Source of the DNA: Allobosea sp. LC85
Lineage (GTDB): Bacteria; Pseudomonadota; Alphaproteobacteria; Rhizobiales; Beijerinckiaceae
Length of the DNA: 64,000 bases
Assembly: GCF_000735605.1 (NCBI RefSeq)
Contig: NZ_JPKG01000044.1
Span: 1-64,000 of the forward strand
Direction: 5' to 3'
Below the pieces are notes generated by a model. It saw nothing but the letters and a program-made list of their open reading frames with translations. It ran no database searches and was not told the DNA's origin. Below are positions 1 to 64,000 of this stretch, in pieces (positions within the stretch are counted from its first letter, which is position 1; every line of letters begins with the position of its first letter). Made by a program: the position numbers and the translations under genes.

Positions 1-1
1 A

Positions 2-1117
2 CCCTGGGGCCAGCGCGGAGGTGGTGGCGGCGGCGGCCCATGGGGGCAGGGCCCCGGCGGCAGCGGCGGTGGTTCACCACCGGACCTGGAAGAGATTTTG
101 CGCCGCAGTCAGGACCGGCTGAAGGATCTGCTGCCGGGCGGCAATCTCGGCGGACGCGGTCTGGCTCTCGGCATCCTTGCGCTGATCGTGATCTGGCTGT
201 TCACGGGCTGGTATATCGTCCGGCCGAACGAGGTCGGCCTCAACCTTCGCTTCGGCAAATATATCGGCAAGACCGGCGAAGGCCTTAATTACAACTGGCC
301 CTACCCGATCGGCAGCGTGATCAAGCCGCAGGTCACCAATGTGATCACGACCGAAGTCGGATTCCGCACCATCGAATCGGTGCGCACCTCGCGCCAGACC
401 GATGTCGGCGAAGAGAGCCTGATGCTGACCGGCGACGAGAACATCGTCGATATCGACGTGATCGTGCAGTGGCAGATCGATCCGGCCGCGCCGGAGAACT
501 ACGTCTTCAACATCCAGGATCCGCCGGGCACGGTGAAGGCCGTGGCCGAGAGCGCGATGCGCGAGGTGATTGGCCAGCGCAACATCCAGCCCGTGCTGAC
601 GACGGACCGCGCTGCGATCGAGACCGAGGTGCGCCAGCTGATGCAGGAGACGCTCGACAGCTACAAGGCTGGCGTGCAGATCCGCCTCGTCCAGCTGCAG
701 AAGGTCGATCCGCCGCAGCAGGTCATCGACGCGTTCCGCGACGTTCAGGCGGCGCGCGCCGACCAGGAGCGCCTGCGCAACGAAGCGCAGACCTATGCCA
801 ATCGCGTCGTGCCGGAATCGCGTGGTCGTGCGGCGCAACTGGTCCAGTCGGCTGAGGCCTTCAAGGAGCAAACGGTTGCGGAAGCCCGCGGCCAGGCCAG
901 CCGCTTCAACGCTGTCTATCTGCAGTACAAGGCGGCGCCGGCCGTGACCCGCGAGCGTCTCTTCCTCGAGACGATGGAGCGTGTGCTCGGTGGCACCGAC
1001 AAGATCATCCTCGACCAGAGGGGCAACGGGCAGAGTGTCGTGCCTTACCTGCCGCTGAACGAACTCCAGCAACGGCGCGCTGCGCCGGGTGCGCCGCAGG
1101 CGGGAGCGACCCGATGA
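2..1117 (+). CDS. hflK: HflK, SPFH-domain membrane protease regulator (5' end cut off)
   Basis: With HflC, HflK forms the large membrane-anchored SPFH complex that surrounds and restrains the FtsH protease. The reading frame is already open at base 2, so the start lies before the window. The visible N-terminus is Gly/Pro-rich (PWGQRGGGG, GGSGGGS), typical of HflK. It is followed by one transmembrane segment at about residues 54-73 of the visible part and an SPFH domain beginning near IVRPNEVGLNLRFG. The C-terminal half is Ala/Glu/Arg-rich and likely helical. The stop overlaps the hflC start (ATGA), which indicates translational coupling. Family assignment is firm; only the start is missing. 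Confidence 0.95.
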   Translation, partial: PWGQRGGGGGGGPWGQGPGGSGGGSPPDLEEILRRSQDRLKDLLPGGNLGGRGLALGILALIVIWLFTGWYIVRPNEVGLNLRFGKYIGKTGEGLNYNWPYPIGSVIKPQVTNVITTEVGFRTIESVRTSRQTDVGEESLMLTGDENIVDIDVIVQWQIDPAAPENYVFNIQDPPGTVKAVAESAMREVIGQRNIQPVLTTDRAAIETEVRQLMQETLDSYKAGVQIRLVQLQKVDPPQQVIDAFRDVQAARADQERLRNEAQTYANRVVPESRGRAAQLVQSAEAFKEQTVAEARGQASRFNAVYLQYKAAPAVTRERLFLETMERVLGGTDKIILDQRGNGQSVVPYLPLNELQQRRAAPGAPQAGATR

Positions 1118-2031
1118 ACGGTTCCATCCTGCGCATTGGTGCGCTCGTCGTCCTCGCTGCCGCGGCGATCGGCTTCTACGCGTTCACTTTCGTGGTGTCG
1201 CAGACACAGTCGGCCATCGTGCTCAAGCTTGGCGCCGTCCGGGCCGTGAAAACCGAGCCGGGGCTTTACCTGAAGTGGCCGGCTCCGATCGAGACGGTGA
1301 CGCTGCTCGACAACCGAATCCTCGATCTCGACCTGCCCGCACAGGAAATCATCGCGTCGGATCAGAAGCGGCTCGTCGTCGACGCCTTCACGCGCTACCG
1401 GATCTCCGATCCGCTGCGCTTCTACCAGGCGGTCAACAACATTCCGCGGGCGAATTCGCAGCTTGCCTCGATCGTCAACGGTCAGGTTCGCGCGGTCCTC
1501 GCCGATGCCAGCTTCATCTCGGTGGTCCGGACCGACCGGTCGCGGCTGATGAGCCGCATCCGCGACGATGTGAACCGCGAGGCGGCGCGCTTCGGCATGA
1601 CGGTCGTCGATGTCCGCCTGCGTCGGGTCGATCTGCCGCAAGCGAACTCGCAGGCGGTGTTCCAGCGCATGCAGACCGAGCGCCAGCGTGAAGCGGCCGA
1701 GGCGCGCGCGCTGGGCGCCCAGCAGGCGCAGGAGATCAGGGCTCGTGCCGAGCGTGACGCGACCGTGATCGTCGCCGAAGCTCAGCGCCGTTCGGACGAG
1801 GTTCGAGGCGAGGGCGAGGGCGAGCGGAACAAGGTCTTCGCCGAAGCCTTCGGCAAGGATCCCGAGTTCTTCACGTTCTATCGCTCGATGCAGGCCTATG
1901 AGGCGAGCATCAAGCCGGGGGACACGCGGATGCTGCTTTCGCCGGATTCGCCATTCTTCCGCTACTTCAACGACCCTACGGGGCGCCCCCAGAGCTCGGC
2001 TGCAACGCCGGCCCCGGCGGCCAATCCCTGA
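1114..2031 (+). CDS. hflC: HflC, SPFH-domain membrane protease regulator
   Basis: Partner of HflK in the FtsH-regulating membrane complex. The 305-aa length is normal for HflC. There is one N-terminal transmembrane helix (about residues 8-27), then an SPFH domain starting at VVSQTQSAIVLKLG, and a charged helical region rich in Ala, Arg and Glu around residues 190-240. The motif FFTFYRSMQAYE near residue 250 is characteristic of HflC. The ATG overlaps the hflK stop by four bases, so the pair is co-translated. The C-terminal tail is a Pro/Ala-rich extension. Confidence 0.95.
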   Translation: MNGSILRIGALVVLAAAAIGFYAFTFVVSQTQSAIVLKLGAVRAVKTEPGLYLKWPAPIETVTLLDNRILDLDLPAQEIIASDQKRLVVDAFTRYRISDPLRFYQAVNNIPRANSQLASIVNGQVRAVLADASFISVVRTDRSRLMSRIRDDVNREAARFGMTVVDVRLRRVDLPQANSQAVFQRMQTERQREAAEARALGAQQAQEIRARAERDATVIVAEAQRRSDEVRGEGEGERNKVFAEAFGKDPEFFTFYRSMQAYEASIKPGDTRMLLSPDSPFFRYFNDPTGRPQSSAATPAPAANP

Positions 2032-2050
2032 TCGATAGCGAGCGTCGCGT

Positions 2051-2242
2051 ATGCTGGATTTCATCGCGGCGCTCGGCCTCGTCTTCGCCATCGAAGGCAT
2101 CCTGTTCGCCGCGATTCCAAATCTGGCGAAGGATGCGTTGCGCAGCGCTGCGGAGACACCAGCAGACCGGATGCGGCTGATCGGTATCGGTTCAGCTGTA
2201 TTCGGGGTTCTGCTCGTCTGGCTGGTGCGCATCGGGGTGTAG
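2051..2242 (+). CDS. DUF2065 family small membrane protein
   Basis: A 63-aa protein with two predicted transmembrane helices (about residues 5-22 and 43-60) joined by a short polar loop containing PADRMRLIGIG. Size, topology and position directly after hflC fit the DUF2065 family, which is regularly found in hflKC-degP clusters. Its biochemical role is unknown. It starts 20 nt after hflC and is probably in the same transcript. The Shine-Dalgarno site is weak. Confidence 0.8.
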   Translation: MLDFIAALGLVFAIEGILFAAIPNLAKDALRSAAETPADRMRLIGIGSAVFGVLLVWLVRIGV

Positions 2243-2367
2243 GAGCGGCGGTCGGAGTGTCTGGTGACATGATTGTGTGTCGCCCTTCCGCCGCAATTTG
2301 AGGTTCAATCTCTAGGCCAACATCCTGGCCGCATGATCGGCCTGCTTCTTCACGAGGATCCTGATTG

Positions 2368-3891
2368 ATGGCACTGAAAATCGTTTCCGCTTCCGGGCAT
2401 GTGCGGGCCGCACTCGTGGCCGGCGCCGCAGCGCTGCCGCTGCTGGCGGCGCCCGTGGTCGCCCAGCCGCCGATTGCAGCGTCGCCACTCGTCCAGGGGC
2501 AGATTTCGCTCGCCGACCTGGCCGAGCGGGTGATGCCCGCGGTGGTCAACATCTCGGCCGTCACGACGAGCGACACACGCGGCCGCAACCTGCCGCAATT
2601 GCCGCAGCTCGGCCCCGACACACCTTTCGGCGATCTGTTCGAGGAGTTCTTCAACCGCCGCGGCCAGGGCCAGCAGGGCCAGGGTCAGGGCCAGCCGCCG
2701 CAGCAGCGACGGTCGCAATCGGCGGGTTCGGGCTTCGTGATCGATTCCTCCGGCATCGTCATCACCAACAACCACGTCATCGGCGACGCCAACGAAATCA
2801 CGGTGATCTTCAACAGCGGACTGCGCCTGAAGGCGGAGATCATCGGCAAGGACACCAAGGTCGATCTCGCGGTGCTGCGTGTGAAGCACGACAAGCCGCT
2901 CGACGCCGTCAAGTTCGGCGATTCCGACAAGATGCGGATCGGCGACCCCGTCATGGCGATCGGCAATCCGTTCGGCCTCGGCAGCTCCGTGTCGTCGGGT
3001 ATCGTCTCGGCCCGCAATCGCGATATCCAGCAGGGCCCCTACGACACCTATATCCAGACCGATGCGGCCATCAACAAGGGCAATTCCGGCGGCCCGCTGT
3101 TCAACATGGCCGGCGAGGTCATCGGCATCAACACCGCGATCCTGTCGCCGACCGGCGGCTCCGTCGGCATCGGCTTCGCGGTTCCCTCGTCGCTGGCGGT
3201 CAACGTCGTCGATCAGCTCCGTGAATTCGGCGAGACCCGCCGCGGCTGGCTCGGCGTCCGCATCCAGAGCGTCGACGACGCCACCGCCGAGGCGCTCGGC
3301 CTCGGTACGGCGCGCGGCGCGCTCGTTGCCGGCATCGACGACAAGGGCCCGGCCAAGCCGGCGGGCCTTGAGGTTGGCGACGTCATCGTCAAATTCGACG
3401 GCAAGGAAGTGAAGGATTCGCGCGACCTGCCGCGGATCGTCGCCGGTACGCCGGTCGGCAAGGATGCGCCGATCACTGTGGTTCGCAAGGGCAAGGAAGT
3501 CGTCAAGACGGTCAAGCTCGGCCGTCTCGAGGATGGTGAGAAGGTCCAGCAGGCCGCCGCCAAGCCGAATGCCGAACCTGCGAAGCCCGCCGTGACCACG
3601 GCGCTCGGTCTGGAACTCTCGCAGCAGACAGACGAGCTCAGGAAGCGCTACTCGATCAAGGACGGCACCAAGGGCGTTGTGATCACCAAGGTCGATCCCA
3701 ATTCCAATGCCGCGGACAAGCGCATCTCGATCGGTGAGCTGATCGTCGAGGTTGGCCAGGAGGCGGTCAACTCGCCTGAGGACGTGACCAAGCGCCTGGA
3801 TACGCTGAAGAAGGAGGGCAAGAAGTCGGCCCTGCTTCTGGTCGCGAATGGGCAGGGTGAGGTCCGGTTCGTCGCGGTCACGATAAACTGA
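2368..3891 (+). CDS. degP: DegP/HtrA-type periplasmic serine protease
   Basis: An envelope quality-control protease of the Do/DegP family, 507 aa. A Sec-type signal peptide spans about residues 1-32 (cleavage near APVVAQ). A Gln/Gly-rich linker at about 98-115 lies in the LA-loop region. The trypsin-like domain has the catalytic triad His136 (NNHVIGD), Asp166 (KVDLAVLRV) and Ser240 (GNSGGPLF). Two PDZ domains follow at about 285-375 and 415-505. I chose the ATG at 2368 over a TTG one codon upstream; GAGGA at 2354-2358 is the likely ribosome site. The gene follows hflKC with a 125-bp gap and ends at a strong terminator. Confidence 0.95.
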   Translation: MALKIVSASGHVRAALVAGAAALPLLAAPVVAQPPIAASPLVQGQISLADLAERVMPAVVNISAVTTSDTRGRNLPQLPQLGPDTPFGDLFEEFFNRRGQGQQGQGQGQPPQQRRSQSAGSGFVIDSSGIVITNNHVIGDANEITVIFNSGLRLKAEIIGKDTKVDLAVLRVKHDKPLDAVKFGDSDKMRIGDPVMAIGNPFGLGSSVSSGIVSARNRDIQQGPYDTYIQTDAAINKGNSGGPLFNMAGEVIGINTAILSPTGGSVGIGFAVPSSLAVNVVDQLREFGETRRGWLGVRIQSVDDATAEALGLGTARGALVAGIDDKGPAKPAGLEVGDVIVKFDGKEVKDSRDLPRIVAGTPVGKDAPITVVRKGKEVVKTVKLGRLEDGEKVQQAAAKPNAEPAKPAVTTALGLELSQQTDELRKRYSIKDGTKGVVITKVDPNSNAADKRISIGELIVEVGQEAVNSPEDVTKRLDTLKKEGKKSALLLVANGQGEVRFVAVTIN

Positions 3892-3913
3892 CCCACCTGT
3901 CTTCGACAGGTTC

Positions 3914-3948
3914 AAGGGCGGCCCTTCGCGGCCGCCCTTTCTGTTTTT
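3914..3948 (+). terminator. Rho-independent terminator after degP
   Basis: A perfect 10-bp stem (3914-3923 with 3930-3939) encloses the loop CTTCGC and is followed by a T-rich tract ending in TTTTT. A smaller 7-bp hairpin (ACCTGTC/GACAGGT, about 3895-3911) lies between the degP stop and this stem. This is a clear intrinsic terminator for the hflKC-degP region. Confidence 0.9.
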
Positions 3949-4040
3949 CCGGATGGGTGATCAGGCCGATGATCAATTTGCATTGGTTGCGCTCCGCCCG
4001 GTGTGCGATCAGGGGCGACGAGCAGCGGAGCGGATGTGCC

Positions 4041-4382
4041 ATGCGGATGAGCGAGATTCCTTTCGGAACGGTCGATTGGAGTTCAGTGGAACCGGAGCGT
4101 CACCCGGGCGAGGCGGGCGAGGCGATTTGGCGCACGCGCTACTTCGGACCGGCGGAGAATGCGATCAGGGTCCGCATGGTCGAATACTCCGCGGGCTACG
4201 TCTCGGATCACTGGTGCTCGAAGGGGCATGTCCTGCTCTGCCTCGAAGGCGAGCTGGAGACCGTGCTGGAAGACGGGCGCGCCTTCACGCTCCGGCCCGG
4301 CATGAGCTATCAGGTCGCCGATCAGGCCGAGGCGCATCGCTCGCGGGCGCCCAGGGGGGCGAAGCTGTTCATCGTCGATTAG
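4041..4382 (+). CDS. DHCW-motif-type cupin fold protein
   Basis: A 113-aa single-domain cupin. The segment SDHWCSKGH followed by LLCLEGELE matches the small cupins named for a DHCW motif, and TLRPGMSYQVAD supplies the second cupin motif. The function of this family is not established. The start is placed at ATG 4041 because GGAG at 4027-4030 is 10 nt upstream; ATG 4047 is possible, and longer in-frame starts give an unrelated N-terminus. The stop codon TAG (4380-4382) is the first three bases of the dispersed repeat that follows. Confidence 0.75.
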   Translation: MRMSEIPFGTVDWSSVEPERHPGEAGEAIWRTRYFGPAENAIRVRMVEYSAGYVSDHWCSKGHVLLCLEGELETVLEDGRAFTLRPGMSYQVADQAEAHRSRAPRGAKLFIVD

Positions 4383-4586
4383 ATCGCCGTGCGTCCATTC
4401 GGACGCAGGAGCGGCGATCTAACTCTTTGTTTGAGCATCGGATTTTTTCCGAAAACCGATTCCACTTTTCGGTCCGATGCTTTAGATCATCGGACCGAAA
4501 ATCGTATCCGGTCCGATGATCCAACTTTCTGTGTTTGCATCGGCTTTCCCGAAAACCGCAATCCACGTTTCGGGCCGATGCTTTAG
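4380..4586. repeat. Dispersed two-hairpin repeat, locus 1 (double unit)
   Basis: Four hairpins lie between the convergent cupin and serB genes. The first is TAGATCGCCG...CGGCGATCTA (4380-4389/4412-4421) with an inner TGCGTCC/GGACGCA stem. The second is GCATCGGA...CCGATGC (4435-4480). The third is GATCATCGGACCG/CGGTCCGATGATC (4485-4497/4509-4521). The fourth is GCATCGGC...GCCGATGC (4537-4581), with an inner CCCGAAA/TTTCGGG stem. Hairpins 3 and 4 are closely repeated at 11374, 12283 and 56261, and hairpin 4 also at 51831. The stop codons of both flanking genes lie within the repeat. A bidirectional terminator role is plausible. Confidence 0.9.
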
Positions 4587-5470
4587 ATCTGGATGATCTC
4601 GTCGCCACGATAGCCCTGTGCATAGAGCAGAGCTGTCAGATCCGCGTGGTCAAGCCGGGCATCTGCGGCAGCCGCAACTGCCGGTTTGGCTCTGAAGGCG
4701 ACGCCAAGCCCGGCCTCGCCGAGCATCGCGAGATCGTTGGCGCCGTCGCCGACCGCCAATGTCGCCGCTCTTGGAAGGCTGCGCTGCTCGCGCAGTTCGA
4801 CAAGCGAGTCCAGCTTGGCCTGTTTGCCGAGGATCGGGGCTTCGACTTCGCCGGTCAGGACGCCGTTGGCGACGAGGAGCGTGTTGGACCGATCCTCGTC
4901 GAAGCCGATGGTTGCACCGAGCGGACCCGTGAACACGGTGAAGCCGCCCGAGACCAGCGCCGTGTAGGCTCCGTTGGCACGCATGGTGCGCACCAGTTGC
5001 CGGCCTCCGGGCGTCAACGTGATGCGCTCGCGGATGATTTCGTCCACCACCGAGGCCGGGACGCCTTTCAGCAGCGCAACGCGCTCGCACAGCGCCGGTT
5101 CGAAGGCAATCTCGCCGCGCATGGCGCGTTCGGTGATGCTCGCGACCTTGTCCTTGAGCCCGACATAGGCGGCGAGTTCGTCGATGCATTCCTGACCGAT
5201 CATGGTCGAATCCATGTCGGCGAGGAAGAGTGCCTTGCGGCGAGTCGCAGCCGGCTGGACGATGACATCGACCTCGCTTCCGTCGAGCGCTGCACGAATG
5301 TCGGCTTCGAGCTTGCGTGCGTGCGGCCGATCCGCGAAGAGGTCTGCTGCGACCTCGCCATCAAGGCGGGATTGCCGGGTTACGCCGGATACGGCATTGG
5401 CCAGACGCGTCAGCAGGGCGTCGCTCAGCAGCGCCTGGCCGTGAGCGGAAACAAGTGTCGCGACGAGCAT
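4583..5470 (-). CDS. serB: Phosphoserine phosphatase SerB
   Basis: Catalyses the last step of serine synthesis, L-phosphoserine to L-serine plus phosphate. The protein is 295 aa, normal for alphaproteobacterial SerB with an N-terminal ACT-like region (about 1-75). The HAD nucleophile motif is DMDST with Asp85 and Asp87. The thiol motif equivalent is VSGGFTVF, and the C-terminal metal site is VGDGANDLAML. The start at 5470 is chosen from the family N-terminus; longer frames run antisense through miaA. Its start is only 18 nt from the miaA start on the other strand. The TAA stop is contributed by the dispersed repeat. Confidence 0.93.
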   Translation of the reverse strand: MLVATLVSAHGQALLSDALLTRLANAVSGVTRQSRLDGEVAADLFADRPHARKLEADIRAALDGSEVDVIVQPAATRRKALFLADMDSTMIGQECIDELAAYVGLKDKVASITERAMRGEIAFEPALCERVALLKGVPASVVDEIIRERITLTPGGRQLVRTMRANGAYTALVSGGFTVFTGPLGATIGFDEDRSNTLLVANGVLTGEVEAPILGKQAKLDSLVELREQRSLPRAATLAVGDGANDLAMLGEAGLGVAFRAKPAVAAAADARLDHADLTALLYAQGYRGDEIIQI

Positions 5471-5488
5471 GAGAAGGACCGGTTGAGC

Positions 5489-6409
5489 GTGGCGTACAGG
5501 GCGGTGCTCATCGCAGGTCCTACGGCGAGCGGCAAGTCCGCGTTGGCGATCGAGATTGCGCGCCGCTTCGGCGGGACGGTCGTCAATGCGGATTCGATGC
5601 AGGTCTATGCCGATCTGCGCATCATCACTGCGCGGCCGACGATCGAAGAGGAAGCGATGGTTCCTCACCGTCTCTATGGCCATGTCGACGGCGCCGTGAA
5701 CCATTCGGCAATGCGCTATGTCGCAGATGTCAGCGCTATCCTCGGCGAACTGGAGCGCAATGGATCGCTTCCCGTGCTGGTCGGTGGGACCGGGCTCTAC
5801 TTCAAGGCCTTGACCGAGGGCCTTTCGGAAATCCCGCCGGTGCCCGAGGCTGTTCGCTCGGCCTTTCGCGCCCATGCCGAGGCGCGCGAGACAGCCGCGC
5901 TCCATATCGAACTTCAGGGCTGCGATCCCGCCATGGCCGAGCGGCTGCGGCCGAGCGACCGCATGCGGATCATGAGAGCGCTGGAAGTCTTTGCCGCGAC
6001 CGGACGGTCGCTGGCGAGTTTCCAGGGGGCCCGGAAGCCCGGCCCGCTGGACGGGGGAGCGCTGCTCCGGCTGTTCGTCTCTCCCGAACGCGACCTGGTG
6101 CGTGCTCGCATCGATCGACGCTTCGAGCAGATGATGGGGGAGGGCGCCCTCGACGAGGTTGCGGCGCTACGGGCGCGCGGACTCGATCCGCTGCTGCCGG
6201 TCATGCGCGCGCATGGCGTACCCGGCCTGATCGCCTATCTCGACGGGGCGCTCAGCCTTGATGAGGCCATCGCGAGGGGGCAGGCCGACACGCGCGCCTA
6301 TGCGAAGCGCCAGGTCACATGGTTCCGTCACCAGATGGCAGGCTGGCACGCTGTTGCGCCTGAGGCGGCTCTCGGCCTTGCGCTGCGCGAGCTGGAAAAT
6401 ACGGCCTGA
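5489..6409 (+). CDS. miaA: tRNA dimethylallyltransferase MiaA
   Basis: Transfers a dimethylallyl group to A37 of tRNAs that read codons starting with U. The P-loop GPTASGKS is at residues 10-17, followed by NADSMQVY (substrate Asp), GGTGLYF, and a C-terminal TRAYAKRQVTWFR segment typical of MiaA. The GTG start at 5489 is preferred because AGAAGGA (5472-5478) is at good spacing; TTG 5483 is an alternative. The open frame continues far upstream only because it is antisense to serB. The gene ends two bases before the convergent GGDEF gene, with no room for a terminator. Confidence 0.93.
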   Translation: MAYRAVLIAGPTASGKSALAIEIARRFGGTVVNADSMQVYADLRIITARPTIEEEAMVPHRLYGHVDGAVNHSAMRYVADVSAILGELERNGSLPVLVGGTGLYFKALTEGLSEIPPVPEAVRSAFRAHAEARETAALHIELQGCDPAMAERLRPSDRMRIMRALEVFAATGRSLASFQGARKPGPLDGGALLRLFVSPERDLVRARIDRRFEQMMGEGALDEVAALRARGLDPLLPVMRAHGVPGLIAYLDGALSLDEAIARGQADTRAYAKRQVTWFRHQMAGWHAVAPEAALGLALRELENTA

Positions 6410-6411
6410 GG

Positions 6412-7872
6412 TCAGGCGGCTTCGGCGACGTCGGTCCCCGCGAAGCGGATGCAGTCACGGCCTTCGTGCTTGGCGCGGTACAGGGCGCTGTCGGCGCGCG
6501 CAAAGAACTCCGCGAAGCTCTCCGCACCCTCGAGGGTCGCAACCCCAAGGCTCGCGGTGACACGCAGGGACATCGTCTCGGAGGTCGGCAACTCGCGCAT
6601 CGCCAGCGCATCCTGGATACGATGGGCGATGCGGATGGCGGCTGTGGATCCCGTGCGTGGCAGGAAGACGGCGAACTCCTCGCCGCCGAAACGCCCCACC
6701 AGATCGCGCTCGGGCCTGACCAGACCAAGCAGAAGATCGGCGAAGGCCCTGATCACCGCATCGCCTGCCACATGGCCATGCGTGTCGTTGACGCTCTTGA
6801 AGTGGTCGATGTCGACAATGATCAGGGACGTATCGTCACCGTCAGTTTCGCACGCGAGGATCTCGCGATTGGCCTTCTCGATGAAGGAGCGCCGGTTTAG
6901 AAGTGCGGTCAGCGGATCTGTCTCGGCAAGGCGGCGCAGTTCCTGCTCGCGTTCCTCGCGCTGGCCGATTTCATGAGACAGCGCACGCCGGGTCGCGCGC
7001 TCCCGGCCGATCTCGAGTGCCAGCGTCGCGGCACGGCTTTGCAGTGTCAGGTTCGCGATCATCAGCTCGGAGATGTCGGTGAGCGTGATCACCAGCCCGT
7101 CGCCGAGAGGAGCCAGCGCGAGCTGGAGCCAGATCTCACGGCCATTCACGGTGAAACTGGATTCGAAGATGTCATTGCGGCGCAGCTCGATGGCATAGAG
7201 GCAGCGGCGCCAGATCATGGCGTCAGAGAGGAAGGGCAGGCTCGTGCGTGCGTCCGTGTCGAGCAGGTTTTCGTTGGGGTGACCGGCCATCAGCGCCGCG
7301 CGGCGATTGGCGGTGATGATGATCGTGCGCTCGATGTTGCCGTCATCGTCGCGCACGGCCCGCAGTGCGACAATGCCGCTTGGCGAGGTTTCCAGAACCG
7401 TGGTCAGCAGTTCCTCGCGGAACTGCAGCGGGCGACTGAATACGACGAGGAAGCGATCACCGTTCGCGGCGCTGGTCGGCAGGACCAGGCGCTCCCAAAG
7501 GCAGACCCGGACGGTCTTGAGCGAACGATGCACGGTGTACATCGGCTTGCCGTCCGCCAGGGCCTGATCATAGCATTGGATCGTGAACCGGGCGACCTGA
7601 GGGGTCATTTGCGAGATGCGTTCGCCCTGCCTGCTGCCGCCGACATAGCGCGTGATCTCGCGGCCGAAATGCTCATAGCAATAATCGCCGTCTCCGATGG
7701 GGACGCAGACCATGAGGTCGTCGCCGAAGCGGGGCATCAGGTCCTGGAGCAGTGCCTCGTAAGGGACGCCGCCTTTGCCAGGGGCGTGCAGGGCAAAGCG
7801 TTGCAGAAGTTCGGCTACTTCCGGCGCATGGGCGCGTTCGACAATGTTCTGGGTGTGCACTTCCTGATACAT
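6412..7872 (-). CDS. GGDEF-domain diguanylate cyclase with PAS-like N-terminus
   Basis: A 486-aa cytoplasmic protein with no obvious membrane segment. The C-terminal domain (about 315-480) carries DPLTALLNRRSF, the substrate helix DHFKSVNDTHGH, and the active-site motif GGEEF, so it is probably an active synthase of the second messenger c-di-GMP. The product-inhibition site is degenerate: PERD stands where RxxD is expected, five residues before GGEEF. The N-terminal 310 residues look like two PAS-type folds (LETSPSGIVALRAV is a PAS start) joined to the cyclase by a coiled-coil-like stretch (IGQREEREQELRR). Signal and partner are unknown. Confidence 0.88.
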   Translation of the reverse strand: MYQEVHTQNIVERAHAPEVAELLQRFALHAPGKGGVPYEALLQDLMPRFGDDLMVCVPIGDGDYCYEHFGREITRYVGGSRQGERISQMTPQVARFTIQCYDQALADGKPMYTVHRSLKTVRVCLWERLVLPTSAANGDRFLVVFSRPLQFREELLTTVLETSPSGIVALRAVRDDDGNIERTIIITANRRAALMAGHPNENLLDTDARTSLPFLSDAMIWRRCLYAIELRRNDIFESSFTVNGREIWLQLALAPLGDGLVITLTDISELMIANLTLQSRAATLALEIGRERATRRALSHEIGQREEREQELRRLAETDPLTALLNRRSFIEKANREILACETDGDDTSLIIVDIDHFKSVNDTHGHVAGDAVIRAFADLLLGLVRPERDLVGRFGGEEFAVFLPRTGSTAAIRIAHRIQDALAMRELPTSETMSLRVTASLGVATLEGAESFAEFFARADSALYRAKHEGRDCIRFAGTDVAEAA

Positions 7873-8037
7873 GGCGGCCCCGTTTCGCGCGCAAGGACCT
7901 TAGCAAGGTCGTTCTTGAAAAAGTGTTCCCTTTCGTCATGGGATTTTCGGAACCGGCGGCCATTGAGCTTTTGCGGCTTGACCCTGCCAAACCGGTCGTC
8001 TAGCGTGCCGCAATTATCGCAAAGGGTGTCGGGCGCG

Positions 8038-8073
8038 ATGCGCAAGCTTATTATCGTACGGGTGCGCTGGTAG
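8038..8073 (+). CDS. Leader peptide of the ilvB attenuator
   Basis: An 11-codon open frame reading MRKLIIVRVRW and then a stop. Five of its codons (Leu, Ile, Ile, Val, Val) specify branched-chain amino acids, as expected for a peptide whose translation senses charged Leu/Ile/Val tRNA. AAAGGG at 8021-8026 is a plausible ribosome site. The last nine bases before the stop (8062-8070) are perfectly complementary to 8107-8115, so ribosome position can change folding of the RNA downstream. It ends 118 nt before ilvB. Confidence 0.82.
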   Translation: MRKLIIVRVRW

Positions 8074-8142
8074 GGGGCGGTTGAACAAACCGCTTGGCCC
8101 CTGACGCCAGCGCACGCCCAGGCCCCTCCGCGGGCCTTTTTT
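8060..8142 (+). promoter_or_regulatory. Transcription attenuator upstream of ilvB
   Basis: Alternative stems follow the leader peptide. GTGCGCTGG (8062-8070) can pair with CCAGCGCAC (8107-8115). A hairpin GCGGTT/AACCGC sits at about 8077-8093 and can extend to AGGGG (8072-8076)/CCCCT. An intrinsic terminator, AGGCCC/GGGCCT (8120-8125/8132-8137), is followed by six T residues. This is the architecture of amino-acid attenuation: scarcity of Leu, Ile or Val would stall the ribosome and prevent termination. The exact antiterminator pairing is inferred. Confidence 0.8.
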
Positions 8143-8191
8143 ATTGCCCGATTTTCCCTGAACTGACCCGAAGACCCCCGAGGAGAACGAC

Positions 8192-9952
8192 ATGAGCGAG
8201 ATGATGACCGGCGCGGAAATGGTCGTCCGCGCGCTTCAGGATCAAGGCGTCGAACATCTGTTCGGCTACCCCGGCGGCGCCGTGCTGCCGATCTATGACG
8301 CGCTCTTCCTCCAGGACAAGGTCAAGCACATTCTGGTTCGGCACGAGCAGGGTGCCGTCCATTCGGCGGAGGGCTATGCGCGCTCCTCGGGCAAGGTTGG
8401 CTGTGTTCTGGTGACCTCCGGTCCCGGCGCGACCAATGCCGTCACCGGACTGACCGACGCGCTGCTCGACTCGATCCCGGTTGTCGTCATCACCGGGCAG
8501 GTCCCGACGCATCTGATCGGCTCCGACGCCTTCCAGGAATGCGACACGGTCGGCATCACGCGCTCCTGCACCAAGCACAATTATCTCGTGAAGAGCATCG
8601 CGGACCTGCCGCGCATCCTGCATGAGGCCTTCTATGTCGCCGCCAACGGCCGTCCCGGGCCCGTCGTCGTCGATATCCCGAAGGACATCCAGTTCGCAAA
8701 GGGCGAGTATACCCGCCCGCGCGACAACCAGCACAAGACCTATCGTCCGACGGTCAAGGGTGACCTGAACAAGATCAAGGCTGCGGTCGAGTTGATGGCC
8801 AAGGCCAAGCGGCCGATCTTCTACACCGGCGGCGGCGTCATCAATTCCGGCACGCACGCCTCGGCGCTGCTGCGCGAACTGGCGCGGCTGACCGGCTATC
8901 CCGTCACCTCGACGCTGATGGGCCTGGGTGCCTTCCCGGCGGCCGACAAACAGTGGCTCGGCATGCTGGGCATGCACGGCACCTACGAAGCCAATCTTGC
9001 GATGCATGACTGCGACGTCATGATCAATATCGGTGCGCGCTTCGACGACCGCATCACCGGTCGGCTCGACGCTTTTTCGCCGCGCTCGAAGAAGATCCAT
9101 GTCGATATCGACCCGTCCTCGATCAACAAGAACGTCAAGATCGACATCGGCATCGTGGGTGATTGCGCGCATGTGCTGGAAGACATGGTCCGCATCTGGC
9201 GTGAGACCAGCCCCCAGGTCGACAAGGAGGCCTTGAAGGGCTGGTGGGAGCAGATCAGCGGCTGGCGTGCGCGCAACAGCCTCGGCTACAAGCAGTCCGG
9301 CGCGGTCATCAAGCCGCAATACGCGATCGAGCGGCTCTATGAGCTGACCAAGGACCGGGACACCTACATCACCACCGAAGTCGGCCAGCACCAGATGTGG
9401 GCGGCGCAGTACTTCCGCTTCCAGGAGCCGAACCGCTGGATGACCTCGGGCGGGCTCGGCACCATGGGCTACGGCCTGCCGGCGGCAATCGGCGTGCAGA
9501 TGGCCCATCCGAAGGCGCTTGTCGTCGACATCGCCGGCGAAGCCTCGATCCTGATGAACATGCAGGAGATGTCGACGGCGGTGCAGCACCGGCTGCCGGT
9601 CAAGATCTTCATCCTGAACAACGAATACATGGGCATGGTTCGACAGTGGCAGGAACTGCTGCATGGCGGGCGCTATTCGGAGAGCTATTCGGCTTCCTTG
9701 CCCGATTTCGTGAAGCTCGCCGAAGCCTATGGCGGCCACGGCATCCGCTGCTCGGATCCGGAACAGCTCGATGACGCGATCCGCGAGATGATCGATACGC
9801 CGAAGCCGGTGATCTTCGATTGCCTCGTGGCGAAGGAAGAGAACTGCTTCCCGATGATCCCGTCGGGCAAGGCCCATAACGAGATGATCCTGCCCGATTT
9901 CGAGGGAAATACAGGCGATATCATCGACGCCAAGGGCAAGCAGCTTGTCTGA
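8192..9952 (+). CDS. ilvB: Acetolactate synthase, large (catalytic) subunit
   Basis: The first committed enzyme of Val/Leu/Ile synthesis; it condenses pyruvate with pyruvate or 2-oxobutyrate using ThDP and FAD. The 586-aa length is normal. The N-terminal ThDP domain has FGYPGGAVLP and the catalytic Glu in RHEQGAVH. The central domain is FAD-binding, and the C-terminal ThDP domain has GLGTMGYGLPAAIG and DIAGEASILMNMQEM (Gly-Glu where many homologues have Gly-Asp). A clear GAGGAGA site precedes the ATG. The gene is controlled by the leader/attenuator just upstream, and its small subunit is encoded 1.6 kb downstream. Confidence 0.95.
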   Translation: MSEMMTGAEMVVRALQDQGVEHLFGYPGGAVLPIYDALFLQDKVKHILVRHEQGAVHSAEGYARSSGKVGCVLVTSGPGATNAVTGLTDALLDSIPVVVITGQVPTHLIGSDAFQECDTVGITRSCTKHNYLVKSIADLPRILHEAFYVAANGRPGPVVVDIPKDIQFAKGEYTRPRDNQHKTYRPTVKGDLNKIKAAVELMAKAKRPIFYTGGGVINSGTHASALLRELARLTGYPVTSTLMGLGAFPAADKQWLGMLGMHGTYEANLAMHDCDVMINIGARFDDRITGRLDAFSPRSKKIHVDIDPSSINKNVKIDIGIVGDCAHVLEDMVRIWRETSPQVDKEALKGWWEQISGWRARNSLGYKQSGAVIKPQYAIERLYELTKDRDTYITTEVGQHQMWAAQYFRFQEPNRWMTSGGLGTMGYGLPAAIGVQMAHPKALVVDIAGEASILMNMQEMSTAVQHRLPVKIFILNNEYMGMVRQWQELLHGGRYSESYSASLPDFVKLAEAYGGHGIRCSDPEQLDDAIREMIDTPKPVIFDCLVAKEENCFPMIPSGKAHNEMILPDFEGNTGDIIDAKGKQLV

Positions 9953-9982
9953 CGATCAGCAAGCAGGCGAGGAGATGCGGGC

Positions 9983-10690
9983 ATGAGCACGATCGGCTTG
10001 ATCGGCGGCATGAGCTGGGAATCGACGGCGGTTTACTACCGGCTGCTCAATGAGCGGGTGCGCACGCTTCGGGGCGGGCTGCACTCGGCCGATGTGCTGC
10101 TGCATTCGCTTGATTTCGCGCCGATCGCCGAGATGCAGGCAAGCGGGGATTGGGCTGCGGCCGGGCATCTTCTGGCCGACAGCGCCATCCGGCTGGAGCG
10201 GGCGGGCGTAAACTGCATCCTGCTCTGCACCAACACGATGCACAAGCTCGCGGACCGGATCACGGCCGCGACACGCGTGCCCTTCCTGCATCTTGCGGAC
10301 GTGACCGCGACGGCGATCCGCAAGAGCCCGTCGCGGCGACCGCTCTTGCTGGCGACGCGCTTCACGATGGAACAGGCCTTCTATCGCGAGCGTCTTGCCG
10401 CGTTCGGCGTCGAGGCCATGGTCCCCGATGCGGAACAGCGCGACGATGTCCATCGCATCATCTACGAGGAGATCTGCCGTGGCCGGATCGAGCCTGCCTC
10501 GAAGGCACGCTATCTCGATATCGTCGCAGCAGCCGTAAGGCAGGGCGCGGACGGCGTGATCCTTGGGTGCACCGAGATCACCCTCCTGGTCTCGCAGGCG
10601 GATTTCGACATCCCGGTCTTCGACACGACGGCGCTGCATGTCGAAGCCGCGCTCGATTTCGGCCTGGAAACGGCGAGCCAGGCGGCATGA
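9983..10690 (+). CDS. Aspartate/glutamate racemase family protein
   Basis: A 235-aa member of the Asp/Glu racemase superfamily. The two catalytic cysteines are visible in CTNTMHK (first half) and ILGCTEITLLV (second half), and the N-terminal IGLIGGMSWEST is the family signature. It is likely an amino-acid racemase of the aspartate type; the substrate cannot be fixed from sequence. It lies 30 nt after ilvB and its stop overlaps the start of the following GST gene (ATGA), so it probably belongs to the ilvB transcript. Confidence 0.85.
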   Translation: MSTIGLIGGMSWESTAVYYRLLNERVRTLRGGLHSADVLLHSLDFAPIAEMQASGDWAAAGHLLADSAIRLERAGVNCILLCTNTMHKLADRITAATRVPFLHLADVTATAIRKSPSRRPLLLATRFTMEQAFYRERLAAFGVEAMVPDAEQRDDVHRIIYEEICRGRIEPASKARYLDIVAAAVRQGADGVILGCTEITLLVSQADFDIPVFDTTALHVEAALDFGLETASQAA

Positions 10691-11376
10691 AGCTCCTGAT
10701 CGGAAACAAGTGCTATTCGTCCTGGTCGCTGCGGGCCTGGCTCCTGCTCAGCGCCAAGGGCATTGCGTTCGATGAGAAGCTCGTCCTGCTCGACGAGCCC
10801 GGCTTCAAGGAGGCGATCTTCGCAGAGGCTCCGGGCAGCGGCGGCACCGTGCCGACGCTGGTGGACGGGGATATCGCGGCGTGGGAGACACTCGCGATCA
10901 TGGAATACCTGCATGATCGGCATTCCGATCTCGGGATCTGGCCGAGGGAGCGCGCAGCACGAGCCCATGCCCGTGCCATATCGAGCGAGATGCATGCCGG
11001 GTTCTTTGCCTTGCGCCGGGCCTGTCCGATGAATCTCGGCAAGCGCTTTGCTGCACGCGATCGTGGGGCCGAGGTTGCCAGGGATGTCGCACGGATCACC
11101 GCGCTCTGGGGCGAGGCTCGCTCCCGCTTCGGCGAGGCGGGGGGAGGGCCGTTCCTCTATGGCGCCTTCTCCGCAGCCGACGCCATGTACGCGCCGGTCG
11201 TCACCCGGCTCGATACCTATGCGATCCCGGTCGATCCGGTCAGTGCCGCCTATATGGCCGCGGTACTCGCCCATCCCTCCTATCGCGACTGGCTGAAGGC
11301 TGCCCTCGCCGAACCCTGGATCGTAGCCCAGGACGAAGTCGACGAGCCCGCCACCGCCAATCTCCGTCACGTCTAG
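10687..11376 (+). CDS. Glutathione S-transferase family protein
   Basis: A 229-aa GST. The N-terminal thioredoxin-like domain begins LLIGNKCYSSWSLRAWLLL, where the Ser of SSWS is the likely glutathione-activating residue, and contains VPTLVDGD and the GSH-binding Glu-Ser equivalent (WETLAIMEYL). An all-helical C-terminal domain follows from about residue 85 to 215. The start is fixed by the ATGA overlap with the racemase gene. The TAG stop is the first triplet of a dispersed repeat. Substrate unknown. Confidence 0.85.
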   Translation: MKLLIGNKCYSSWSLRAWLLLSAKGIAFDEKLVLLDEPGFKEAIFAEAPGSGGTVPTLVDGDIAAWETLAIMEYLHDRHSDLGIWPRERAARAHARAISSEMHAGFFALRRACPMNLGKRFAARDRGAEVARDVARITALWGEARSRFGEAGGGPFLYGAFSAADAMYAPVVTRLDTYAIPVDPVSAAYMAAVLAHPSYRDWLKAALAEPWIVAQDEVDEPATANLRHV

Positions 11377-11477
11377 ATCATCGGACCGGATATCGCATCC
11401 GGTCCGATGATCTAACCTCCTGTGTTTGCATCGGCTTTCCCGAAAACCGCAATCCACTTTTCGGGCCGATGCTTTAG
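11374..11477. repeat. Dispersed two-hairpin repeat, locus 2
   Basis: The first hairpin is an 18-bp perfect stem (11374-11391 with 11397-11414) with loop ATCGC; it starts on the GST stop codon TAG. The second hairpin, GCATCGGC...GCCGATGC (11428-11472), contains an inner CCCGAAAA/TTTTCGGG stem, then TTTAG. It lies between two same-strand genes (GST and ilvN), so if it terminates transcription, ilvN needs its own promoter or depends on read-through. Confidence 0.92.
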
Positions 11478-11511
11478 TTCCGAATTCCGCTTCAGCTCCT
11501 GCAGGTGTCCG

Positions 11512-12054
11512 ATGCCGACGTCAGCCACGCATTATCCGAACGCTCCCAAGATCCAGCCGATCGCCCGCCACACGCTGGCGGTGATCGTCGACAATGAACC
11601 GGGCGTTCTCGCCCGCATCGCCGGGCTGTTCTCGGGTCGCGGCTACAATATCGAGAGCCTCACCGTCTCCGAAACCGAGCACGAGAAGCACATCTCGCGC
11701 ATCACCGTGGTCACCTCGGGTACCGCCAACGTCATCGAGCAGATCAAGGCGCATCTCGACCGGCTGGTGCCGGTGCACCGGGTCGTCGATCTGACGCTTC
11801 AGGGCGAGGCGCTGGAGCGCGAACTCGCCTTGGTCAAGGTCGTCGGCAAGGGCGACCATCGCGTCGAGGCAATGCGGCTTGCGGCGGCGTTCGGGGCACG
11901 GACACTCGATGCGTCCCTGACCTCCTTCGTCTTCGAACTCACGGGCTCGACCGAGGAGATCGAGCGGTTCATCAAGCTGATGACCGTGGTCGGGCTCACC
12001 GAGGTCTCGCGCACGGGCATCGCGGCGATGAGCCGTGGCCCCGAGGCGATGTGA
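11512..12054 (+). CDS. ilvN: Acetolactate synthase, small (regulatory) subunit
   Basis: Regulatory subunit of acetolactate synthase that confers valine feedback control. The 180-aa length is normal. The N-terminal ACT domain reads HTLAVIVDNEPGVLARI and GLFSGRGYNIESLTV; the C-terminal domain covers about residues 95-170. I chose ATG 11512, which leaves a short non-ACT N-terminus; AGG at 11503-11505 is a weak ribosome site. It is separated from ilvB by two unrelated genes and a repeat, an arrangement tolerated in alphaproteobacteria. Confidence 0.94.
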   Translation: MPTSATHYPNAPKIQPIARHTLAVIVDNEPGVLARIAGLFSGRGYNIESLTVSETEHEKHISRITVVTSGTANVIEQIKAHLDRLVPVHRVVDLTLQGEALERELALVKVVGKGDHRVEAMRLAAAFGARTLDASLTSFVFELTGSTEEIERFIKLMTVVGLTEVSRTGIAAMSRGPEAM

Positions 12055-12063
12055 TCGAAGGCA

Positions 12064-12285
12064 ATGGACGCGGCTTCGCTCAACATGGTGGCGCTTGCGC
12101 TCGGGGCGGCCGGATTCGGCTGCTTCGCCTGGCCGATCATCCAGCGGCTCAATGGCAAGGCGCCGGCGGAAGCACCAGGCAGCGGCAAGAGCCTGCGCTC
12201 GCCGCTGTGGTGGGCCGGCTTCGTACTGACGGTTGCGGCGATCTTCCTGCAGCGCATCGCCAGTCAGCAGGCGGGAGGAGTTTAG
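12064..12285 (+). CDS. Small two-helix membrane protein, unknown function
   Basis: A 73-aa protein with two hydrophobic segments (about residues 8-26 and 48-65) separated by a polar loop rich in Ala, Pro, Gly and Lys. I do not recognise a family. It follows ilvN by 9 nt and probably shares its transcript. Its TAG stop (12283-12285) is supplied by the downstream dispersed repeat, as for the GST gene upstream. Confidence 0.65.
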   Translation: MDAASLNMVALALGAAGFGCFAWPIIQRLNGKAPAEAPGSGKSLRSPLWWAGFVLTVAAIFLQRIASQQAGGV

Positions 12286-12381
12286 ATCAACGGACCGGAT
12301 ATCGTCTCCGGTCCGTTGATCTCACTTCTGTGTTTGCATCGGATTTCTCCGAAAAGTGGATTCCACTTTTCGGTCCGATGC
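12283..12381. repeat. Dispersed two-hairpin repeat, locus 3
   Basis: The first hairpin is GATCAACGGACCGGA/TCCGGTCCGTTGATC (12285-12299/12307-12321). Against the other copies, T is changed to A on the left arm and A to T on the right arm, preserving pairing. The second hairpin spans 12336-12381 and has an unusually long inner stem, CCGAAAAGTGGA/TCCACTTTTCGG. It lies between convergent genes (73-aa membrane protein and DUF924), where it could end both transcripts. Confidence 0.92.
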
Positions 12382-12401
12382 TCGGGTGTCCCGCGCCAGC
12401 C

Positions 12402-12947
12402 TCAGCCGCTGAAGCCGCCTGTATCAAGGAACGCGCGCTCTTCGGTCGTCGTGTCGCGGCCGAGAACAGCGTTGCGATGCGGGAAGCGGCCGAAGTCGCG
12501 GATGATGTCGCGGTGAATGATCGCATATTTGGTGCTGTCCTCATCGCCCGAGGCGCGGCTCAGTTCGATGCAGCGTTCCTGATGGTCCAGCTCTTCGGAA
12601 TGCATGAAGGGCATGTAGAAGAAACGCCGCTCCGGGTTGGTGAAGTGCTGGTCGAAGCCGCGGGCGATGGCGCGCTCGGCGACCTCGACAGCGAGATCGT
12701 CGCTGGCGAAGGCTTCGGGCGAGCCGCGGTAGAGGTTGCGCGGAAACTGGTCCAGCAGGATGAGCAGCGCATAGGCGCCTTCGGGGGTCTCTTCCCAGGC
12801 ACTGAGCCCGCCTGCCGCTGCGGCGCGCTGGGCCTCAAGAAAGCGACCGCGGATCTCGTCGTCGAAGGCGTCGTCCTTGGCGAACCATTTATCCGGCCCG
12901 GCTTGTCGCCAGAAGGCGACGGTCTCGGCAGCCGTAGGCAAGCTCAT
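12402..12947 (-). CDS. DUF924 family protein
   Basis: A 181-aa soluble, mostly helical protein. The segments LLILLDQFPRNLYRG and RFFYMPFMHSEELDHQERC are hallmark sequences of DUF924, whose fold is TPR-like; the biochemical role is not known. The start at 12947 is preceded by GGGAG with good spacing. It is convergent with the small membrane protein gene across a dispersed repeat. Confidence 0.85.
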   Translation of the reverse strand: MSLPTAAETVAFWRQAGPDKWFAKDDAFDDEIRGRFLEAQRAAAAGGLSAWEETPEGAYALLILLDQFPRNLYRGSPEAFASDDLAVEVAERAIARGFDQHFTNPERRFFYMPFMHSEELDHQERCIELSRASGDEDSTKYAIIHRDIIRDFGRFPHRNAVLGRDTTTEERAFLDTGGFSG

Positions 12948-13123
12948 ATCGTATCTCCCAGATCGCATAACGCGTTGGCTGTGAACCGCAATTGTGCCAG
13001 CGGACCGGCAGGTCGCGGCGCAGGTTGACCGATTTCGCGCCGAAGTGGAACCCGGCTCAGCCCCGTGCGAGGATCTTCGCGCGCTGGCCCTTGCGCTCGG
13101 AAAAGCCTTCCTGTAGAGACCGA

Positions 13124-13138
13124 ACCGTAACGTACGGT
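13124..13138. promoter_or_regulatory. Palindromic operator candidate upstream of the TetR gene
   Basis: ACCGT and ACGGT form an inverted repeat around AACGT, ending nine bases before the TTG start of the TetR-family gene. TetR proteins commonly repress their own gene through such sites. This is a single occurrence with no second copy to compare, so support is modest. Confidence 0.35.
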
Positions 13139-13146
13139 ACTGATCC

Positions 13147-13803
13147 TTGGGCGCCATTTCCGACACAGCGAGCGAAGGACTGACGGCCCGGCAACAGGCC
13201 GTGCTCGATGCTGTCCTTGGCCTGATGGTCGAGAAGGGCGATCACCTGACGATGACGGCCGTCGCCCGGCGTGCGAGCTGCTCGAAGGAAACCCTCTACA
13301 AGTGGTTCGGTGATCGTGACGGCCTGCTGACGGCGACTGTACAGTGGCAGGCCTCGAAAGTGCGCGCCGGCAACTATGATCGCCAGAAGCTCGATGCCCT
13401 GACGCTGCGCGATAGCCTGACGCGTTTCGCCGCGAACTGGCTCAATGTGATCACCAGCGACACCTCGATTGCGCTGAACCGGATTGCCATCAGCCAGGCC
13501 GGATCGAAAGCCGGCAATCTCGGTGGGATCGTGCTGGCAAACGGACGTGTCGCCATCGGCGAGCGCCTGAAACCGGTTATCGACGCAGGCCGCGAGGCTG
13601 GCCTCCTGGCTTTTGACGACACCGAGACGGCCTTTCGCACGTTCCTCGGCCTCGTCGGGCGCGATGTGCAGATCAGGCTGCTGCTGGGTGATGCGCTGGT
13701 GCTGAGCCCGGCGGAGAACGAGCGCGATGCAGCGCGCGCCACCGATCAATTCCTCACTCTGTACGGCGCGGTTGAAGCCGCGCCGGGCAAAGAAAAACCC
13801 TAA
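13147..13803 (+). CDS. TetR/AcrR family transcriptional regulator
   Basis: 218 aa. The N-terminal helix-turn-helix domain contains MTAVARRASCSKETLYKWFGDRDGLL, a standard TetR recognition helix, followed by a helical ligand/dimerisation domain. The start must be TTG 13147 or another non-ATG codon, because an in-frame TGA stands at 13141-13143 and the next GTG would remove part of the helix-turn-helix lead-in. It lies 21 nt before ilvC on the same strand, an unusual neighbour for ilvC. Ligand and targets are unknown. Confidence 0.85.
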   Translation: MGAISDTASEGLTARQQAVLDAVLGLMVEKGDHLTMTAVARRASCSKETLYKWFGDRDGLLTATVQWQASKVRAGNYDRQKLDALTLRDSLTRFAANWLNVITSDTSIALNRIAISQAGSKAGNLGGIVLANGRVAIGERLKPVIDAGREAGLLAFDDTETAFRTFLGLVGRDVQIRLLLGDALVLSPAENERDAARATDQFLTLYGAVEAAPGKEKP

Positions 13804-14844
<1,041 letters not shown>

Positions 14845-14931
14845 TCGGCTTCAGGCCCTGATCCGCGGCCTTGGCGAGCCGATGCAATTTCGCTCGCCAA
14901 GCAGCTGACAGGGCTAACAAATCGTTGATTC

Positions 14932-14967
14932 CGAGAGGGCGGATGCAGTAATGTGTCCGCCCTCTCG
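14932..14967. terminator. Hairpin downstream of ilvC
   Basis: A 12-bp perfect stem CGAGAGGGCGGA/TCCGCCCTCTCG (14932-14943/14956-14967) lies 88 nt after the ilvC stop. No long T-run follows (GCCTTTCC), so termination may be weak or the hairpin may protect the 3' end. Confidence 0.5.
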
Positions 14968-15035
14968 CCTTTCCGGGCGTGGAACCGGTTCGAGTCCGAT
15001 GCGTTCGTAAGGGCAGTCGTACGTGGAGGCGGCCC

Positions 15036-15149
15036 ATGAGGACGGTGAATCTGACCAATGTGATCGATAGTCCTGTCTGCTCGCGAGCCTTGCTCGCAGT
15101 GTCGCTCGTGATTGTATTCGCCGCTGTGTTCGGGCTTTTCGGATACTGA
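15036..15149 (+). CDS. Small membrane protein, 37 aa
   Basis: An open frame with a very good Shine-Dalgarno sequence (GGAGG, 15025-15029, six bases before the ATG). The product has a polar N-terminus (MRTVNLTNVIDSPVCSR) and one hydrophobic helix (ALLAVSLVIVFAAVFGLFGY). It stands alone between the ilvC hairpin and the terminator of the opposing HhH gene. I do not recognise a family. Confidence 0.55.
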   Translation: MRTVNLTNVIDSPVCSRALLAVSLVIVFAAVFGLFGY

Positions 15150-15195
15150 CAGGCCTGCGCCAGGCCGCCAGGGTCTGGCGAAGAACGCGGTGCCA

Positions 15196-15236
15196 TCAAA
15201 AAGCAGAAAGGCCTCCGGCGCAGAACGCCGGAAGCC
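15196..15236 (-). terminator. Rho-independent terminator of the HhH gene
   Basis: Read on the minus strand: an 11-bp stem (15226-15236 with 15210-15220, one G-U pair) followed by TTTCTGCTTTTTG. It begins 26 nt after the stop of the helix-hairpin-helix protein gene. Confidence 0.85.
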
Positions 15237-15261
15237 CTTATCTCTGCGGGGACAGCCGTGT

Positions 15262-15633
15262 TCAGAAGGTGATCTTGTCCTTGATGTCGGATTCGACATT
15301 CGCGGGCAGGACATTGCGCTTCACGAGATCGTTGAAGTCCTTGAATTTCGCTTTGGCCCGTTCCTCGATGATCTTCTTGGAGCGTGCTTCGCCGATACCC
15401 TTGAGGGTGTCGAGTTCAGCAGCGGTTGCCGTGTTGACGTTGATCTTCTTGACCTGTGCGGCTGCAGGCTGCGCAGGCTTGGCGGCTGTGCCAGCGGCGG
15501 GCGCGGCTGGCGTCGCAACGGGGGCCGGGGCACGTGCGGGGGCGCTCGGCTGTGTGGCTGGCTGTTGTGCGAAGGCGTAGCCGGCGGTCAGCGCGAGGGC
15601 GACGATCGGCGAGATGATGCGCGAAAGGCTCAT
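15262..15633 (-). CDS. Secreted helix-hairpin-helix (ComEA-like) protein
   Basis: 123 aa: a signal peptide (about 1-22, ending AFAQ), an Ala/Pro-rich linker (about 23-60), then a helix-hairpin-helix domain with KINVNTATAAELDTLKGIG and a second half-motif around NDLVKRNVLP. This resembles the DNA-binding domain of ComEA, the periplasmic DNA receptor for competence. Short stand-alone forms are common and not proven to act in DNA uptake. A terminator follows. Confidence 0.8.
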   Translation of the reverse strand: MSLSRIISPIVALALTAGYAFAQQPATQPSAPARAPAPVATPAAPAAGTAAKPAQPAAAQVKKINVNTATAAELDTLKGIGEARSKKIIEERAKAKFKDFNDLVKRNVLPANVESDIKDKITF

Positions 15634-15844
15634 GGTTGGACTCCATAGTCCTGTCCCGGGAGCGTAGCATCGGACGGGCGCCGGGTCGCCCGCCTCGACA
15701 ACGCCGGCGGCTTGGAGCCATCCGGCGTGCCGCGCCAGGTTCGCACTGGTGAGTGGCGATACCGCGACGCGACGCCCTCAATTCGCGCCTTCCGGCCTGA
15801 ACCCGTGCTGAATGTCGCGTTCAGTGTTCGGACGGCTTTCGGGA

Positions 15845-16369
15845 TCAGCGCGTCACGAACTCGGCCAGCCGTCCGGCGCCATAGAGCAGGCCAAAGCCCC
15901 AGGCGAAGGACGCGGCCCAGTTCGCGAGCTGGAATGGCAGGAACGGCATTTTCACGATGCCGGCGACAATGGCGATGACCGCGCGTAGCGGGCCGAAGAA
16001 GTGGCCGATGAGAATGCTGAAGATGCCCCATTTTTCGAAGAAGGCATGTCCCTTCTCAAGCAGCTCCGGGTTCTTGTTGAGCGGCCAGGTTTCTCCGATG
16101 CGCGGGCCGAGCACGAGGCCGGCCCAATAGGAGATCCAGAAACCGCAACCTGCGCCGAGCGAGGCCGCGAAAGCCAGCGGAACCAGATCGAGACCGGAAG
16201 CTCCCGCCGCCGCTCCGAAGGCCGTGAAGAACACGGTGGCGGGCACGAGCCAGGACAGCACTGCGACACATTCGGCGAAGGCCACCAGAAAGACGATCGG
16301 GATCGCCCATTGCTGGTTGGTGCGCATGAACTCGACGAGTCCCTGCATCAGGCTTTCGAGTTGCAGCAT
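15845..16369 (-). CDS. DedA family inner-membrane protein
   Basis: 174 aa with four to five hydrophobic segments. The pattern ECVAVLSWLVPATVFF, AASLGAGCGFWISYWAGLVLG and IGHFFGPLRAVIAIVAG is typical of DedA (SNARE-associated/VTT) proteins, which are linked to membrane lipid and proton-gradient homeostasis. It is slightly shorter than the usual 200 aa. The start at 16369 or the in-frame Met seven codons later are both possible. It is divergent from the ABC transporter gene across a 197-bp gap in which I see no recognisable site. Confidence 0.82.
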   Translation of the reverse strand: MLQLESLMQGLVEFMRTNQQWAIPIVFLVAFAECVAVLSWLVPATVFFTAFGAAAGASGLDLVPLAFAASLGAGCGFWISYWAGLVLGPRIGETWPLNKNPELLEKGHAFFEKWGIFSILIGHFFGPLRAVIAIVAGIVKMPFLPFQLANWAASFAWGFGLLYGAGRLAEFVTR

Positions 16370-16566
16370 GAGGGCCGAGATCTTTCAGGCGAGGGCGCTG
16401 GCTTATCGCTGTCCCCGGGAGCATATGCAACTGCCGCCCTCTGCGGCGAATATGCCAGCCAAGACCAAGGTTGGGTTGCCTTCCGGAGGCGATCCCCTAG
16501 AGTTTCGCCAAACGAACGCGATATTCGGCCAGCGCGCTAGCGTAGCAGGCCGTCGGGGAACGCTTT

Positions 16567-17451
16567 ATGGAGCTTCAAGACCGCCTGCACGCTGATGCGG
16601 GCCCTGCTGGCGCGCCCCTTGTGGATGCTGCGCCAGCCGTCAGTCTCAGCGGCATCGACATCACTTTCCAGCTTGCAGGTGGGAATCGCTACAAGGCGGT
16701 GACCGGCATCAATCTCACCGTCTCGGCCGGCGAGTTCGTCTCGGTCGTGGGGCCGACCGGCTGTGGAAAGTCGACCTTGCTCAATGCTGCGGCCGGGCTG
16801 CTGACCCCATCCGCCGGCAAGGTCGGGATATTCGGCAAGCCGCTCTCGGGGCTGAATGTGCGCGCGGGCTATCTCTTCCAGCAGGATGCGCTGATGCCGT
16901 GGAAGACGGCGCTGCAGAATGTCGCCGTGGCTCTCGAACCGATGGGCGTGCCGGCTGCGGAGGCAAATGCCCGCGCCCGCGACTGGCTTGGCCGCGTCGG
17001 CCTGCGGGCCTTCGTCGATCGCTATCCGCACATGCTCTCGGGCGGCCAGCGCAAACGCGTCAGCCTCGCGCAGATGCTGATCCGAAACCCCGAGATTCTG
17101 CTGATGGACGAGCCCTTCGGGCCGCTCGATGCGCAGACGCGGCAGATCATGGGGAATCTGCTGCTGGATCTCTGGTCGAAGGATCGAAAGGCGCTGATCT
17201 TCGTCACACATGATCTCGAGGAGGCGATCGCGCTCTCCGACCGCGTGGTGGTTATGTCGGCGGGGCCAGCGGCCGGAATCGTTGCCGATTACAGGGTCAC
17301 CCTGCCGCGCCCGCGCGACATCGCCGAGATCAGGCTGGAAAAGGCCTTCCACGAGATCCATCGCGACATCTGGTCGTCGCTGCGCGTCGAGGTGCAGAAG
17401 GCTTATGCCATGGGCGAGGGCAAGGAACTGATGCAGGGAGACGCCTCGTGA
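16567..17451 (+). CDS. NitT/TauT-type ABC transporter ATP-binding protein
   Basis: 294-aa ATPase of the nitrate/sulfonate/taurine importer family. Walker A is GPTGCGKST at residues 62-70, with the Q-loop in FQQDALMPWKT, the signature LSGGQRKRVSLAQ and Walker B LLMDEPFGPLD. The stop overlaps the permease start (GTGA). The binding protein with the same family signature is encoded at 20405, on the far side of a LysR and a nitrilase gene, so these three probably form one importer. Substrate unknown. Confidence 0.9.
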   Translation: MELQDRLHADAGPAGAPLVDAAPAVSLSGIDITFQLAGGNRYKAVTGINLTVSAGEFVSVVGPTGCGKSTLLNAAAGLLTPSAGKVGIFGKPLSGLNVRAGYLFQQDALMPWKTALQNVAVALEPMGVPAAEANARARDWLGRVGLRAFVDRYPHMLSGGQRKRVSLAQMLIRNPEILLMDEPFGPLDAQTRQIMGNLLLDLWSKDRKALIFVTHDLEEAIALSDRVVVMSAGPAAGIVADYRVTLPRPRDIAEIRLEKAFHEIHRDIWSSLRVEVQKAYAMGEGKELMQGDAS

Positions 17452-18239
17452 ATCGCCTGACGCTCCTTGCGCTGCAGATCCTCGTCGCCGTCGTGTTCCT
17501 GCTGATCTGGCATGTCTTCACCGTCTACCCGCTGCTTGGCGAGACCAAGACGATCCAGTTCTTCTTCTCGACGCCGCTGCAGGTTCTCGGTCGAACCTGG
17601 ACCCAACTCACTGGCGGCGACATCTATTTCCATCTCGGCATCACGCTGACCGAGACCGTACTCGCCTTCGTCATTGGCTCGGCGGCTGGCATCTTCTTCG
17701 GCTTCACCTTCGCTCGCCGGCAACTGATGGCGGCGGTGTTCGACCCCTATATCAAGGCGGCCAATGCACTGCCGCGCGTGGTGCTGGCGCCGATCTTCGC
17801 GCTCTGGTTCGGCCTCGGCATCTGGTCGAAGGTGGCACTCGGCTTCACGCTGGTCTTCTTCATCGTCTTCTTCAATGTTTACCAGGGCGTCCGCGAGGTC
17901 TCGCCGACGGTGCTCGCCAATGCCCGCATGCTCGGCATGAACGAACGCCAGCTCTTCCGCCATGTCTACTGGCCGTCAGCCCTGACCTGGATGTTCTCCT
18001 CGCTGCACACGTCTGTCGGCTTTGCGCTGGTCGGTGCGGTCGTCGGCGAGTATCTCGGCTCGTCGGCCGGCCTCGGCTACAAGATCCACGAAGCCGAGAG
18101 CGTCTTCGATGTCACCGGCGTGTTCTCGGGCATGCTGATCCTGGCGCTCTTCGTCATCGTGATCGATTCCCTCGTCACCCTCGTCGAGAAGCGCCTGCTG
18201 GTCTGGCGGCCGGGACAGAGCGCGACCACGACGACGTAA
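17448..18239 (+). CDS. NitT/TauT-type ABC transporter permease
   Basis: 263-aa membrane subunit with about six transmembrane helices and the cytoplasmic EAA loop NARMLGMNERQLFRHVYWPSA, which docks on the ATPase. The GTG start overlaps the ATPase stop. It probably partners the substrate-binding protein at 20405. The convergent LysR gene ends 18 bp after its stop. Confidence 0.9.
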   Translation: MNRLTLLALQILVAVVFLLIWHVFTVYPLLGETKTIQFFFSTPLQVLGRTWTQLTGGDIYFHLGITLTETVLAFVIGSAAGIFFGFTFARRQLMAAVFDPYIKAANALPRVVLAPIFALWFGLGIWSKVALGFTLVFFIVFFNVYQGVREVSPTVLANARMLGMNERQLFRHVYWPSALTWMFSSLHTSVGFALVGAVVGEYLGSSAGLGYKIHEAESVFDVTGVFSGMLILALFVIVIDSLVTLVEKRLLVWRPGQSATTTT

Positions 18240-18256
18240 GCCCACGCAGCCGGCTC

Positions 18257-19174
18257 TCACCCCGCGCTTGCCGCCTCGGGGCGCGGCTGGCGAGCCACGT
18301 GCCCGGCCGCGGCGCTGCTTTCGATCAGCGTCAGGAAGGCTGTCGCGACCGGATGGAGCGTCCCGGCCGGCAGGGTCACGGCGTGCAAGATGCGTCGGAG
18401 GTTCGGGCGGAGGGGGATCGTGACGACGCCGCGGCTGTCGTCGAGGGCGAGCTCGGGCATGATCGTCAGGCCAAGCCCTTCACGCACCATGCTGAGCAGG
18501 GTTGCGTTGTCGCGCACGAGGCAGGCGATCTCGGGATGGCTGGCTGCTGCCGTCAGGAGTTCCTGGATGAGCGTTTCGCAGCCCCCTCCCGAGAGCAGCA
18601 TGCGTTGTCCGTCCAAGGCACTGAGGGGGAGCGAGGCGCGCGATGCAAGCTCGTGATCGGTGGGAACGACCACGAGGTAGTCGTCGGAATAGACCGGGCG
18701 CGCTGCCAGTTCGGGATGGGTGCGGCTGGTGATGCCGATCTCGACCACGCCGGCCTGGACCCAGGCTGTGACCTCCGGATCCGTCCCCTCGTACAAGGTC
18801 ACCGCAATTCCGGGATGCTCGGCACGCAGGCGCCGCAGCCATGAGGGCAACAATCGGATGGCGGCGCTCTGTACGACGCCGATCCGCAAGGTGCCGCTCA
18901 GCTTGCCGGCAAGTCCGCCGCATGTGCCGAGCCGCGCTACGGCCGCGAGTACCGCACGTGTCTCGACAAGTGCCGCTGCGCCGGCTGTGGTCAGCGCCAG
19001 CCCGTCGCGGCTGCGTAGCAGCAATGTCGCGCCCAGCGCCCTTTCCAGTCCCGCCACGGCCTGGCTCACAGCCGATTGGGACAGGCAGAGGCGGTCGGCT
19101 GCCACCGTGAAGCCGCCATGTTCGACGACACCGGAAAAGCAACGCAGCTGCACCAGAGTGACATTAGGTGTCAT
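18257..19174 (-). CDS. LysR family transcriptional regulator (ABC/nitrilase locus)
   Basis: 305 aa. The N-terminal winged helix-turn-helix reads GGFTVAADRLCLSQSAVSQAVAGLERALG; the rest is a LysR substrate-binding domain starting near LRIGVVQSA. It is divergent from the nitrilase gene with a 93-bp gap that contains a T-N11-A-like inverted repeat, so it most likely controls the nitrilase and transporter genes. The inducer may be the transported compound. Confidence 0.9.
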   Translation of the reverse strand: MTPNVTLVQLRCFSGVVEHGGFTVAADRLCLSQSAVSQAVAGLERALGATLLLRSRDGLALTTAGAAALVETRAVLAAVARLGTCGGLAGKLSGTLRIGVVQSAAIRLLPSWLRRLRAEHPGIAVTLYEGTDPEVTAWVQAGVVEIGITSRTHPELAARPVYSDDYLVVVPTDHELASRASLPLSALDGQRMLLSGGGCETLIQELLTAAASHPEIACLVRDNATLLSMVREGLGLTIMPELALDDSRGVVTIPLRPNLRRILHAVTLPAGTLHPVATAFLTLIESSAAAGHVARQPRPEAASAG

Positions 19175-19187
19175 GATCGATGGCTAT

Positions 19188-19204
19188 TCCAAGGATTAAT
19201 TGGA
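19188..19204. promoter_or_regulatory. LysR-type operator candidate
   Basis: TCCAA (19188-19192) and TTGGA (19200-19204) form an inverted repeat with a 7-bp spacer, matching the T-N11-A form of LysR boxes. It lies in the divergent gap 14 bp from the LysR start codon and 64 bp from the nitrilase start, a usual place for autoregulation and activation. Confidence 0.45.
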
Positions 19205-19267
19205 CTGATCTCGTCCGCGTCCTTAACCCGGCCTCCGCAACGCACTCAAGGCCGGGGATGAGGGTCG

Positions 19268-20239
19268 ATGACCGCCGTATCAGACAAACTGACCGTGGGC
19301 TTGGCCCAGATCGCTCCGGTCTGGCTCGACCGCGATGCCACCCTGGGCAAGGTCGTCGACTGGATCGAACGTGCTGCGGCGGCTGGATGCGGCTTCGTCG
19401 CCTTCGGGGAGGCGCTGGTGCCGGGCTATCCCTTCTGGATCGAACACACTGACGGTGCGCGCTTTGAATCGTCGCTGCAGAAGGACATTCACGCGCATTA
19501 TCTGGATCAGGCCGTGCAGATCGAGGCCGGTCACCTGGCTCCGGTCTGCGCTGCGGCGGAGCGCGGTGGCGTCGCCGTCATGCTCGGCATCATCGAACGC
19601 CCGGCAGATCGAGGCGGGCACAGCGTCTATTGCTCGCGCGTGCATATCGGAGCGGATGGCATGGTCGCGTCGGTGCATCGCAAGCTGATGCCGACCTATG
19701 AAGAGCGGTTGAGCTGGGCGCCGGGCGACGGACATGGTCTGCAGGTGCACCGTGTCGGGGCGTTCACGGTTGGCGGGCTGAACTGCTTCGAGAACTGGAT
19801 GCCGCTGTCGCGAGCGGCCCTGTATGCGCAGGGCGAGAATCTGCATGTGGCACTCTGGCCGGGAAATCAACGCAATACGGTCGACACAACCCGCTTCCTG
19901 GCGCGCGAGGGACGCAGCTACGTGCTGGCCGTCTCGGGGCTGATGCGCAAGCAGGATGTGCCGGCTGGCAGTCCTGCTGCTGCCATGCTGGACAGCTGCC
20001 CCGAGATCCTGGCCGATGGCGGCTCGGGAATCGCCGGGCCGGACGGAAAATGGGTGATAGAGCCCGTGACAGGGCGAGAGGAGCTACTCGTCGCGACGCT
20101 CGACCATCGCGAGGTCAGGCGCGAACGCCAGAACTTCGATCTGGCCGGGCACTATGCCCGTCCGGATGTGACGCGCCTCGTCGTCAGCCGGCATCGGCAG
20201 GGCGTTGCCTCGTTCCTGGACGAGGTGGCGCCGTGGTGA
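19268..20239 (+). CDS. Nitrilase-family carbon-nitrogen hydrolase
   Basis: 323 aa of the CN-hydrolase fold. The catalytic triad residues are all present: Glu in FGEALVPGYP, Lys in HRKLMPTYEERL and Cys in GGLNCFENWMP. The GYPFW and NCFENWMP context is that of true nitrilases (nitrile to acid plus ammonia) rather than amidases. Physiological substrate unknown. It is divergent from LysR and followed by an ABC binding-protein gene after a 165-nt structured gap, which suggests uptake and hydrolysis of a nitrile or similar nitrogen source. Confidence 0.88.
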   Translation: MTAVSDKLTVGLAQIAPVWLDRDATLGKVVDWIERAAAAGCGFVAFGEALVPGYPFWIEHTDGARFESSLQKDIHAHYLDQAVQIEAGHLAPVCAAAERGGVAVMLGIIERPADRGGHSVYCSRVHIGADGMVASVHRKLMPTYEERLSWAPGDGHGLQVHRVGAFTVGGLNCFENWMPLSRAALYAQGENLHVALWPGNQRNTVDTTRFLAREGRSYVLAVSGLMRKQDVPAGSPAAAMLDSCPEILADGGSGIAGPDGKWVIEPVTGREELLVATLDHREVRRERQNFDLAGHYARPDVTRLVVSRHRQGVASFLDEVAPW

Positions 20240-20249
20240 CGTGAGCCCA

Positions 20250-20342
20250 CCAGGGTTCGCCCTGGAGGAACTCGACGAAAGTTCCGTTCCGGACGCCCCG
20301 CTGATCGGGGAGGCGAGGTTGCCCGTGCTGGGCAATCTCGCC
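20250..20342 (+). promoter_or_regulatory. Three tandem hairpins between nitrilase and binding-protein genes
   Basis: CCAGGG-TTCG-CCCTGG (20250-20265), CCCCG-CTGAT-CGGGG (20296-20310) and a 13-bp stem with one G-U pair (20312-20324/20330-20342). None has a T-run. They could protect the downstream mRNA so that the binding protein is made in excess, or form a structured 5' leader. I do not recognise a known riboswitch. Confidence 0.55.
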
Positions 20343-20404
20343 TATCGTCGGGGCCGACTGCGCCAGTTGAGAAGCGCAAACCGATCCCATCAGGAGGAAA
20401 TTCG

Positions 20405-21436
20405 ATGAGCTTCACCCGTCGCGGCGCGCTTGCCGCGCTCGCCTTGTCCACCTCTCTCGGCTTCCTGCCGTTTGGCGCACAGGCCCAGACGGCCGAGAAG
20501 CCGAATGTCACGCTCGGTGTCGGCGGCAAGCAACTGCTCTATTATCTCCCGCTGACGGTCGCGGAGAAGAAGGGCTTCTTCAAGGAGCAGGGGCTCGACG
20601 TCACGATCAACGATTTCGGCGGCGGCGCGAAGTCGCTGCAGGCCTTGGTCGGCGGCTCGGTCGATGTCGTGACCGGCGCCTATGAGCACACCATCCGGAT
20701 GCAGGCCAAGGGCCAGGACATCCGCGCCGTGGTCGAACTCGGGCGTTTCCCGGCGATCACCATCGCCGTGCGCAAGGAGCTTGCCGATAAAGTCAAGTCC
20801 GCGGCCGATTTCAAGGGCTTGAAGATCGGCGTCACGGCTCCCGGCTCCTCGACCTCGCTCACAGCGCAATATGCCATGGTCAAGGCCGGCCTGAAGGCGA
20901 CCGACGCGCCGATCATCGGCGTCGGCGCCGGTGCGAGCGCCGTTGCCGCGATCAAGCAGGGCCAGGTCGACATCATCTCGCATCTCGATCCCGTGACCTC
21001 GAAGCTCGAAGCGGATGGCGATGTCGTCGCCCTGATCGACACCCGCACCGAGGCCGGCACCAAGGCGCTGTTCGGCGGCTCAAACCCTGCCGCCGTGCTC
21101 TATCTCAAGAACGATTTCGCCGAGAAGAACCCGGTCACGACGCAGAAGCTCGTCAACGCGCTGGTCAAGTCCCTGAAATGGCTCGAGACGGCCAAGCCCG
21201 AGGATGTCGCCGATCTCGTCCCCGCGGAATACCATCTCGGCGACAAGCCGCTCTATCTGCGCGCGGTCAAGAACTCGCAGGAAAGCTATTCGCGCACCGG
21301 TATTTCCACGCCAGATGCGATGAAGAGCATGTATGACTCGCTGAAGCTGCTCGATCCTGAGCTCGCGACCTCGAATGTCGACCTGAGCAAGACTTTCATC
21401 GACAGCTTTGCGAAGAAGGCTGCGGCCGGATCGTAG
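20405..21436 (+). CDS. NitT/TauT-type ABC transporter substrate-binding protein
   Basis: 343-aa periplasmic binding protein. The signal peptide carries a twin-arginine-like motif (SFTRRGALAAL) and ends near GAQAQT, so Tat export is possible. The mature part begins VTLGVGGKQLLYYLPLTVAEKKGFF, the standard start of NMT1/SsuA-like proteins, and has GAYEHTIRMQAKG and GVTAPGSSTS segments lining the ligand site. AGGAGG precedes the ATG. It probably works with the ATPase and permease at 16567-18239. Ligand unknown. Confidence 0.9.
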   Translation: MSFTRRGALAALALSTSLGFLPFGAQAQTAEKPNVTLGVGGKQLLYYLPLTVAEKKGFFKEQGLDVTINDFGGGAKSLQALVGGSVDVVTGAYEHTIRMQAKGQDIRAVVELGRFPAITIAVRKELADKVKSAADFKGLKIGVTAPGSSTSLTAQYAMVKAGLKATDAPIIGVGAGASAVAAIKQGQVDIISHLDPVTSKLEADGDVVALIDTRTEAGTKALFGGSNPAAVLYLKNDFAEKNPVTTQKLVNALVKSLKWLETAKPEDVADLVPAEYHLGDKPLYLRAVKNSQESYSRTGISTPDAMKSMYDSLKLLDPELATSNVDLSKTFIDSFAKKAAAGS

Positions 21437-21467
21437 TCGCTCGACTCCTTGCTGCGCAGCGGTCAAA

Positions 21468-21494
21468 CTCGGCTCTTCCGTTGGGAGAGCCGAG
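21468..21494 (+). promoter_or_regulatory. Hairpin abutting the NTF2-like start codon
   Basis: CTCGGCTCT (21468-21476) pairs with AGAGCCGAG (21486-21494) around a nine-base loop; the ATG at 21495 follows immediately. The only Shine-Dalgarno-like bases (GGGAG, 21483-21487) lie in the loop and stem. It may limit translation of the downstream gene or mark the 3' end of the binding-protein mRNA. Confidence 0.5.
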
Positions 21495-21902
21495 ATGAGC
21501 GAGCGCGCTGCAATAGAGACCTTGCTTCTGAGTGCCTATGAGGCGCGGGTGCGGGGCGATCTCGATGGAGTGATGACCTACTTTCACCCCGATTGCCGGT
21601 TTCATTTCATGGGATCAGAGGATCTCGGCCCGATGTGCAGCCCTCATACGGGCTGCGCTGCGGTTCGGGAGCAGATGGCCGGGCTGATCGGCACGTTCGC
21701 CTTTTCGAAATTCAGGACGCTGGGGCTGGTCGTCGAAGGCGATCGCGCTTCGTTTCACTGGAGCGCCGATGTCACCCATATTCCAACGGGCCGTAGCCAG
21801 AGCTTCGAGGCGGTCGACCTGATCACGATTGAGGACGGCAAGGTGCGAAGCCTGACGCAGTTCACCGACACGGCCGGCGTGATACGTCTCGGCTCCGCCT
21901 GA
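21495..21902 (+). CDS. NTF2-like / SnoaL-like family protein
   Basis: 135-aa single-domain protein with the NTF2-like cone fold pattern: an N-terminal helix ending YEARVRGDLDGVMTYFHPDCRF, then strands such as FEAVDLITIEDGKVRSLTQFTD. This fold includes isomerases, dehydratases and ligand-binding proteins; no catalytic residue can be assigned with confidence. It lies 58 nt after the ABC binding-protein gene and may be part of that locus. Confidence 0.75.
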   Translation: MSERAAIETLLLSAYEARVRGDLDGVMTYFHPDCRFHFMGSEDLGPMCSPHTGCAAVREQMAGLIGTFAFSKFRTLGLVVEGDRASFHWSADVTHIPTGRSQSFEAVDLITIEDGKVRSLTQFTDTAGVIRLGSA

Positions 21903-22003
21903 TCTCTGTTTGTCATCGGCTGCATCAACGCTTTCGATTTGCTCCCGGCGCGGCAATCGCTAGGTTCGCCGCGTCGCTTCGTTGAAGGCTTGTGCTGCAC
22001 GCC

Positions 22004-22852
22004 ATGAACATCCTCTCGATCCAGTCTCATGTCGCATTTGGCCATGTCGGCAACGCCTCCGCCGTTTTCCCGATGCAGCGACTTGGGGTCGAGGTCTGGC
22101 CGATCCAAACGGTGCAGTTCTCGAATCATACGGGCTACGGGGACTGGAAAGGCCGGGTCTTCGACGGCGGCATGATCGACGAAGTGATGGAAGGCATTGC
22201 CGAACGCGGCGTGCTGCCGGGCTGCGACGGGGTGCTCTCGGGCTATATGGGCTCGGCCGATATCGGCCACGCGATCCTTTCGGCGGTCGAGCGAGTCCGT
22301 GCGGCCAATCCGGATGCGCTCTATTGCTGCGACCCGGTGATCGGCGATGTTGGCCGCGGCATTTTCGTGCGGCCGGGAATTCCCGAATTCATGCGCGAAC
22401 AGGCGGTGCCGGCGGCCGATATCGTCACGCCGAACCAGTTCGAGCTCGAACTCCTGACCGATATCGAGGTGAAGACAATCGCCGACGCGCACCGCGCCGT
22501 CGAAACCTTGCGTGACGCCGGGCCGAAAGTCGTGCTGGTGACGTCCTTGGTCACGGAGGAGACGCCGGCGGATGCGATCGACCTGATGGCGGCGGACGCC
22601 AAGGGGGCGTTCCGGGTGCGCACACCGAAGATCGACCTCAGCGTCAATGGTGCGGGCGATGCGATCGCCGCCCTCTTCTTTGTCCACTATATGCGCGAGG
22701 GATCGGCTGCCGCTGCACTTAGCAAGGCCTCGTCCTCGATCTACGGCCTGCTGAAGCGGACAAAGGAGGCTGGCTCGCGCGAAATCCTGACCGTCGCCGC
22801 GCAGGACGAGTTCGTGACGCCATCGCAGCTCTTCATGCCCCAAGCGATCTGA
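22004..22852 (+). CDS. pdxY: Pyridoxal kinase PdxY
   Basis: ATP-dependent kinase of the vitamin B6 salvage pathway (pyridoxal to pyridoxal 5'-phosphate). The N-terminus ILSIQSHVAFGHVGNASAVFP and the pattern QTVQFSNHTGYG match PdxY closely; the C-terminal catalytic motif is NGAGDAIAALFFVHY. About 282 aa from ATG 22004; a GTG at 22000-region position 21992 is an alternative start with a closer ribosome site, but the family N-terminus favours 22004. Confidence 0.93.
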   Translation: MNILSIQSHVAFGHVGNASAVFPMQRLGVEVWPIQTVQFSNHTGYGDWKGRVFDGGMIDEVMEGIAERGVLPGCDGVLSGYMGSADIGHAILSAVERVRAANPDALYCCDPVIGDVGRGIFVRPGIPEFMREQAVPAADIVTPNQFELELLTDIEVKTIADAHRAVETLRDAGPKVVLVTSLVTEETPADAIDLMAADAKGAFRVRTPKIDLSVNGAGDAIAALFFVHYMREGSAAAALSKASSSIYGLLKRTKEAGSREILTVAAQDEFVTPSQLFMPQAI

Positions 22853-22869
22853 GCCGCAGGCTGAAGCTG

Positions 22870-24000
22870 ATGAAACTGCGCGTCGGCACCTTCAATGTCG
22901 AAAACCTGCTGACGCGCCACCGCTTCGCGAATGGCGGACGCATCGACACCACCGCGGCGATGTCGCTTTTCCATTTTCCGCGCGCCGATCAGCGCGATGC
23001 CGTCGAGCGCTCGCTCGCGGTGGCGCTTGAAGACGACAAGCGGCAGATGACGGCGCTGGCCATCGCCGAGTCGCAGGCCGATATCTGGATGCTGCAGGAA
23101 GTCGACTCGCTCGCGAGCCTGCAGGCGTTCTTTGCCAATTACGTCCATCGCATCGCCGATTATCGCTACAGCCATTTCGCCTTGATCGATGGCAATGACA
23201 GGCGCGACATCGATATCGGTTTCGCTGCCCGGCGCGATCTGCTGGCGCCGCAGGCGGTCCGCGTCGTCTCGCACAAGGACCTCAGTTTCGCCCAGGCCGG
23301 CGCCTATGATTCATCGCTCGCGCGTTTCGGCATCAGGCCGGGCGACAGGGTCTTTGCCCGCGATTGCCTTGCCGTCGAGCTGAGCTTCGGCGACCGTTCG
23401 CTGACGCTGTTTGGCTGCCACTTCAAGTCGATGAACAATGGCCGCGACGATGGCCGGCAGGAGACCCTGCCGATCCGGCGGGCCGAGGCTCTGGCCGTCA
23501 GGCACATCGTCAAGACGTGGTTCGGGGCGCCATGGCGCGAGGCCAACTGGATCGTGCTGGGTGATCTCAACGGCTATCGCCATGGCCTTGGCCCACTGGG
23601 CGAACTGGTCGATGAAGGTGATAGCGGCATCGAGCCATTGCTCGAGGATTTCGCCGTCGACCCGATCGTGCACCTGCCCCGGCATGAGCGCTGGACGCAT
23701 TTCCGGCGCTACTGGTCGGAGGCCGAGCAGCGGCTCATCGATAGCCATATGCCGCTCGATCATATCCTGTTGTCACCGGCGCTGGCGGCGGCGAACCCGC
23801 AGCCAGTCATGCAGATGATCCGGCGGGGTTTGCCCTATCGTGTGCCGCTCGATCCGCGCGAGCCCGATCGTTCGATGGCGCGGCTTGCGACCTGCAGCGA
23901 CCGCTATCCGCGTGTTGGCTGGGACAGGCCGAAGGCATCGGATCATTGCCCGCTGACCATCGACCTGGTCGTGCCTGCCAGCAAGGGAGGGCTGCCGTGA
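22870..24000 (+). CDS. Endonuclease/exonuclease/phosphatase family hydrolase
   Basis: 376 aa of the EEP (DNase I-like) fold with the full motif set: GTFNVENLL at the N-terminus, WMLQEVDS (metal-binding Glu), DIDIGFAARR, FGCHFKSM, VLGDLNGY (catalytic Asp/Asn), DHILLSP and ASDHCPL (catalytic His). There is no signal peptide. Members hydrolyse phosphodiesters in nucleic acids, lipids or small molecules, and the substrate here is unknown. Its stop overlaps the GTG start of the PhzF gene. Confidence 0.88.
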   Translation: MKLRVGTFNVENLLTRHRFANGGRIDTTAAMSLFHFPRADQRDAVERSLAVALEDDKRQMTALAIAESQADIWMLQEVDSLASLQAFFANYVHRIADYRYSHFALIDGNDRRDIDIGFAARRDLLAPQAVRVVSHKDLSFAQAGAYDSSLARFGIRPGDRVFARDCLAVELSFGDRSLTLFGCHFKSMNNGRDDGRQETLPIRRAEALAVRHIVKTWFGAPWREANWIVLGDLNGYRHGLGPLGELVDEGDSGIEPLLEDFAVDPIVHLPRHERWTHFRRYWSEAEQRLIDSHMPLDHILLSPALAAANPQPVMQMIRRGLPYRVPLDPREPDRSMARLATCSDRYPRVGWDRPKASDHCPLTIDLVVPASKGGLP

Positions 24001-24896
24001 AACGCCGCTTCTTCACGCTCGACGTCTTCACCCGAGCCCGTCACGCCGGCAATCCGCTGGCGGTGGTGCTGGATGCCGAAGGCCTCGACACCGAGGCGAT
24101 GCAGGCAATCACGCGCGAGTTCAACCTGTCTGAGACGGTTTTCGTCGCACCGCCCATCGACCCCGCCAACCGTGCCGCCATTCGGATCTTCACACCGGGC
24201 CGGGAATTGCCATTCGCCGGCCATCCTACGGTCGGTACCGCGGTCCTGCTCGCGCTGCGTGACGCACAGGAGGGCAGGGCAAAGGACAAGCTGGTGCTGG
24301 AAGAGAGGATCGGCGCCGTCTCCTGCAACGTCTCGGTCCGGGATGATCAGGGCAGGGCCGTGTTCACCCTGCCGCGATTGCCGGAGCGGCTCGGAGAGGC
24401 GGCACCAGTGGCGGAGCTTGCAACTGCGCTTGGGCTCGATCCAGCCGAGATCGGCTTCGATGCCCATGAGCCGGGCGTTTTCTCGGGAGGTGTGGGCTTC
24501 ACCCTGGTTCCGATCACGAACCTTGAGGCGATGGGCCGCATCACGCTCGACATGATGCGGTGGAACACGGTGATGAAGCCGGCCGAGCATCCCAACGCCT
24601 TCGTCTATTGTCGGCAGACCCGTGACGCGGCCCATCACTTCCATGCCCGCATGTTCGCGCCAGGGATGGGCATCGGCGAGGACCCCGCGACCGGTGGCGC
24701 AGCCGCCGCCTTCGCCGCCGCCGTGATGGCCTTCGATCGTCCCGGCGATGGCGAACATCGCCTCGTCATCGAGCAGGGTTACGAGATGGGGCGACCGTCG
24801 CAGATCGAGCTCCGCCTGCGGGTAGAGCGCGGTGGACTCGTTTCGGCCAGCATTGGCGGCGAAGCTGTGCTGGTGAGCGAGGGCGTGCTGCTGTGA
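23997..24896 (+). CDS. PhzF family isomerase/epimerase-like protein
   Basis: 299 aa. The start [10 protein letters not shown], the catalytic Glu in [10 protein letters not shown] (Glu46), [16 protein letters not shown] and the C-terminal [15 protein letters not shown] define the PhzF/DAP-epimerase-like family. Apart from phenazine-type enzymes most members have unknown substrates; no phenazine genes are nearby. The GTG start at 23997 is supported by AAGGGAGG six bases upstream and the GTGA overlap with the previous stop. Confidence 0.88.
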
Positions 24897-24906
24897 GCGG
24901 AACCGA

Positions 24907-25629
24907 ATGATGAATGGTGTTGTCGACGGAACAATCGTTCCGCTCGCACGGGTCGAGGCCGTGGTCGAGCCGCATGACTGGGGCTTCGCCCGGGAGAACC
25001 ATGGCGCCATCGCGACGCATTGGGCCAAGATCAGCGCTGGCAAGCCGGCGATGTTCAATGGCAGGATCATGCTGCAGCATCGCGGCGCGATCGCGGATGG
25101 CGTGTTCAGCGCGCGCTATTTCGAGACGGACTACGCCGCCTTCATGACCTGGCGCGATCTTGGCCATCCCGGTCCGGTTGTTCGCAACGGTTATGCGATG
25201 GCGGCCCTGCGGGCGGCGGATGGCGCCTTTCTCTGCGGGAAGATGGGTGACCACACCGCCAATGCCGGCAAGGTCTATTTCGCCGCCGGCACGCCCGATC
25301 GCGAAGATCTCAGGGACGACGGCACGCTCGACCTGGCCGGCAGCGTCACCCGCGAGCTCTGCGAGGAGACTGGGCTGACCCTCGACGAGATCGAGGTGGA
25401 GGAAGGCTGGACGGCGGTGATCATGACCGGCCGCGTCGCCTTCATGCGGCCGGTGGTGCTGACCTGGGCGGCCGAGGAGGCACGCCAGATCATGCTGTCA
25501 CGCATCAGGGAACAGGCGGAGCCTGAACTCGCCGACATCGTGATCGTGCGCAACTTCGCCGAGAGCGAGCATCTCGACATGCCGCCCTTCATGCGGCGCT
25601 ATCTCGCCCATATCTACGCCCAAGACTGA
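24907..25629 (+). CDS. Nudix hydrolase family protein
   Basis: 240 aa. The core Nudix box end RELCEETGL is intact (metal-binding Glu pair), while the first part of the box is degenerate: a Leu stands where the first conserved Glu is expected. The N-terminal 100 residues are not part of the Nudix fold I recognise. Likely a pyrophosphohydrolase of unknown substrate. It is 10 nt after the PhzF gene. The last five codons plus stop are duplicated immediately downstream. Confidence 0.82.
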   Translation: MMNGVVDGTIVPLARVEAVVEPHDWGFARENHGAIATHWAKISAGKPAMFNGRIMLQHRGAIADGVFSARYFETDYAAFMTWRDLGHPGPVVRNGYAMAALRAADGAFLCGKMGDHTANAGKVYFAAGTPDREDLRDDGTLDLAGSVTRELCEETGLTLDEIEVEEGWTAVIMTGRVAFMRPVVLTWAAEEARQIMLSRIREQAEPELADIVIVRNFAESEHLDMPPFMRRYLAHIYAQD

Positions 25630-25647
25630 ATCTACGCCCAAGACTGA
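25612..25647 (+). repeat. Perfect 18-bp tandem duplication over the Nudix stop codon
   Basis: ATCTACGCCCAAGACTGA occurs at 25612-25629 and again at 25630-25647. The unit is the last five codons of the Nudix gene (Ile-Tyr-Ala-Gln-Asp) with its stop. The second copy is untranslated unless the first stop is read through. Identity is complete, suggesting a recent slippage event. Confidence 0.95.
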
Positions 25648-25677
25648 CCTTCCCTTGTTTTTCCGGAACGGAACGAG

Positions 25678-27747
25678 ATGACCGCGCCAGAAGCCTTGCC
25701 GCTACCCGCCGACAATCCCTTCGCCGCTGTCTGGGAGACGCCCTTCGGCCTGCCGCCCTTCGCGATGATCAAGCCGGAGCACATCACGCCGGCGTTCGAG
25801 GCGGCTCTGGCCAAGCACAAGGCGGAGATCGCTGCGATTTCCGGCGATCAGGCAGAGCCCGATTTCGCCAATGTGATCGAAGCGTTGGAACGGTCGGGCC
25901 GCGCGCTCAGCCGCGTCGGCGGTGTCTTCTACAATCTTGCCGGCGCTGACACGAACGAGGCGCTGCAAGCGATCGAACGCGAGATGTCACTGGTCACCTC
26001 GCGGCACTGGTCGTCAATCATGATGGACCCGGCCTTGTTCGCCCGAGTCGATGCCGTCTTTGCGAAGCGCGAGAGTCTGGGGCTCGACGCCGAGCAGAAG
26101 CGCTTGCTGGAGCGGACCTATCGCGGCTTTGTTCGCTCGGGCGCGCAGCTTGGTCCCGAGGAGAAGAAACGCCTTGCGGCGATCAACGAGCGGCTGGCGG
26201 GGCTCGGCACGCAGTTTAGCCAGAACGTGCTCAAGGACGAGTCCTCCTATGCGCTTGTCCTCGATGACGAGGCCAAGCTCGCGGGCCTGCCGCCTTTCCT
26301 GCGGGCGGCGATGGCGCATGCGGCCGGCGACCGTGGCCACGACGGCAAGCACGCGGTCACCCTTTCGCGTTCGATCATCGAGCCATTCCTGACTTTCTCC
26401 ACCCGTCGCGAGCTCCGGGAGGAGGCCTTCGTGGCCTGGAGCAAGCGCGGCGAGAATGGCGGCGAGACGGATAACCGCGCGATCGTCGCGGAGATGGTCG
26501 CGTTACGGTCCGAGAAGGCGAAGCTGCTTGGCTTCGAGACCTTCGCGCATTTCAAGCTCGACGATTCCATGGCCAAGACGCCGGAGAATGTCCGGGGGCT
26601 GCTCGAACTGGTCTGGAAGCCGGCCAAGGCGCGGGCTGCGCAGGAGGCGGCGGACCTTGCCCTGCTCGCGCAGGAAGAAGGCGAGAATGGCCCGATCCGG
26701 CCTTGGGACTGGCGCCACTATGCCGAGAAGGTGCGCCAGAAGACCTATGCGCTCGACGAGGCGGTGCTGAAGCCCTATCTCCAGCTCGACCGCATCGTCG
26801 CTGCGGCCTTCGACACGGCGGGCAAGCTCTTCGGCCTGACCTTCGAGGAGAAGCGCGATCTCGCGGGCTATCATCCCGATGTCCGCGTCTGGGAGGTCCG
26901 CGAGGCGGGCGGCCGGCATATCGGGCTCTTCCTCGGTGATTATTTCGCCCGCGCATCGAAACGTTCGGGCGCCTGGATGAGCGCCTATCGCGGCCAGCGT
27001 AAGCTCGGCGGCGAGGTTCGGCCGATCATCGTCAATGTCTGCAATTTCGCGAAGCCCGCCGCCGGCAAACCGGCACTGCTTTCGATCGACGACGCGCGTA
27101 CGCTGTTCCACGAGTTCGGCCACGCCCTGCATGGGCTTTTGTCCGACGTGACCTATGGCTCGCTCGCCGGCACCTCGGTCTCGCGCGATTTCGTCGAGTT
27201 GCCTTCCCAGCTTTACGAGCACTGGTTCCTGACGCGGGAGGTGATGCAGGCCTATTGCCTGCATGCCGAGACCGGCGAGCCGATCCCCGAGGTGCTGATC
27301 GACAAGATCAAGAAGGCGCAGACCTTCAACCAGGGCTTTGCGACGGTGGAATACACCTCATCGGCACTGGTCGACCTCGCCTTCCATTCACTGAAGGATC
27401 CGGCAACGGTCGATCCCCTTGCCTTCGAGGTGGCAGAGCTGAAGCGGATCGGCATGCCGGCCGAGATCATCATGCGCCACCGCACGCCGCATTTCACCCA
27501 TGTCTTCTCGGGCGACGGCTATTCTGCCGGCTATTACAGCTACCTCTGGTCCGAGGTGATGGATGCCGACGCTTTCAACGCATTCACCGAGGCCGGAAAC
27601 GTCTTCGCTGCCGATGTCGCCGGCAAGCTGAAGCGTTTCATCTATTCGGCAGGCGATACGCGTGATCCGGCCGAGGCCTACACGCTCTTCAGGGGCAGGC
27701 TGCCCACGCCGGATGCCCTGCTGGAGAAGCGAGGGTTGGCGGCGTAG
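25678..27747 (+). CDS. dcp: M3 family metallopeptidase (Dcp/oligopeptidase A type)
   Basis: 689-aa zinc peptidase, normal length for peptidyl-dipeptidase Dcp. The zinc motif HEFGH is at residues 478-482 (FHEFGHALHGLLSD), with the downstream metal-ligand Glu region SRDFVELPSQLYEHW and the substrate-gripping DGYSAGYYSYLWSEV near the C-terminus. No signal peptide, so cytoplasmic: it degrades short peptides. Dcp and oligopeptidase A cannot be separated with certainty here; the C-terminal half favours Dcp. It starts 48 nt after the Nudix stop. Confidence 0.9.
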   Translation: MTAPEALPLPADNPFAAVWETPFGLPPFAMIKPEHITPAFEAALAKHKAEIAAISGDQAEPDFANVIEALERSGRALSRVGGVFYNLAGADTNEALQAIEREMSLVTSRHWSSIMMDPALFARVDAVFAKRESLGLDAEQKRLLERTYRGFVRSGAQLGPEEKKRLAAINERLAGLGTQFSQNVLKDESSYALVLDDEAKLAGLPPFLRAAMAHAAGDRGHDGKHAVTLSRSIIEPFLTFSTRRELREEAFVAWSKRGENGGETDNRAIVAEMVALRSEKAKLLGFETFAHFKLDDSMAKTPENVRGLLELVWKPAKARAAQEAADLALLAQEEGENGPIRPWDWRHYAEKVRQKTYALDEAVLKPYLQLDRIVAAAFDTAGKLFGLTFEEKRDLAGYHPDVRVWEVREAGGRHIGLFLGDYFARASKRSGAWMSAYRGQRKLGGEVRPIIVNVCNFAKPAAGKPALLSIDDARTLFHEFGHALHGLLSDVTYGSLAGTSVSRDFVELPSQLYEHWFLTREVMQAYCLHAETGEPIPEVLIDKIKKAQTFNQGFATVEYTSSALVDLAFHSLKDPATVDPLAFEVAELKRIGMPAEIIMRHRTPHFTHVFSGDGYSAGYYSYLWSEVMDADAFNAFTEAGNVFAADVAGKLKRFIYSAGDTRDPAEAYTLFRGRLPTPDALLEKRGLAA

Positions 27748-27843
27748 TCCGAGCGTACACTCTCCGCATCATGCCGGCTTGTGCCGAGCAGCCCCGTCTT
27801 GAACTGCCGGGGCGAAGCGTAGGGACGTGGTGTCGGACTGGTC

Positions 27844-28179
27844 TTACGGATAACCGAACCGTGACTTGGTGGCGCGCACCTGGGAGATCGCGCCCGCTTC
27901 ATTGCCCGCCGCGCAGGTCGAGCGGGCGTTGGCGATCTCGGCACTGACGCGGCTGTGCACGCCCTTGGTCGTGTGGCCGGTCGCGAGGTCGTTATCCATC
28001 ACCGCCTGGAAGCGCTCGACTTCGCCCGAGCAGCCCGATCCGCTCGGCATGCGGAAGGTGCCTGGCGTCACGCCCGGTGCTGCCTGCTCCGGTGCCGGGG
28101 CGGGCGGGGGGCTGGCGGTCTGGCAGGCCGCGAGCAGGAACCCGGCGAAGGCGGGGATCAAGAACGAAATGGCGCGCAT
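27844..28179 (-). CDS. Small outer-envelope lipoprotein, unknown function
   Basis: 111 aa. The N-terminus RAISFLIPAFAGFLLAACQT is a lipoprotein signal with the lipobox LLAAC, followed by a Pro/Ala linker. The C-terminal part (about 40-111) has two further Cys residues and a conserved-looking MDNDLATGHTTKGVHSRV segment. I do not recognise a named family. The start is set at 28179, the only in-frame ATG that begins the signal peptide cleanly. Confidence 0.7.
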   Translation of the reverse strand: MRAISFLIPAFAGFLLAACQTASPPPAPAPEQAAPGVTPGTFRMPSGSGCSGEVERFQAVMDNDLATGHTTKGVHSRVSAEIANARSTCAAGNEAGAISQVRATKSRFGYP

Positions 28180-28256
28180 CGCATGCAGGCTCCGGCTAGC
28201 GAATGGCCGGGACAATGACCGATTCCCCGCGCCGTTCCAATCGCCCCGCTCGGCGT

Positions 28257-28898
28257 TCAGTCCGTCAGCAGGAGGCGGGAAGCAGCCAGTGCCAGGAGCG
28301 CCGAGAACGCGGCGGCCAGCCAGATTGCGTCGAGCCCGATCATGTTATGGGCGAGCGCGCCGGCAACCGCTCCGCTCAGCAGCCCGAGCCAGAGCGTGAA
28401 ATGGCGCAGCCAGGCGAGGCGAGAGCCGCCAAGCAGGGCCCCGGCAATGCGTTGCCCCATCTTCACCAGCGTGCCCGTCATGTAGGTCAGTCCGATCGTG
28501 ACCTCGCCGTCGCGCTGGAAGACCGAGTTTTCCATGCCCATGGCGATGGCGAGCATGGCGATACTGATATCGGCTTCTCCCAGCCTGTCGGACAGCGCAG
28601 CAATGAAGAGGCAGGCCGTCAAAGCCGCCAGCACGGCGGCATGACGCTTCGCGCGGGCGAAATGCCCGACGAGCGAACCGAGTACGACGCCGCCAACGAA
28701 GAGCATGATGATGCCACCCGCCAGCGCGATGCCGCCGAGATGGCCGTTGGCGAGTTCGATGCCGAGCCGCGTCGTGTTCCCGGTCATGAAGGACACGAAG
28801 AAACCACCCAGGCTGATGAAGCCCAGCGCATCGACATAGCCGGCAAGGCAGGTCAACCCGACCGCAAGACCGATCGTGCGGCGGTCGTAGCGCATCAT
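28257..28898 (-). CDS. YoaK/DUF1275 family membrane protein
   Basis: 213 aa with about six transmembrane helices. CLAGYVDALGFISLGGFFVSFMTGNTT is the family signature of DUF1275 (YoaK) proteins, whose function is not established. The ATG at 28898 has GGGGAGAG about eight bases upstream. It lies convergent to nothing on its 3' side: the lipoprotein gene starts 78 bp further left on the same strand and may be co-transcribed. Confidence 0.85.
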   Translation of the reverse strand: MMRYDRRTIGLAVGLTCLAGYVDALGFISLGGFFVSFMTGNTTRLGIELANGHLGGIALAGGIIMLFVGGVVLGSLVGHFARAKRHAAVLAALTACLFIAALSDRLGEADISIAMLAIAMGMENSVFQRDGEVTIGLTYMTGTLVKMGQRIAGALLGGSRLAWLRHFTLWLGLLSGAVAGALAHNMIGLDAIWLAAAFSALLALAASRLLLTD

Positions 28899-29096
28899 CG
28901 GATATCTCTCCCCAGCCTGCCCGGCGATCGAATGCGATTCGCAGGACGCGGACAACCTATGCCGCGCCAGCGACGGCGGCTCGGGCAGGATAGTGGGACC
29001 GCGGCCGACATGACGCTGCAAACTTCGCAAGCGTCACATGCTTGCGCACGGCGGGTGCTTTCGGTTACATCGTGTCCAGTCGAACGAGGAACGCCC

Positions 29097-29207
29097 GTGG
29101 CCGCATCTGCCACCCATGCCTGGATCCTGAACCGCGCCGTGGCGCGGACGGGCGGCATGCGCGCTCCGCTTGGCCTTGGTCAGCTTCTTCTCCTTAGCCG
29201 CCCCTGA
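29097..29207 (+). CDS. Leucine-rich leader peptide upstream of leuA
   Basis: An open frame ending MRAPLGLGQLLLLSRP, with four consecutive Leu codons and two more just before. This is the signature of a leucine attenuator leader. I place the start at GTG 29097 because GAGGA (29086-29090) lies six bases upstream, giving 36 aa. A shorter 16-aa peptide from ATG 29157 would contain the same control codons but lacks a clear ribosome site. The stop (29205-29207) sits inside the base of the following hairpin. Confidence 0.72.
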   Translation: MAASATHAWILNRAVARTGGMRAPLGLGQLLLLSRP

Positions 29208-29243
29208 GGGCCGGCCGGGCATGCATGCCTGGGCGCTCAGGGG
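29201..29243 (+). promoter_or_regulatory. Attenuator-like hairpin after the leu leader peptide
   Basis: CCCCTGAG (29201-29208) pairs with CTCAGGGG (29236-29243), and an inner stem CCGGGCATG/CATGCCTGG with one G-U pair completes a long hairpin that includes the leader stop codon. Stalling at the Leu codons would hinder this fold. Unlike the ilvB attenuator, no T-run follows, so the mechanism may be translational, Rho-dependent or pausing-related. Confidence 0.55.
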
Positions 29244-29319
29244 AGTGACGAGAACCGCCTTCCAGACCTAAAGCGCCCATCCGAACGACCGCGGCGCGAC
29301 CCATTTCAGGATCACGACC

Positions 29320-30885
29320 ATGACCAACGCTTCCCAGACCGCCTCGTCCAAGGACCGGGTGCTGATCTTCGATACCACTCTGCGTGACGGCGAACAGTGC
29401 CCCGGCGCCACCATGACCTTCGAGGAAAAGCTGGAGGTCGCGGATGTGCTGGACGCCATGGGCGTCGACATCATCGAGGCCGGTTTCCCGATCGCGTCCG
29501 ATGGCGATTTCGAGGCTGTCTCGGAAATCGCCAAGCGGATCAAACGTGCGACCGTTGCCGGGCTGGCGCGCGCCATCAGCGCCGATATCGCACGGGCAGG
29601 CGAAGCCGTCCGCCACGCGGTGAAGCCGCGCATCCACACCTTCGTCTCGACCTCTCCGATCCATCTGCAGCATCAGATGCGCAAGACCGAGGATGAGGTT
29701 CTGGAGATCATCACCAGGACTGTCGCCCAGGCGCGCAACCTGGTCGAGGATGTCGAGTGGTCGGCAATGGATGCGACGCGCACGCCGCTCGAGTATCTCT
29801 GCCGGGCGGTCGAAACCGCGATCAAAGCCGGTGCGACAACGATCAACCTGCCCGATACCGTCGGCTACGCGACGCCGGACGAGTATCGCACCATGTTCAG
29901 CTCGATCCGCGAGCGCATACCGAATGCCGACAAGGCGATCTTCTCGGTGCACTGCCATAACGATCTCGGCCTGGCTGTCGCCAACTCGCTGGCCGGCATC
30001 GAGGGCGGCGCGCGGCAGGTCGAATGCACGATCAACGGGATCGGCGAGCGCGCGGGCAACGCGGCACTGGAAGAGGTGGTGATGGCGCTGCGGGTGCGTG
30101 GCGACGTGCTGCCCTACGATACCGGCATCGAGTCCGCCATGCTGATGCGCGCGTCGAAGGCGGTCTCCACCGCCTGCTCCTTCCCGGTTCAGTACAACAA
30201 GGCGATCGTCGGTCGGAACGCCTTCGCCCATGAGAGCGGCATTCACCAGGACGGCATGCTGAAGCACCAGCAGACCTATGAGATCATGACGCCCGCCTCG
30301 GTCGGCGTGACCAAGACCTCGCTGGTGATGGGCAAGCATTCGGGCCGCGCCGCCTTCCGCTCCAAGCTGAAGGAGATGGGCTACGATCTCGGCGATAACC
30401 AGCTCGAGGACGCCTTCACCCGGTTCAAGGCCTTGGCCGACCGCAAGAAGCACGTCTATGACGAGGATATCGAGGCGCTGGTCGACGAGAACATCGCGAC
30501 CGCCCATGACCGCGTGAAGCTGGTCTCGTTGACGGTGATCGCCGGCACGCGCGGCCCGCAGCGGGCGATGATGAAGCTGGATGTCGAAGGGCGCGTGGTC
30601 GCCGAGGAAGCGGAAGGCAACGGGCCGATCGACGCGGTGTTCAAGGCGATCAAGGCGATCGTGCCGCACGAGGCTCATCTGGAACTCTATGACGTCCATG
30701 CCGTGACCGAAGGCACCGATGCGCAGGCCGAGGTTTCGGTCAGACTCTCCGACGGTGGCGCGTCGGTCACTGGCCGCGGTGCCGACCCCGACACGCTGGT
30801 TGCTTCGGCCAGAGCTTATCTGGCAGCGCTCAACAAGCTGATCGCGCGCGGTGCACGCGTGCATCCGCAGGCGGCTGCGGAGTAG
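29320..30885 (+). CDS. leuA: 2-isopropylmalate synthase LeuA
   Basis: First enzyme of the leucine branch: condenses acetyl-CoA with 2-oxoisovalerate. 521 aa, normal for the bacterial type I enzyme. The TIM-barrel begins VLIFDTTLRDGEQCPGATM; the metal-binding motif is HCHNDLGLA; HESGIHQDGMLKH lies in the linker, and the C-terminal leucine-binding regulatory domain covers about 390-510. It is preceded by a leucine leader peptide and a hairpin, so expression should respond to leucine supply; the regulatory domain adds feedback inhibition. Confidence 0.96.
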   Translation: MTNASQTASSKDRVLIFDTTLRDGEQCPGATMTFEEKLEVADVLDAMGVDIIEAGFPIASDGDFEAVSEIAKRIKRATVAGLARAISADIARAGEAVRHAVKPRIHTFVSTSPIHLQHQMRKTEDEVLEIITRTVAQARNLVEDVEWSAMDATRTPLEYLCRAVETAIKAGATTINLPDTVGYATPDEYRTMFSSIRERIPNADKAIFSVHCHNDLGLAVANSLAGIEGGARQVECTINGIGERAGNAALEEVVMALRVRGDVLPYDTGIESAMLMRASKAVSTACSFPVQYNKAIVGRNAFAHESGIHQDGMLKHQQTYEIMTPASVGVTKTSLVMGKHSGRAAFRSKLKEMGYDLGDNQLEDAFTRFKALADRKKHVYDEDIEALVDENIATAHDRVKLVSLTVIAGTRGPQRAMMKLDVEGRVVAEEAEGNGPIDAVFKAIKAIVPHEAHLELYDVHAVTEGTDAQAEVSVRLSDGGASVTGRGADPDTLVASARAYLAALNKLIARGARVHPQAAAE

Positions 30886-31001
30886 ACCGAGCGACCCTTC
30901 AGCTGCGGGTCCCGGGGCGACGCGACAGGTTCGCCCCGGGGGCCTGCAGTGAGAGCGCTGGTGATGTTCCGGTCGCCTGCGACGGGGCCGGGGAAGAAGC
31001 G

Positions 31002-31826
31002 TCAACCGGGCTTGCTACCAACGGCGACCAAGGCGGGCGACGGCACGGCATAGATGCCGTTGCGCTCGAATGCAGAAACCCGTTCGCGCAGGTACTCCTT
31101 GATCCTGACCAGATTCTCCGGGCGCTGCCGGCGCAGAACTGCCGCGGCGCGGACCGTGCCGGATGAAATGGCGTCGATGATCGCGTCGGGAGATGACACG
31201 CGCCAGACCAACGGGACTTCCGTGGTTGATACGTTCACGAAACCAGCTCGGGCGAGCAATTGTGTTGCGAAGTTCGGTTGGCCATAGCTGAAGAAGTTGG
31301 GGCCGGGAGGCAGCCCTACGTCCAGTGAGCCATGGGCGTGAATGGCATCGTAGACCATCGAGAAGCCGATGCACTTTGCCGCGTCGCACCACGAGGCATA
31401 GGCGAAACGCCCGGCGGGTTTGAGAGTGCGGTAGGCCTCGGTGAGTGCCTTGTCTGGATCGGGCAGGTGGGGCAATCCAAAGGCGTTCAGGACGGCATCG
31501 AACTCGCTGTCAGCAAAGGGGAGGGCCTCGGCATTCCCCTCCACAAAGCGGATTCCGGGATAGGTCTGCTGTGCCAGCCGAATCTGGACTGCGGAAAAGT
31601 CCAGGCCGATGGCGTCTGCGCCATGGTCACATGCGGCGGCTGCGACATATCCCACGCCACAGGCGACATCGAGAACCCTGTCTCCGGCCTTCAGATCGGC
31701 AGCGCGGATCAGTTCGGGGATGCAGCCCGAAGTCACTTCGCCAAGGTTGCGATGATAGGCGAGCGCGACGGTCGCCGTGCCCCAGCCCGTATGCTCTAAA
31801 TCGCCAAAGGCACTGGATGCGGCCAT
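31002..31826 (-). CDS. Class I SAM-dependent methyltransferase
   Basis: 274 aa. Motif I VLDVACGVGY is at residues 51-60, with motif II acid in IGLDFSAVQI and motif post-I in FDAVLNAFGLPHLPD (UbiE/Methyltransf_11 type). The C-terminal third may carry substrate specificity; substrate unknown. The gene is transcribed toward leuA and shows no operon partner. Confidence 0.85.
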   Translation of the reverse strand: MAASSAFGDLEHTGWGTATVALAYHRNLGEVTSGCIPELIRAADLKAGDRVLDVACGVGYVAAAACDHGADAIGLDFSAVQIRLAQQTYPGIRFVEGNAEALPFADSEFDAVLNAFGLPHLPDPDKALTEAYRTLKPAGRFAYASWCDAAKCIGFSMVYDAIHAHGSLDVGLPPGPNFFSYGQPNFATQLLARAGFVNVSTTEVPLVWRVSSPDAIIDAISSGTVRAAAVLRRQRPENLVRIKEYLRERVSAFERNGIYAVPSPALVAVGSKPG

Positions 31827-31922
31827 GAAACGGGCCTCCCCATCACGCCCCGCTTGGCCGCGGTCGCGCGGCGGGCATAGGGGCTGAGGATAGCACGGCC
31901 GGAGCGATGCGTCCGCACGGTG

Positions 31923-32405
31923 TCACACCGGCCAGCCCTCATCCGGCTTGATCGTCGCCAGCACGAAGGAGGAGCGCATGTCCGCGACGCCAGGTAGCGT
32001 CAGCAGGCGCTGCATCGCGAACTCGCCATAGGCCTCGATATCATCTGCGACGATGTGCACCAGCAGGTCGCATTCGCCGGTCATGGCCTGGCAGGAGATC
32101 ACCTCCTCGAAGGACTTGAGCTTCTCCACCAGCTTTGTCCTCCAGTCGGGGTCGGATTGCGAGAGCTTGACGAAGGCATAGGCTTCGACGCCGTGGCCGA
32201 GTGCGCGGCGGTTCAGCTTCGCGCGGTAGCCGGTGATGATGCCGTCCTCTTCCAGCGCCTTGAGTCTGCGCAGGCAGGGCGAGGCGGCCATGCCGATCTC
32301 TTCTGACAGCGCCGCGTTGGTAATCCGGCCATTGCGCTGGAGGGCACGCAGGATGCGGCGGTCAGTCTCGTCGAGCCGGGAGGGGTTTGCAGCATGATGG
32401 AGCAT
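31923..32405 (-). CDS. Lrp/AsnC family transcriptional regulator
   Basis: 160 aa: an N-terminal helix-turn-helix (LDETDRRILRALQRNGRITNAALSEEIGMAASPCLRRLK) and a C-terminal RAM/AsnC ligand domain. It is divergent from phhA with 122 bp between start codons, and Lrp-type activators of phenylalanine hydroxylase are known in other proteobacteria, so it probably controls phhA. The effector is likely an aromatic amino acid, which is an inference from context. Confidence 0.9.
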   Translation of the reverse strand: MLHHAANPSRLDETDRRILRALQRNGRITNAALSEEIGMAASPCLRRLKALEEDGIITGYRAKLNRRALGHGVEAYAFVKLSQSDPDWRTKLVEKLKSFEEVISCQAMTGECDLLVHIVADDIEAYGEFAMQRLLTLPGVADMRSSFVLATIKPDEGWPV

Positions 32406-32527
32406 GATCGGACCTCAGTTGCTAGTTTCAGGTCATATTTTGCCAATGAACACGCTAGCGGACAAGAAATGGTCAGGACATGACCGCCCGCTCGGAACAT
32501 CCTCCTGTCATGCAAGGGAGGTACGCC

Positions 32528-33403
32528 ATGTCGACTGATCCGTTCCCCCGCTCGGGCTTGAAGCCGCATGAGATTCCGGAAGATTTCGTCGTCGATCAGC
32601 GCTTCGACACCTATTCAAAGGACGATCACGAAACCTGGTCGCGGCTGCATCGACGCCAGGCCAAGCTGCTGCGCGACCGCGTCTGCGACGAGTACTTTGC
32701 GGGGCTCGCCGCGCTGGGCATCGCTTCTGACGGCATCCCCGATTTTCGCGATCTGAACCGCGTGCTCGAAGCTGCGACCGGTTGGACGGTCGTGGCTGTG
32801 CCGGGCCTGGTGCCGGACCGGGTCTTCTTCACGCATCTGGCGGCGCGCCGCTTTCCAGCGGGCTTCTGGATCAGGCGGCCGGAGGAGTTCGACTATATCG
32901 AGGAGCCGGACATCTTTCATGACATCTTCGGCCATGTGCCGTTGCTGATGAACCGGTCCTATGCCGATTTCGTCGCGGCCTATGGCGAGGCGGGTTTGCG
33001 CCTGCGTGAGGCCGCTGATCTCGCGCGGCTGGCACGGCTCTACTGGTACAGCGTCGAATTTGGGCTGATCGAGACCAAGGCAGGCCTGCGCATCTTCGGT
33101 GCCGGCATCGCCTCCTCGCCGGGCGAGACGATCTTCGCGCTCGAGAGCAAATCACCCAACCGCATTGCCTTCGATACCGTCCGCGTGATGCGCACGCTCT
33201 ACCGCATCGACGATTACCAGCAGAGCTATTTCGTGATGCCCGGATTCGACACCATGCCGGCGCTTGACGAAACGTCCCTGGCGATGGCCCTGTCCCAGGC
33301 GCGGGCTGGGGCCGACATCGATCCGGAAATGGCGCTGCCGACAGATCGTCTCTTCCAGCGTGGTGATCAGAGCCACCATCAGCAAACGCAGATCGCCTCC
33401 TGA
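32528..33403 (+). CDS. phhA: Phenylalanine-4-hydroxylase PhhA
   Basis: Pterin- and iron-dependent conversion of phenylalanine to tyrosine. 291 aa, normal for the monomeric bacterial enzyme. The iron ligands are visible: His131 and His136 in FHDIFGHVP, and Glu177 in YWYSVEFGL. The GAGPA-like pterin region is FGAGIASSPGE. GGGAGG just upstream fixes ATG 32528. An Lrp-family gene is divergent. The C-terminus is a Gln/His-rich tail with no known role. Confidence 0.94.
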   Translation: MSTDPFPRSGLKPHEIPEDFVVDQRFDTYSKDDHETWSRLHRRQAKLLRDRVCDEYFAGLAALGIASDGIPDFRDLNRVLEAATGWTVVAVPGLVPDRVFFTHLAARRFPAGFWIRRPEEFDYIEEPDIFHDIFGHVPLLMNRSYADFVAAYGEAGLRLREAADLARLARLYWYSVEFGLIETKAGLRIFGAGIASSPGETIFALESKSPNRIAFDTVRVMRTLYRIDDYQQSYFVMPGFDTMPALDETSLAMALSQARAGADIDPEMALPTDRLFQRGDQSHHQQTQIAS

Positions 33404-33438
33404 AACACCGAAGAGAGCCGGTTTTCCCCTGAAATCAC

Positions 33439-33476
33439 CGCGATTTCGCCGCCGCCGTCTTGGCGGCGGCATCGCG
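33439..33476 (+). terminator. Hairpin after phhA
   Basis: A 9-bp stem (33448-33456/33462-33470) with loop GTCTT, extended after a three-base bulge by CGCGAT/ATCGCG (33439-33444/33471-33476). It begins 36 nt after the phhA stop. No strong T-run, so it is only a probable terminator. Confidence 0.5.
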
Positions 33477-33538
33477 CTTGCCTTCTATGACGTTTGGTGA
33501 CGCGAGCATGGTCGCGGCTTGGCTGGGGAGCGTGAGGC

Positions 33539-34813
33539 ATGGCTGGCTATTTTCCGAACTGGACATTGAAGACCACCGGCGCGGTGATGCCGGATGAGCG
33601 GCTGCCGACCGGGCAGACCATCATCGCCGGGCTGCAGCATGTCGTTGCCATGTTCGGCGCGACGGTTCTGGCGCCGCTCTTGATGGGATTTGATCCCAAT
33701 GTCGCGATCTTCTTCTCGGGCATCGCGACGCTGCTCTTCTTCGTCATCACCATGGGGCAGTTGCCGAGCTATCTCGGCTCGTCCTTCGCCTTCATCGGCG
33801 TGGTGATCGCGGCGACCGGCTATGCCGGCTCCGGCGCCAACGCGAATATCGGCGTGGCACTTGGCGGCATCATCGCTTGCGGCGCGGTCTATTTCGCGAT
33901 CGGTCTGATCGTGCAGGCCGTCGGCACCAACTGGATCGAGAAACTGCTGCCGCCTGTGGTCACCGGCGCGGTTGTCGCCGCGATCGGCCTCAATCTGACC
34001 TCGGTCGCGATGAACATGATCTCGGCGAGCCCCTATACGAAATGGATCGCGTTGTTCACCGTCGTTGCAGTCGCGCTGGTCGCCGTCTACGGGCGCGGGC
34101 TGGCGCAGCGCCTGCCCGTGCTGATCGGGGGGCTCGCGGCCTATGTGGTCTATGCCGCGACGGCCTCATCCTTCGGCGCCCCGACAATCGATTTCGGCAA
34201 GATTGCCGCCGCGCCCTGGTTCGGGTTGCCCAGCTTCGTCACGCCGGTCTTCGATCTCAAGGCGATGGCGATGATTGCGCCGGTCGCGATCATCCTGGTT
34301 GCGGAAAATCTCGGGCATATCAAAGGCATCGCCGTGATGACCGGCCGCAACCTCGACCCGCTGATCGGGCGTGGTTTCATGGCCGACGGCCTCGGCACCA
34401 TCATCGCCGGGTCGGGCGGCGGCACGGGCGTCACGACCTATGCCGAGAACATGGGCGTGATGGCGGTGACGCGGGTCTACTCGACGCTAGTCTTCGTGGC
34501 TGCGGGCGTGATCGCACTGGTGCTCGGCTTCTCGCCCAAATTCGGTGCGGTGATCGGCACGATCCCGGTCGCAGTGCTGGGTGGTCTCGCCGTCGTCGTC
34601 TTCGGTCTGATCGCTGCGACCGCAGGTCGGATCTGGGTCGAGAACAAGGTCGATTTTTCCGCGCCGAAGAACCTCATCACGGTTGCGACCGCGCTGATCC
34701 TCGGCGCCGGCGATCTCAAACTGCCGATTTTCGGCTTCGAACTCGGCGGAATCGGCACCGCGACCTTTGGCGCGATTGCGCTCTACCACCTGCTCAATCG
34801 CCGGACGGCGTGA
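33539..34813 (+). CDS. NCS2 family nucleobase permease (uracil/xanthine type)
   Basis: 424-aa transporter with about 14 hydrophobic segments. GLQHVVAMFGATVLAP is the first-helix signature of NCS2 proteins; VAENLGHIKG carries the TM8 Glu that binds the base, and GGTGVTTYAENMGVMAVT is the TM10 motif. The NxxGxxTG-type region and overall length resemble UraA/RutG uracil permeases more than the xanthine/urate branch, but I cannot exclude xanthine or urate. It stands alone before the tRNA gene. Confidence 0.9.
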   Translation: MAGYFPNWTLKTTGAVMPDERLPTGQTIIAGLQHVVAMFGATVLAPLLMGFDPNVAIFFSGIATLLFFVITMGQLPSYLGSSFAFIGVVIAATGYAGSGANANIGVALGGIIACGAVYFAIGLIVQAVGTNWIEKLLPPVVTGAVVAAIGLNLTSVAMNMISASPYTKWIALFTVVAVALVAVYGRGLAQRLPVLIGGLAAYVVYAATASSFGAPTIDFGKIAAAPWFGLPSFVTPVFDLKAMAMIAPVAIILVAENLGHIKGIAVMTGRNLDPLIGRGFMADGLGTIIAGSGGGTGVTTYAENMGVMAVTRVYSTLVFVAAGVIALVLGFSPKFGAVIGTIPVAVLGGLAVVVFGLIAATAGRIWVENKVDFSAPKNLITVATALILGAGDLKLPIFGFELGGIGTATFGAIALYHLLNRRTA

Positions 34814-34956
34814 GGTTTTCTCGCAGTTGCACACAGGCATTTAGCCGGAGTGCATTTTTCTGCTCAAACGGGGTGGACAGGGCAGGGGGCGTTTGTTACA
34901 CGCCCCCTGCCTGACGCGGTTCCGGCCGGCAGCAAGGCAACGTCTTCGTGGCGTAT

Positions 34957-35032
<76 letters not shown>

Positions 35033-35422
35033 CGAACCTTTCTTGAAAACCAAATAGATAGCCCGTTTGGGCGCTGGCCTGATGCCGGATTGGCTTGGCC
35101 ATTTTGCGGTTCGTCCTGCAAGCTCAGTTGCCCATCCGTGCCGGGCCAGCCAAGTTTTCGCTCCAGCTGGGCAACGGCAGCTTCGGTCGATTCAGCCGGG
35201 CCGCCGCGACAGTACGGATCAACAATAGCCTTGCCGCCCGCTATGAGCGCGTAACGCGTGGTGGCTTGTCATGCTCACCAGCAGCCCACCTGGCCGTTAC
35301 TGCCGACAGCGCTATTCATGGCCTGCACTTCTGATGAGCGTGGCCATGTCAGCTTATGAGGGATGGTTTCGTGAAACGGCCGACGCGTCCGAAACCGGCG
35401 CGCCGGCCCATCGTGCGCCCGT
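35033..35422. other. Gene-poor stretch after tRNA-Lys
   Basis: 390 bp with no gene I can defend. A short hairpin GCCC-GTTT-GGGC (35061-35072) may close the tRNA transcript. On the minus strand a stop-to-stop frame (about 35026-35268) of 81 codons has coding-like composition but no start codon near its beginning, and its stop lies in the tRNA acceptor stem; it could be a gene remnant. No att-like copy of the tRNA 3' end is visible nearby. Confidence 0.5.
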
Positions 35423-35818
35423 TCAGACGAGCGTCGTCTGGATGGCGATGTTGCCGTGGACGGCCCTCGAGTAGGGGCAGATCTCGTGCGCGGCCTCGAT
35501 CAGCGCCTGCGCAACGTCGCGTTCGACGCCAGGGACGCTGACGGCCAGGCGGGCTGCGAGGAAGTACTGGCCGCCTTCCAGATTCAGGTCGATCTCGGCG
35601 TCGACCGAGGGCTCGACCGGCAGGGTCACCTTCTTACGTGAGGCGGCAGCCTGGATCGCGCCGATATAGCAGGCCGACCAGGCGGCGCCGAAGAGGTTCT
35701 CGGCGGCGGGATGCGGCTGCGCGAACTTGATGTCGAGGAAGCCGTCGTCGCTGCGCGCGGCGCCGTCGGCGCCGGCGGTGTTGTGGGTCTTGCCGGTGAA
35801 GAGAACCTTGGCGGTCAT
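35423..35818 (-). CDS. ohr: Organic hydroperoxide resistance protein Ohr
   Basis: Thiol peroxidase that reduces organic and fatty-acid hydroperoxides with lipoylated partners. 131 aa with the two redox cysteines at Cys50 (AAWSACYIGA) and Cys114 (HEICPYSRA) and the Ohr start MTAKVLFTGKTHNT-like. AAGGA precedes the ATG at 35818. It is divergent from ohrR; two operator-like sites lie between them. Confidence 0.95.
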   Translation of the reverse strand: MTAKVLFTGKTHNTAGADGAARSDDGFLDIKFAQPHPAAENLFGAAWSACYIGAIQAAASRKKVTLPVEPSVDAEIDLNLEGGQYFLAARLAVSVPGVERDVAQALIEAAHEICPYSRAVHGNIAIQTTLV

Positions 35819-35840
35819 GGTGGTGTCCTTTCCGTGGGAT

Positions 35841-35860
35841 TGAATCGGTAGCGATACAAT
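35841..35860. promoter_or_regulatory. OhrR operator candidate, ohr-proximal
   Basis: AATCGGTAGCGATACA (35843-35858) lies within a near-palindrome TTGAATCG-N4-CGATACAA. A second copy with 14 of 16 bases identical is 70 bp away (35913-35928). Two matching sites in the ohr/ohrR divergent gap are expected for OhrR-mediated repression. Confidence 0.6.
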
Positions 35861-35910
35861 CGATGGCGCTGTAAATAGGGAGACCGCTGCCGATGTCAAG
35901 ATCTTCCGAT

Positions 35911-35930
35911 TTAATCGGTTGCGATATATG
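35911..35930. promoter_or_regulatory. OhrR operator candidate, ohrR-proximal
   Basis: AATCGGTTGCGATATA (35913-35928), the second copy of the motif, with the same ATCG-N4-CGAT core. It lies about 40 bp before the ohrR start, where binding would give autorepression. Confidence 0.6.
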
Positions 35931-35967
35931 TGATGTTGAACGATCACGACCCCGCGAGGCCACCGTC

Positions 35968-36435
35968 ATGTCATCCGCCGCTTCTCACGACTCCGACACG
36001 TCCGGGCTGGACGATTTCCTCTGCTTTGCGGTCTATTCCGCGAACCTGGCCTTCGGCCGTGCCTACAAGCCGATCCTCGAGGCGCTCGGGCTCACCTCCT
36101 ACACGCAGTTCATCGCCATCGTGGCGCTCTCCGAGCAGGACACCCAAAGCGTCGGCAGCCTCGGCGAGAAATTGTTCCTGGAATCGAATACGCTCACGCC
36201 GATCCTCAAGAAGCTCGAGGCCCTGGGCTATGTCCGCCGCCGCCGGGACCCGGCGGATGAGCGCCAGGTGCTCGTCAGTCTCACGGCCGAGGGACGCGGC
36301 ATCCGCGAACGGGCGCGCGGGATGAGCCTCTGGGACGCCGGTGGTCTCGGCGATGAGTCGACTTCAGTGCAGCAGGCGGTGGTCAGGCTACGGGACAATT
36401 TACTGCGAACCGTGCACGGCCAACACGCGGCATAG
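35968..36435 (+). CDS. ohrR: OhrR, MarR-family peroxide-sensing repressor
   Basis: 155 aa. The sensing cysteine Cys19 lies in DDFLCFAVYSAN, the signature of OhrR. The winged-helix DNA-binding part is SVGSLGEKLFLESNTLTPILKKLEALGYVRRRRDPADERQ. Oxidation by organic peroxides releases it from DNA and induces ohr. ATG 35968 is chosen because the usual OhrR N-terminus starts just before the Cys motif and GAGG is well placed; a longer frame to 35893 would run over the operator. Confidence 0.93.
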   Translation: MSSAASHDSDTSGLDDFLCFAVYSANLAFGRAYKPILEALGLTSYTQFIAIVALSEQDTQSVGSLGEKLFLESNTLTPILKKLEALGYVRRRRDPADERQVLVSLTAEGRGIRERARGMSLWDAGGLGDESTSVQQAVVRLRDNLLRTVHGQHAA

Positions 36436-36515
36436 GCTCCAGATGCGCTATCCGCTGGTCGAAGGTGTGCTCGGATGGGCGCATGCCGCTGACGGACCCG
36501 CATGCGGGGACCGGA

Positions 36516-37490
36516 TCAGTCAGAACAGCTCTGCTCGAAAATCGCCGGCGTACCGCCGGTGTGCAGGATGCAGGCCGCTTCATCGGGAGGAATGACGCCG
36601 TTCTCCACCTGCATCAGAAGTCCGGCGAAGGTTTTGGCTACGTAGGTCTGTTCAAGTACCAGCGCCTCGTACCGGGCAAAGAGAGCCGCTGCCTGAACCG
36701 ATGCTGCCGTGGGGGAGCCGTATCCATTGCCGAGCTGTCCGAGGTCGATTCGGACGTGGTCGAGACAATCCGGCGGCGGTGCCCGGCCAACAAGTCCAGT
36801 AAGGTCGCCGACAATGTCGTCGAGACGGCGCCGAAGGGTGCAGGCGTCGTACTCGACGCTGATGAGATGGAAGGTCCATGGCAGTCCGAGAATGGCCGCG
36901 CCGAAGATCATTCCCGCTTCCGTCACGCCCATCGAGCCAGGAAGCACGATGTGCCGTAGGTCGAGGTTCAGCGCTTGGGCTTGTTCGGAAAGCTCCTGCG
37001 CCGCCCGGACATAGCCCAACGCTCCCAGAACCGGATCGCCAATGAGATAGGGCCGGCGTCCCGCGGCCTCGAGTTCGGCAACTGCCTGCCGTGCCAACCG
37101 CCCGCGCTCCCCTTCGCCAACTGGTCCGAGCATCCGGATCTCCGCTCCCAGTCGTTCCGTCAGCAGGGCGTTGCCGCGCAGGGGAGCCGATGCGTCAGCC
37201 GCATAGAGCACGAGCATGTCGAGGCCGATTTTCGCCGCCGCCGCCGCGGCCAGCCGGCATTGGTTGGAGGGGAGGGCGCCAGCCACCACCAGCACGTCGC
37301 TCTTTTGCGCGAGCGCTTCGCCGATCCAGAATTCGAGACTGCGCACCTTGTTGCCGCCGAAGGCCAGCGGCATGCAATCGTCGCGCTTGACCCAAAGCTG
37401 CGGATGCCCGGTCACGCTGCCGATGCGGGGCATTGGCTCGAGCGCCGTCGGGCCGCCGACAAGATCGATCCGCGGAAGCGCGCTCAGCAT
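36516..37490 (-). CDS. D-cysteine desulfhydrase / ACC deaminase family PLP enzyme
   Basis: 324-aa fold-type II PLP enzyme. The PLP lysine is Lys48 in FGGNKVRSLEF, followed by the phosphate/substrate loop GALPSNQCRLAAAAA and the C-terminal HTGGTPAIFE. D-cysteine desulfhydrase and ACC deaminase are close relatives; the short GG-NKVR and the C-terminus favour D-cysteine desulfhydrase, but activity cannot be decided by eye. Single gene, no clear operon. Confidence 0.85.
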   Translation of the reverse strand: MLSALPRIDLVGGPTALEPMPRIGSVTGHPQLWVKRDDCMPLAFGGNKVRSLEFWIGEALAQKSDVLVVAGALPSNQCRLAAAAAAKIGLDMLVLYAADASAPLRGNALLTERLGAEIRMLGPVGEGERGRLARQAVAELEAAGRRPYLIGDPVLGALGYVRAAQELSEQAQALNLDLRHIVLPGSMGVTEAGMIFGAAILGLPWTFHLISVEYDACTLRRRLDDIVGDLTGLVGRAPPPDCLDHVRIDLGQLGNGYGSPTAASVQAAALFARYEALVLEQTYVAKTFAGLLMQVENGVIPPDEAACILHTGGTPAIFEQSCSD

Positions 37491-37618
37491 GACTCAGTCC
37501 AGGTCCAGGATGCGGGGGGCGCCGACGCGACGCCGAGCATGGCGAGACAACCGAAGCGCCCTATAGCAATAAACGAGGTCGGCGGCGGTGCAATCCAGCA
37601 GTCGATGTCGGCTGACGT

Positions 37619-38356
37619 TCAGGATGTTCGGGCTTGCCGACGTGCAGCATTTGCCTCCGCATATTGCAGCAACCGATCCAGATCATCGCGAGCGATGTCA
37701 AAGGTCTCGCCCATTTGCGACAGGGCTTCGTCGATATCCGCAGCGCTGAAGGGCGGAGTTGCGCCCTTCGGGAGCTTGTTCAGCTCGCTTCGCGCTACGC
37801 GATGGGGATATGAGCGGCGCGAGAGAGCATGAAATGCCACGCCGAGCGCAACCAAGGCGAGAGAATTCACCCCGACCGGAATCAGCGGGAACAGATAGCC
37901 CCATTTGGCGACAGCGGAACCACCAAGTGCCGCAGTCAATGCAACCGCACCGCCCGGAGGATGAAGCGACCGTGTGACCGACATGACGGCGATCGCAAGC
38001 GCCACAGCGAGCGCCGCGGCGAGGGTGACGTCCGGAACGGCCCAAGCGACGCAGAGACCGACGCAGGCCGAGATGACATTGCCGCCGATGACGGGCCAGG
38101 GCTGGGCGAGAGGACTTGTCGGAACAGCGAAGATCAAGACCGCGGAGGCCCCAATCGGTGCGACAACCAGCGGAGAAGGGGCCGGGAAGACAAGACCGGT
38201 TGCAGCGGTCAACGCGATGGCGGCGAATGCACCCGCACAGGCGATCAGACGTTCCGAGATCGTGGCGCCGGCGAGAATGGGACTGAAGAGTTTCACGCTG
38301 CCCGCGCTGGTCCAATCGTTCGGGAGCGCTGCTTGTAATATGGGCATTGCGCACAA
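37619..38356 (-). CDS. HPP family membrane protein without CBS domains
   Basis: 245 aa with four to five transmembrane helices and the family motif SLHPPGGAVALTAALGG. Related alphaproteobacterial proteins are often longer and carry CBS domains after a linker like the one here (ADIDEALSQMGETFDIARDDLDRLL); this one stops directly after the linker. HPP proteins have been linked to nitrite transport in plants and cyanobacteria; the role here is unknown. An in-frame Met three codons inside is another possible start. Confidence 0.82.
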   Translation of the reverse strand: MCAMPILQAALPNDWTSAGSVKLFSPILAGATISERLIACAGAFAAIALTAATGLVFPAPSPLVVAPIGASAVLIFAVPTSPLAQPWPVIGGNVISACVGLCVAWAVPDVTLAAALAVALAIAVMSVTRSLHPPGGAVALTAALGGSAVAKWGYLFPLIPVGVNSLALVALGVAFHALSRRSYPHRVARSELNKLPKGATPPFSAADIDEALSQMGETFDIARDDLDRLLQYAEANAARRQARTS

Positions 38357-38381
38357 ATCAACGGCAATTACTTTAATTCAC

Positions 38382-38406
38382 GTGATGCCTCGTTAATTGG
38401 CATCAC
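38382..38406. promoter_or_regulatory. Inverted repeat in the HPP/mgtC divergent gap
   Basis: GTGATGCC (38382-38389) and GGCATCAC (38399-38406) form a perfect 8-bp inverted repeat around TCGTTAATT, in a locally AT-rich stretch 26 bp from the HPP start. It could be the operator of a dimeric regulator or a short RNA hairpin. I cannot name the protein. Confidence 0.45.
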
Positions 38407-38443
38407 GGCGCTATTGTTCTCCAGCAAATGGTCGGTTTGACTC

Positions 38444-38513
38444 GGGGTGTCGCCAATCCGACGCCGGACAAGTCTTTCCGGCAAAACGCTGCCTGCCTTT
38501 GGGCAGTCACCTC
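38444..38513 (+). promoter_or_regulatory. Structured leader upstream of mgtC
   Basis: Three stems can form together: GGGGTG/CACCTC (38444-38449/38508-38513), GCCGGA/TCCGGC (38463-38468/38477-38482) and CTGCC/GGCAG (38489-38493/38502-38506), giving a compact three-way junction about 95 nt before mgtC. It does not match the M-box consensus I remember. An Mg2+-related leader is possible from context only. Confidence 0.4.
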
Positions 38514-38606
38514 CTTGACGCTGGTTGAGGGTACGAGCGCACTGTTGATCGGTCCTCCCGGTGGGTAGAGAAAGGAGGCTTCGCCGCGTCGTCGGAGCCG
38601 CCTCGC

Positions 38607-39119
38607 ATGCTGACCGAACTCGACATTCTCCTGAAACTCCTCTGCGGAGCGCTTGCCGGCATTGCGGTAGGCTGGCAACGGACGCTGAGCCACAAGAGCG
38701 CGGGCATCCGCACCTTCGGGCTGGTTGGTGTCGGCGCGGCCGCGGCGGCGGCCATTTTCAGCGGCGAGCTCTATGGGGCGCCCCATCCGGATGCCGCGAG
38801 CCGCGTCGTGCAAGGCGTCCTGACCGGCATTGGATTCCTGGGAGCGGGCGTCATCATTCGGCGTGAGAACGACCGCACGCCGCATGGGCTAACCACAGCG
38901 GCTGCCGTCTGGGTCACGGCGGCGCTCGGTTCTGCGGCTGGGCTTGGGCATTGGCGGGTGGCGCTGACCGGCACGGCCATAGCGCTCGCCTTGTTGGTCA
39001 TCGACCATTCGCTCGAGCGCTGGGTGCAGGGACGGTCGCCGAGGGACGATCAATCCTCGGAAGGAAACGGATCCGGCACCAAGGCAGGGACGGAGTCCGG
39101 AGATTCTTCGGGGCCCTGA
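38607..39119 (+). CDS. mgtC: MgtC/SapB family membrane protein
   Basis: 170 aa with four to five transmembrane helices. LLKLLCGALAGIAVGWQRTLSHKSAGIRTFGLV and GVLTGIGFLGAGVIIRRE are the family signatures. MgtC proteins support growth at low Mg2+ and restrain ATP synthase; small forms like this lack the C-terminal ACT-like domain and end instead in a Ser/Gly/Asp-rich tail. The 3' end overlaps an opposing small gene. Confidence 0.88.
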   Translation: MLTELDILLKLLCGALAGIAVGWQRTLSHKSAGIRTFGLVGVGAAAAAAIFSGELYGAPHPDAASRVVQGVLTGIGFLGAGVIIRRENDRTPHGLTTAAAVWVTAALGSAAGLGHWRVALTGTAIALALLVIDHSLERWVQGRSPRDDQSSEGNGSGTKAGTESGDSSGP

Positions 39120-39331
39120 TCGGGAGGCAGTTCCTCCGCGCTCTGTCGTGCGGCGCCAGTGCTATCGACCGGGTCGTGAGCTGCGCTTTCGGAGCGGTTG
39201 GTCCCATGGCGGGCCGTCCGCGGCGTGCGCTCGGCTACGCAATTTTGGCTGTCGGTATTGGCCGCTGATTCGGCAATCCGCTCGTCGCCGAGGCGGGCGG
39301 GGTTTTCGCGCGGCCGGTCTGCCTTGTTCAT
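39050..39331 (-). CDS. Small hydrophilic protein, probably disordered, unknown
   Basis: 93 aa rich in Ser, Pro, Glu, Asp, Arg and Ala with no hydrophobic core, so likely disordered. GAGGAG lies directly upstream of the ATG, although spacing (two to three bases) is short. The last 70 bp are antisense to the end of mgtC. Its composition could also arise from an antisense shadow, so confidence is moderate. Confidence 0.42.
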   Translation of the reverse strand: MNKADRPRENPARLGDERIAESAANTDSQNCVAERTPRTARHGTNRSESAAHDPVDSTGAARQSAEELPPDQGPEESPDSVPALVPDPFPSED

Positions 39332-39476
39332 GTCTCCTCAGTTCCCGGCAATTCCCCTCAAACTCGAGGATTCGCGGGAATAAGTCGCAGTCGCGGCCGT
39401 TGTTCCCGGCCCGCGACGATCCGCGCCGCGAACCTTCGCGGCTTCGCCGCGTTGATGATCGAACAAGGAGTTCGTG

Positions 39477-39731
39477 ATGTCCGCGACGACTGCAGATTGG
39501 CTCAACTCGCCGGGCGTGCCGCAGCCGCCGTTTCCGCCGCCGGAGGCACCGCCACTGACGCCGGGAGAAGTGCCGCCGGCTCCACCGGTCGAATCACCGC
39601 CGGAGGAGGAGCCGGTCGGCGTTCCGCGCGATCCGCCGCCGGAGCTGCCGCCGAATGCGCCCCCGGAGAGGCCTCCGGCAACGCCATTCGATCTGCCGCC
39701 CGACAGGCCGCCGCCCAAGCCCGTCGAATAG
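39477..39731 (+). CDS. Proline-rich small protein, unknown function
   Basis: 84 aa, of which 34 are proline, mostly in PP and PPP runs separated by Glu, Val, Ala, Asp and Arg. No signal peptide or membrane helix; the first residues read MSATTADWLNSPGVPQ. AAGGAG (39465-39470) is six bases before the ATG, which supports a real gene. Such sequences are extended (polyproline II) and would need EF-P for translation. It converges with the M20 peptidase gene, three bases away. Confidence 0.6.
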   Translation: MSATTADWLNSPGVPQPPFPPPEAPPLTPGEVPPAPPVESPPEEEPVGVPRDPPPELPPNAPPERPPATPFDLPPDRPPPKPVE

Positions 39732-39734
39732 AGC

Positions 39735-41123
39735 TCAGAGCGCCGGCGTGCTGCCGTCGCCGAGATCCCAGTAAAGGCCCGCCATCATGCCAAGCCCCTC
39801 GCGCGCGATGGCGACGGGCAGGTGTTCGTCGGGAGCATGCTGGGAGCAGCCGGGATAGGAATGCGGCACCCAGATGGTGCGCAGGCCCAGGATCTCCGAG
39901 AAGATGTCGTTTGGCAACGAGCCGCCGAGATTGGGCAGCAGCGCCGGCTTCTTCTCGGTGGTCCTGGCGATCGAAGCGAGCGCCCAGTGCACCCAGGCAT
40001 CCTCGGGGTCGAGACGGGTGGCGTTGAAGATCTCGTCACGGGCGAGCGTGACCTCGACCATGCCGAAGCCGTGGCGCTTGAGGTGACGACGGAGCGCCGG
40101 CAGCACCTCCTGCGGATCGATGCCGACCACGAAGCGGAGTTGGCAGCGAGCCCAGGCACTCGGCGGCACGGCGTTCACGGGGGTTTCCGGCACGCCGGAC
40201 TTCATCGCCAGCACGTCGAAGGAGCACCAGCCGAAAACCTGCTCGGCGGGCGAGAGGCCGGGCTCGCCCCATTCCGGATCGATTGTCGGGCCGTCCGGGC
40301 CGCCATCGACCTCGCAATCGGCGAGCGCCTTGCGCACAGGCTCGGGCAGTTCCTTCGGCACCCATTCATGGATCCGGATCTGGCCTGTCGGCGAGGCAAT
40401 CGACGCGATGGCATGGGCCAGCTGGATTGCGGGATCGGAGAGGATGCCACCCCAGTTGCCGGAATGGTGGCCGCCTTCGCGGGCATTGATGGTCAGATCG
40501 AAGGTGACCCCGCCGCGCGAGCCGAGAAACACGGTCGGGCGCTCGGCATTGAGGCGCGGGCCGTCCGAGCCGATCAGCACGTCCGACTTGAACAGCTCCT
40601 TCTGCTCGGTGCAGAGCTCGCGCAGGCCGGGCGAACCGCATTCCTCGCCCATCTCGATCAGATACTTGGCGTTGAAGCCGAGCTTGCCGCGCGTTTTGAG
40701 GACGGCGCGCAGAGCGTTGATGTTGATGACGTGCTGACCCTTGTTGTCGACGACGCCACGGCCATACCAGCGGTCGCCGCGCTCCGTCAGCGTCCAGGGC
40801 GAGAGGCCCTCGCTCCATTGCTTGTCGAGGCCGCGGATCACGTCGCCATGGCCGTAGCCGAAGATCGTCGGCAGGCTCGGGTCCTCGATGCGCTCGGCGA
40901 AAAGGAACGGGCCCTTGGCGCGCGGATGGTTCAGCGTCTTGCAGGTGAAGCCGAGCGATTCCAGCAGCGGCTGCATTTCCTTCTCGAGATACTCGCTCAG
41001 AACCGGAGCACGCTCGGGGTTCTGGCTCTCTGTCGGCATTGCCACGAGGCGGGCAAGGTCGCTCTTGAACTTGCCGCTGTCGAAATAGTCATACGCATGC
41101 GCAATCGCCTTGGCGCGGGTCAT
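39735..41123 (-). CDS. M20 family metallopeptidase
   Basis: 462-aa dinuclear zinc peptidase. Metal ligands and catalytic residues: His92 and Asp94 in GYGHGDVI, bridging Asp126 in VVDNKGQ, Glu160/Glu161 in EMGEECGS, and His in a C-terminal CSQHAPDEH. A GGHHSGNWGG lid segment is also present. It lies 17 bp after the oppF-type gene, at the end of a peptide ABC transporter operon, so it probably hydrolyses the imported dipeptides or acyl-amino acids in the cytoplasm. The start is 41123 with GAGGAG upstream. Confidence 0.9.
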   Translation of the reverse strand: MTRAKAIAHAYDYFDSGKFKSDLARLVAMPTESQNPERAPVLSEYLEKEMQPLLESLGFTCKTLNHPRAKGPFLFAERIEDPSLPTIFGYGHGDVIRGLDKQWSEGLSPWTLTERGDRWYGRGVVDNKGQHVININALRAVLKTRGKLGFNAKYLIEMGEECGSPGLRELCTEQKELFKSDVLIGSDGPRLNAERPTVFLGSRGGVTFDLTINAREGGHHSGNWGGILSDPAIQLAHAIASIASPTGQIRIHEWVPKELPEPVRKALADCEVDGGPDGPTIDPEWGEPGLSPAEQVFGWCSFDVLAMKSGVPETPVNAVPPSAWARCQLRFVVGIDPQEVLPALRRHLKRHGFGMVEVTLARDEIFNATRLDPEDAWVHWALASIARTTEKKPALLPNLGGSLPNDIFSEILGLRTIWVPHSYPGCSQHAPDEHLPVAIAREGLGMMAGLYWDLGDGSTPAL

Positions 41124-41140
41124 GGTCGTCTCCTCGGATG

Positions 41141-42150
41141 TCAGGATGCTGTCGCGCCTGAGGCGGCGGGTTCGTAAAGATGGCAGGCGACCAGCCCGCT
41201 TTCGTCCTGGCGCAGCTTCGGCGTCACCGTCGCGCATTGCGCCATCTTTGCCGGGCAGCGCGGATGAAAGGGGCAGCCGGGCGGAGGATTGAGCGGATCG
41301 GGGAAGGTGAGGCCGAGGCCGGTTTCCGGAATGCCCTTGCCCGGCTCAGGCGTCAGCACGGAGGCGAGCAACGCCTTGGTGTAGGGATGGCGCGGCGCCT
41401 TGAAGAGGGACGCGGTGTCGGTCAACTCGACGACGCGGCCGAGATACATCACGGCGACGCGGGTCGCGATATGCTCCACCACCACGAGATTATGGCTGAT
41501 GAAGACATAGGTCAGGCCGAGCTCGCTGCGAAGGTCGTTGAGCAGGTTGAGGATCTGCGACTGCACGGAGACATCGAGCGCCGAGGTCGGCTCGTCGCAG
41601 ACCACCATCTCGGGCTTGAGGATCAGCGCACGCGCGATGGCGACGCGTTGGCGCTGGCCGCCCGAGAGTTCGCGCGGATAGCGGTCGGCGAAGCGCTTTG
41701 GCAGGCCGACCTTCTCGAGGATGTCGATGGCGCGCTTGCGCCGTTCGGCCGCTGTGCCGATGCCCTGCACGGCGAGCGGCAGCGCGACGATCGAGGCAAT
41801 CGTCCGGCGCGGGTTGAGCGAGGAATAGGGGTCCTGGAAAACCGGTTGCACCCGCTTGGCCATGCCGAGCCGCCCGAGCTTGCCGACATTCTCGCCGGAG
41901 AGCGCGATCTCGCCACTCGACGGCGGCAGCAGGCCGAGCAGCATGCGCGCCAGCGTGGACTTACCGCAGCCGGACTCGCCGACGATGCCAAGCACTTCAC
42001 CCTTGGCGATCGCCAGCGATACGCCGTTGACCGCGTGCAGTGTGCGCTTGCCCTTGAACAGGCCCTGGCTGACCGAGAAGGAACGGGTCAGCTCGCGGGC
42101 TTCGAGCAGGATTTCGGATTGCGGCAGGTTATTGGTCGAGAGAGCGCCGC

Positions 42151-42154
<4 letters not shown>
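41141..42154 (-). CDS. Peptide ABC transporter ATP-binding protein (DppF/OppF type)
   Basis: 337 aa. Walker A GESGCGKST, signature LSGGQRQRVAIARAL, Walker B VVCDEPTSALD, and the C-terminal oligopeptide/dipeptide extension with CPFHPRCPAKMAQC (four Cys, likely an iron-sulfur or metal site in this family). ATG overlaps the stop of the paired ATPase gene. Energises dipeptide or nickel-type uptake together with the subunits encoded upstream. Confidence 0.93.
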
Positions 42155-43136
<982 letters not shown>

Positions 43137-43137
<1 letters not shown>

Positions 43138-44033
43138 CAGTTGCGGCCCTCCGGCGAGATCACGTCGCGCAGGCCGTCGCCGGCGAGGTTGATCGCGAAG
43201 ATGAGCAGGGCGAGCGCAGTGCCGGGCAGGGCGATCAGCCAGAACGAGAAGAACATGTAGGCCTTGGCTTCGGAGATCATCAGGCCCCAGGAGGGCAGGG
43301 GCGGTTGCACGCCGAGCCCGAGGAAGGAGAGCGCCGCTTCGAGCAGGATCGCGCTTGCCGCTTCCAGCGTGGCGACGACGATGAGATGCGGCGCAATGTT
43401 GGGGAGCACCTCGCCGAGGATGATGCGCGCGGTCGAGGCGCCGGCGGCCTGTGCGGCAGCGACATAATCGAGCGAGCGAACCTGCTGGGTCGCGCTGCGC
43501 ATGACGACCGCGAACCGGTCCCATTTCAGCAGGCCGAGCACCAGAATGACGATCCAGAGCGAGGAGCCGACGATGGCGACGACCGCGAGTGCGACCAGGA
43601 TCACCGGCATCGACAGGCGCGTCGTCACCAGGAAAGTCATCAGCATGTCGATCCGGCCGCCAAAATAGCCGGCGAGCAGGCCCATCGTCGTGCCGATCAG
43701 GCCCGAGATGATGACGACGCTGATGCCGATCAGCAGCGAGATCCGGGCGCCGTAGAGCAGGCGCGAGAGATAGTCGCGTCCGAGCGGGTCGGTTCCGAGC
43801 GGGTGAACCCAGTTGCCCTTCTCGTACCAGAACGGCGGCACATTGCGGGCCGTCAGGTTCTGCAGATAGGGATCGTGCGGCGCCAGAACCGGTGCGAGCA
43901 GCGCGATCGCGATGAAGAGCAGCAGCAGGCCGACGCCAAAGACGAAGGCCTTCTGGCCGAGCATGCGGCGCAGTAGCTTGCGGGTTTCGGAAAGCTCGGG
44001 CGCGTCGGGAGCAGAGAGTGCGGTTTCGCTCAT
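43137..44033 (-). CDS. Peptide ABC transporter permease (DppC type)
   Basis: 298 aa with about six transmembrane helices. The N-terminal pattern RNVPPFWYEKGNWVHPLGTDPLGRDYLSR is the DppC/OppC hallmark, and the EAA loop is AAAQAAGASTARIILGEVLPN. ATG 44033 is two bases after the DppB stop and gives the short polar N-tail usual for DppC. Confidence 0.92.
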
Positions 44034-44035
44034 GA

Positions 44036-44953
44036 TCAGGCCACCCTGATGCGCGGGTCGAGCCACGCATTGGCGATATCAGCCGCGAGCGTCAGCAGGA
44101 CGTAGACGACCGAGAGCAGCAGGACGACGACCTGCATGACCGGGAAATCCTTGTAGGTGATGCTCTGATAGGCGAGGTAGCCGAGCCCATCGAGCGCGAA
44201 GATCGTTTCGATCACCACCGAGCCGCCGAGCAGGAAGCCGAGCTGGACAGCTGCGAGCGCCACCACGGGGACGACCGCGTTGCGGAGCGCGTGCTTGAAC
44301 ACGACCTTGCCAGGGGGCAGGCCCTTGGCGCGGGCGGTGCGGATGTAATCGGCGGAGAGCACTTCGATCATGCCGGCGCGGATCAGCCGCATGAAGGCCG
44401 GCGCGGCGTAATAGCCGAGCGCCACCGTCGGCATGACGTAGTGCAGCCAACTATCGGAGCCGGAAACCGGCAGCCAGCGCAGGGTGATCGAGAACAGCAT
44501 CACCAGGATCAGTGCGAAGAAGAAGTTCGGCATCGCCTGGCCGACGACGGCGATGGCCAGCGCCACACGATCGATCCAGCTATTGGCGTAGATCGCAGCG
44601 AGCACGCCGAGCGGGATCGAGATCAGCAGCGCGAAGGCGAGCGATGTCAGGCCGAGGATCAGCGTCACCGGCAGTTTGGCCATTACCAGCGAGGCGACGT
44701 CCGTCTTGAAATAGATCGACGTGCCGAGATCGCCGGAGAGCGTCCGCCAGAGCCAGTCGAGATACTGCACGACGATCGGCCGGTTCAGGCCGTAGGTTTC
44801 GCGGATCAGGTCGATATCGGCCTGCTGCGCGCCTTCGCCGGCGATCGCGACCGCGACATCGCCCGACAGGCGCAACAGGAAGAAGGCGATGGCGGAGACG
44901 GCAAGCGCGACGAGCAGCGCCAGGCCCAGCCGTTTGAGAATGAAGCCTAACAC
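44036..44953 (-). CDS. Peptide ABC transporter permease (DppB type)
   Basis: 305 aa from GTG 44953, six transmembrane helices, with the DppB features GLNRPIVVQYLDWL, TARAKGLPPGKVVFKHALRNA (EAA loop) and IFALDGLGYL. I prefer GTG 44953 because GGAAG is six bases upstream and the protein then begins LGFILKRLGLALL, like typical DppB. An ATG at 44998 would add 15 residues (TRDSVPHEHHWKHH) derived from a repeat-like intergenic sequence. Confidence 0.9.
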   Translation of the reverse strand: MLGFILKRLGLALLVALAVSAIAFFLLRLSGDVAVAIAGEGAQQADIDLIRETYGLNRPIVVQYLDWLWRTLSGDLGTSIYFKTDVASLVMAKLPVTLILGLTSLAFALLISIPLGVLAAIYANSWIDRVALAIAVVGQAMPNFFFALILVMLFSITLRWLPVSGSDSWLHYVMPTVALGYYAAPAFMRLIRAGMIEVLSADYIRTARAKGLPPGKVVFKHALRNAVVPVVALAAVQLGFLLGGSVVIETIFALDGLGYLAYQSITYKDFPVMQVVVLLLSVVYVLLTLAADIANAWLDPRIRVA

Positions 44954-45021
44954 GTGGTGCTTCCAATGATGTTCATGGGGAACGGAATCCCTGGTCATCC
45001 CGGCCGGAGTGCAACGGGCAG

Positions 45022-45098
45022 CCGGGATCCATACCTGAATCCCTGTTCGAGACGTTTTGGCATGGATCCCGGATCGGCGCAGTCAGCGCCGATCCGGG
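45022..45098 (-). repeat. Intergenic inverted-repeat element between dppA- and dppB-type genes
   Basis: Two overlapping stems: an 11-bp inverted repeat CCGGGATCCAT/ATGGATCCCGG (45022-45032/45062-45072), and a 13-bp perfect hairpin CCCGGATCGGCGC/GCGCCGATCCGGG (45068-45080/45086-45098). Bases 45068-45072 are used by both, so they cannot form fully at once. Lying directly after the binding-protein gene, the element could stabilise its mRNA and lower permease expression. Confidence 0.75.
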
Positions 45099-45131
45099 AA
45101 GACGCGTCGCTCGATCGGAGCGGAGAGCGTG

Positions 45132-46661
45132 TTACTTCCAGCTCATTTCCCAGAAGCGGACGAGCTCGTCTGGATAGGCCTTGAAGGTCAGATCCTTGTT
45201 CGCGACGTAGTAGACCGGCAGCGAATAGAGCGGCGCGGCATAGGCCTTGTCGGCGATGATCTTCAGCGCCTCCTTATAGGCCCCCTTGCGGACCTCCGGC
45301 GCGACCGAGTTGTTGCCCTTGTTCAGCAGGTCGCGGACCTGCGGATCGCGGGTGATGTCCTCGCTGCGGAAGGCGAAGTAGTTCGGTGTGTTGGCCGAGA
45401 CGTCATTGACCGAGAAGGAGCCCCAGGTTTGGTGCGTCAGCATCGCCTTGTTGGTGGCGATCAGCTCGCGCATCGCGGCGTATTGCAGGAAGCGCAAGTT
45501 GGTCTTGATGCCGACGGCCTGGAGATAGCCGATCAGCGCCTCGGTCTGGTTGCGCTCGCGATAGGCGACGATGTCGAGAGTGAGGTCCTTGACGCCAGCC
45601 TCGGCGAGCAGGGCCTTGGCCTTGGCGGGGTCGTAGGGATAGCGCGGGGCGCCCTCGTCCGTGCAGCCGAACTGCGAGGGGAAGCAGATCGTATTGATGA
45701 CGCGCGAGCCGTCGCCGACGATGTTCTTGACCATCGCTTCGCGGTCGATGGCGTGGATGATCGCCTTGCGGACGCGCTCGTCCTTGAGCGCCGGGGAGGG
45801 CGTGTTCTCGAGGATGTTCATCTGCATGAAGACGATGCGCATCGTCTCGCCGGAGACGACCTGCAGCGTCGGCACGGTCTTGAGCTGGTCGGCCTGATCC
45901 TTGGGGACGTGCATGATCAGGTCGCCGCCGCCCGACAGCATCTCGGCCATCTGGGTCTGGCGGTCGGGGATGAAGCGGATGTCGATCTTGCCGACCTTGG
46001 CCTGTGTCTTGGGCGAATCCTTGAAGTAGTCCTTGTTGGTCTCAAGCGTGATCGACTTGCCGGGGACGTAGTTCGTGACCTTGTAGGGGCCCGAGCCGAC
46101 CGGCTTCTCGTTCTGCCCCTTGGGGCCGACCTTCTCGTAATACTCGTTCGGATGGATCACGACCGGGCCGGCGAGATACTCGATCGCAGCCGGGAAGATC
46201 TCCTTGGTGGTCAGGCGGACCTTGTACTTGTCGAGCTTCTCGGCCTTCTCGATCCAGTTGACGTTGCCCTGGGTGACGACCTTGCTCTCGGGCTTGGCGA
46301 CGAAATTCAGGGTGTAGACCACGTCATCGGCGTCGAATTCCTCGCCGTTGTGGAACTTCACGCCTTCGCGGAGTTCGAATTCGATGGTCTTGTCGTCGAT
46401 CTGCTTCCAGCTCTTGGCGAGCTGGCCCTTGTATTCGTTGGTGACCGGGTCGCGATAGACCAGCGTGTCCCAGACATTGGCGCCGATGATGACGCCGATG
46501 CGGACGTTGTTGAAGAAGGGGTCGACGTTCTCAGGTGCCTGATCATAGGCGAAGCGGACGGTGTTGGCGGTCTTCTGGGCGAATGCCGGCGTGGCCGATC
46601 CCGCCGCGGCCAGAGCCGTCGAAGCCAGGGCCAACGCGATGGCCTTCGTGACAAATCTCAT
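45132..46661 (-). CDS. Peptide ABC transporter substrate-binding protein (DppA/OppA family)
   Basis: 509-aa family 5 solute-binding protein with a Sec signal peptide (about 1-28, ending TPAFAQ). Family segments include TNEYKGQLAKSWKQIDDKTIEFELREGVKFHNGEEFDADDVVYTL and VRKAIIHAIDREAMVKNI. It captures dipeptides, oligopeptides or similar ligands in the periplasm. ATG 46661 is preceded by GAGGGGAAG. First gene of the operon dppA-B-C-D-F-M20; divergent from a LysR gene 170 bp away. Confidence 0.93.
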   Translation of the reverse strand: MRFVTKAIALALASTALAAAGSATPAFAQKTANTVRFAYDQAPENVDPFFNNVRIGVIIGANVWDTLVYRDPVTNEYKGQLAKSWKQIDDKTIEFELREGVKFHNGEEFDADDVVYTLNFVAKPESKVVTQGNVNWIEKAEKLDKYKVRLTTKEIFPAAIEYLAGPVVIHPNEYYEKVGPKGQNEKPVGSGPYKVTNYVPGKSITLETNKDYFKDSPKTQAKVGKIDIRFIPDRQTQMAEMLSGGGDLIMHVPKDQADQLKTVPTLQVVSGETMRIVFMQMNILENTPSPALKDERVRKAIIHAIDREAMVKNIVGDGSRVINTICFPSQFGCTDEGAPRYPYDPAKAKALLAEAGVKDLTLDIVAYRERNQTEALIGYLQAVGIKTNLRFLQYAAMRELIATNKAMLTHQTWGSFSVNDVSANTPNYFAFRSEDITRDPQVRDLLNKGNNSVAPEVRKGAYKEALKIIADKAYAAPLYSLPVYYVANKDLTFKAYPDELVRFWEMSWK

Positions 46662-46831
46662 ACTTCTTCCCCTCGCAGCGTTGTCGCTCGTCTTGGTGGA
46701 GCCACGGGCGGCAACGGTCCATCCGTCGCTCTGCACGCAGTTTGAAATCTGCCTAAGGAAAGTGCTTGCCGCCATAAGAATGAATAGAAGGGATCGTTGC
46801 CGAATTGGCAACGCATCGCTAAAGCCCGAGC

Positions 46832-47803
46832 ATGCAAACTCCAGCCTTGCGATATTTCCTGGCCGTGGCGCGAACAGGTTCCGTCAGCGCTGCGGCGCAG
46901 CGTCTGCGCGTTGCCGGTTCGGCGGTCAGTCGGCAGATCGCCAATCTTGAAAAGGAACTTGGTGCCGGCCTGTTCGAGCGGCGCTCGCACGGGATGATCC
47001 TGACTCAGGCCGGCCAGACGCTTGCCGCCTATGCCCAGCGCCTGGAACTCGAGAGCGAGCAGATCGTCAATGAAATCCGCGAGTTGCGCAGCGCGAGCAA
47101 AGGCCTGATCCGCCTCGGCGTCACCGAGGGCTTTGCCGTCAGCTTCATCCCGGAAGTCATTTTCGCCTTCCGCAGGCGCCATCCCGATGTTGCCTTCGAC
47201 CTCAAGGTGATATCGCCCCAGGTCGTGACCGAGCATATCCGTACCGGTTCGATCGATATCGGCCTGACCTTCGTCCTGCAGCCTGAGCGTGGCGTCACGA
47301 TCAACTGGCAATGTGCGGCCCAGACCTATGCCTTCGTCGCGCCGCATCATCCGCTGGCGACCAAGACGCCGATCCATATCGAGGACATTTTCGCCCATCC
47401 GATCGCGGTGCTCGATGGCGAGGCGACGGTGCGCAGGATCGTCGATATCTACTTCTCGGCGCGGGGCCTGACTGTCGACCCGGTGCTGGTCTCGACCAAT
47501 GTCGCGAGCCTCAGACATCTCTGCAAACTCGGCGGCGCCGTGATGTTCGCCAGCAGCATTTCCTTCGGCGCCTCGGTCCGCGATGGCTCGGTGGTGGCGC
47601 TGCCGCTCAGGGATGGCGAGTTGCCGCCGCGCAGCCTGCAGGTGCAGACTATGTCGGGCCGCGTGCTGCCGCGGCTGGTGACGAACTTCATGGCGGTATT
47701 GATCGAGGAACTGCAGAACGCCGATGCCGTGGCTGCTGCGGCGACGCCGCGGGCAGGGCAGGCGGCTAAGCCTGCAGAAGCAAGGGAAGCACAGGGCGCA
47801 TGA
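46832..47803 (+). CDS. LysR family transcriptional regulator (peptide transporter locus)
   Basis: 323 aa. The HTH is [30 protein letters not shown], then a LysR effector domain from about residue 92 ([13 protein letters not shown]). Divergent from the peptide-transporter operon, which it probably regulates. The Ala/Glu-rich C-terminal tail is longer than usual, and its stop overlaps the start of a SNF2-like helicase gene (ATGA). Confidence 0.9.
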
Positions 47804-49239
47804 CGAAGCCGACCGGAAGAGGCGTGATCCCGTTGGAAGTCATGATCCCGCACCCGCACCAGCTTGTTGCGCGCGATGCGATCCTTTCGGCACGTGCGGC
47901 CGGCAAGCCGGGCTTCCTGCTCGGCGACCTGACCGGACTCGGCAAGACGCTTTCCGCCTGGCTCGCCGTTGCCGCGATGCCGGAGGACGAGGTTCTGGTG
48001 ATTTGCCCCAAGGGCGCGATCCCGCAATGGCGGCGCACCATCGTGCATGCCGGCCTGCCGCCGAAGAAACTCACGCTGATGAATTTCGAGCGGACGAAGT
48101 CGCTGCTTGCGCCCCCCGCCGACAGCAAGAAGCGCTCGACGCGGGCAAAGAACAACGAGCTCGCCAAACTCGGGACGCCGAAGCGGGTCTGGCCGATCGT
48201 CGTGATCGACGAGGCGCATCGCATCCGCAATCCGAACTCGCAGCAGGGATTGGTCTGCCGCCAGATGGCCGCGGCGGCCCGCTTCGCCATTTATATGAGC
48301 GCGACGGCGGGCCAGTCCCCGCACGAACTCTCCTATCTCGGATCGCTGCTAGCCCAGGCCGCCGGTGCTCCGAGCGCCGATCTCGACGGTTTTCGCGCGC
48401 TGATGAAGCGTCTGAAGATCGGCCGGGCCAAGGGGCGCTGGAAGAACTGGAGCTGGGAGTTGAACGAGGCCGACCGGAAGGTGATGTCTGACCTGCTTTA
48501 CCGCGGCGACAACGCGATCGGATTGCGCCGACGGCCGGAAGAGATCGCCGGCTGGCCAGAGGTGCAGCGCGAGCTGGCGCCGATTGCGTTGGATGCGCCG
48601 GCACGGCGACTCTACGACGCGACATGGCGCGAGTTCCGCCGCGAGCTGGGCCTGGCCGGCGGTTCGACGCGCAAGCCGGCGGGCTGGGCGGCCGATCTGC
48701 GCTTCCGCCAGAAGGCGAGTCTGCTGCGCATTCCAGGCACCGCCGATTTCGTCGAGGACCTGCTCGGCAATGACGAGCAGGTCGCGATCTCCGTCGCCTT
48801 TCTCGAGACCAGCGCGATGCTGACGGAGACGCTGCGCGGGCGCGGCTGGAAGGTCGGTGAGATCAATGGCGGGCATACCGGGCAGGTCAACGAAGAGACG
48901 CAGCTTGCCTTCCAGACCGGCGCGCTCGACGTCGTCGTCTTTACCGTGACCGAGTCGATCTCCCTGCATCGCGGCGAGATGCCCGGTGGCGAGCGCGAGC
49001 GGTCGCTTGTCGTCCACGACATGCGGCACAGCGCGATCCAGCTCCAGCAGATCGAAGGCCGCTGCCATCGCGACGGTCAGCACGCCACGATCTTCTATGC
49101 CTATGCCGAGGATACCGTGGAGGAGATGGTCGCGGCCACCGTCATCATTCGTATGGCGGCGATGGACGGAATGGCCGGCGATGACACGCAGATGCTGGAT
49201 GCGATCGCGACCCTCGTCGAGGAGCGTGCTGCCGCCTGA
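47800..49239 (+). CDS. SNF2-type DEAD/DEAH helicase-like ATPase
   Basis: 479 aa with superfamily 2 motifs: I GLGKT (46-50, [13 protein letters not shown]), Ia [18 protein letters not shown] (137-140), III SATAGQ (167-172) and [14 protein letters not shown] near the C-terminus. There is no accessory DNA-binding or nuclease domain, and the size is that of compact helicases seen mainly in phages and mobile elements. It is translationally coupled to the LysR gene, which is odd for a helicase. Function unknown. Confidence 0.85.
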
Positions 49240-49257
49240 GTGCATTGCACCCGGATG

Positions 49258-49395
49258 TCACTGTTTGATGCTGCCCAGCAGGGAGTTGGTCAGGCCGACA
49301 ATGCCTGCCCATATCTCGCGGGTATAGGCGCCCTGATGAACGACCGCGTCAAAGCCAATGGCGATCACGGCGATAATCAATAGAATCCGGAACAT
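49258..49395 (-). CDS. Small membrane protein, 45 aa
   Basis: Begins FRILLIIAVIAIGFDAVVHQGAYTREIWAGIVGLTNSLLG and ends SIKQ: one hydrophobic helix (about residues 4-18) and a short amphipathic tail. AGGAGG with a six-base spacer before ATG 49395 is a near-ideal ribosome site. Longer in-frame starts add an Arg-rich segment that looks non-coding. I do not recognise a family. It converges with the helicase gene. Confidence 0.6.
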   Translation of the reverse strand: MFRILLIIAVIAIGFDAVVHQGAYTREIWAGIVGLTNSLLGSIKQ

Positions 49396-49556
49396 GTGAT
49401 CCTCCTGGCCGAACCCTTGTTCAGAACGCGGGCCAGACCGGTCTGTTCCGCAACGCAGCATGGCTCGCCGCCGTCGGGGGGCGTCCATCTGCAGGTTGAC
49501 CCCTGCATGGCGGCGGTGTCCCTTCGAGTTGCGTCAGGGATCGGTGAGGAAGCGGC

Positions 49557-50318
49557 ATGTTCGAGGATCTGCAGGGTAAGCGCGTGCTGGTGACCGGAGC
49601 GTCTTCAGGGCTCGGCGAACATTTCGCCCGGCTTCTCGCGGCGCGGGGGGCACAGGTCGTCGCCGCTGCGCGCCGCCTCGACCGGTTGTCCGAGCTGGCT
49701 CGCTCCTGCGCTGGATTACAGGGCAAGGTGACACCGCTGGCGCTCGACATCGGATCGATCGCCGCGATCGAGACCGGCATCCTGGAAGCACGCGCCGTAA
49801 TGGGTGGCCTCGATCTGCTGGTCAACAATGCCGGCGTTGCCGATCCCGAGCGCGCGCTGAGCCTGAGTGAGGCGCAATGGGATGCGCATCTCGACATCAA
49901 TCTCAAGGGCTGTTTCTTCGCCGCGCAGGCGGCGGCGCGATTGATGGCCGAGCAGGAGAGCGGCGGCGCCATCGTCAACATCGCCTCGATCCTCGGCGAG
50001 CGTGTGGCACTCAGCGTCGCGCCCTATGCGATCTCGAAGGCCGGACTGGTCCAGATGACCAAGGCGTTGGCGCTGGAATGGGCGCGCCACAAGATCAGGG
50101 TGAACGCGCTGGCGCCGGGCTATGTCGTCACCGATCTCAATCGCGACTTCTTCGAGACCGATGAGGGCAAGGCCCTGATCAAGCGCATCCCGATGCGCCG
50201 CGCCGCCGACCTCGCTGATCTCGACGGCCCGTTCCTGCTGCTGTGCTCCGACGCAGCCCGCTTCATGACCGGCTCGGTCGTCGCCGTCGATGGCGGCCAT
50301 CTGGTTAGTGGGCTGTAG
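49557..50318 (+). CDS. SDR family NAD(P)-dependent oxidoreductase
   Basis: 253-aa classical short-chain dehydrogenase: TGASSGLG nucleotide-binding motif, NNAG at about residue 90, catalytic Ser in NIASILGE, YAISK (Tyr/Lys) and the C-terminal TGSVVAVDGGHL. Substrate unknown. It ends inside the 3' end of the convergent allantoinase gene (14-bp overlap). Confidence 0.9.
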   Translation: MFEDLQGKRVLVTGASSGLGEHFARLLAARGAQVVAAARRLDRLSELARSCAGLQGKVTPLALDIGSIAAIETGILEARAVMGGLDLLVNNAGVADPERALSLSEAQWDAHLDINLKGCFFAAQAAARLMAEQESGGAIVNIASILGERVALSVAPYAISKAGLVQMTKALALEWARHKIRVNALAPGYVVTDLNRDFFETDEGKALIKRIPMRRAADLADLDGPFLLLCSDAARFMTGSVVAVDGGHLVSGL

Positions 50319-51747
50319 GGCCCTCAGCCGCCGGCAACAGATCCCGCAACCGCAGCAGCGCGATCTTCTCCACCTGGACCAGCGCGGTCAGGAATTCCTG
50401 CTCCGGCGTGCTCTTCAGGCGCTCCTCGAAGGCGGCGGCGATTTCGTTCTTCATGAGCCCCTTGACTGCGATGATGAAGGGTATGCCGAAGCGGGCCTTG
50501 TAGGCCTCGTTCAACGCGGTAAAGCGCGCGCGCTCGTCGCTGGTCAGGCGGTCGAGGCCGGCCGAGGCCTGTTCGAAAGTGGATTCCGGCGTCAGTTCCT
50601 TCGCGGCGGCGAGCTTCCCGGCGAGATCGGGATGGGCGAGGAGGAGTGCACGTTGCTGGTCGCGCGAACAGGAGCGCATCGCCTTCGCCATTGCTGTGTG
50701 CAGGCCTTCCGCGCTGTCCTCATGGGGTGAGAGACCGGCGTCAAAGGTTGCTTCGGCTATCCAGGGCGAGTGTTCCCAGACCCGGCCAAAGACCTCGACG
50801 AAAAGGGCTTTCGGGAGCTTTGAGGGCTGGTAGCCCCCTGACGGCGGATGCTGCCTGATCCAGTGGCGGGCGATATCGATCCGGGTCGCGACCCAGACTC
50901 GGTCATGGCTGCGGACATAATCGAGGAAACGGGCCAGCGCCGCGGCGCGCCCCGGGCGGCCGACCAGCCGGCAATGCAGCCCGATCGACAGCATCTTCGG
51001 CGCCTCATCACCCTCCGCATAGAGGGTGTCGAAGGAATCCTTGAGATAGGTGAAGAATTGCTCGCCGGTGTTGAAGCCCTGCGGCGTGGCGAAGCGCATG
51101 TCGTTGGCGTCGAGCGTATAGGGCACCGTGAGCTGCGGGCCCTTAGGTCCGGTGATCCAGTAGGGCAGTTCGTCAGCGTAGGCGTCGGCGGTGTAGAGGA
51201 AGCCGCCTTCCTCCATCATCAGCGGTGTCGTGTTCTCGGATGAACGTCCCTGGTAGAAACCGAGTGGCCTTTCGCCGGTGAGGTCGCGCTGGATGCGGAT
51301 CGCCTCATGGATATCGGCGCGCTCCTGTTCGGCGGGGAGGCTGCGATAGTCGATCCATTTCAGCCCATGGGTGGCGATTTCCCAGCCGGCCTCCTTCATC
51401 GATGTGACGATCTCGGGATAGCGCGCCAGCGCACTCGCAACGGCGAACACCGTCACCGGCAGATGGCGTTCGGTGAACATGCGCCAGAGTCGCCAGTAGC
51501 CGGCACGCGAGCCGTATTCGTAGATCGACTCCATGTTCATGTGGCGCTGGCCGGGCCAGGGAGCGGCGCCGACGATCTCGGAGAGGAAGGCCTCCGAGGC
51601 CGCGTCGCCATGCAGAACGCAGTTCTCGCCACCTTCCTCGTAATTGATCACGAACTGCACGGCGATGCGGGCATTGCCCGGCCAATGCGGATGTGGGGCA
51701 TTTCGGCCATAGCCGACGAGGTCGCGGGGGTAGGTGTGGTCGCTCAT
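50305..51747 (-). CDS. puuE: Bifunctional allantoinase PuuE / OHCU decarboxylase UraD fusion
   Basis: 480 aa. Residues about 1-310 are a polysaccharide-deacetylase-like, metal-independent allantoinase: NYEEGGENCVLHGD, GWEIATHGLKWIDY and IGLHCRLVGRPGR. Residues about 315-470 are 2-oxo-4-hydroxy-4-carboxy-5-ureidoimidazoline decarboxylase, with AHPDLAGK (catalytic His372) and LNEAYKARFGIPFIIAVKG. The two domains act on consecutive intermediates: OHCU to S-allantoin, then allantoin to allantoate. ATG 51747 gives the usual PuuE N-terminus SDHTYPRDLVGYG. The uraH gene is upstream on the same strand. Confidence 0.93.
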   Translation of the reverse strand: MSDHTYPRDLVGYGRNAPHPHWPGNARIAVQFVINYEEGGENCVLHGDAASEAFLSEIVGAAPWPGQRHMNMESIYEYGSRAGYWRLWRMFTERHLPVTVFAVASALARYPEIVTSMKEAGWEIATHGLKWIDYRSLPAEQERADIHEAIRIQRDLTGERPLGFYQGRSSENTTPLMMEEGGFLYTADAYADELPYWITGPKGPQLTVPYTLDANDMRFATPQGFNTGEQFFTYLKDSFDTLYAEGDEAPKMLSIGLHCRLVGRPGRAAALARFLDYVRSHDRVWVATRIDIARHWIRQHPPSGGYQPSKLPKALFVEVFGRVWEHSPWIAEATFDAGLSPHEDSAEGLHTAMAKAMRSCSRDQQRALLLAHPDLAGKLAAAKELTPESTFEQASAGLDRLTSDERARFTALNEAYKARFGIPFIIAVKGLMKNEIAAAFEERLKSTPEQEFLTALVQVEKIALLRLRDLLPAAEGPTAH

Positions 51748-51830
51748 GGCTGATGCTCGCGAGGGTGAATTTGACTTGGCGGGAGAGCGCCGGGATCTGG
51801 TCCGGGCGGCGATGTCTAGCCTTCTGTGTT

Positions 51831-51879
51831 GCATCGGCTTTCCCGAAAACCGCAATCCACTTTTCGGGCCGATGCTTTA
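51831..51879. repeat. Dispersed repeat, locus 4 (second hairpin only)
   Basis: Only the GCATCGGC...GCCGATGC hairpin (51831-51875) with the inner CCCGAAAA/TTTTCGGG stem is present, preceded by the characteristic CTTCTGTGTT. The first hairpin is missing; CTAG and a GATC nearby may be remnants. The minus-strand TTAAAGC edge supplies the uraH stop codon. Confidence 0.88.
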
Positions 51880-52233
51880 ACTTCCGCGATAGGTCGAGTA
51901 GCTCCAGGGCGAGGCCAGGAGCGGAACATGATAATGGCCATCCGCGTCAGCGATGCCAAAGCGGATCGGCACGGCATCGAGGAAAGCGGGCTCCGGCATG
52001 GTGGTGCCGAGCGAACGAAAATAGGCGCCGAGCGCGAATGTCAGTTCGTAGGTGCCGGGTTGGAGGGCCTCTCCGGTGAGCAAGGGCTGGTCGGTGCGTC
52101 CGTCGGCATTGGTCGTCGTCTCGAGGATGCGCTCGCGCTTGCCATCGGATGTCAGGCGATCGAGCGCGAGCGTCAGTCCCGCGGCGGGCCTGCCATTGAC
52201 CGTGTCGAGCACATGCGTCGAGAGACGTCCCAT
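51877..52233 (-). CDS. uraH: 5-Hydroxyisourate hydrolase UraH (transthyretin-like)
   Basis: 118 aa. Converts 5-hydroxyisourate to OHCU, the step between urate oxidation and Ura[14 protein letters not shown] at the N-terminus holds the catalytic His, RTDQPLL follows, and the C-terminus is the diagnostic YRGS tetrapeptide after [15 protein letters not shown]. The TAA stop is part of the dispersed repeat. Same strand as puuE-uraD, with 129 bp between; divergent from puuD. Confidence 0.95.
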
Positions 52234-52404
52234 CCCTGCGGATCCTCTGAAAATGCGCCGGCCGAACCGCTGATGTTGTGTGCTGTTCGTGGCGAAGCTT
52301 GCGTTCGGAAAAAGGCCAACCCTAGTCTGGACGCATCATGAAGGTTCCATCCCGGATTCGGCCCTGTCAATCAATTGCGCGCCCGGCGGGAGAGGGGCTT
52401 TCGC

Positions 52405-53640
52405 ATGCTTGACGCCTATCTGCTCGAATGGGGCGGCATGCTGCTGCGCTGGCTGCATGTGATCACGGCGGTTGCCTGGATCGGCGCATCCTTCTTCTTC
52501 ATCCATCTCGACGCGTCCTTGCGGCCCGGCGCCGATATTCCGGCGGGTGAGGGGGGGCGTGCCTGGCAAGTGCATGGCGGCGGTTTCTACGAGATGCGCA
52601 AATATCTGGTCGCCCCGCCGCGCATGCCGGAGGAGCTGACCTGGCATAAGTGGCAGAGCTACTGGACCTGGATCTCGGGGTTCTTCCTGCTGGTCTGGGT
52701 CTATTACGCTCAGTCGGAGCTCTATCTGATCGACCCGGCGGTCATGGCGCTGTCCCCCTTCGCGGCCGGCGCAATTGGCATCGCCGCGCTGGCGCTGGGC
52801 TGGCTGTTCTATGACTGGCTCTGCAAGTCGCCGCTGGGCAAGAACGAGGCCGTGCTCGGGCTGCTCGGCTTCGGTTACGTCATTGCCGCATCCTACGCCT
52901 TCAGCCAGGTCTTCTCCGGGCGTGGCGCGCTGATCCATACCGGTGCGCTGATGGCGACGATCATGACCGCCAATGTCTTCTTCATCATCATGCCGAACCA
53001 GCGGAAGGTCATCGCCGCGCTGACGGCAGGCGAGAAACCCGATCCGCGGCTCGGCAAGCAGGCCAAGCAACGCTCGACGCACAACAATTACATCACCCTG
53101 CCGGTGCTGTTCCTGATGCTGTCGAACCACTATCCCGTCACCTACGCGAGTTCGGCGATCATCCCGGCCCTGGTGGCGCTGATCATCATCGCGGGCGCGC
53201 TGATCCGGCATTTTTACAATGTCCGCCACGCCGATCACGCCAGATCGCCGTGGTGGACCTGGGCCGTTGCGCTGGTTGCGCTCTGGCTCGCCTTCTGGCT
53301 GGCTATGGCATCGTCGCCGGGCGGGCGCGAGCGGCTCGGACTGAGGGCCATCGAGCCGGGCAGGCCGGCACTTCTGGCGGGGATGAACCTGCCGCCGGCC
53401 GAGGTGGCGAACATCGTGACGGGGCGCTGTGCCATGTGTCATGCGCCGGAACCGTCCTGGCCGGGTATCCAGATCGCGCCCAAGGGGATCTGGCTGCATG
53501 AGCCGGAGCGGATCGCCGTTCAGGCCCGCGCCATTCGGACGCAGGCGGTGATGACCCATGCCATGCCGCCCAATAACCTGACCGGCATGACGGAGGCGGA
53601 GAGGCGTACGCTCGGAGCCTGGCTCGCCGCGCAGCGCTGA
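52405..53640 (+). CDS. puuD: Membrane urate oxidase PuuD with cytochrome c domain
   Basis: 411-aa inner-membrane protein that oxidises urate to 5-hydroxyisourate. About eight transmembrane helices (DUF989 region, residues 1-300) with conserved HVITAVAWIGASFFFIHLD and SYWTWISGFF, then a periplasmic-type cytochrome c domain with the heme motif CAMCH (342-346) and a downstream Met (AMPPNN). ATG 52405 is preceded by GGGAGAGGGG. Divergent from uraH, making a compact urate-degradation locus. Confidence 0.93.
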   Translation: MLDAYLLEWGGMLLRWLHVITAVAWIGASFFFIHLDASLRPGADIPAGEGGRAWQVHGGGFYEMRKYLVAPPRMPEELTWHKWQSYWTWISGFFLLVWVYYAQSELYLIDPAVMALSPFAAGAIGIAALALGWLFYDWLCKSPLGKNEAVLGLLGFGYVIAASYAFSQVFSGRGALIHTGALMATIMTANVFFIIMPNQRKVIAALTAGEKPDPRLGKQAKQRSTHNNYITLPVLFLMLSNHYPVTYASSAIIPALVALIIIAGALIRHFYNVRHADHARSPWWTWAVALVALWLAFWLAMASSPGGRERLGLRAIEPGRPALLAGMNLPPAEVANIVTGRCAMCHAPEPSWPGIQIAPKGIWLHEPERIAVQARAIRTQAVMTHAMPPNNLTGMTEAERRTLGAWLAAQR

Positions 53641-53691
53641 CGCACCGGGCTTTCCAAAGCGTTCAGCCTGTTTCCGCCAACGCACGAAAAT

Positions 53692-53716
53692 GTGAACCCA
53701 TTCAGTTTCGGTTCAC
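53692..53716. promoter_or_regulatory. Inverted repeat upstream of the YfhO-like gene
   Basis: GTGAACC (53692-53698) and GGTTCAC (53710-53716) form a perfect 7-bp inverted repeat with an 11-bp spacer, 91 bp before the GTG start at 53807. It could bind a dimeric regulator. Single copy in the window. Confidence 0.4.
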
Positions 53717-53806
53717 GTGGGTCTTGTCAAGGTCAGCAATACTGACAGGGCTGGAAGAAGGTTCCCACACCGGGGCCGTCCGTGCCGGGGGACCTTGGGG
53801 GTCCAG

Positions 53807-56263
53807 GTGAAGCGGTTTGAAGGTCAGGCCGCCGGCTATTGGCTGGCGGCGCTGGGATTTGTTTGTGCGTGGAGCATCCTGTGCTGGCCCTGGCTTTCCG
53901 GGGCGGTCACGATTCCCTTCGATGCCAAGGCGCATTTCCAGGCCCAGATCCAGTTCCTCGCCCAGGCCCTGCATAGCGGCCAATCGCCATTCTGGACACA
54001 TAATGTCTTCGGCGGCTCGCCGCAGGTTGCCGATCCGCAATCCCTGATCTTCTCGCCTGCCATCCTGCTTGCGTTGCTGACGCCGTCGCCGAGCTTCCGG
54101 ATGGTCGATGCCTATGTGCTGGCGCATCTGCTCGCCGGCGGGCTCGCCTTCCTGATGTTCTTCCGCGACCGCGGTTGGCACCCTGCCGGCGGCCTGCTTG
54201 CCGCGCTCGTCTTCGCCTTTGGCGCCTCGGCCGCGTGGCGCGTACAGCATGTCGGCCAGATCGCGAGCCTTGCGTTCTTTGCGATCGCCTTCTGGCTGAC
54301 GGCGCGGATGCTGCAACGCTCGTCGCTGCGCGCTGGCGCGCTTGCCGGCTTTGCCGCCGGCCTGATGGTGCTGGAGCCCGATCAGGTGGCGCTGCTCGGC
54401 GCCTATGTGCTGATTGGCATGGTCGTCGCGCATTGGTTCGCCGGCGGCTGGGCCGCTGTCCGGGCGAGCCTCGCGCCGATCTCGGTCGCGAGCCTCGCCG
54501 GACTTGCGACGATCCTGCTGCCGCTGATCTGGACCTGGCTTTTCGCCGAGGCGACGACACGCCCTGAGGTCGATCTGACCGAAGCAGGACGTGGCTCGCT
54601 GCATCCGGCCTCGCTGCTGACCGCCTTCGTGGCCGATCTCTTCGGCGCGCGCGATCCGGCCGTGGATTTCTGGGGGCCCTACAGCCCGGCCTGGGATGCC
54701 AAGGAGCTCTTCCTGTCGCAGAACATGGGGCAGGTCTATTTCGGCGCGCTGCCGCTGTTGCTTCTGATCGCGCCGGGCCTCAGTCGCGGCTGGCTCTGGG
54801 ATAAGGCGATCCGGCCGCTGACGCTGCTCTTCGTCTTCATGGTGCTGTTCGCGCTCGGGCGCTACACACCGCTGTTCCAGGCCGCCTATGAGTATTTACC
54901 TGGAGTGAAGGTCTTCCGTCGCCCGGCCGATGCGACCTTCCTGATCGGTGCGCTTGGTGCGCTGCTCGCAGGTTACGTGCTGCATCGCATTCTGAGCGAG
55001 GAGCGTCTCGGTTCACTGCGCAGTGATCTCGGTATTGCCGGTGTGGTCGTCGCTGCGCTCGTCGCTACAGCCTTGTTCGTCTCGAGTCGCGAGGGGCATC
55101 TTGCCGATGCGTGGTGGCCGAGCCTGTCGGCGGCCTTCTGGTTTGCGGGTGCTGCGCTGATCCTGGTTGCGCTGACGCGCTGGCGCGGAGCGCTGGCGCC
55201 TCTCGCCAGCGTGCTGCTGATCACCGGCGTGGTCGGGGCCGACCTTGGCGTCAATAACGGCCCCAACGACTCGACTGCACTGTCGCCGCAGCTCTACGAC
55301 GTGCTCCGCCAGGAGACGAAGAACGAGACTGTCCGCGTTCTCAAGCAACTGGTTGCCCAGCCGGCAGGTTCGCCACGCCGCGATCGCGTCGAGCTGCTCG
55401 GCATGGGCTTCGAATGGCCGAATGTCGGGATGGTTCATGGTTTTGACCATACGCTTGGCTATAATCCATTGCGGCTGGCCGATTTCTCGGATGCCGTCGG
55501 CACGCGAGATTCGATCGCTGCGCCGGACCAGCGCAAGTTCACACCGCTCTTCCCCTCCTATCGCTGCCGCCTCGCCGATCTCCTCGGCCTGCGCTACATC
55601 GCGACACGTGTTCCGATCGGTCAGGTCGATCACGCGTTGAAGGCGGATGATCTCAGGCTCGTCGCCTTCACGGGGGATGGCTACATCTACGAGAATCCAC
55701 GGGCCCTGCCGCGCGCCATGTTCGTCGGCGGCTGGCAGCTCGCCGATTTCGACGGCATGAAGTCTGCCGGCCAGTGGCCCGACATCGATCCGCAGCAGGT
55801 TGTGCTGCTCGATAGCGTACCGCCGGATGCGGTGCCCGAAGGGCCGATTTCGGCGCAAGCCGAGGTCAAGCTGACACGCTACCAGAACACCGAAGTCGAG
55901 ATCACCGTCACGACAGACAAGCCTGGCTTCATCCTGCTCAACGACATCTGGCATCCATGGTGGCGGGCGGAGCTCGACGGTGCGGAAGTCGATATCCTCA
56001 GGGCGAATGTACTGTTTCGTGCCGTGCAGGTGCCGGCGGGGACGCATACGGTGCGCTTCAGTTTCAATCCGGTCGAGGGGGCCATTGCCGAGCTGCGCGA
56101 TCGCGTCGAACCGATCGTGCCGGAGGAGGTGCCTTCGACTGCCGAACCACGCGTCGCGACGGGATCCGGCTCGATGCCAAATCCGCGTCTCTACGAAGAT
56201 GGCAGCTGGTTCGAAAGCCGCGATCTCGGCCAACCGCCACTGTCCGCGACCCTGGTGCGTTAG
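53807..56263 (+). CDS. Large YfhO-like polytopic membrane protein
   Basis: 818 aa with about 12 hydrophobic helices in the first 500 residues and a soluble C-terminal domain. WPWLSGAVTIPFDAKAHFQAQIQF, SPFWTHNVFGGSPQVADPQ and the C-terminal LNDIWHPWWRAELDGAEVDI resemble YfhO-family proteins, which are related to glycosyltransferases using lipid-linked sugars (GT-C-like). The donor and acceptor are unknown. The GTG at 53807 fits the first helix best; GTG 53717 would add 30 non-hydrophobic residues. The TAG stop lies in a dispersed repeat. Confidence 0.75.
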   Translation: MKRFEGQAAGYWLAALGFVCAWSILCWPWLSGAVTIPFDAKAHFQAQIQFLAQALHSGQSPFWTHNVFGGSPQVADPQSLIFSPAILLALLTPSPSFRMVDAYVLAHLLAGGLAFLMFFRDRGWHPAGGLLAALVFAFGASAAWRVQHVGQIASLAFFAIAFWLTARMLQRSSLRAGALAGFAAGLMVLEPDQVALLGAYVLIGMVVAHWFAGGWAAVRASLAPISVASLAGLATILLPLIWTWLFAEATTRPEVDLTEAGRGSLHPASLLTAFVADLFGARDPAVDFWGPYSPAWDAKELFLSQNMGQVYFGALPLLLLIAPGLSRGWLWDKAIRPLTLLFVFMVLFALGRYTPLFQAAYEYLPGVKVFRRPADATFLIGALGALLAGYVLHRILSEERLGSLRSDLGIAGVVVAALVATALFVSSREGHLADAWWPSLSAAFWFAGAALILVALTRWRGALAPLASVLLITGVVGADLGVNNGPNDSTALSPQLYDVLRQETKNETVRVLKQLVAQPAGSPRRDRVELLGMGFEWPNVGMVHGFDHTLGYNPLRLADFSDAVGTRDSIAAPDQRKFTPLFPSYRCRLADLLGLRYIATRVPIGQVDHALKADDLRLVAFTGDGYIYENPRALPRAMFVGGWQLADFDGMKSAGQWPDIDPQQVVLLDSVPPDAVPEGPISAQAEVKLTRYQNTEVEITVTTDKPGFILLNDIWHPWWRAELDGAEVDILRANVLFRAVQVPAGTHTVRFSFNPVEGAIAELRDRVEPIVPEEVPSTAEPRVATGSGSMPNPRLYEDGSWFESRDLGQPPLSATLVR

Positions 56264-56366
56264 ATCATCGGACCGGATCTCGTATCGGTCCGATGATCCA
56301 ACCCTTCCGTGTTCACATCGGCTTTGCCCCGAAAACCGCAATCCACTTTTCGGGCCGATGACTTAG
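56261..56366. repeat. Dispersed two-hairpin repeat, locus 5
   Basis: First hairpin GATCATCGGACCGGAT with ATCGGTCCGATGATC (56263-56278/56284-56298, one base missing on the right arm). Second hairpin CATCGGC...GCCGATG (56316-56360), with CCCCGAAAA/TTTTCGGG inside, ends GACTTAG. The first triplet TAG is the stop of the YfhO-like gene. It is convergent with the ferredoxin-NADP reductase gene. Confidence 0.92.
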
Positions 56367-56376
56367 GCCGCAATTC

Positions 56377-56414
56377 CAAAAGAAAGCCCGGCGACACGAT
56401 CGCGTCGCCGGGCT
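56377..56414 (-). terminator. Rho-independent terminator of the ferredoxin-NADP reductase gene
   Basis: Read on the minus strand: an 11-bp perfect stem AGCCCGGCGAC/GTCGCCGGGCT (56404-56414 with 56385-56395) followed by TTTCTTTT. It begins 48 nt after the stop. Confidence 0.88.
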
Positions 56415-56461
56415 GGAATAATGCGAGGGAGAGGCCTTGCGGGTCTCGCCTTGCTCCACTC

Positions 56462-57658
<1,197 letters not shown>

Positions 57659-58087
57659 TCAGGCGCCCGTGTCAGCAACAAGGCCTATGCTTGAGATGCC
57701 GGCGATGGCGGCGGCCTCGTCATTGTCCGAGGTGTCGCCGGAAATTCCGATCGCGCCGAGCAGCACGCCAGCGCCATCGCGAATGAGTACGCCGCCCGGG
57801 ACCGGCACGAGCGAACCGCCGACGGCATGGGTCGCTGCCTCGATGAAATAGGGGCGTTCGAGCGCCATTTTGTGCAGGGCGCGCGATCCGATGCCGAGCG
57901 CCACGGAGCCATGCGCCTTGCCGAGCGCGATCTCGCCGCGTTTCAGGCTCGTGCCGTCCTGTGCAGCGAAGGCCTTCTGTGCCCCCCGAGCATCAATGAT
58001 GGCGATCGCGAGCGGTTTGAAGCCGGACTTCTCGGCATGGGTCAGCGCGCTCGCGAGGACAGTCTGGGCCTGGGCCAAGGTGAGCAT
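57659..58087 (-). CDS. GlcG/HbpS family protein (heme-binding-like)
   Basis: 142 aa. The pattern LTLAQAQTVLASALTHAEKSGFKPLAIAIIDARG and VPVPGGVLIRDGAGVLLGAIGISGDTSDNDE is typical of the GlcG/HbpS (DUF336) fold. Some members bind heme or act as sensors; others are linked to glycolate or cofactor metabolism. Function here is unknown. The start is 58087. Confidence 0.85.
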   Translation of the reverse strand: MLTLAQAQTVLASALTHAEKSGFKPLAIAIIDARGAQKAFAAQDGTSLKRGEIALGKAHGSVALGIGSRALHKMALERPYFIEAATHAVGGSLVPVPGGVLIRDGAGVLLGAIGISGDTSDNDEAAAIAGISSIGLVADTGA

Positions 58088-58282
58088 GAGACGGGCCTTC
58101 CGTTGAGGACGCGAGCTTCTTGCCAGCCCGCAGGCGCGGAGGGAAGCTGCCGCAGCGCGCAAGCTGCCATGTCATGGTGAAACGTACCGGCATATCGCTC
58201 CCTTTGCCGGCATCACGCAATTCAACTTGAACTTGCAGGGGCAAGCGGGCTTCATACCAGCCCCGACACTGGAGGATAAGCT

Positions 58283-58723
58283 ATGGGTCTGTTCAGTTTC
58301 ATCAAGGAAGCCGGTGCGAAGATCTTCGGTGGCTCGGCGCAGGCGGCGACGCCCGACGCTCTGCAGAAGGAATTGGCCGGGCACGGGCTGCCCTCTGACG
58401 TCAATATCCAGATCGATGGCGACAAGGTGAAGGTCTCCGGCAAGGCGGTCTCTACCGAAGAGGCCGAGAAGATCATTCTTGCGCTGGGCAACACGACCGG
58501 CGTGGCGCAAGTCGAGTCCGAACTGGCGGTCACGAAGGAAGCTCCGGCTGCCGTGTTCTACACCGTCAAGAAGGGCGATACGCTCTGGAAGATCGCCGAA
58601 GAGCATTACGGCAAGGGTCAGGGCGCGAAATACACCGAGATCGTCAAAGCCAATACGCCGCCGGTGAAGAATCCCGACCTGATCATGCCGGGCTGGGTGC
58701 TGCGTATTCCGCCCAAGGCCTGA
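58283..58723 (+). CDS. lysM: BON-LysM protein (LysM/Kbp family)
   Basis: 146 aa, cytoplasmic by lack of signal peptide. The BON domain (about 25-85) includes INVQIDGDKVKVSGKAVSTEEAEKI-like sequence, and the LysM domain (about 90-143) reads FYTVKKGDTLWKIAEEHYGKG. This two-domain form corresponds to E. coli YgaU/Kbp, a K+-binding stress protein. GGAGGATAAGCT precedes the ATG. A strong hairpin follows the gene. Confidence 0.9.
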   Translation: MGLFSFIKEAGAKIFGGSAQAATPDALQKELAGHGLPSDVNIQIDGDKVKVSGKAVSTEEAEKIILALGNTTGVAQVESELAVTKEAPAAVFYTVKKGDTLWKIAEEHYGKGQGAKYTEIVKANTPPVKNPDLIMPGWVLRIPPKA

Positions 58724-58745
58724 TCCACTTTCTGCTTATTGAAGC

Positions 58746-58775
58746 AACGGCATGCGGCATGGCCCGCATGCCGTT
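58746..58775. terminator. Hairpin downstream of lysM
   Basis: A 12-bp perfect stem AACGGCATGCGG/CCGCATGCCGTT (58746-58757/58764-58775) with loop CATGGC. No T-run follows, so it is a probable terminator or 3'-end stabiliser. Confidence 0.55.
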
Positions 58776-58930
58776 CCGATGCTCGTCATGACCGCGTCAA
58801 TTTCGCGCGGACGGCTCTTGCGTCAGCCGCGCTTTAGCGCTCATCTGTCATACCAACAAGGCAGACAGGGTATTCCTTGTGGGAATGGCCTGTCATGCCG
58901 TGCCTGAGCAGGCCTCTGGGGAGGGGATGA

Positions 58931-59983
58931 ATGAGTTTTGATCGCCGCAAATTCCTGACGCTGGCCGGCTCGACCGTTGCCGCGCCGGCCGTGATGCGTG
59001 TCACTCGCGCCAATGCGCAGGAGGTGACGCTGAGGATGCATCACTTCCTGCCGCCCGTCGCCAATGGTCATTCGAAGTTCCTGAAGCCCTGGTCCGACAA
59101 GGTCGCGGCCGAATCGAATGGCCGCATCAAGATCGACATCTTCCCCTCGATGCAGCTTGGCGGCACGCCGCCGCAGCTCTTCGACCAGGCCCGTGACGGC
59201 GTTGCCGATATTGTCTGGACGCTGCCCGGCAATACGCCGGGTCGCTTCACCGGCATCGAGGCCTTTGAGCTGCCCTTCGTCTCGAACAAGCGCGCCTTGG
59301 TCAATTCGCTGGCTCTGACGGACTACGCCGAGCAGAACCTCAAGGACGAGTTCAAGGACGTCAAACCGATCTGCTTCTGGGCGCATGATCACGGGCTGAT
59401 CCATGCCAACAAGCAGGTGAAGACGATGGAGGACCTCAAGGGTCTGAAGCTGCGCTTCCCGACCCGCCTCGCCGGCGAAGCCCTGCGGGCGCTCGGCGCC
59501 AATGCGATCGGCATGCCGATCCCGCAGGTGCCGGAATCGCTGGCGCAGCGCGTCATTGATGGCTGCGTCGTGCCCTGGGAGGTCGTGCCGTCGATCAAGG
59601 TCCAGGAACTGGTGAAGTATCACACCGAGATCCCGGGCTCGCCGACCTTCTATGTCGCGACCTTCGTCCTGGCGATGAACCGCGCGAAATACGATTCGCT
59701 CGCGCCCGACCTGAAGGCGGTTCTCGACAAGAACTCCGGCGCTGCTGCGGCTGCAATGGCTGGCAGGGTCTGGGATGAGCAGGCCGTCGTGGTGTCCGAA
59801 ATGGTGCGCAAGCGCGGCAATACCATCACCATGCTCGACGAGGCCGAAGCAGCGCGTTGGCGCAAGACGACCGAACCGGTGATCGATGGCTGGATCAAGG
59901 CCGCCAAGGACAAGGGGCTCGACGGGGCGAAGCTGCTGGAGAGCGCAAAGGCGGCGCTCGCCAAGCACGAGAAGGCGGCCTGA
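58931..59983 (+). CDS. dctP: TRAP transporter substrate-binding protein DctP
   Basis: 350-aa periplasmic DctP-family receptor. The N-terminus SFDRRKFLTLAGSTVAAPAV carries a twin-arginine motif, suggesting Tat export; cleavage is near ANAQ. The mature protein shows DLKGLKLRFPTRLAGEALRALGANAIGMPIPQ, the carboxylate-binding region with its conserved Arg. Ligand probably an organic acid, unknown. GGGGAGGGG precedes the ATG. First gene of dctP-Q-M. Confidence 0.92.
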   Translation: MSFDRRKFLTLAGSTVAAPAVMRVTRANAQEVTLRMHHFLPPVANGHSKFLKPWSDKVAAESNGRIKIDIFPSMQLGGTPPQLFDQARDGVADIVWTLPGNTPGRFTGIEAFELPFVSNKRALVNSLALTDYAEQNLKDEFKDVKPICFWAHDHGLIHANKQVKTMEDLKGLKLRFPTRLAGEALRALGANAIGMPIPQVPESLAQRVIDGCVVPWEVVPSIKVQELVKYHTEIPGSPTFYVATFVLAMNRAKYDSLAPDLKAVLDKNSGAAAAAMAGRVWDEQAVVVSEMVRKRGNTITMLDEAEAARWRKTTEPVIDGWIKAAKDKGLDGAKLLESAKAALAKHEKAA

Positions 59984-59992
59984 CGGCGTATC

Positions 59993-60496
59993 ATGGCGGT
60001 CAAAGGTGGGGAAGCAACGACGCCGGGCTTTGATGCTCTGGTGCGTGGAATTGCCATCGCGGGTGGCGTTCTGCTGATTGCGCTGGCGACCATGGTTGTC
60101 GTCAGCGTGACCTTGCGCAGCGACCTGATCGGCGCGGCTGGCGTACCGGGTGATTTCGAGCTGGTGCAGATGGCGACCGCGGTCGCCGCCTTCTGCTTTC
60201 TGCCCTATTGCCAGCTTCGGCGCGGCAACATCTTCGTCGACACCTTCACTCTGAAGCTGCCCTTGCGCTGGCAAAGGGCAATCGATGCGGTCTGGGATGT
60301 CGTCTATGCCCTGGTCATGGCGCTGATCGCCTGGCGACTCGCTGCCGGTGCACTGGCGGCCCTCGCGAGCGGCGAGAACACCATGGTGCTGCGGTTGCCG
60401 AGCTATCTTCCGATCGCGATCTGCGCAGTGCTGGCCGCACTGGTTTCGCTGACCTCGTTCGTCAGCGCCAGCCGGCTGGCGAGGGGGCGCGCGTGA
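59993..60496 (+). CDS. dctQ: TRAP transporter small permease DctQ
   Basis: 167 aa with four transmembrane helices and the DctQ features VVSVTLRS...GDFELVQM and YCQLRRGNIFVDTF. It is the small membrane subunit that couples to DctM. It starts 9 nt after dctP, and its stop overlaps the dctM GTG start. Confidence 0.9.
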   Translation: MAVKGGEATTPGFDALVRGIAIAGGVLLIALATMVVVSVTLRSDLIGAAGVPGDFELVQMATAVAAFCFLPYCQLRRGNIFVDTFTLKLPLRWQRAIDAVWDVVYALVMALIAWRLAAGALAALASGENTMVLRLPSYLPIAICAVLAALVSLTSFVSASRLARGRA

Positions 60497-61812
60497 GCGG
60501 CTTTACCCTCGCCATCACGGGCTTCGTCGTGCTTCTCGCCCTGATGGCCGTCAGGTTGCCGATCGGGCTGGCGATGATGCTGGTCGGTGGCCTCGGTTAC
60601 ATCCAGCTCAATGGGCTGGAACCATTTCTCAACTATATCAAGACGACGCCCTATCAGATCTTCGCCAACTACACGCTGTCGGTGATTCCGCTCTTCGTGC
60701 TGATGGGGGCCTTCGCTGAACGGTCGGGCCTGGCGTCCGACCTGTTCAAGGCGGCGTCGGCCTTTGTCGGTCACCGCCGTGGCGGGCTCGGGATGGCGAT
60801 GATCGGGGCCTGCACGGGCTTCGGCGCGATCTGCGGATCCTCGGTCGCGACGACCGCAACCTTCGCACGCGCGGCGCTGCCGCAACTGCGGCACTATCGC
60901 TACGATCCCGGCTTCGCCTGTGGCGTCACCGCCGTCGGCGGCACGCTCGGCATCCTGATCCCGCCTTCGGTGATCCTGGTCGTCTATGCGATTTCGACCG
61001 AGCAGAACATTGCCAAGCTGTTCAAGGCGGCCTTGATTCCCGGGCTGATGGCGGCCGCGATGTACTGCATCACCATCGTAATCATGACCCGCCTCGACGC
61101 GACGCTCGGCCCGGCGCATGAGCGGACCGCCTGGCGCGACCGGCTTGGTCCGCTGCTCGGCATCATTCCGGCGATGCTGGTCGCGCTGGTCGTCGTGGGC
61201 GGCATCTATGGCGGGATCTTCACCCCGACCGAGGGGGCCTCGGTCGGCGCCTTTGTCATGCTGATGATCGGCGTCTTCCGGCGGGCGCTGGGCCTGAAAG
61301 AGATCGGCGAGGCGATCCTGCAGACCGCCGAGACTTCGGCGATGATCTTTGCGATCCTGCTCGGCGCCGAGATCTTCAACGCCTTCCTGGCGCTGACCCA
61401 GGTGCCGACCGCTGCGGCCGAGATGATCGCGACGTCGGGCTGGCAACCCTATTCGGTCCTGGTCGGCCTGCTCGTCTTCTACATCGTGTTAGGCGGGGTC
61501 ATGGACGAACTCGCCATGATCCTGCTGACGCTGCCGGTGTTCTTTCCGATCGTGACCGCACTCGATTTCGGCATGCCGGTCGACGATATCGCGATCTGGT
61601 TCGGCATCCTCGTCCTGATCGTGGTCGGAATCGGGATGACCTGCCCGCCGATCGGCCTCAATGTCTTCGTCGTCGCCTCGCTGGCGCGCGACGTTCCGGT
61701 GACGCGGATCTATCGCGGGGTGCTGCCCTTTGTGCTGTCTGACGTGATCCGGCTCGGCATCGTGGTGGCATTTCCGGCCCTCACGCTCTATCTGGTGAAG
61801 CTACTGGATTAG
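60493..61812 (+). CDS. dctM: TRAP transporter large permease DctM
   Basis: 439 aa with about 11-12 transmembrane helices. Family segments are ALMAVRLPIGLAMM at the N-terminus, FKAASAFVGHRRGGLGMAMIGACTGFGAICGSSVATTATF (shared signature of DctM), GTLGILIPPSVILVVYAI, and PTEGASVGAFVM. It is the Na+-driven channel subunit. The GTG start is fixed by the GTGA overlap with dctQ. Confidence 0.93.
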   Translation: MSGFTLAITGFVVLLALMAVRLPIGLAMMLVGGLGYIQLNGLEPFLNYIKTTPYQIFANYTLSVIPLFVLMGAFAERSGLASDLFKAASAFVGHRRGGLGMAMIGACTGFGAICGSSVATTATFARAALPQLRHYRYDPGFACGVTAVGGTLGILIPPSVILVVYAISTEQNIAKLFKAALIPGLMAAAMYCITIVIMTRLDATLGPAHERTAWRDRLGPLLGIIPAMLVALVVVGGIYGGIFTPTEGASVGAFVMLMIGVFRRALGLKEIGEAILQTAETSAMIFAILLGAEIFNAFLALTQVPTAAAEMIATSGWQPYSVLVGLLVFYIVLGGVMDELAMILLTLPVFFPIVTALDFGMPVDDIAIWFGILVLIVVGIGMTCPPIGLNVFVVASLARDVPVTRIYRGVLPFVLSDVIRLGIVVAFPALTLYLVKLLD

Positions 61813-61822
61813 CCTGGACTGG

Positions 61823-62146
61823 ATGGCAGCAGTGACCGTGAACGATCTCGATATCGACGACATCAAGGCCGGGCTCGCGGCCGATTCCATCCTGATCGTG
61901 GATGTGCGCGAGCCGCATGAATTCGCGGCGGGACATATTCCTGGCTCGGTCTCGCGGCCGCTGTCGCAGTTCAACCCTGCCGACCTGCCCAATCCGCCTG
62001 GCAAGCGCATCGTGCTCTCCTGCGCTGCCGGCGTGCGCTCGCTGCGGGCTCTGGAGTTCGCCCAGTCCGCCGGTCTCGATATCGACAGCCATTATCGCGG
62101 TGGCTTCAAGGACTGGGCGATGCGCGGCGAGCCCATCGAGCAATAG
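61823..62146 (+). CDS. Rhodanese-like domain protein
   Basis: 107-aa single rhodanese domain. LIVDVREPHEFAAGHIPGSVS is the N-terminal motif, the catalytic Cys lies in LSCAAGVRS, and the end is HYRGGFKDWAMRGEPIE. It probably transfers sulfane sulfur. It starts 10 nt after dctM, in the same transcript, and precedes a molybdenum hydroxylase gene whose cofactor needs sulfuration; the link is only suggestive. Confidence 0.88.
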   Translation: MAAVTVNDLDIDDIKAGLAADSILIVDVREPHEFAAGHIPGSVSRPLSQFNPADLPNPPGKRIVLSCAAGVRSLRALEFAQSAGLDIDSHYRGGFKDWAMRGEPIEQ

Positions 62147-62267
62147 GACGGGCTTGCGCGTCATGCATCGCAGCATTCTGCCTGCCTGGGGCTGACGCGA
62201 CGCCGATCCTGTTCCAGTTTCTCATGTGACGGTTTCGAGATTCTCGTACTTTCAAGGATGTAAGCCC

Positions 62268-64000
62268 ATGCGCCCCATGAAGTTCGGAGTCGGCCAGCCC
62301 ATTCGCCGGGTCGAGGATCACCGCCTGACCACCGGGACGGGGCGCTATACCGACGATATCGCCGTCGAGGGGGCGCTGCATGGCTTCGTGCTGCGCTCGC
62401 AATACGCTCATGCGAAGTTCACGATCCGGGACAAGGATACCGCCCGCGCGATGAAGGGCGTGAAGCTGATCCTAACTGGCGAGGATGTCGCGCATCTCGG
62501 CGACATTCCCTGCAAGGGCTTGATCAAGACGGTTTCGGGCAAGTCGGTGGAGCCGAACCCGGTGCCGGTGCTGCCGACCGATACGGTGCGTCATGTCGGC
62601 GAGGCCGTGGCCTTCATCGTTGCCGAGACGCTGGGCCAGGCCCGCGACGCTGCCGAGGCGATCGATATCGCGTGGGAGGTTCTGCCTTCGATCACCGGTA
62701 TCGCCGAGGCGCTCGATCCGAAGGCACCGCAGGTCTGGCCGGGGCGTGAGGGCAATGTCGCCTTCGAGGCCGAGCAGGGCAATGCCGAAAAGACCGCGAA
62801 GGCCTTTGCCAAGGCCGATCGCATCGTTTCCGTCACGATCGTCAACAACCGTCTCGCGTCCAACTACATGGAGACGCGCGCCTGCATCGCCGAATACGAC
62901 AAGGATTCGAAGCGCTGGACGCTGACGCTCGGCAGCCAGGGCAGCCATGGCACGCGCGACATCCTCGCCGACTATATCCTCAAGGTCGATCCCGCGCGCA
63001 TCCGCGTCATCACGCCCGATGTCGGCGGCGGCTTCGGCACCAAGATCTTCATGTATCGCGAATACCCGCTGACCATGGTGGCGGCCGAGAAGCTGAAACG
63101 CCCGGTGCGCTGGGTCGCGGACCGGACCGAGCATTTCCTTGCCGATACGCATGGCCGCGCCAATCTGACTACGGCCACGATGGCGCTCGACAAGAAGGGC
63201 AGGTTCATTGGCCTCAAGGTCGATCTTGCGGCGGAAATGGGCGCCTATCTCTCGCAATACGGGCCTTTCATCCCCTGGGTCGGCACGACGATGACGCCGG
63301 GCTGCTACAATATCCCGGCCGTGCATGTGCGTTTCCGCGGCGTCTTCACCAACACCACGCCGGTCGATGCCTATCGTGGTGCAGGGCGTCCCGAGGCTGC
63401 CTACCTGATCGAGCGGCTGGTCGATGCCATTGCGCGCGAGACCGGCAAGGCGCCGGATGCAGTCAGGGCGCAGAATTTTGTCAAGCCGACCGAGATGCCG
63501 CATTCGACGCAGACCGGGCCAGTCTATGATTCCGGCGAGTTCGAGGGACATATGCGCCGCGCCATGGATGTCGCCGACTGGAAGGGTTTCAAGGCGCGCC
63601 TCAAGGCCTCGACCAAGACCGGCAGGATCCGCGGCATCGGCATGGCCTGCTATATCGAGGCCTGCGGCGGCGGCGGACCGGAGAGTTCGACCGTCATCCT
63701 GGAGAAGGACGGCACGGTGACCGTGCTGATCGGCACGCAGTCGAACGGGCAGGGGCACGAGACGGCCTATTCGCAGCTCGTCGCGCAGCATCTCGACATC
63801 CCGATGGACCGCATCCGCGTCATTCAGGGCGATACCGACCGCATCGAGACCGGTTCCGGCACCGGTGGCTCGCGCTCCATTCCGGTGGGCGGCGCCGCGC
63901 TCGACAAGGCGTCCTCGATCCTGACCGAGAATCTGAAGCAGCTTGCTTCCGAGAAGCTCGAGGCCGGTATCGGCGATCTGGAAATCGTCGATGGCGCGGT
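62268..64000 (+). CDS. Xanthine dehydrogenase/CODH-type molybdopterin-binding large subunit (3' end cut off)
   Basis: 577 codons run off the window. The N-terminus is GQPIRRVEDHRLTTGTGRYTDDI, followed by motifs typical of the large subunit: RHVGEAVAFIVAET, TPDVGGGFGTK, VDAYRGAGRPEAAY and QSNGQGHETAYSQL. The active-site loop AYRGAGR differs from the AYxCSFR of true form I CO dehydrogenase, so this is a form II/aldehyde- or xanthine-dehydrogenase-like enzyme with Mo-pterin cofactor. Substrate unknown. AAGGAT is eight bases before ATG 62268. The FAD and FeS subunits may lie downstream. Confidence 0.9.
   Translation, partial: MRPMKFGVGQPIRRVEDHRLTTGTGRYTDDIAVEGALHGFVLRSQYAHAKFTIRDKDTARAMKGVKLILTGEDVAHLGDIPCKGLIKTVSGKSVEPNPVPVLPTDTVRHVGEAVAFIVAETLGQARDAAEAIDIAWEVLPSITGIAEALDPKAPQVWPGREGNVAFEAEQGNAEKTAKAFAKADRIVSVTIVNNRLASNYMETRACIAEYDKDSKRWTLTLGSQGSHGTRDILADYILKVDPARIRVITPDVGGGFGTKIFMYREYPLTMVAAEKLKRPVRWVADRTEHFLADTHGRANLTTATMALDKKGRFIGLKVDLAAEMGAYLSQYGPFIPWVGTTMTPGCYNIPAVHVRFRGVFTNTTPVDAYRGAGRPEAAYLIERLVDAIARETGKAPDAVRAQNFVKPTEMPHSTQTGPVYDSGEFEGHMRRAMDVADWKGFKARLKASTKTGRIRGIGMACYIEACGGGGPESSTVILEKDGTVTVLIGTQSNGQGHETAYSQLVAQHLDIPMDRIRVIQGDTDRIETGSGTGGSRSIPVGGAALDKASSILTENLKQLASEKLEAGIGDLEIVDGA

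Follow-up and report, generated by a model that had tools for sequence, protein, structure and literature searches.

A dispersed repeat of about 102-105 bp, built of two hairpins, lies at five loci of the window (the whole stretch of 64,000 nucleotides from Allobosea sp. LC85 analysed here), and six genes end exactly at its edges. This element is very probably a MITE, i.e., a non-autonomous element, which descended from and was probably moved by a transposase of the IS630/Tc1-mariner type and which inserts into YTAR. On the best reading of the data, the stop codons predate the element at most sites, and either of its ends restores them, the left one as TAG and the right one as TAA. This would connect intergenic palindromes that are widespread but have lacked an explanation with one particular IS630 clade, whose ends are similar and which shares the YTAR target, and it offers a concrete route by which a transposon could land within a stop codon without altering the protein. 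One can thus test whether insertion actively favours stop codons or selection merely spares them. A literature search covering few subscription journals yielded a description neither of the element in Bosea nor of IS630 MITEs in alphaproteobacterial stop codons.

Copies of the element and the genes ending at them

The locus at 4380-4585 consists of two tandem copies sharing a single TA at 4483-4484. The left TAG of the type-2 copy (4380..4484, plus strand; hairpin 1 in the GATCGCCGTGCGTCC... form) is the stop of a cupin-like gene (3957..4382, plus strand), and the adjoining type-1 copy (4483..4585, plus strand) closes with a TTA at 4583-4585, the TAA of a HAD hydrolase or serB-like gene on the minus strand (4583..5470). 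A full-length type-1 copy (11374..11476, plus strand) provides with its left TAG the stop of a glutathione S-transferase (GST) gene (10687..11376, plus strand). Likewise, the left TAG of the full-length copy at 12283..12384 (plus strand), the right edge of which is decayed (CTCGG), terminates a gene for a 73-aa protein (12064..12285, plus strand). The copy at 51820..51879 (plus strand), previously cited as 51831, retained hairpin 2 and lost most of the now degenerate hairpin 1; its right-edge TTA is the minus-strand TAA of a HIUase/transthyretin (uraH-like) gene (51877..52233, minus strand). Finally, the left TAG of a full-length copy (56261..56365, plus strand) ends a gene for a YfhO-like membrane protein (53795..56263, plus strand). 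The preliminary description was therefore accurate in placing the left edge at the TAG stops at 4380, 11374, 12283 and 56261 and the right edge at the minus-strand TAA stops (plus-strand TTA) at 4583 and 51877, and also in counting three convergent loci (4380, 12283 and 56261); the remaining two (11374 and 51831) are tandem. The gene calls are uncurated and derive from a hexamer model built for this analysis, which starts the cupin-like gene at 4086. Pfam scores exceeded the cut-off for four of the six genes (HAD, GST, transthyretin and YfhO) and fell below it for the cupin (21.1 bits against 27.2) and the 73-aa gene (21.0 bits against 24), the reading frames of which are both preserved in the relative G353 (sites 43 and 45). 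At the gathering threshold, Rfam gave no match at element loci, the sole match in the window being a tRNA.

Genome-wide, a 25-letter core with 22 specified letters was matched exactly 205 times, compared to 0 matches for the reversed control, and a loose core pattern detected 231 copies. Of the 71 element sites in a genome sample of 1.64 Mb, no fewer than 39 have a stop codon located exactly at an edge, a minimum because several left edges were not located, e.g., at sites 51, 61 and 63, where an edge stop is visible in the alignment with the relative though uncounted. At least one of the 71 sites (site 43, window position 4380) features a stop at both edges. Given the 205 core matches against none in the control and the 39 edge stops, the coincidence of element and stop codon is not due to chance, and random distances from coding ends, which the preliminary description had named as evidence against itself, were not seen. 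The flanking genes are convergent at 35 sites, tandem at 33 and divergent at three. The left edge was located for 41 upstream genes on the same strand; a single one of these genes was called as running into the element (offset 24), and there a loose pattern had placed the edge. As a replicate, 1.2 Mb of G353 contained 31 copies, with an edge stop in 16 of the 18 near-full-length ones as counted by hand. The idea that repeats of this sort are generally biased towards stops was considered and rejected, as a second repeat family (TAGAGCATGCTGCG...) showed a left-edge stop in 2 of 16 copies compared to 39/71 here (Fisher P 0.002; a partial control, scored at the left edge alone).

Insertion sites and gene ends in related genomes

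Comparison of filled and empty sites revealed a target-site duplication of TA. The base before the left TA is a pyrimidine (Y) in 43 of 45 readable edges, and the base after the right TA is a purine (R) in 46 of 48. In the close relative G353, 22 of 39 syntenic sites are empty, e.g., GTCTAGTTCC (window 11374), CGTCTAGTCC and GCCTAGGAC, and 15 are occupied, the classes empty, same and inverted being assigned by eye with sites 59 and 65 set aside and site 1 poorly aligned. According to a hand reading of these 22 sites, 12 are NTAR (two of them GTAG), nine differ from YTAR by one transition and one is unreadable. The site at 11374 is empty as CTAG in both G353 and G349, and the element is missing at all 29 other loci of the genus that were cut out in a search of 60 other genomes. 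At three orthologous sites the element is inverted in the relative. The site at 12283 even represents one stop codon in three states, as the element is forward here, absent (CTAG) in G349 and inverted in G353. The suggestion of a mobile or repeatedly copied element is consequently borne out by the 22 empty sites, with the reservation that precise excision may have occurred in G353 at some sites and that the polarity is taken from one close relative at most of them.

Of the 15 orthologues of edge sites that are empty, 13 have the gene end at an unchanged codon although the element is missing, which implies that the stop preceded the element; the gene end is also shared by 8 of 8 occupied orthologues. 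The two deviating cases comprise a G353 gene which is 3 codons longer and the poorly aligned site 1, where the gene ends 29 codons earlier and a genuine shift of the gene end could be present. The claim that the element supplies stop codons thus stands in that both edges are read as stops, but the 13 orthologues ending at the same codon argue against it as the source of the gene ends, and the trimming or extension of genes by insertion is mostly unsupported. Absence of the element together with the same gene end and the same stop context, regarded beforehand as contrary evidence, was largely encountered, but in 5 of the 13 same-codon orthologues the stop is TGA rather than TAR, which requires later drift between TAR and TGA or a looser target.

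As seen from filled and empty sites, the element inserts into YTAR and leaves TA at each side. Targets of this type are scarce within genes of this genome and are also present at TAG and TAA stops. Under the proposed mechanism, an insertion into the TA belonging to a stop leaves gene length unchanged, since TA and the first base of the element form TAG (left end) or TAA (right end). Insertions at stops and in 3' intergenic space would be tolerated and could accumulate for this presumed reason. The mRNA would then finish in a pair of highly stable hairpins, of which the first begins at the stop codon itself, and an effect of the element on RNA or translation may be envisaged. Comparable YTAG sites led to an expectation of 20.6 ± 3.7 edge stops, or about 25 once targets already used were put back; the excess of the observed 39 goes beyond the plain MITE model and is unexplained. 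It is possible, though rather doubtful, that the element preferentially inserted at live stops beyond its YTAR preference, that both ends evolved to rebuild the stop in either orientation and that the same stops were independently hit in opposite orientations in sister species. If so, gene ends would constitute a reusable safe harbour.

Relationship to IS630 and alternative explanations

The genome itself carries, on contig C27, an IS630 of 1037 bp (DDE_3 E 1.8e-30; HTH_Tnp_IS630 22.2 bits), which sits in a YTAR target with a TA at either flank and shows GAGCGTCGGAC at both ends. The type-2 right end of the element matches the transposase-proximal end of this IS630 at 23 of 28 positions; for the type-1 ends the agreement is 19 and 18 of 28 (shuffle P 1e-5 to 2e-5). 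At best 16 of 28 (P 2e-4) are reached by the type-2 left end, which is weaker than the other three. Nine IS copies were examined, namely the own one and eight hand-picked from the 298 matching plasmid records. Eight of the nine have resolvable TA-flanked ends, all in YTAR, and seven of these eight have GAGCATCGGAC-like ends with at most 4 differences per end. Within the element, left GATCATCGGACCG and right (reverse complement) AAGCATCGGCCCG share about 10 of 13 positions by eye, a short and imperfect similarity of the inverted ends. Mobilisation would have been in trans by an IS630-type transposase. Among 61 genomes of the genus, 22 contain a match to this transposase at E 1e-20, and its presence did not correlate with element copy number (Spearman 0.12, P 0.35); the genome G333 has 111 core copies yet no match to the IS630 transposase. 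An IS4/IS5-type transposase (PF01609), for which the own genome has three places (E 6.8e-18, 1.9e-15 and 2e-4), was rejected as the source, as the sequence around them does not closely match the ends of the element. The only near matches around these places are ordinary element copies adjoining the third.

An element bringing ready-made stops, which on insertion would shorten or lengthen genes and so give them new ends, would fit the fact that each edge reads as a stop codon, as well as an annotated Allorhizobium gene apparently reading into a copy, the two deviating empty orthologues and the TAG stops which, in the available text on REPs, their termini often give to flanking ORFs (PMC3733652). 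Nevertheless, it is highly improbable, considering the 13 of 15 gene ends retained without the element and the single loosely placed case among the 41 upstream genes. A REP/BIME-type repeat distributed by a RAYT (Y1) transposase, known from enterobacteria and pseudomonads, is assigned an equally slight probability. The many palindromic copies near 3' ends, tandem arrays of hairpin-2 units and the occurrence of the core across the order of the host (89 of 297 sampled genomes, the order being taken as Hyphomicrobiales) agree with such an origin, but a search of the own genome for Y1_Tnp (PF01797) gave 0 matches at E 0.001, compared to 5 positive genomes among 14 controls, and a RAYT origin was rejected. 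Moreover, the stem foot does not show the GTAG of such repeats, with G preceding TA at 1 of 45 readable left edges; the element instead has a TA at either side and ends like those of IS630.

A functional 3' element (a terminator, an RNA stabiliser or a hairpin acting on the ribosome at the stop) which is held by selection and whose mobility is merely historical would be consistent with the high stability of the hairpins (z -3.7 to -9.8), with two-sided changes at 7 pairs, each in 1 of 34 sequences, versus 0.4 in shuffles, and with the rarity of divergent sites (3, besides 35 convergent and 33 tandem). In E. coli, according to the accessible portions of two reports, REPs at most 15 nt from the stop stall ribosomes (PMC12306157, PMC5082802); hairpin 1 here contains the stop codon. 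However, 22 of 39 syntenic sites are empty in the close relative, and promoter avoidance alone would predict the 3' bias. In addition, 0 of 4 copies were terminator-like (stem-loop plus T run) among 13 sites, versus 8.3 in shuffles, in a scan of window positions 1-15000 limited to loops of 3-8. The bidirectional terminator proposed earlier accordingly keeps its stable hairpins but lacks this signature in that scan, so only a non-canonical terminator role may apply. As a replacement for the MITE model, the functional reading is slightly the least probable of the three alternatives; still, it is compatible with that model.

Comparison with known repeats

RIME1 comprises 108 bp with two palindromes, and IS711 belongs to the IS5/IS427 family. 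Compared by description, and as far as the available parts of the sources extend, RIME are rhizobial intergenic repeats (PMC2573895), as the present element is of intergenic type, and Bru-RS (103-105 bp, intergenic) is of similar length and type (PMC2267715). CIR, likewise compared by description, is similar with about 110 bp, two inverted-repeat arms plus linker and TA termini, its mobility being left open in the part of the review at hand (PMC2229807). IS711 of Brucella, as depicted in the accessible text, shares the YTAR target and an apparent TA duplication, but is a complete two-ORF IS and was likened by its target alone (PMC2266754).

RUP of Streptococcus pneumoniae, an IS630-Spn1 MITE, resembles the present element in its length of about 107 bp, its TA target and its ends similar to those of a resident IS630, with 108 copies reported in the same partly available review (PMC2229807). 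In contrast, the element described here is made of two hairpins set apart from each other, has roughly double the number of core copies (231, loose pattern) and more than half of its sampled sites at stop codons, and belongs to an unrelated host lineage. GTAG-tagged REPs, as presented in the accessible part of the source, are also palindromic, lie mostly between convergent or unidirectional genes and have termini that often make up the TAG of a flanking ORF (PMC3733652). They differ from the present element, in which G precedes the TA at just 1 of 45 left edges, TA stands at either flank and the ends are IS630-like, and whose genome is free of Y1 transposase matches at E 0.001. GTAG-tagged REPs are a published parallel for the excess at stops.

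Architecture and abundance of the repeat

The dispersed element features the layout TA-(GATCATCGGACCGG...hairpin 1...)-linker-(GCATCGG...CCGAAAACCG...CACTTTTCGG...CCGATGCTT)-TA and a length of about 102-105 bp. The window sequence matches every stop and edge coordinate of the preliminary description, in which six genes at five loci (4380, 11374, 12283, 51831, 56261) end on an element edge. The 4380 locus was found to consist of two tandem copies with one TA in common. This TA (4483-4484) belongs to the right edge of the first copy as well as to the second copy, which is placed as if it had been inserted into the TTAG created by the earlier one. In the copy at 51831, most of hairpin 1 is gone. 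Elsewhere in the genome, the TAGATC...GATCTA frame holds, together with window 4380, at least three unrelated hairpin 1 sequences (contig positions C28:201440, C4:75120, C4:204356, and C6:319318). Hairpin 2 is also repeated alone in tandem, in three or more units at intervals of about 55-62 bp (C6:142895-143065, C6:471144-471303, and C54:103381-103717), and thus multiplies without the first hairpin.

Exact matches to CCGAAAACCGNNNTCCACTTTTCGG number 205 in the own genome (6.56 Mb, 74 contigs), compared with none for the reversed control. These are counts of hairpin 2, which also forms tandem arrays, and therefore do not all represent separate elements. Across the order, a looser core was detected in 89 of 297 genomes, with one control match overall, and within the genus in 53 of 61, with no control matches; the own genome is included in both and heads both lists with 231. 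Among plasmids, Bosea sp. NBC_00550 and B. vaviloviae give the best matches, and Bosea is therefore a likely host.

Stop codons at element edges and the insertion target

The own-genome sample comprised the window and six contigs, one of them in part (1,643,315 bases), with genes called by a hexamer model, and holds 76 hairpin 2 copies at 71 sites, of which 35 lie between convergent, 33 between tandem, and three between divergent genes. The left-edge TAG is the exact stop of the upstream gene at 19 sites, and the right edge is that of a downstream minus-strand gene at twenty others. Accordingly, the count of copies with an edge on a stop codon, proposed as a check in the preliminary description, amounts to 39 of 71 sites in this 1.64-Mb sample, against an expectation of 20.6 (sd 3.7) stratified by intergenic type. 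As a background, 17.6% of element-free YTAG sites outside coding interiors, and 24% of such CTAG sites, fall at stops. With used targets restored, 26 sites were observed versus 16.7 expected in convergent surroundings (P 0.001) and 13 versus 8.0 in tandem ones (P 0.037). At window 4380, both edges carry stops. The close relative G353 has 31 copies in 1.2 Mb; 18 are near full length, and 16 of these carry an edge stop (counted by hand from offsets; the gene caller had been trained on the own genome, with which G353 shares about half of these sites). Besides, a gene annotated by RefSeq on a Bosea plasmid has its end exactly at the right edge. On plasmid pAtS4e of Allorhizobium ampelinum S4, the reading frame of an annotated thioesterase gene seems to continue into the element (1501-1604), whose right edge is TGTAG there, the common form being TTTAG. 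A second repeat family, TAGAGCATGCTGCGAAAAAGTGG...GCATGCTCTAAACTAT, occurs at 16 places in the sample (e.g., C6:319438-319488 and C28:131718-131768) and shows little stop-codon bias (2/16, left edge alone scored).

Both flanks could be located in G353 for 39 of the 71 sites, which were classed by eye as 22 empty, 12 filled in the same and three in the opposite orientation, and two set aside. At window 11374, G353 reads GTCTAGTTCC and the window GTC-TA-[element]-TA-GTTCC; the empty site has one TA, the filled site two. Read by eye, the 22 empty sites comprise 12 NTAR, nine one transition away from YTAR, and one unreadable. The edges agree with this target in their composition: Y precedes the left TA in 43 of 45, and R follows the right TA in 46 of 48.

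The proposal that the element supplies the stops was mostly not borne out. Fifteen empty G353 sites correspond to own-genome copies that overlap a stop; 13 of the genes there end at the same codon without the element. Trimming or extension on insertion is not supported at these 13. The gene end differs at two sites: the G353 gene is 3 codons longer at site 8, and at site 1 it is 29 codons shorter, in a region of poor alignment. Likewise, the final codon is unchanged at each of the eight occupied edge sites tested. From these alignments, the stop would usually pre-exist the insertion. The 13 empty stops include seven TAG, one TAA, and five TGA; TAR thus makes up 8/13, compared with 22% of the stops that were sampled away from elements (P 0.003), which fits TAR as a target. 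To fit as well, the TGA cases need later drift or a less strict target. As the first base of the element is G at the left end and, on the reverse strand, A at the right end, TA plus this base gives TAG or TAA, and a stop is rebuilt in either orientation. The stop at window 12283 occurs in three states: element-free in the further relative G349 (GGCTAGCC, read by eye), with the element forward in the window, and with it inverted in G353, the C-terminal length of the protein being the same in all three (QAGGV or QAGGG; G349 by eye). Opposite orientations in G353 were further found for window 4380 and C6:8619. Inversion in place is a possible explanation; independent insertions at a favoured site are the simpler reading.

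Candidate mobiliser

No Y1 transposase was found in the own genome, which contains six IS630-type (PF13358) places. One of them, on contig C27, is a 1037-bp IS that is flanked by TA and lies in a YTAR target; its HTH and DDE parts do not share a reading frame. Four of six annotated IS relatives with a single coding feature span 955 or 958 nt, which are not multiples of three, and two span 957 nt; a frameshifted transposase gene may therefore be normal for these ISs, judging from the annotated spans. Beyond the TA, the transposase-proximal IS end matches the type-2 right end of the element (element types differ in hairpin 1) at 23/28 positions, compared with 19/28 and 18/28 for the type-1 ends and 16/28 for the type-2 left end. 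Eight plasmid relatives, hand-picked from 298 matching records, were compared with the own copy; seven have resolvable ends, the S. fredii copy being the exception. GAGCATCGGAC-like ends, with up to 4 differences per end, are present in six of them and the own copy, the Mesorhizobium one differs, and YTAR is the target of each of the eight resolved copies, the own one among them. Element copy number is not predicted by transposase presence (match in 22/61 genus genomes; rho 0.12), which counts against an IS630 mobiliser.

Structure, possible function, and relation to known repeats

Five copies were folded, one of them on both strands; z values for these six sequences range from -3.7 to -9.8. 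Among 34 aligned copies, seven pairs show two-sided changes, each in one sequence, versus 0.4 in shuffles; such changes can presumably stem from DNA-level correction of palindromes as well. The terminator scan revealed no intrinsic-terminator T run among the copies in window 1-15000. Wherever the left edge is the stop, the codon lies within hairpin 1. As REPs at most 15 nt from a stop have been reported to cause ribosome stalling in E. coli (PMC12306157, PMC5082802), an effect of the element on translation is possible by analogy.

The element is best classified as an IS630-type MITE, with RIME, CIR, and Bru-RS compared by description, and works in like manner to RUP (PMC2229807). Repeat termini forming stop codons were already described for GTAG REPs (PMC3733652), so the stop-codon phenomenon has a precedent. 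New beyond these are the empty sites, which indicate that the stop was usually there before the insertion, the rebuilding of the stop by both element ends, and the orientation switch.
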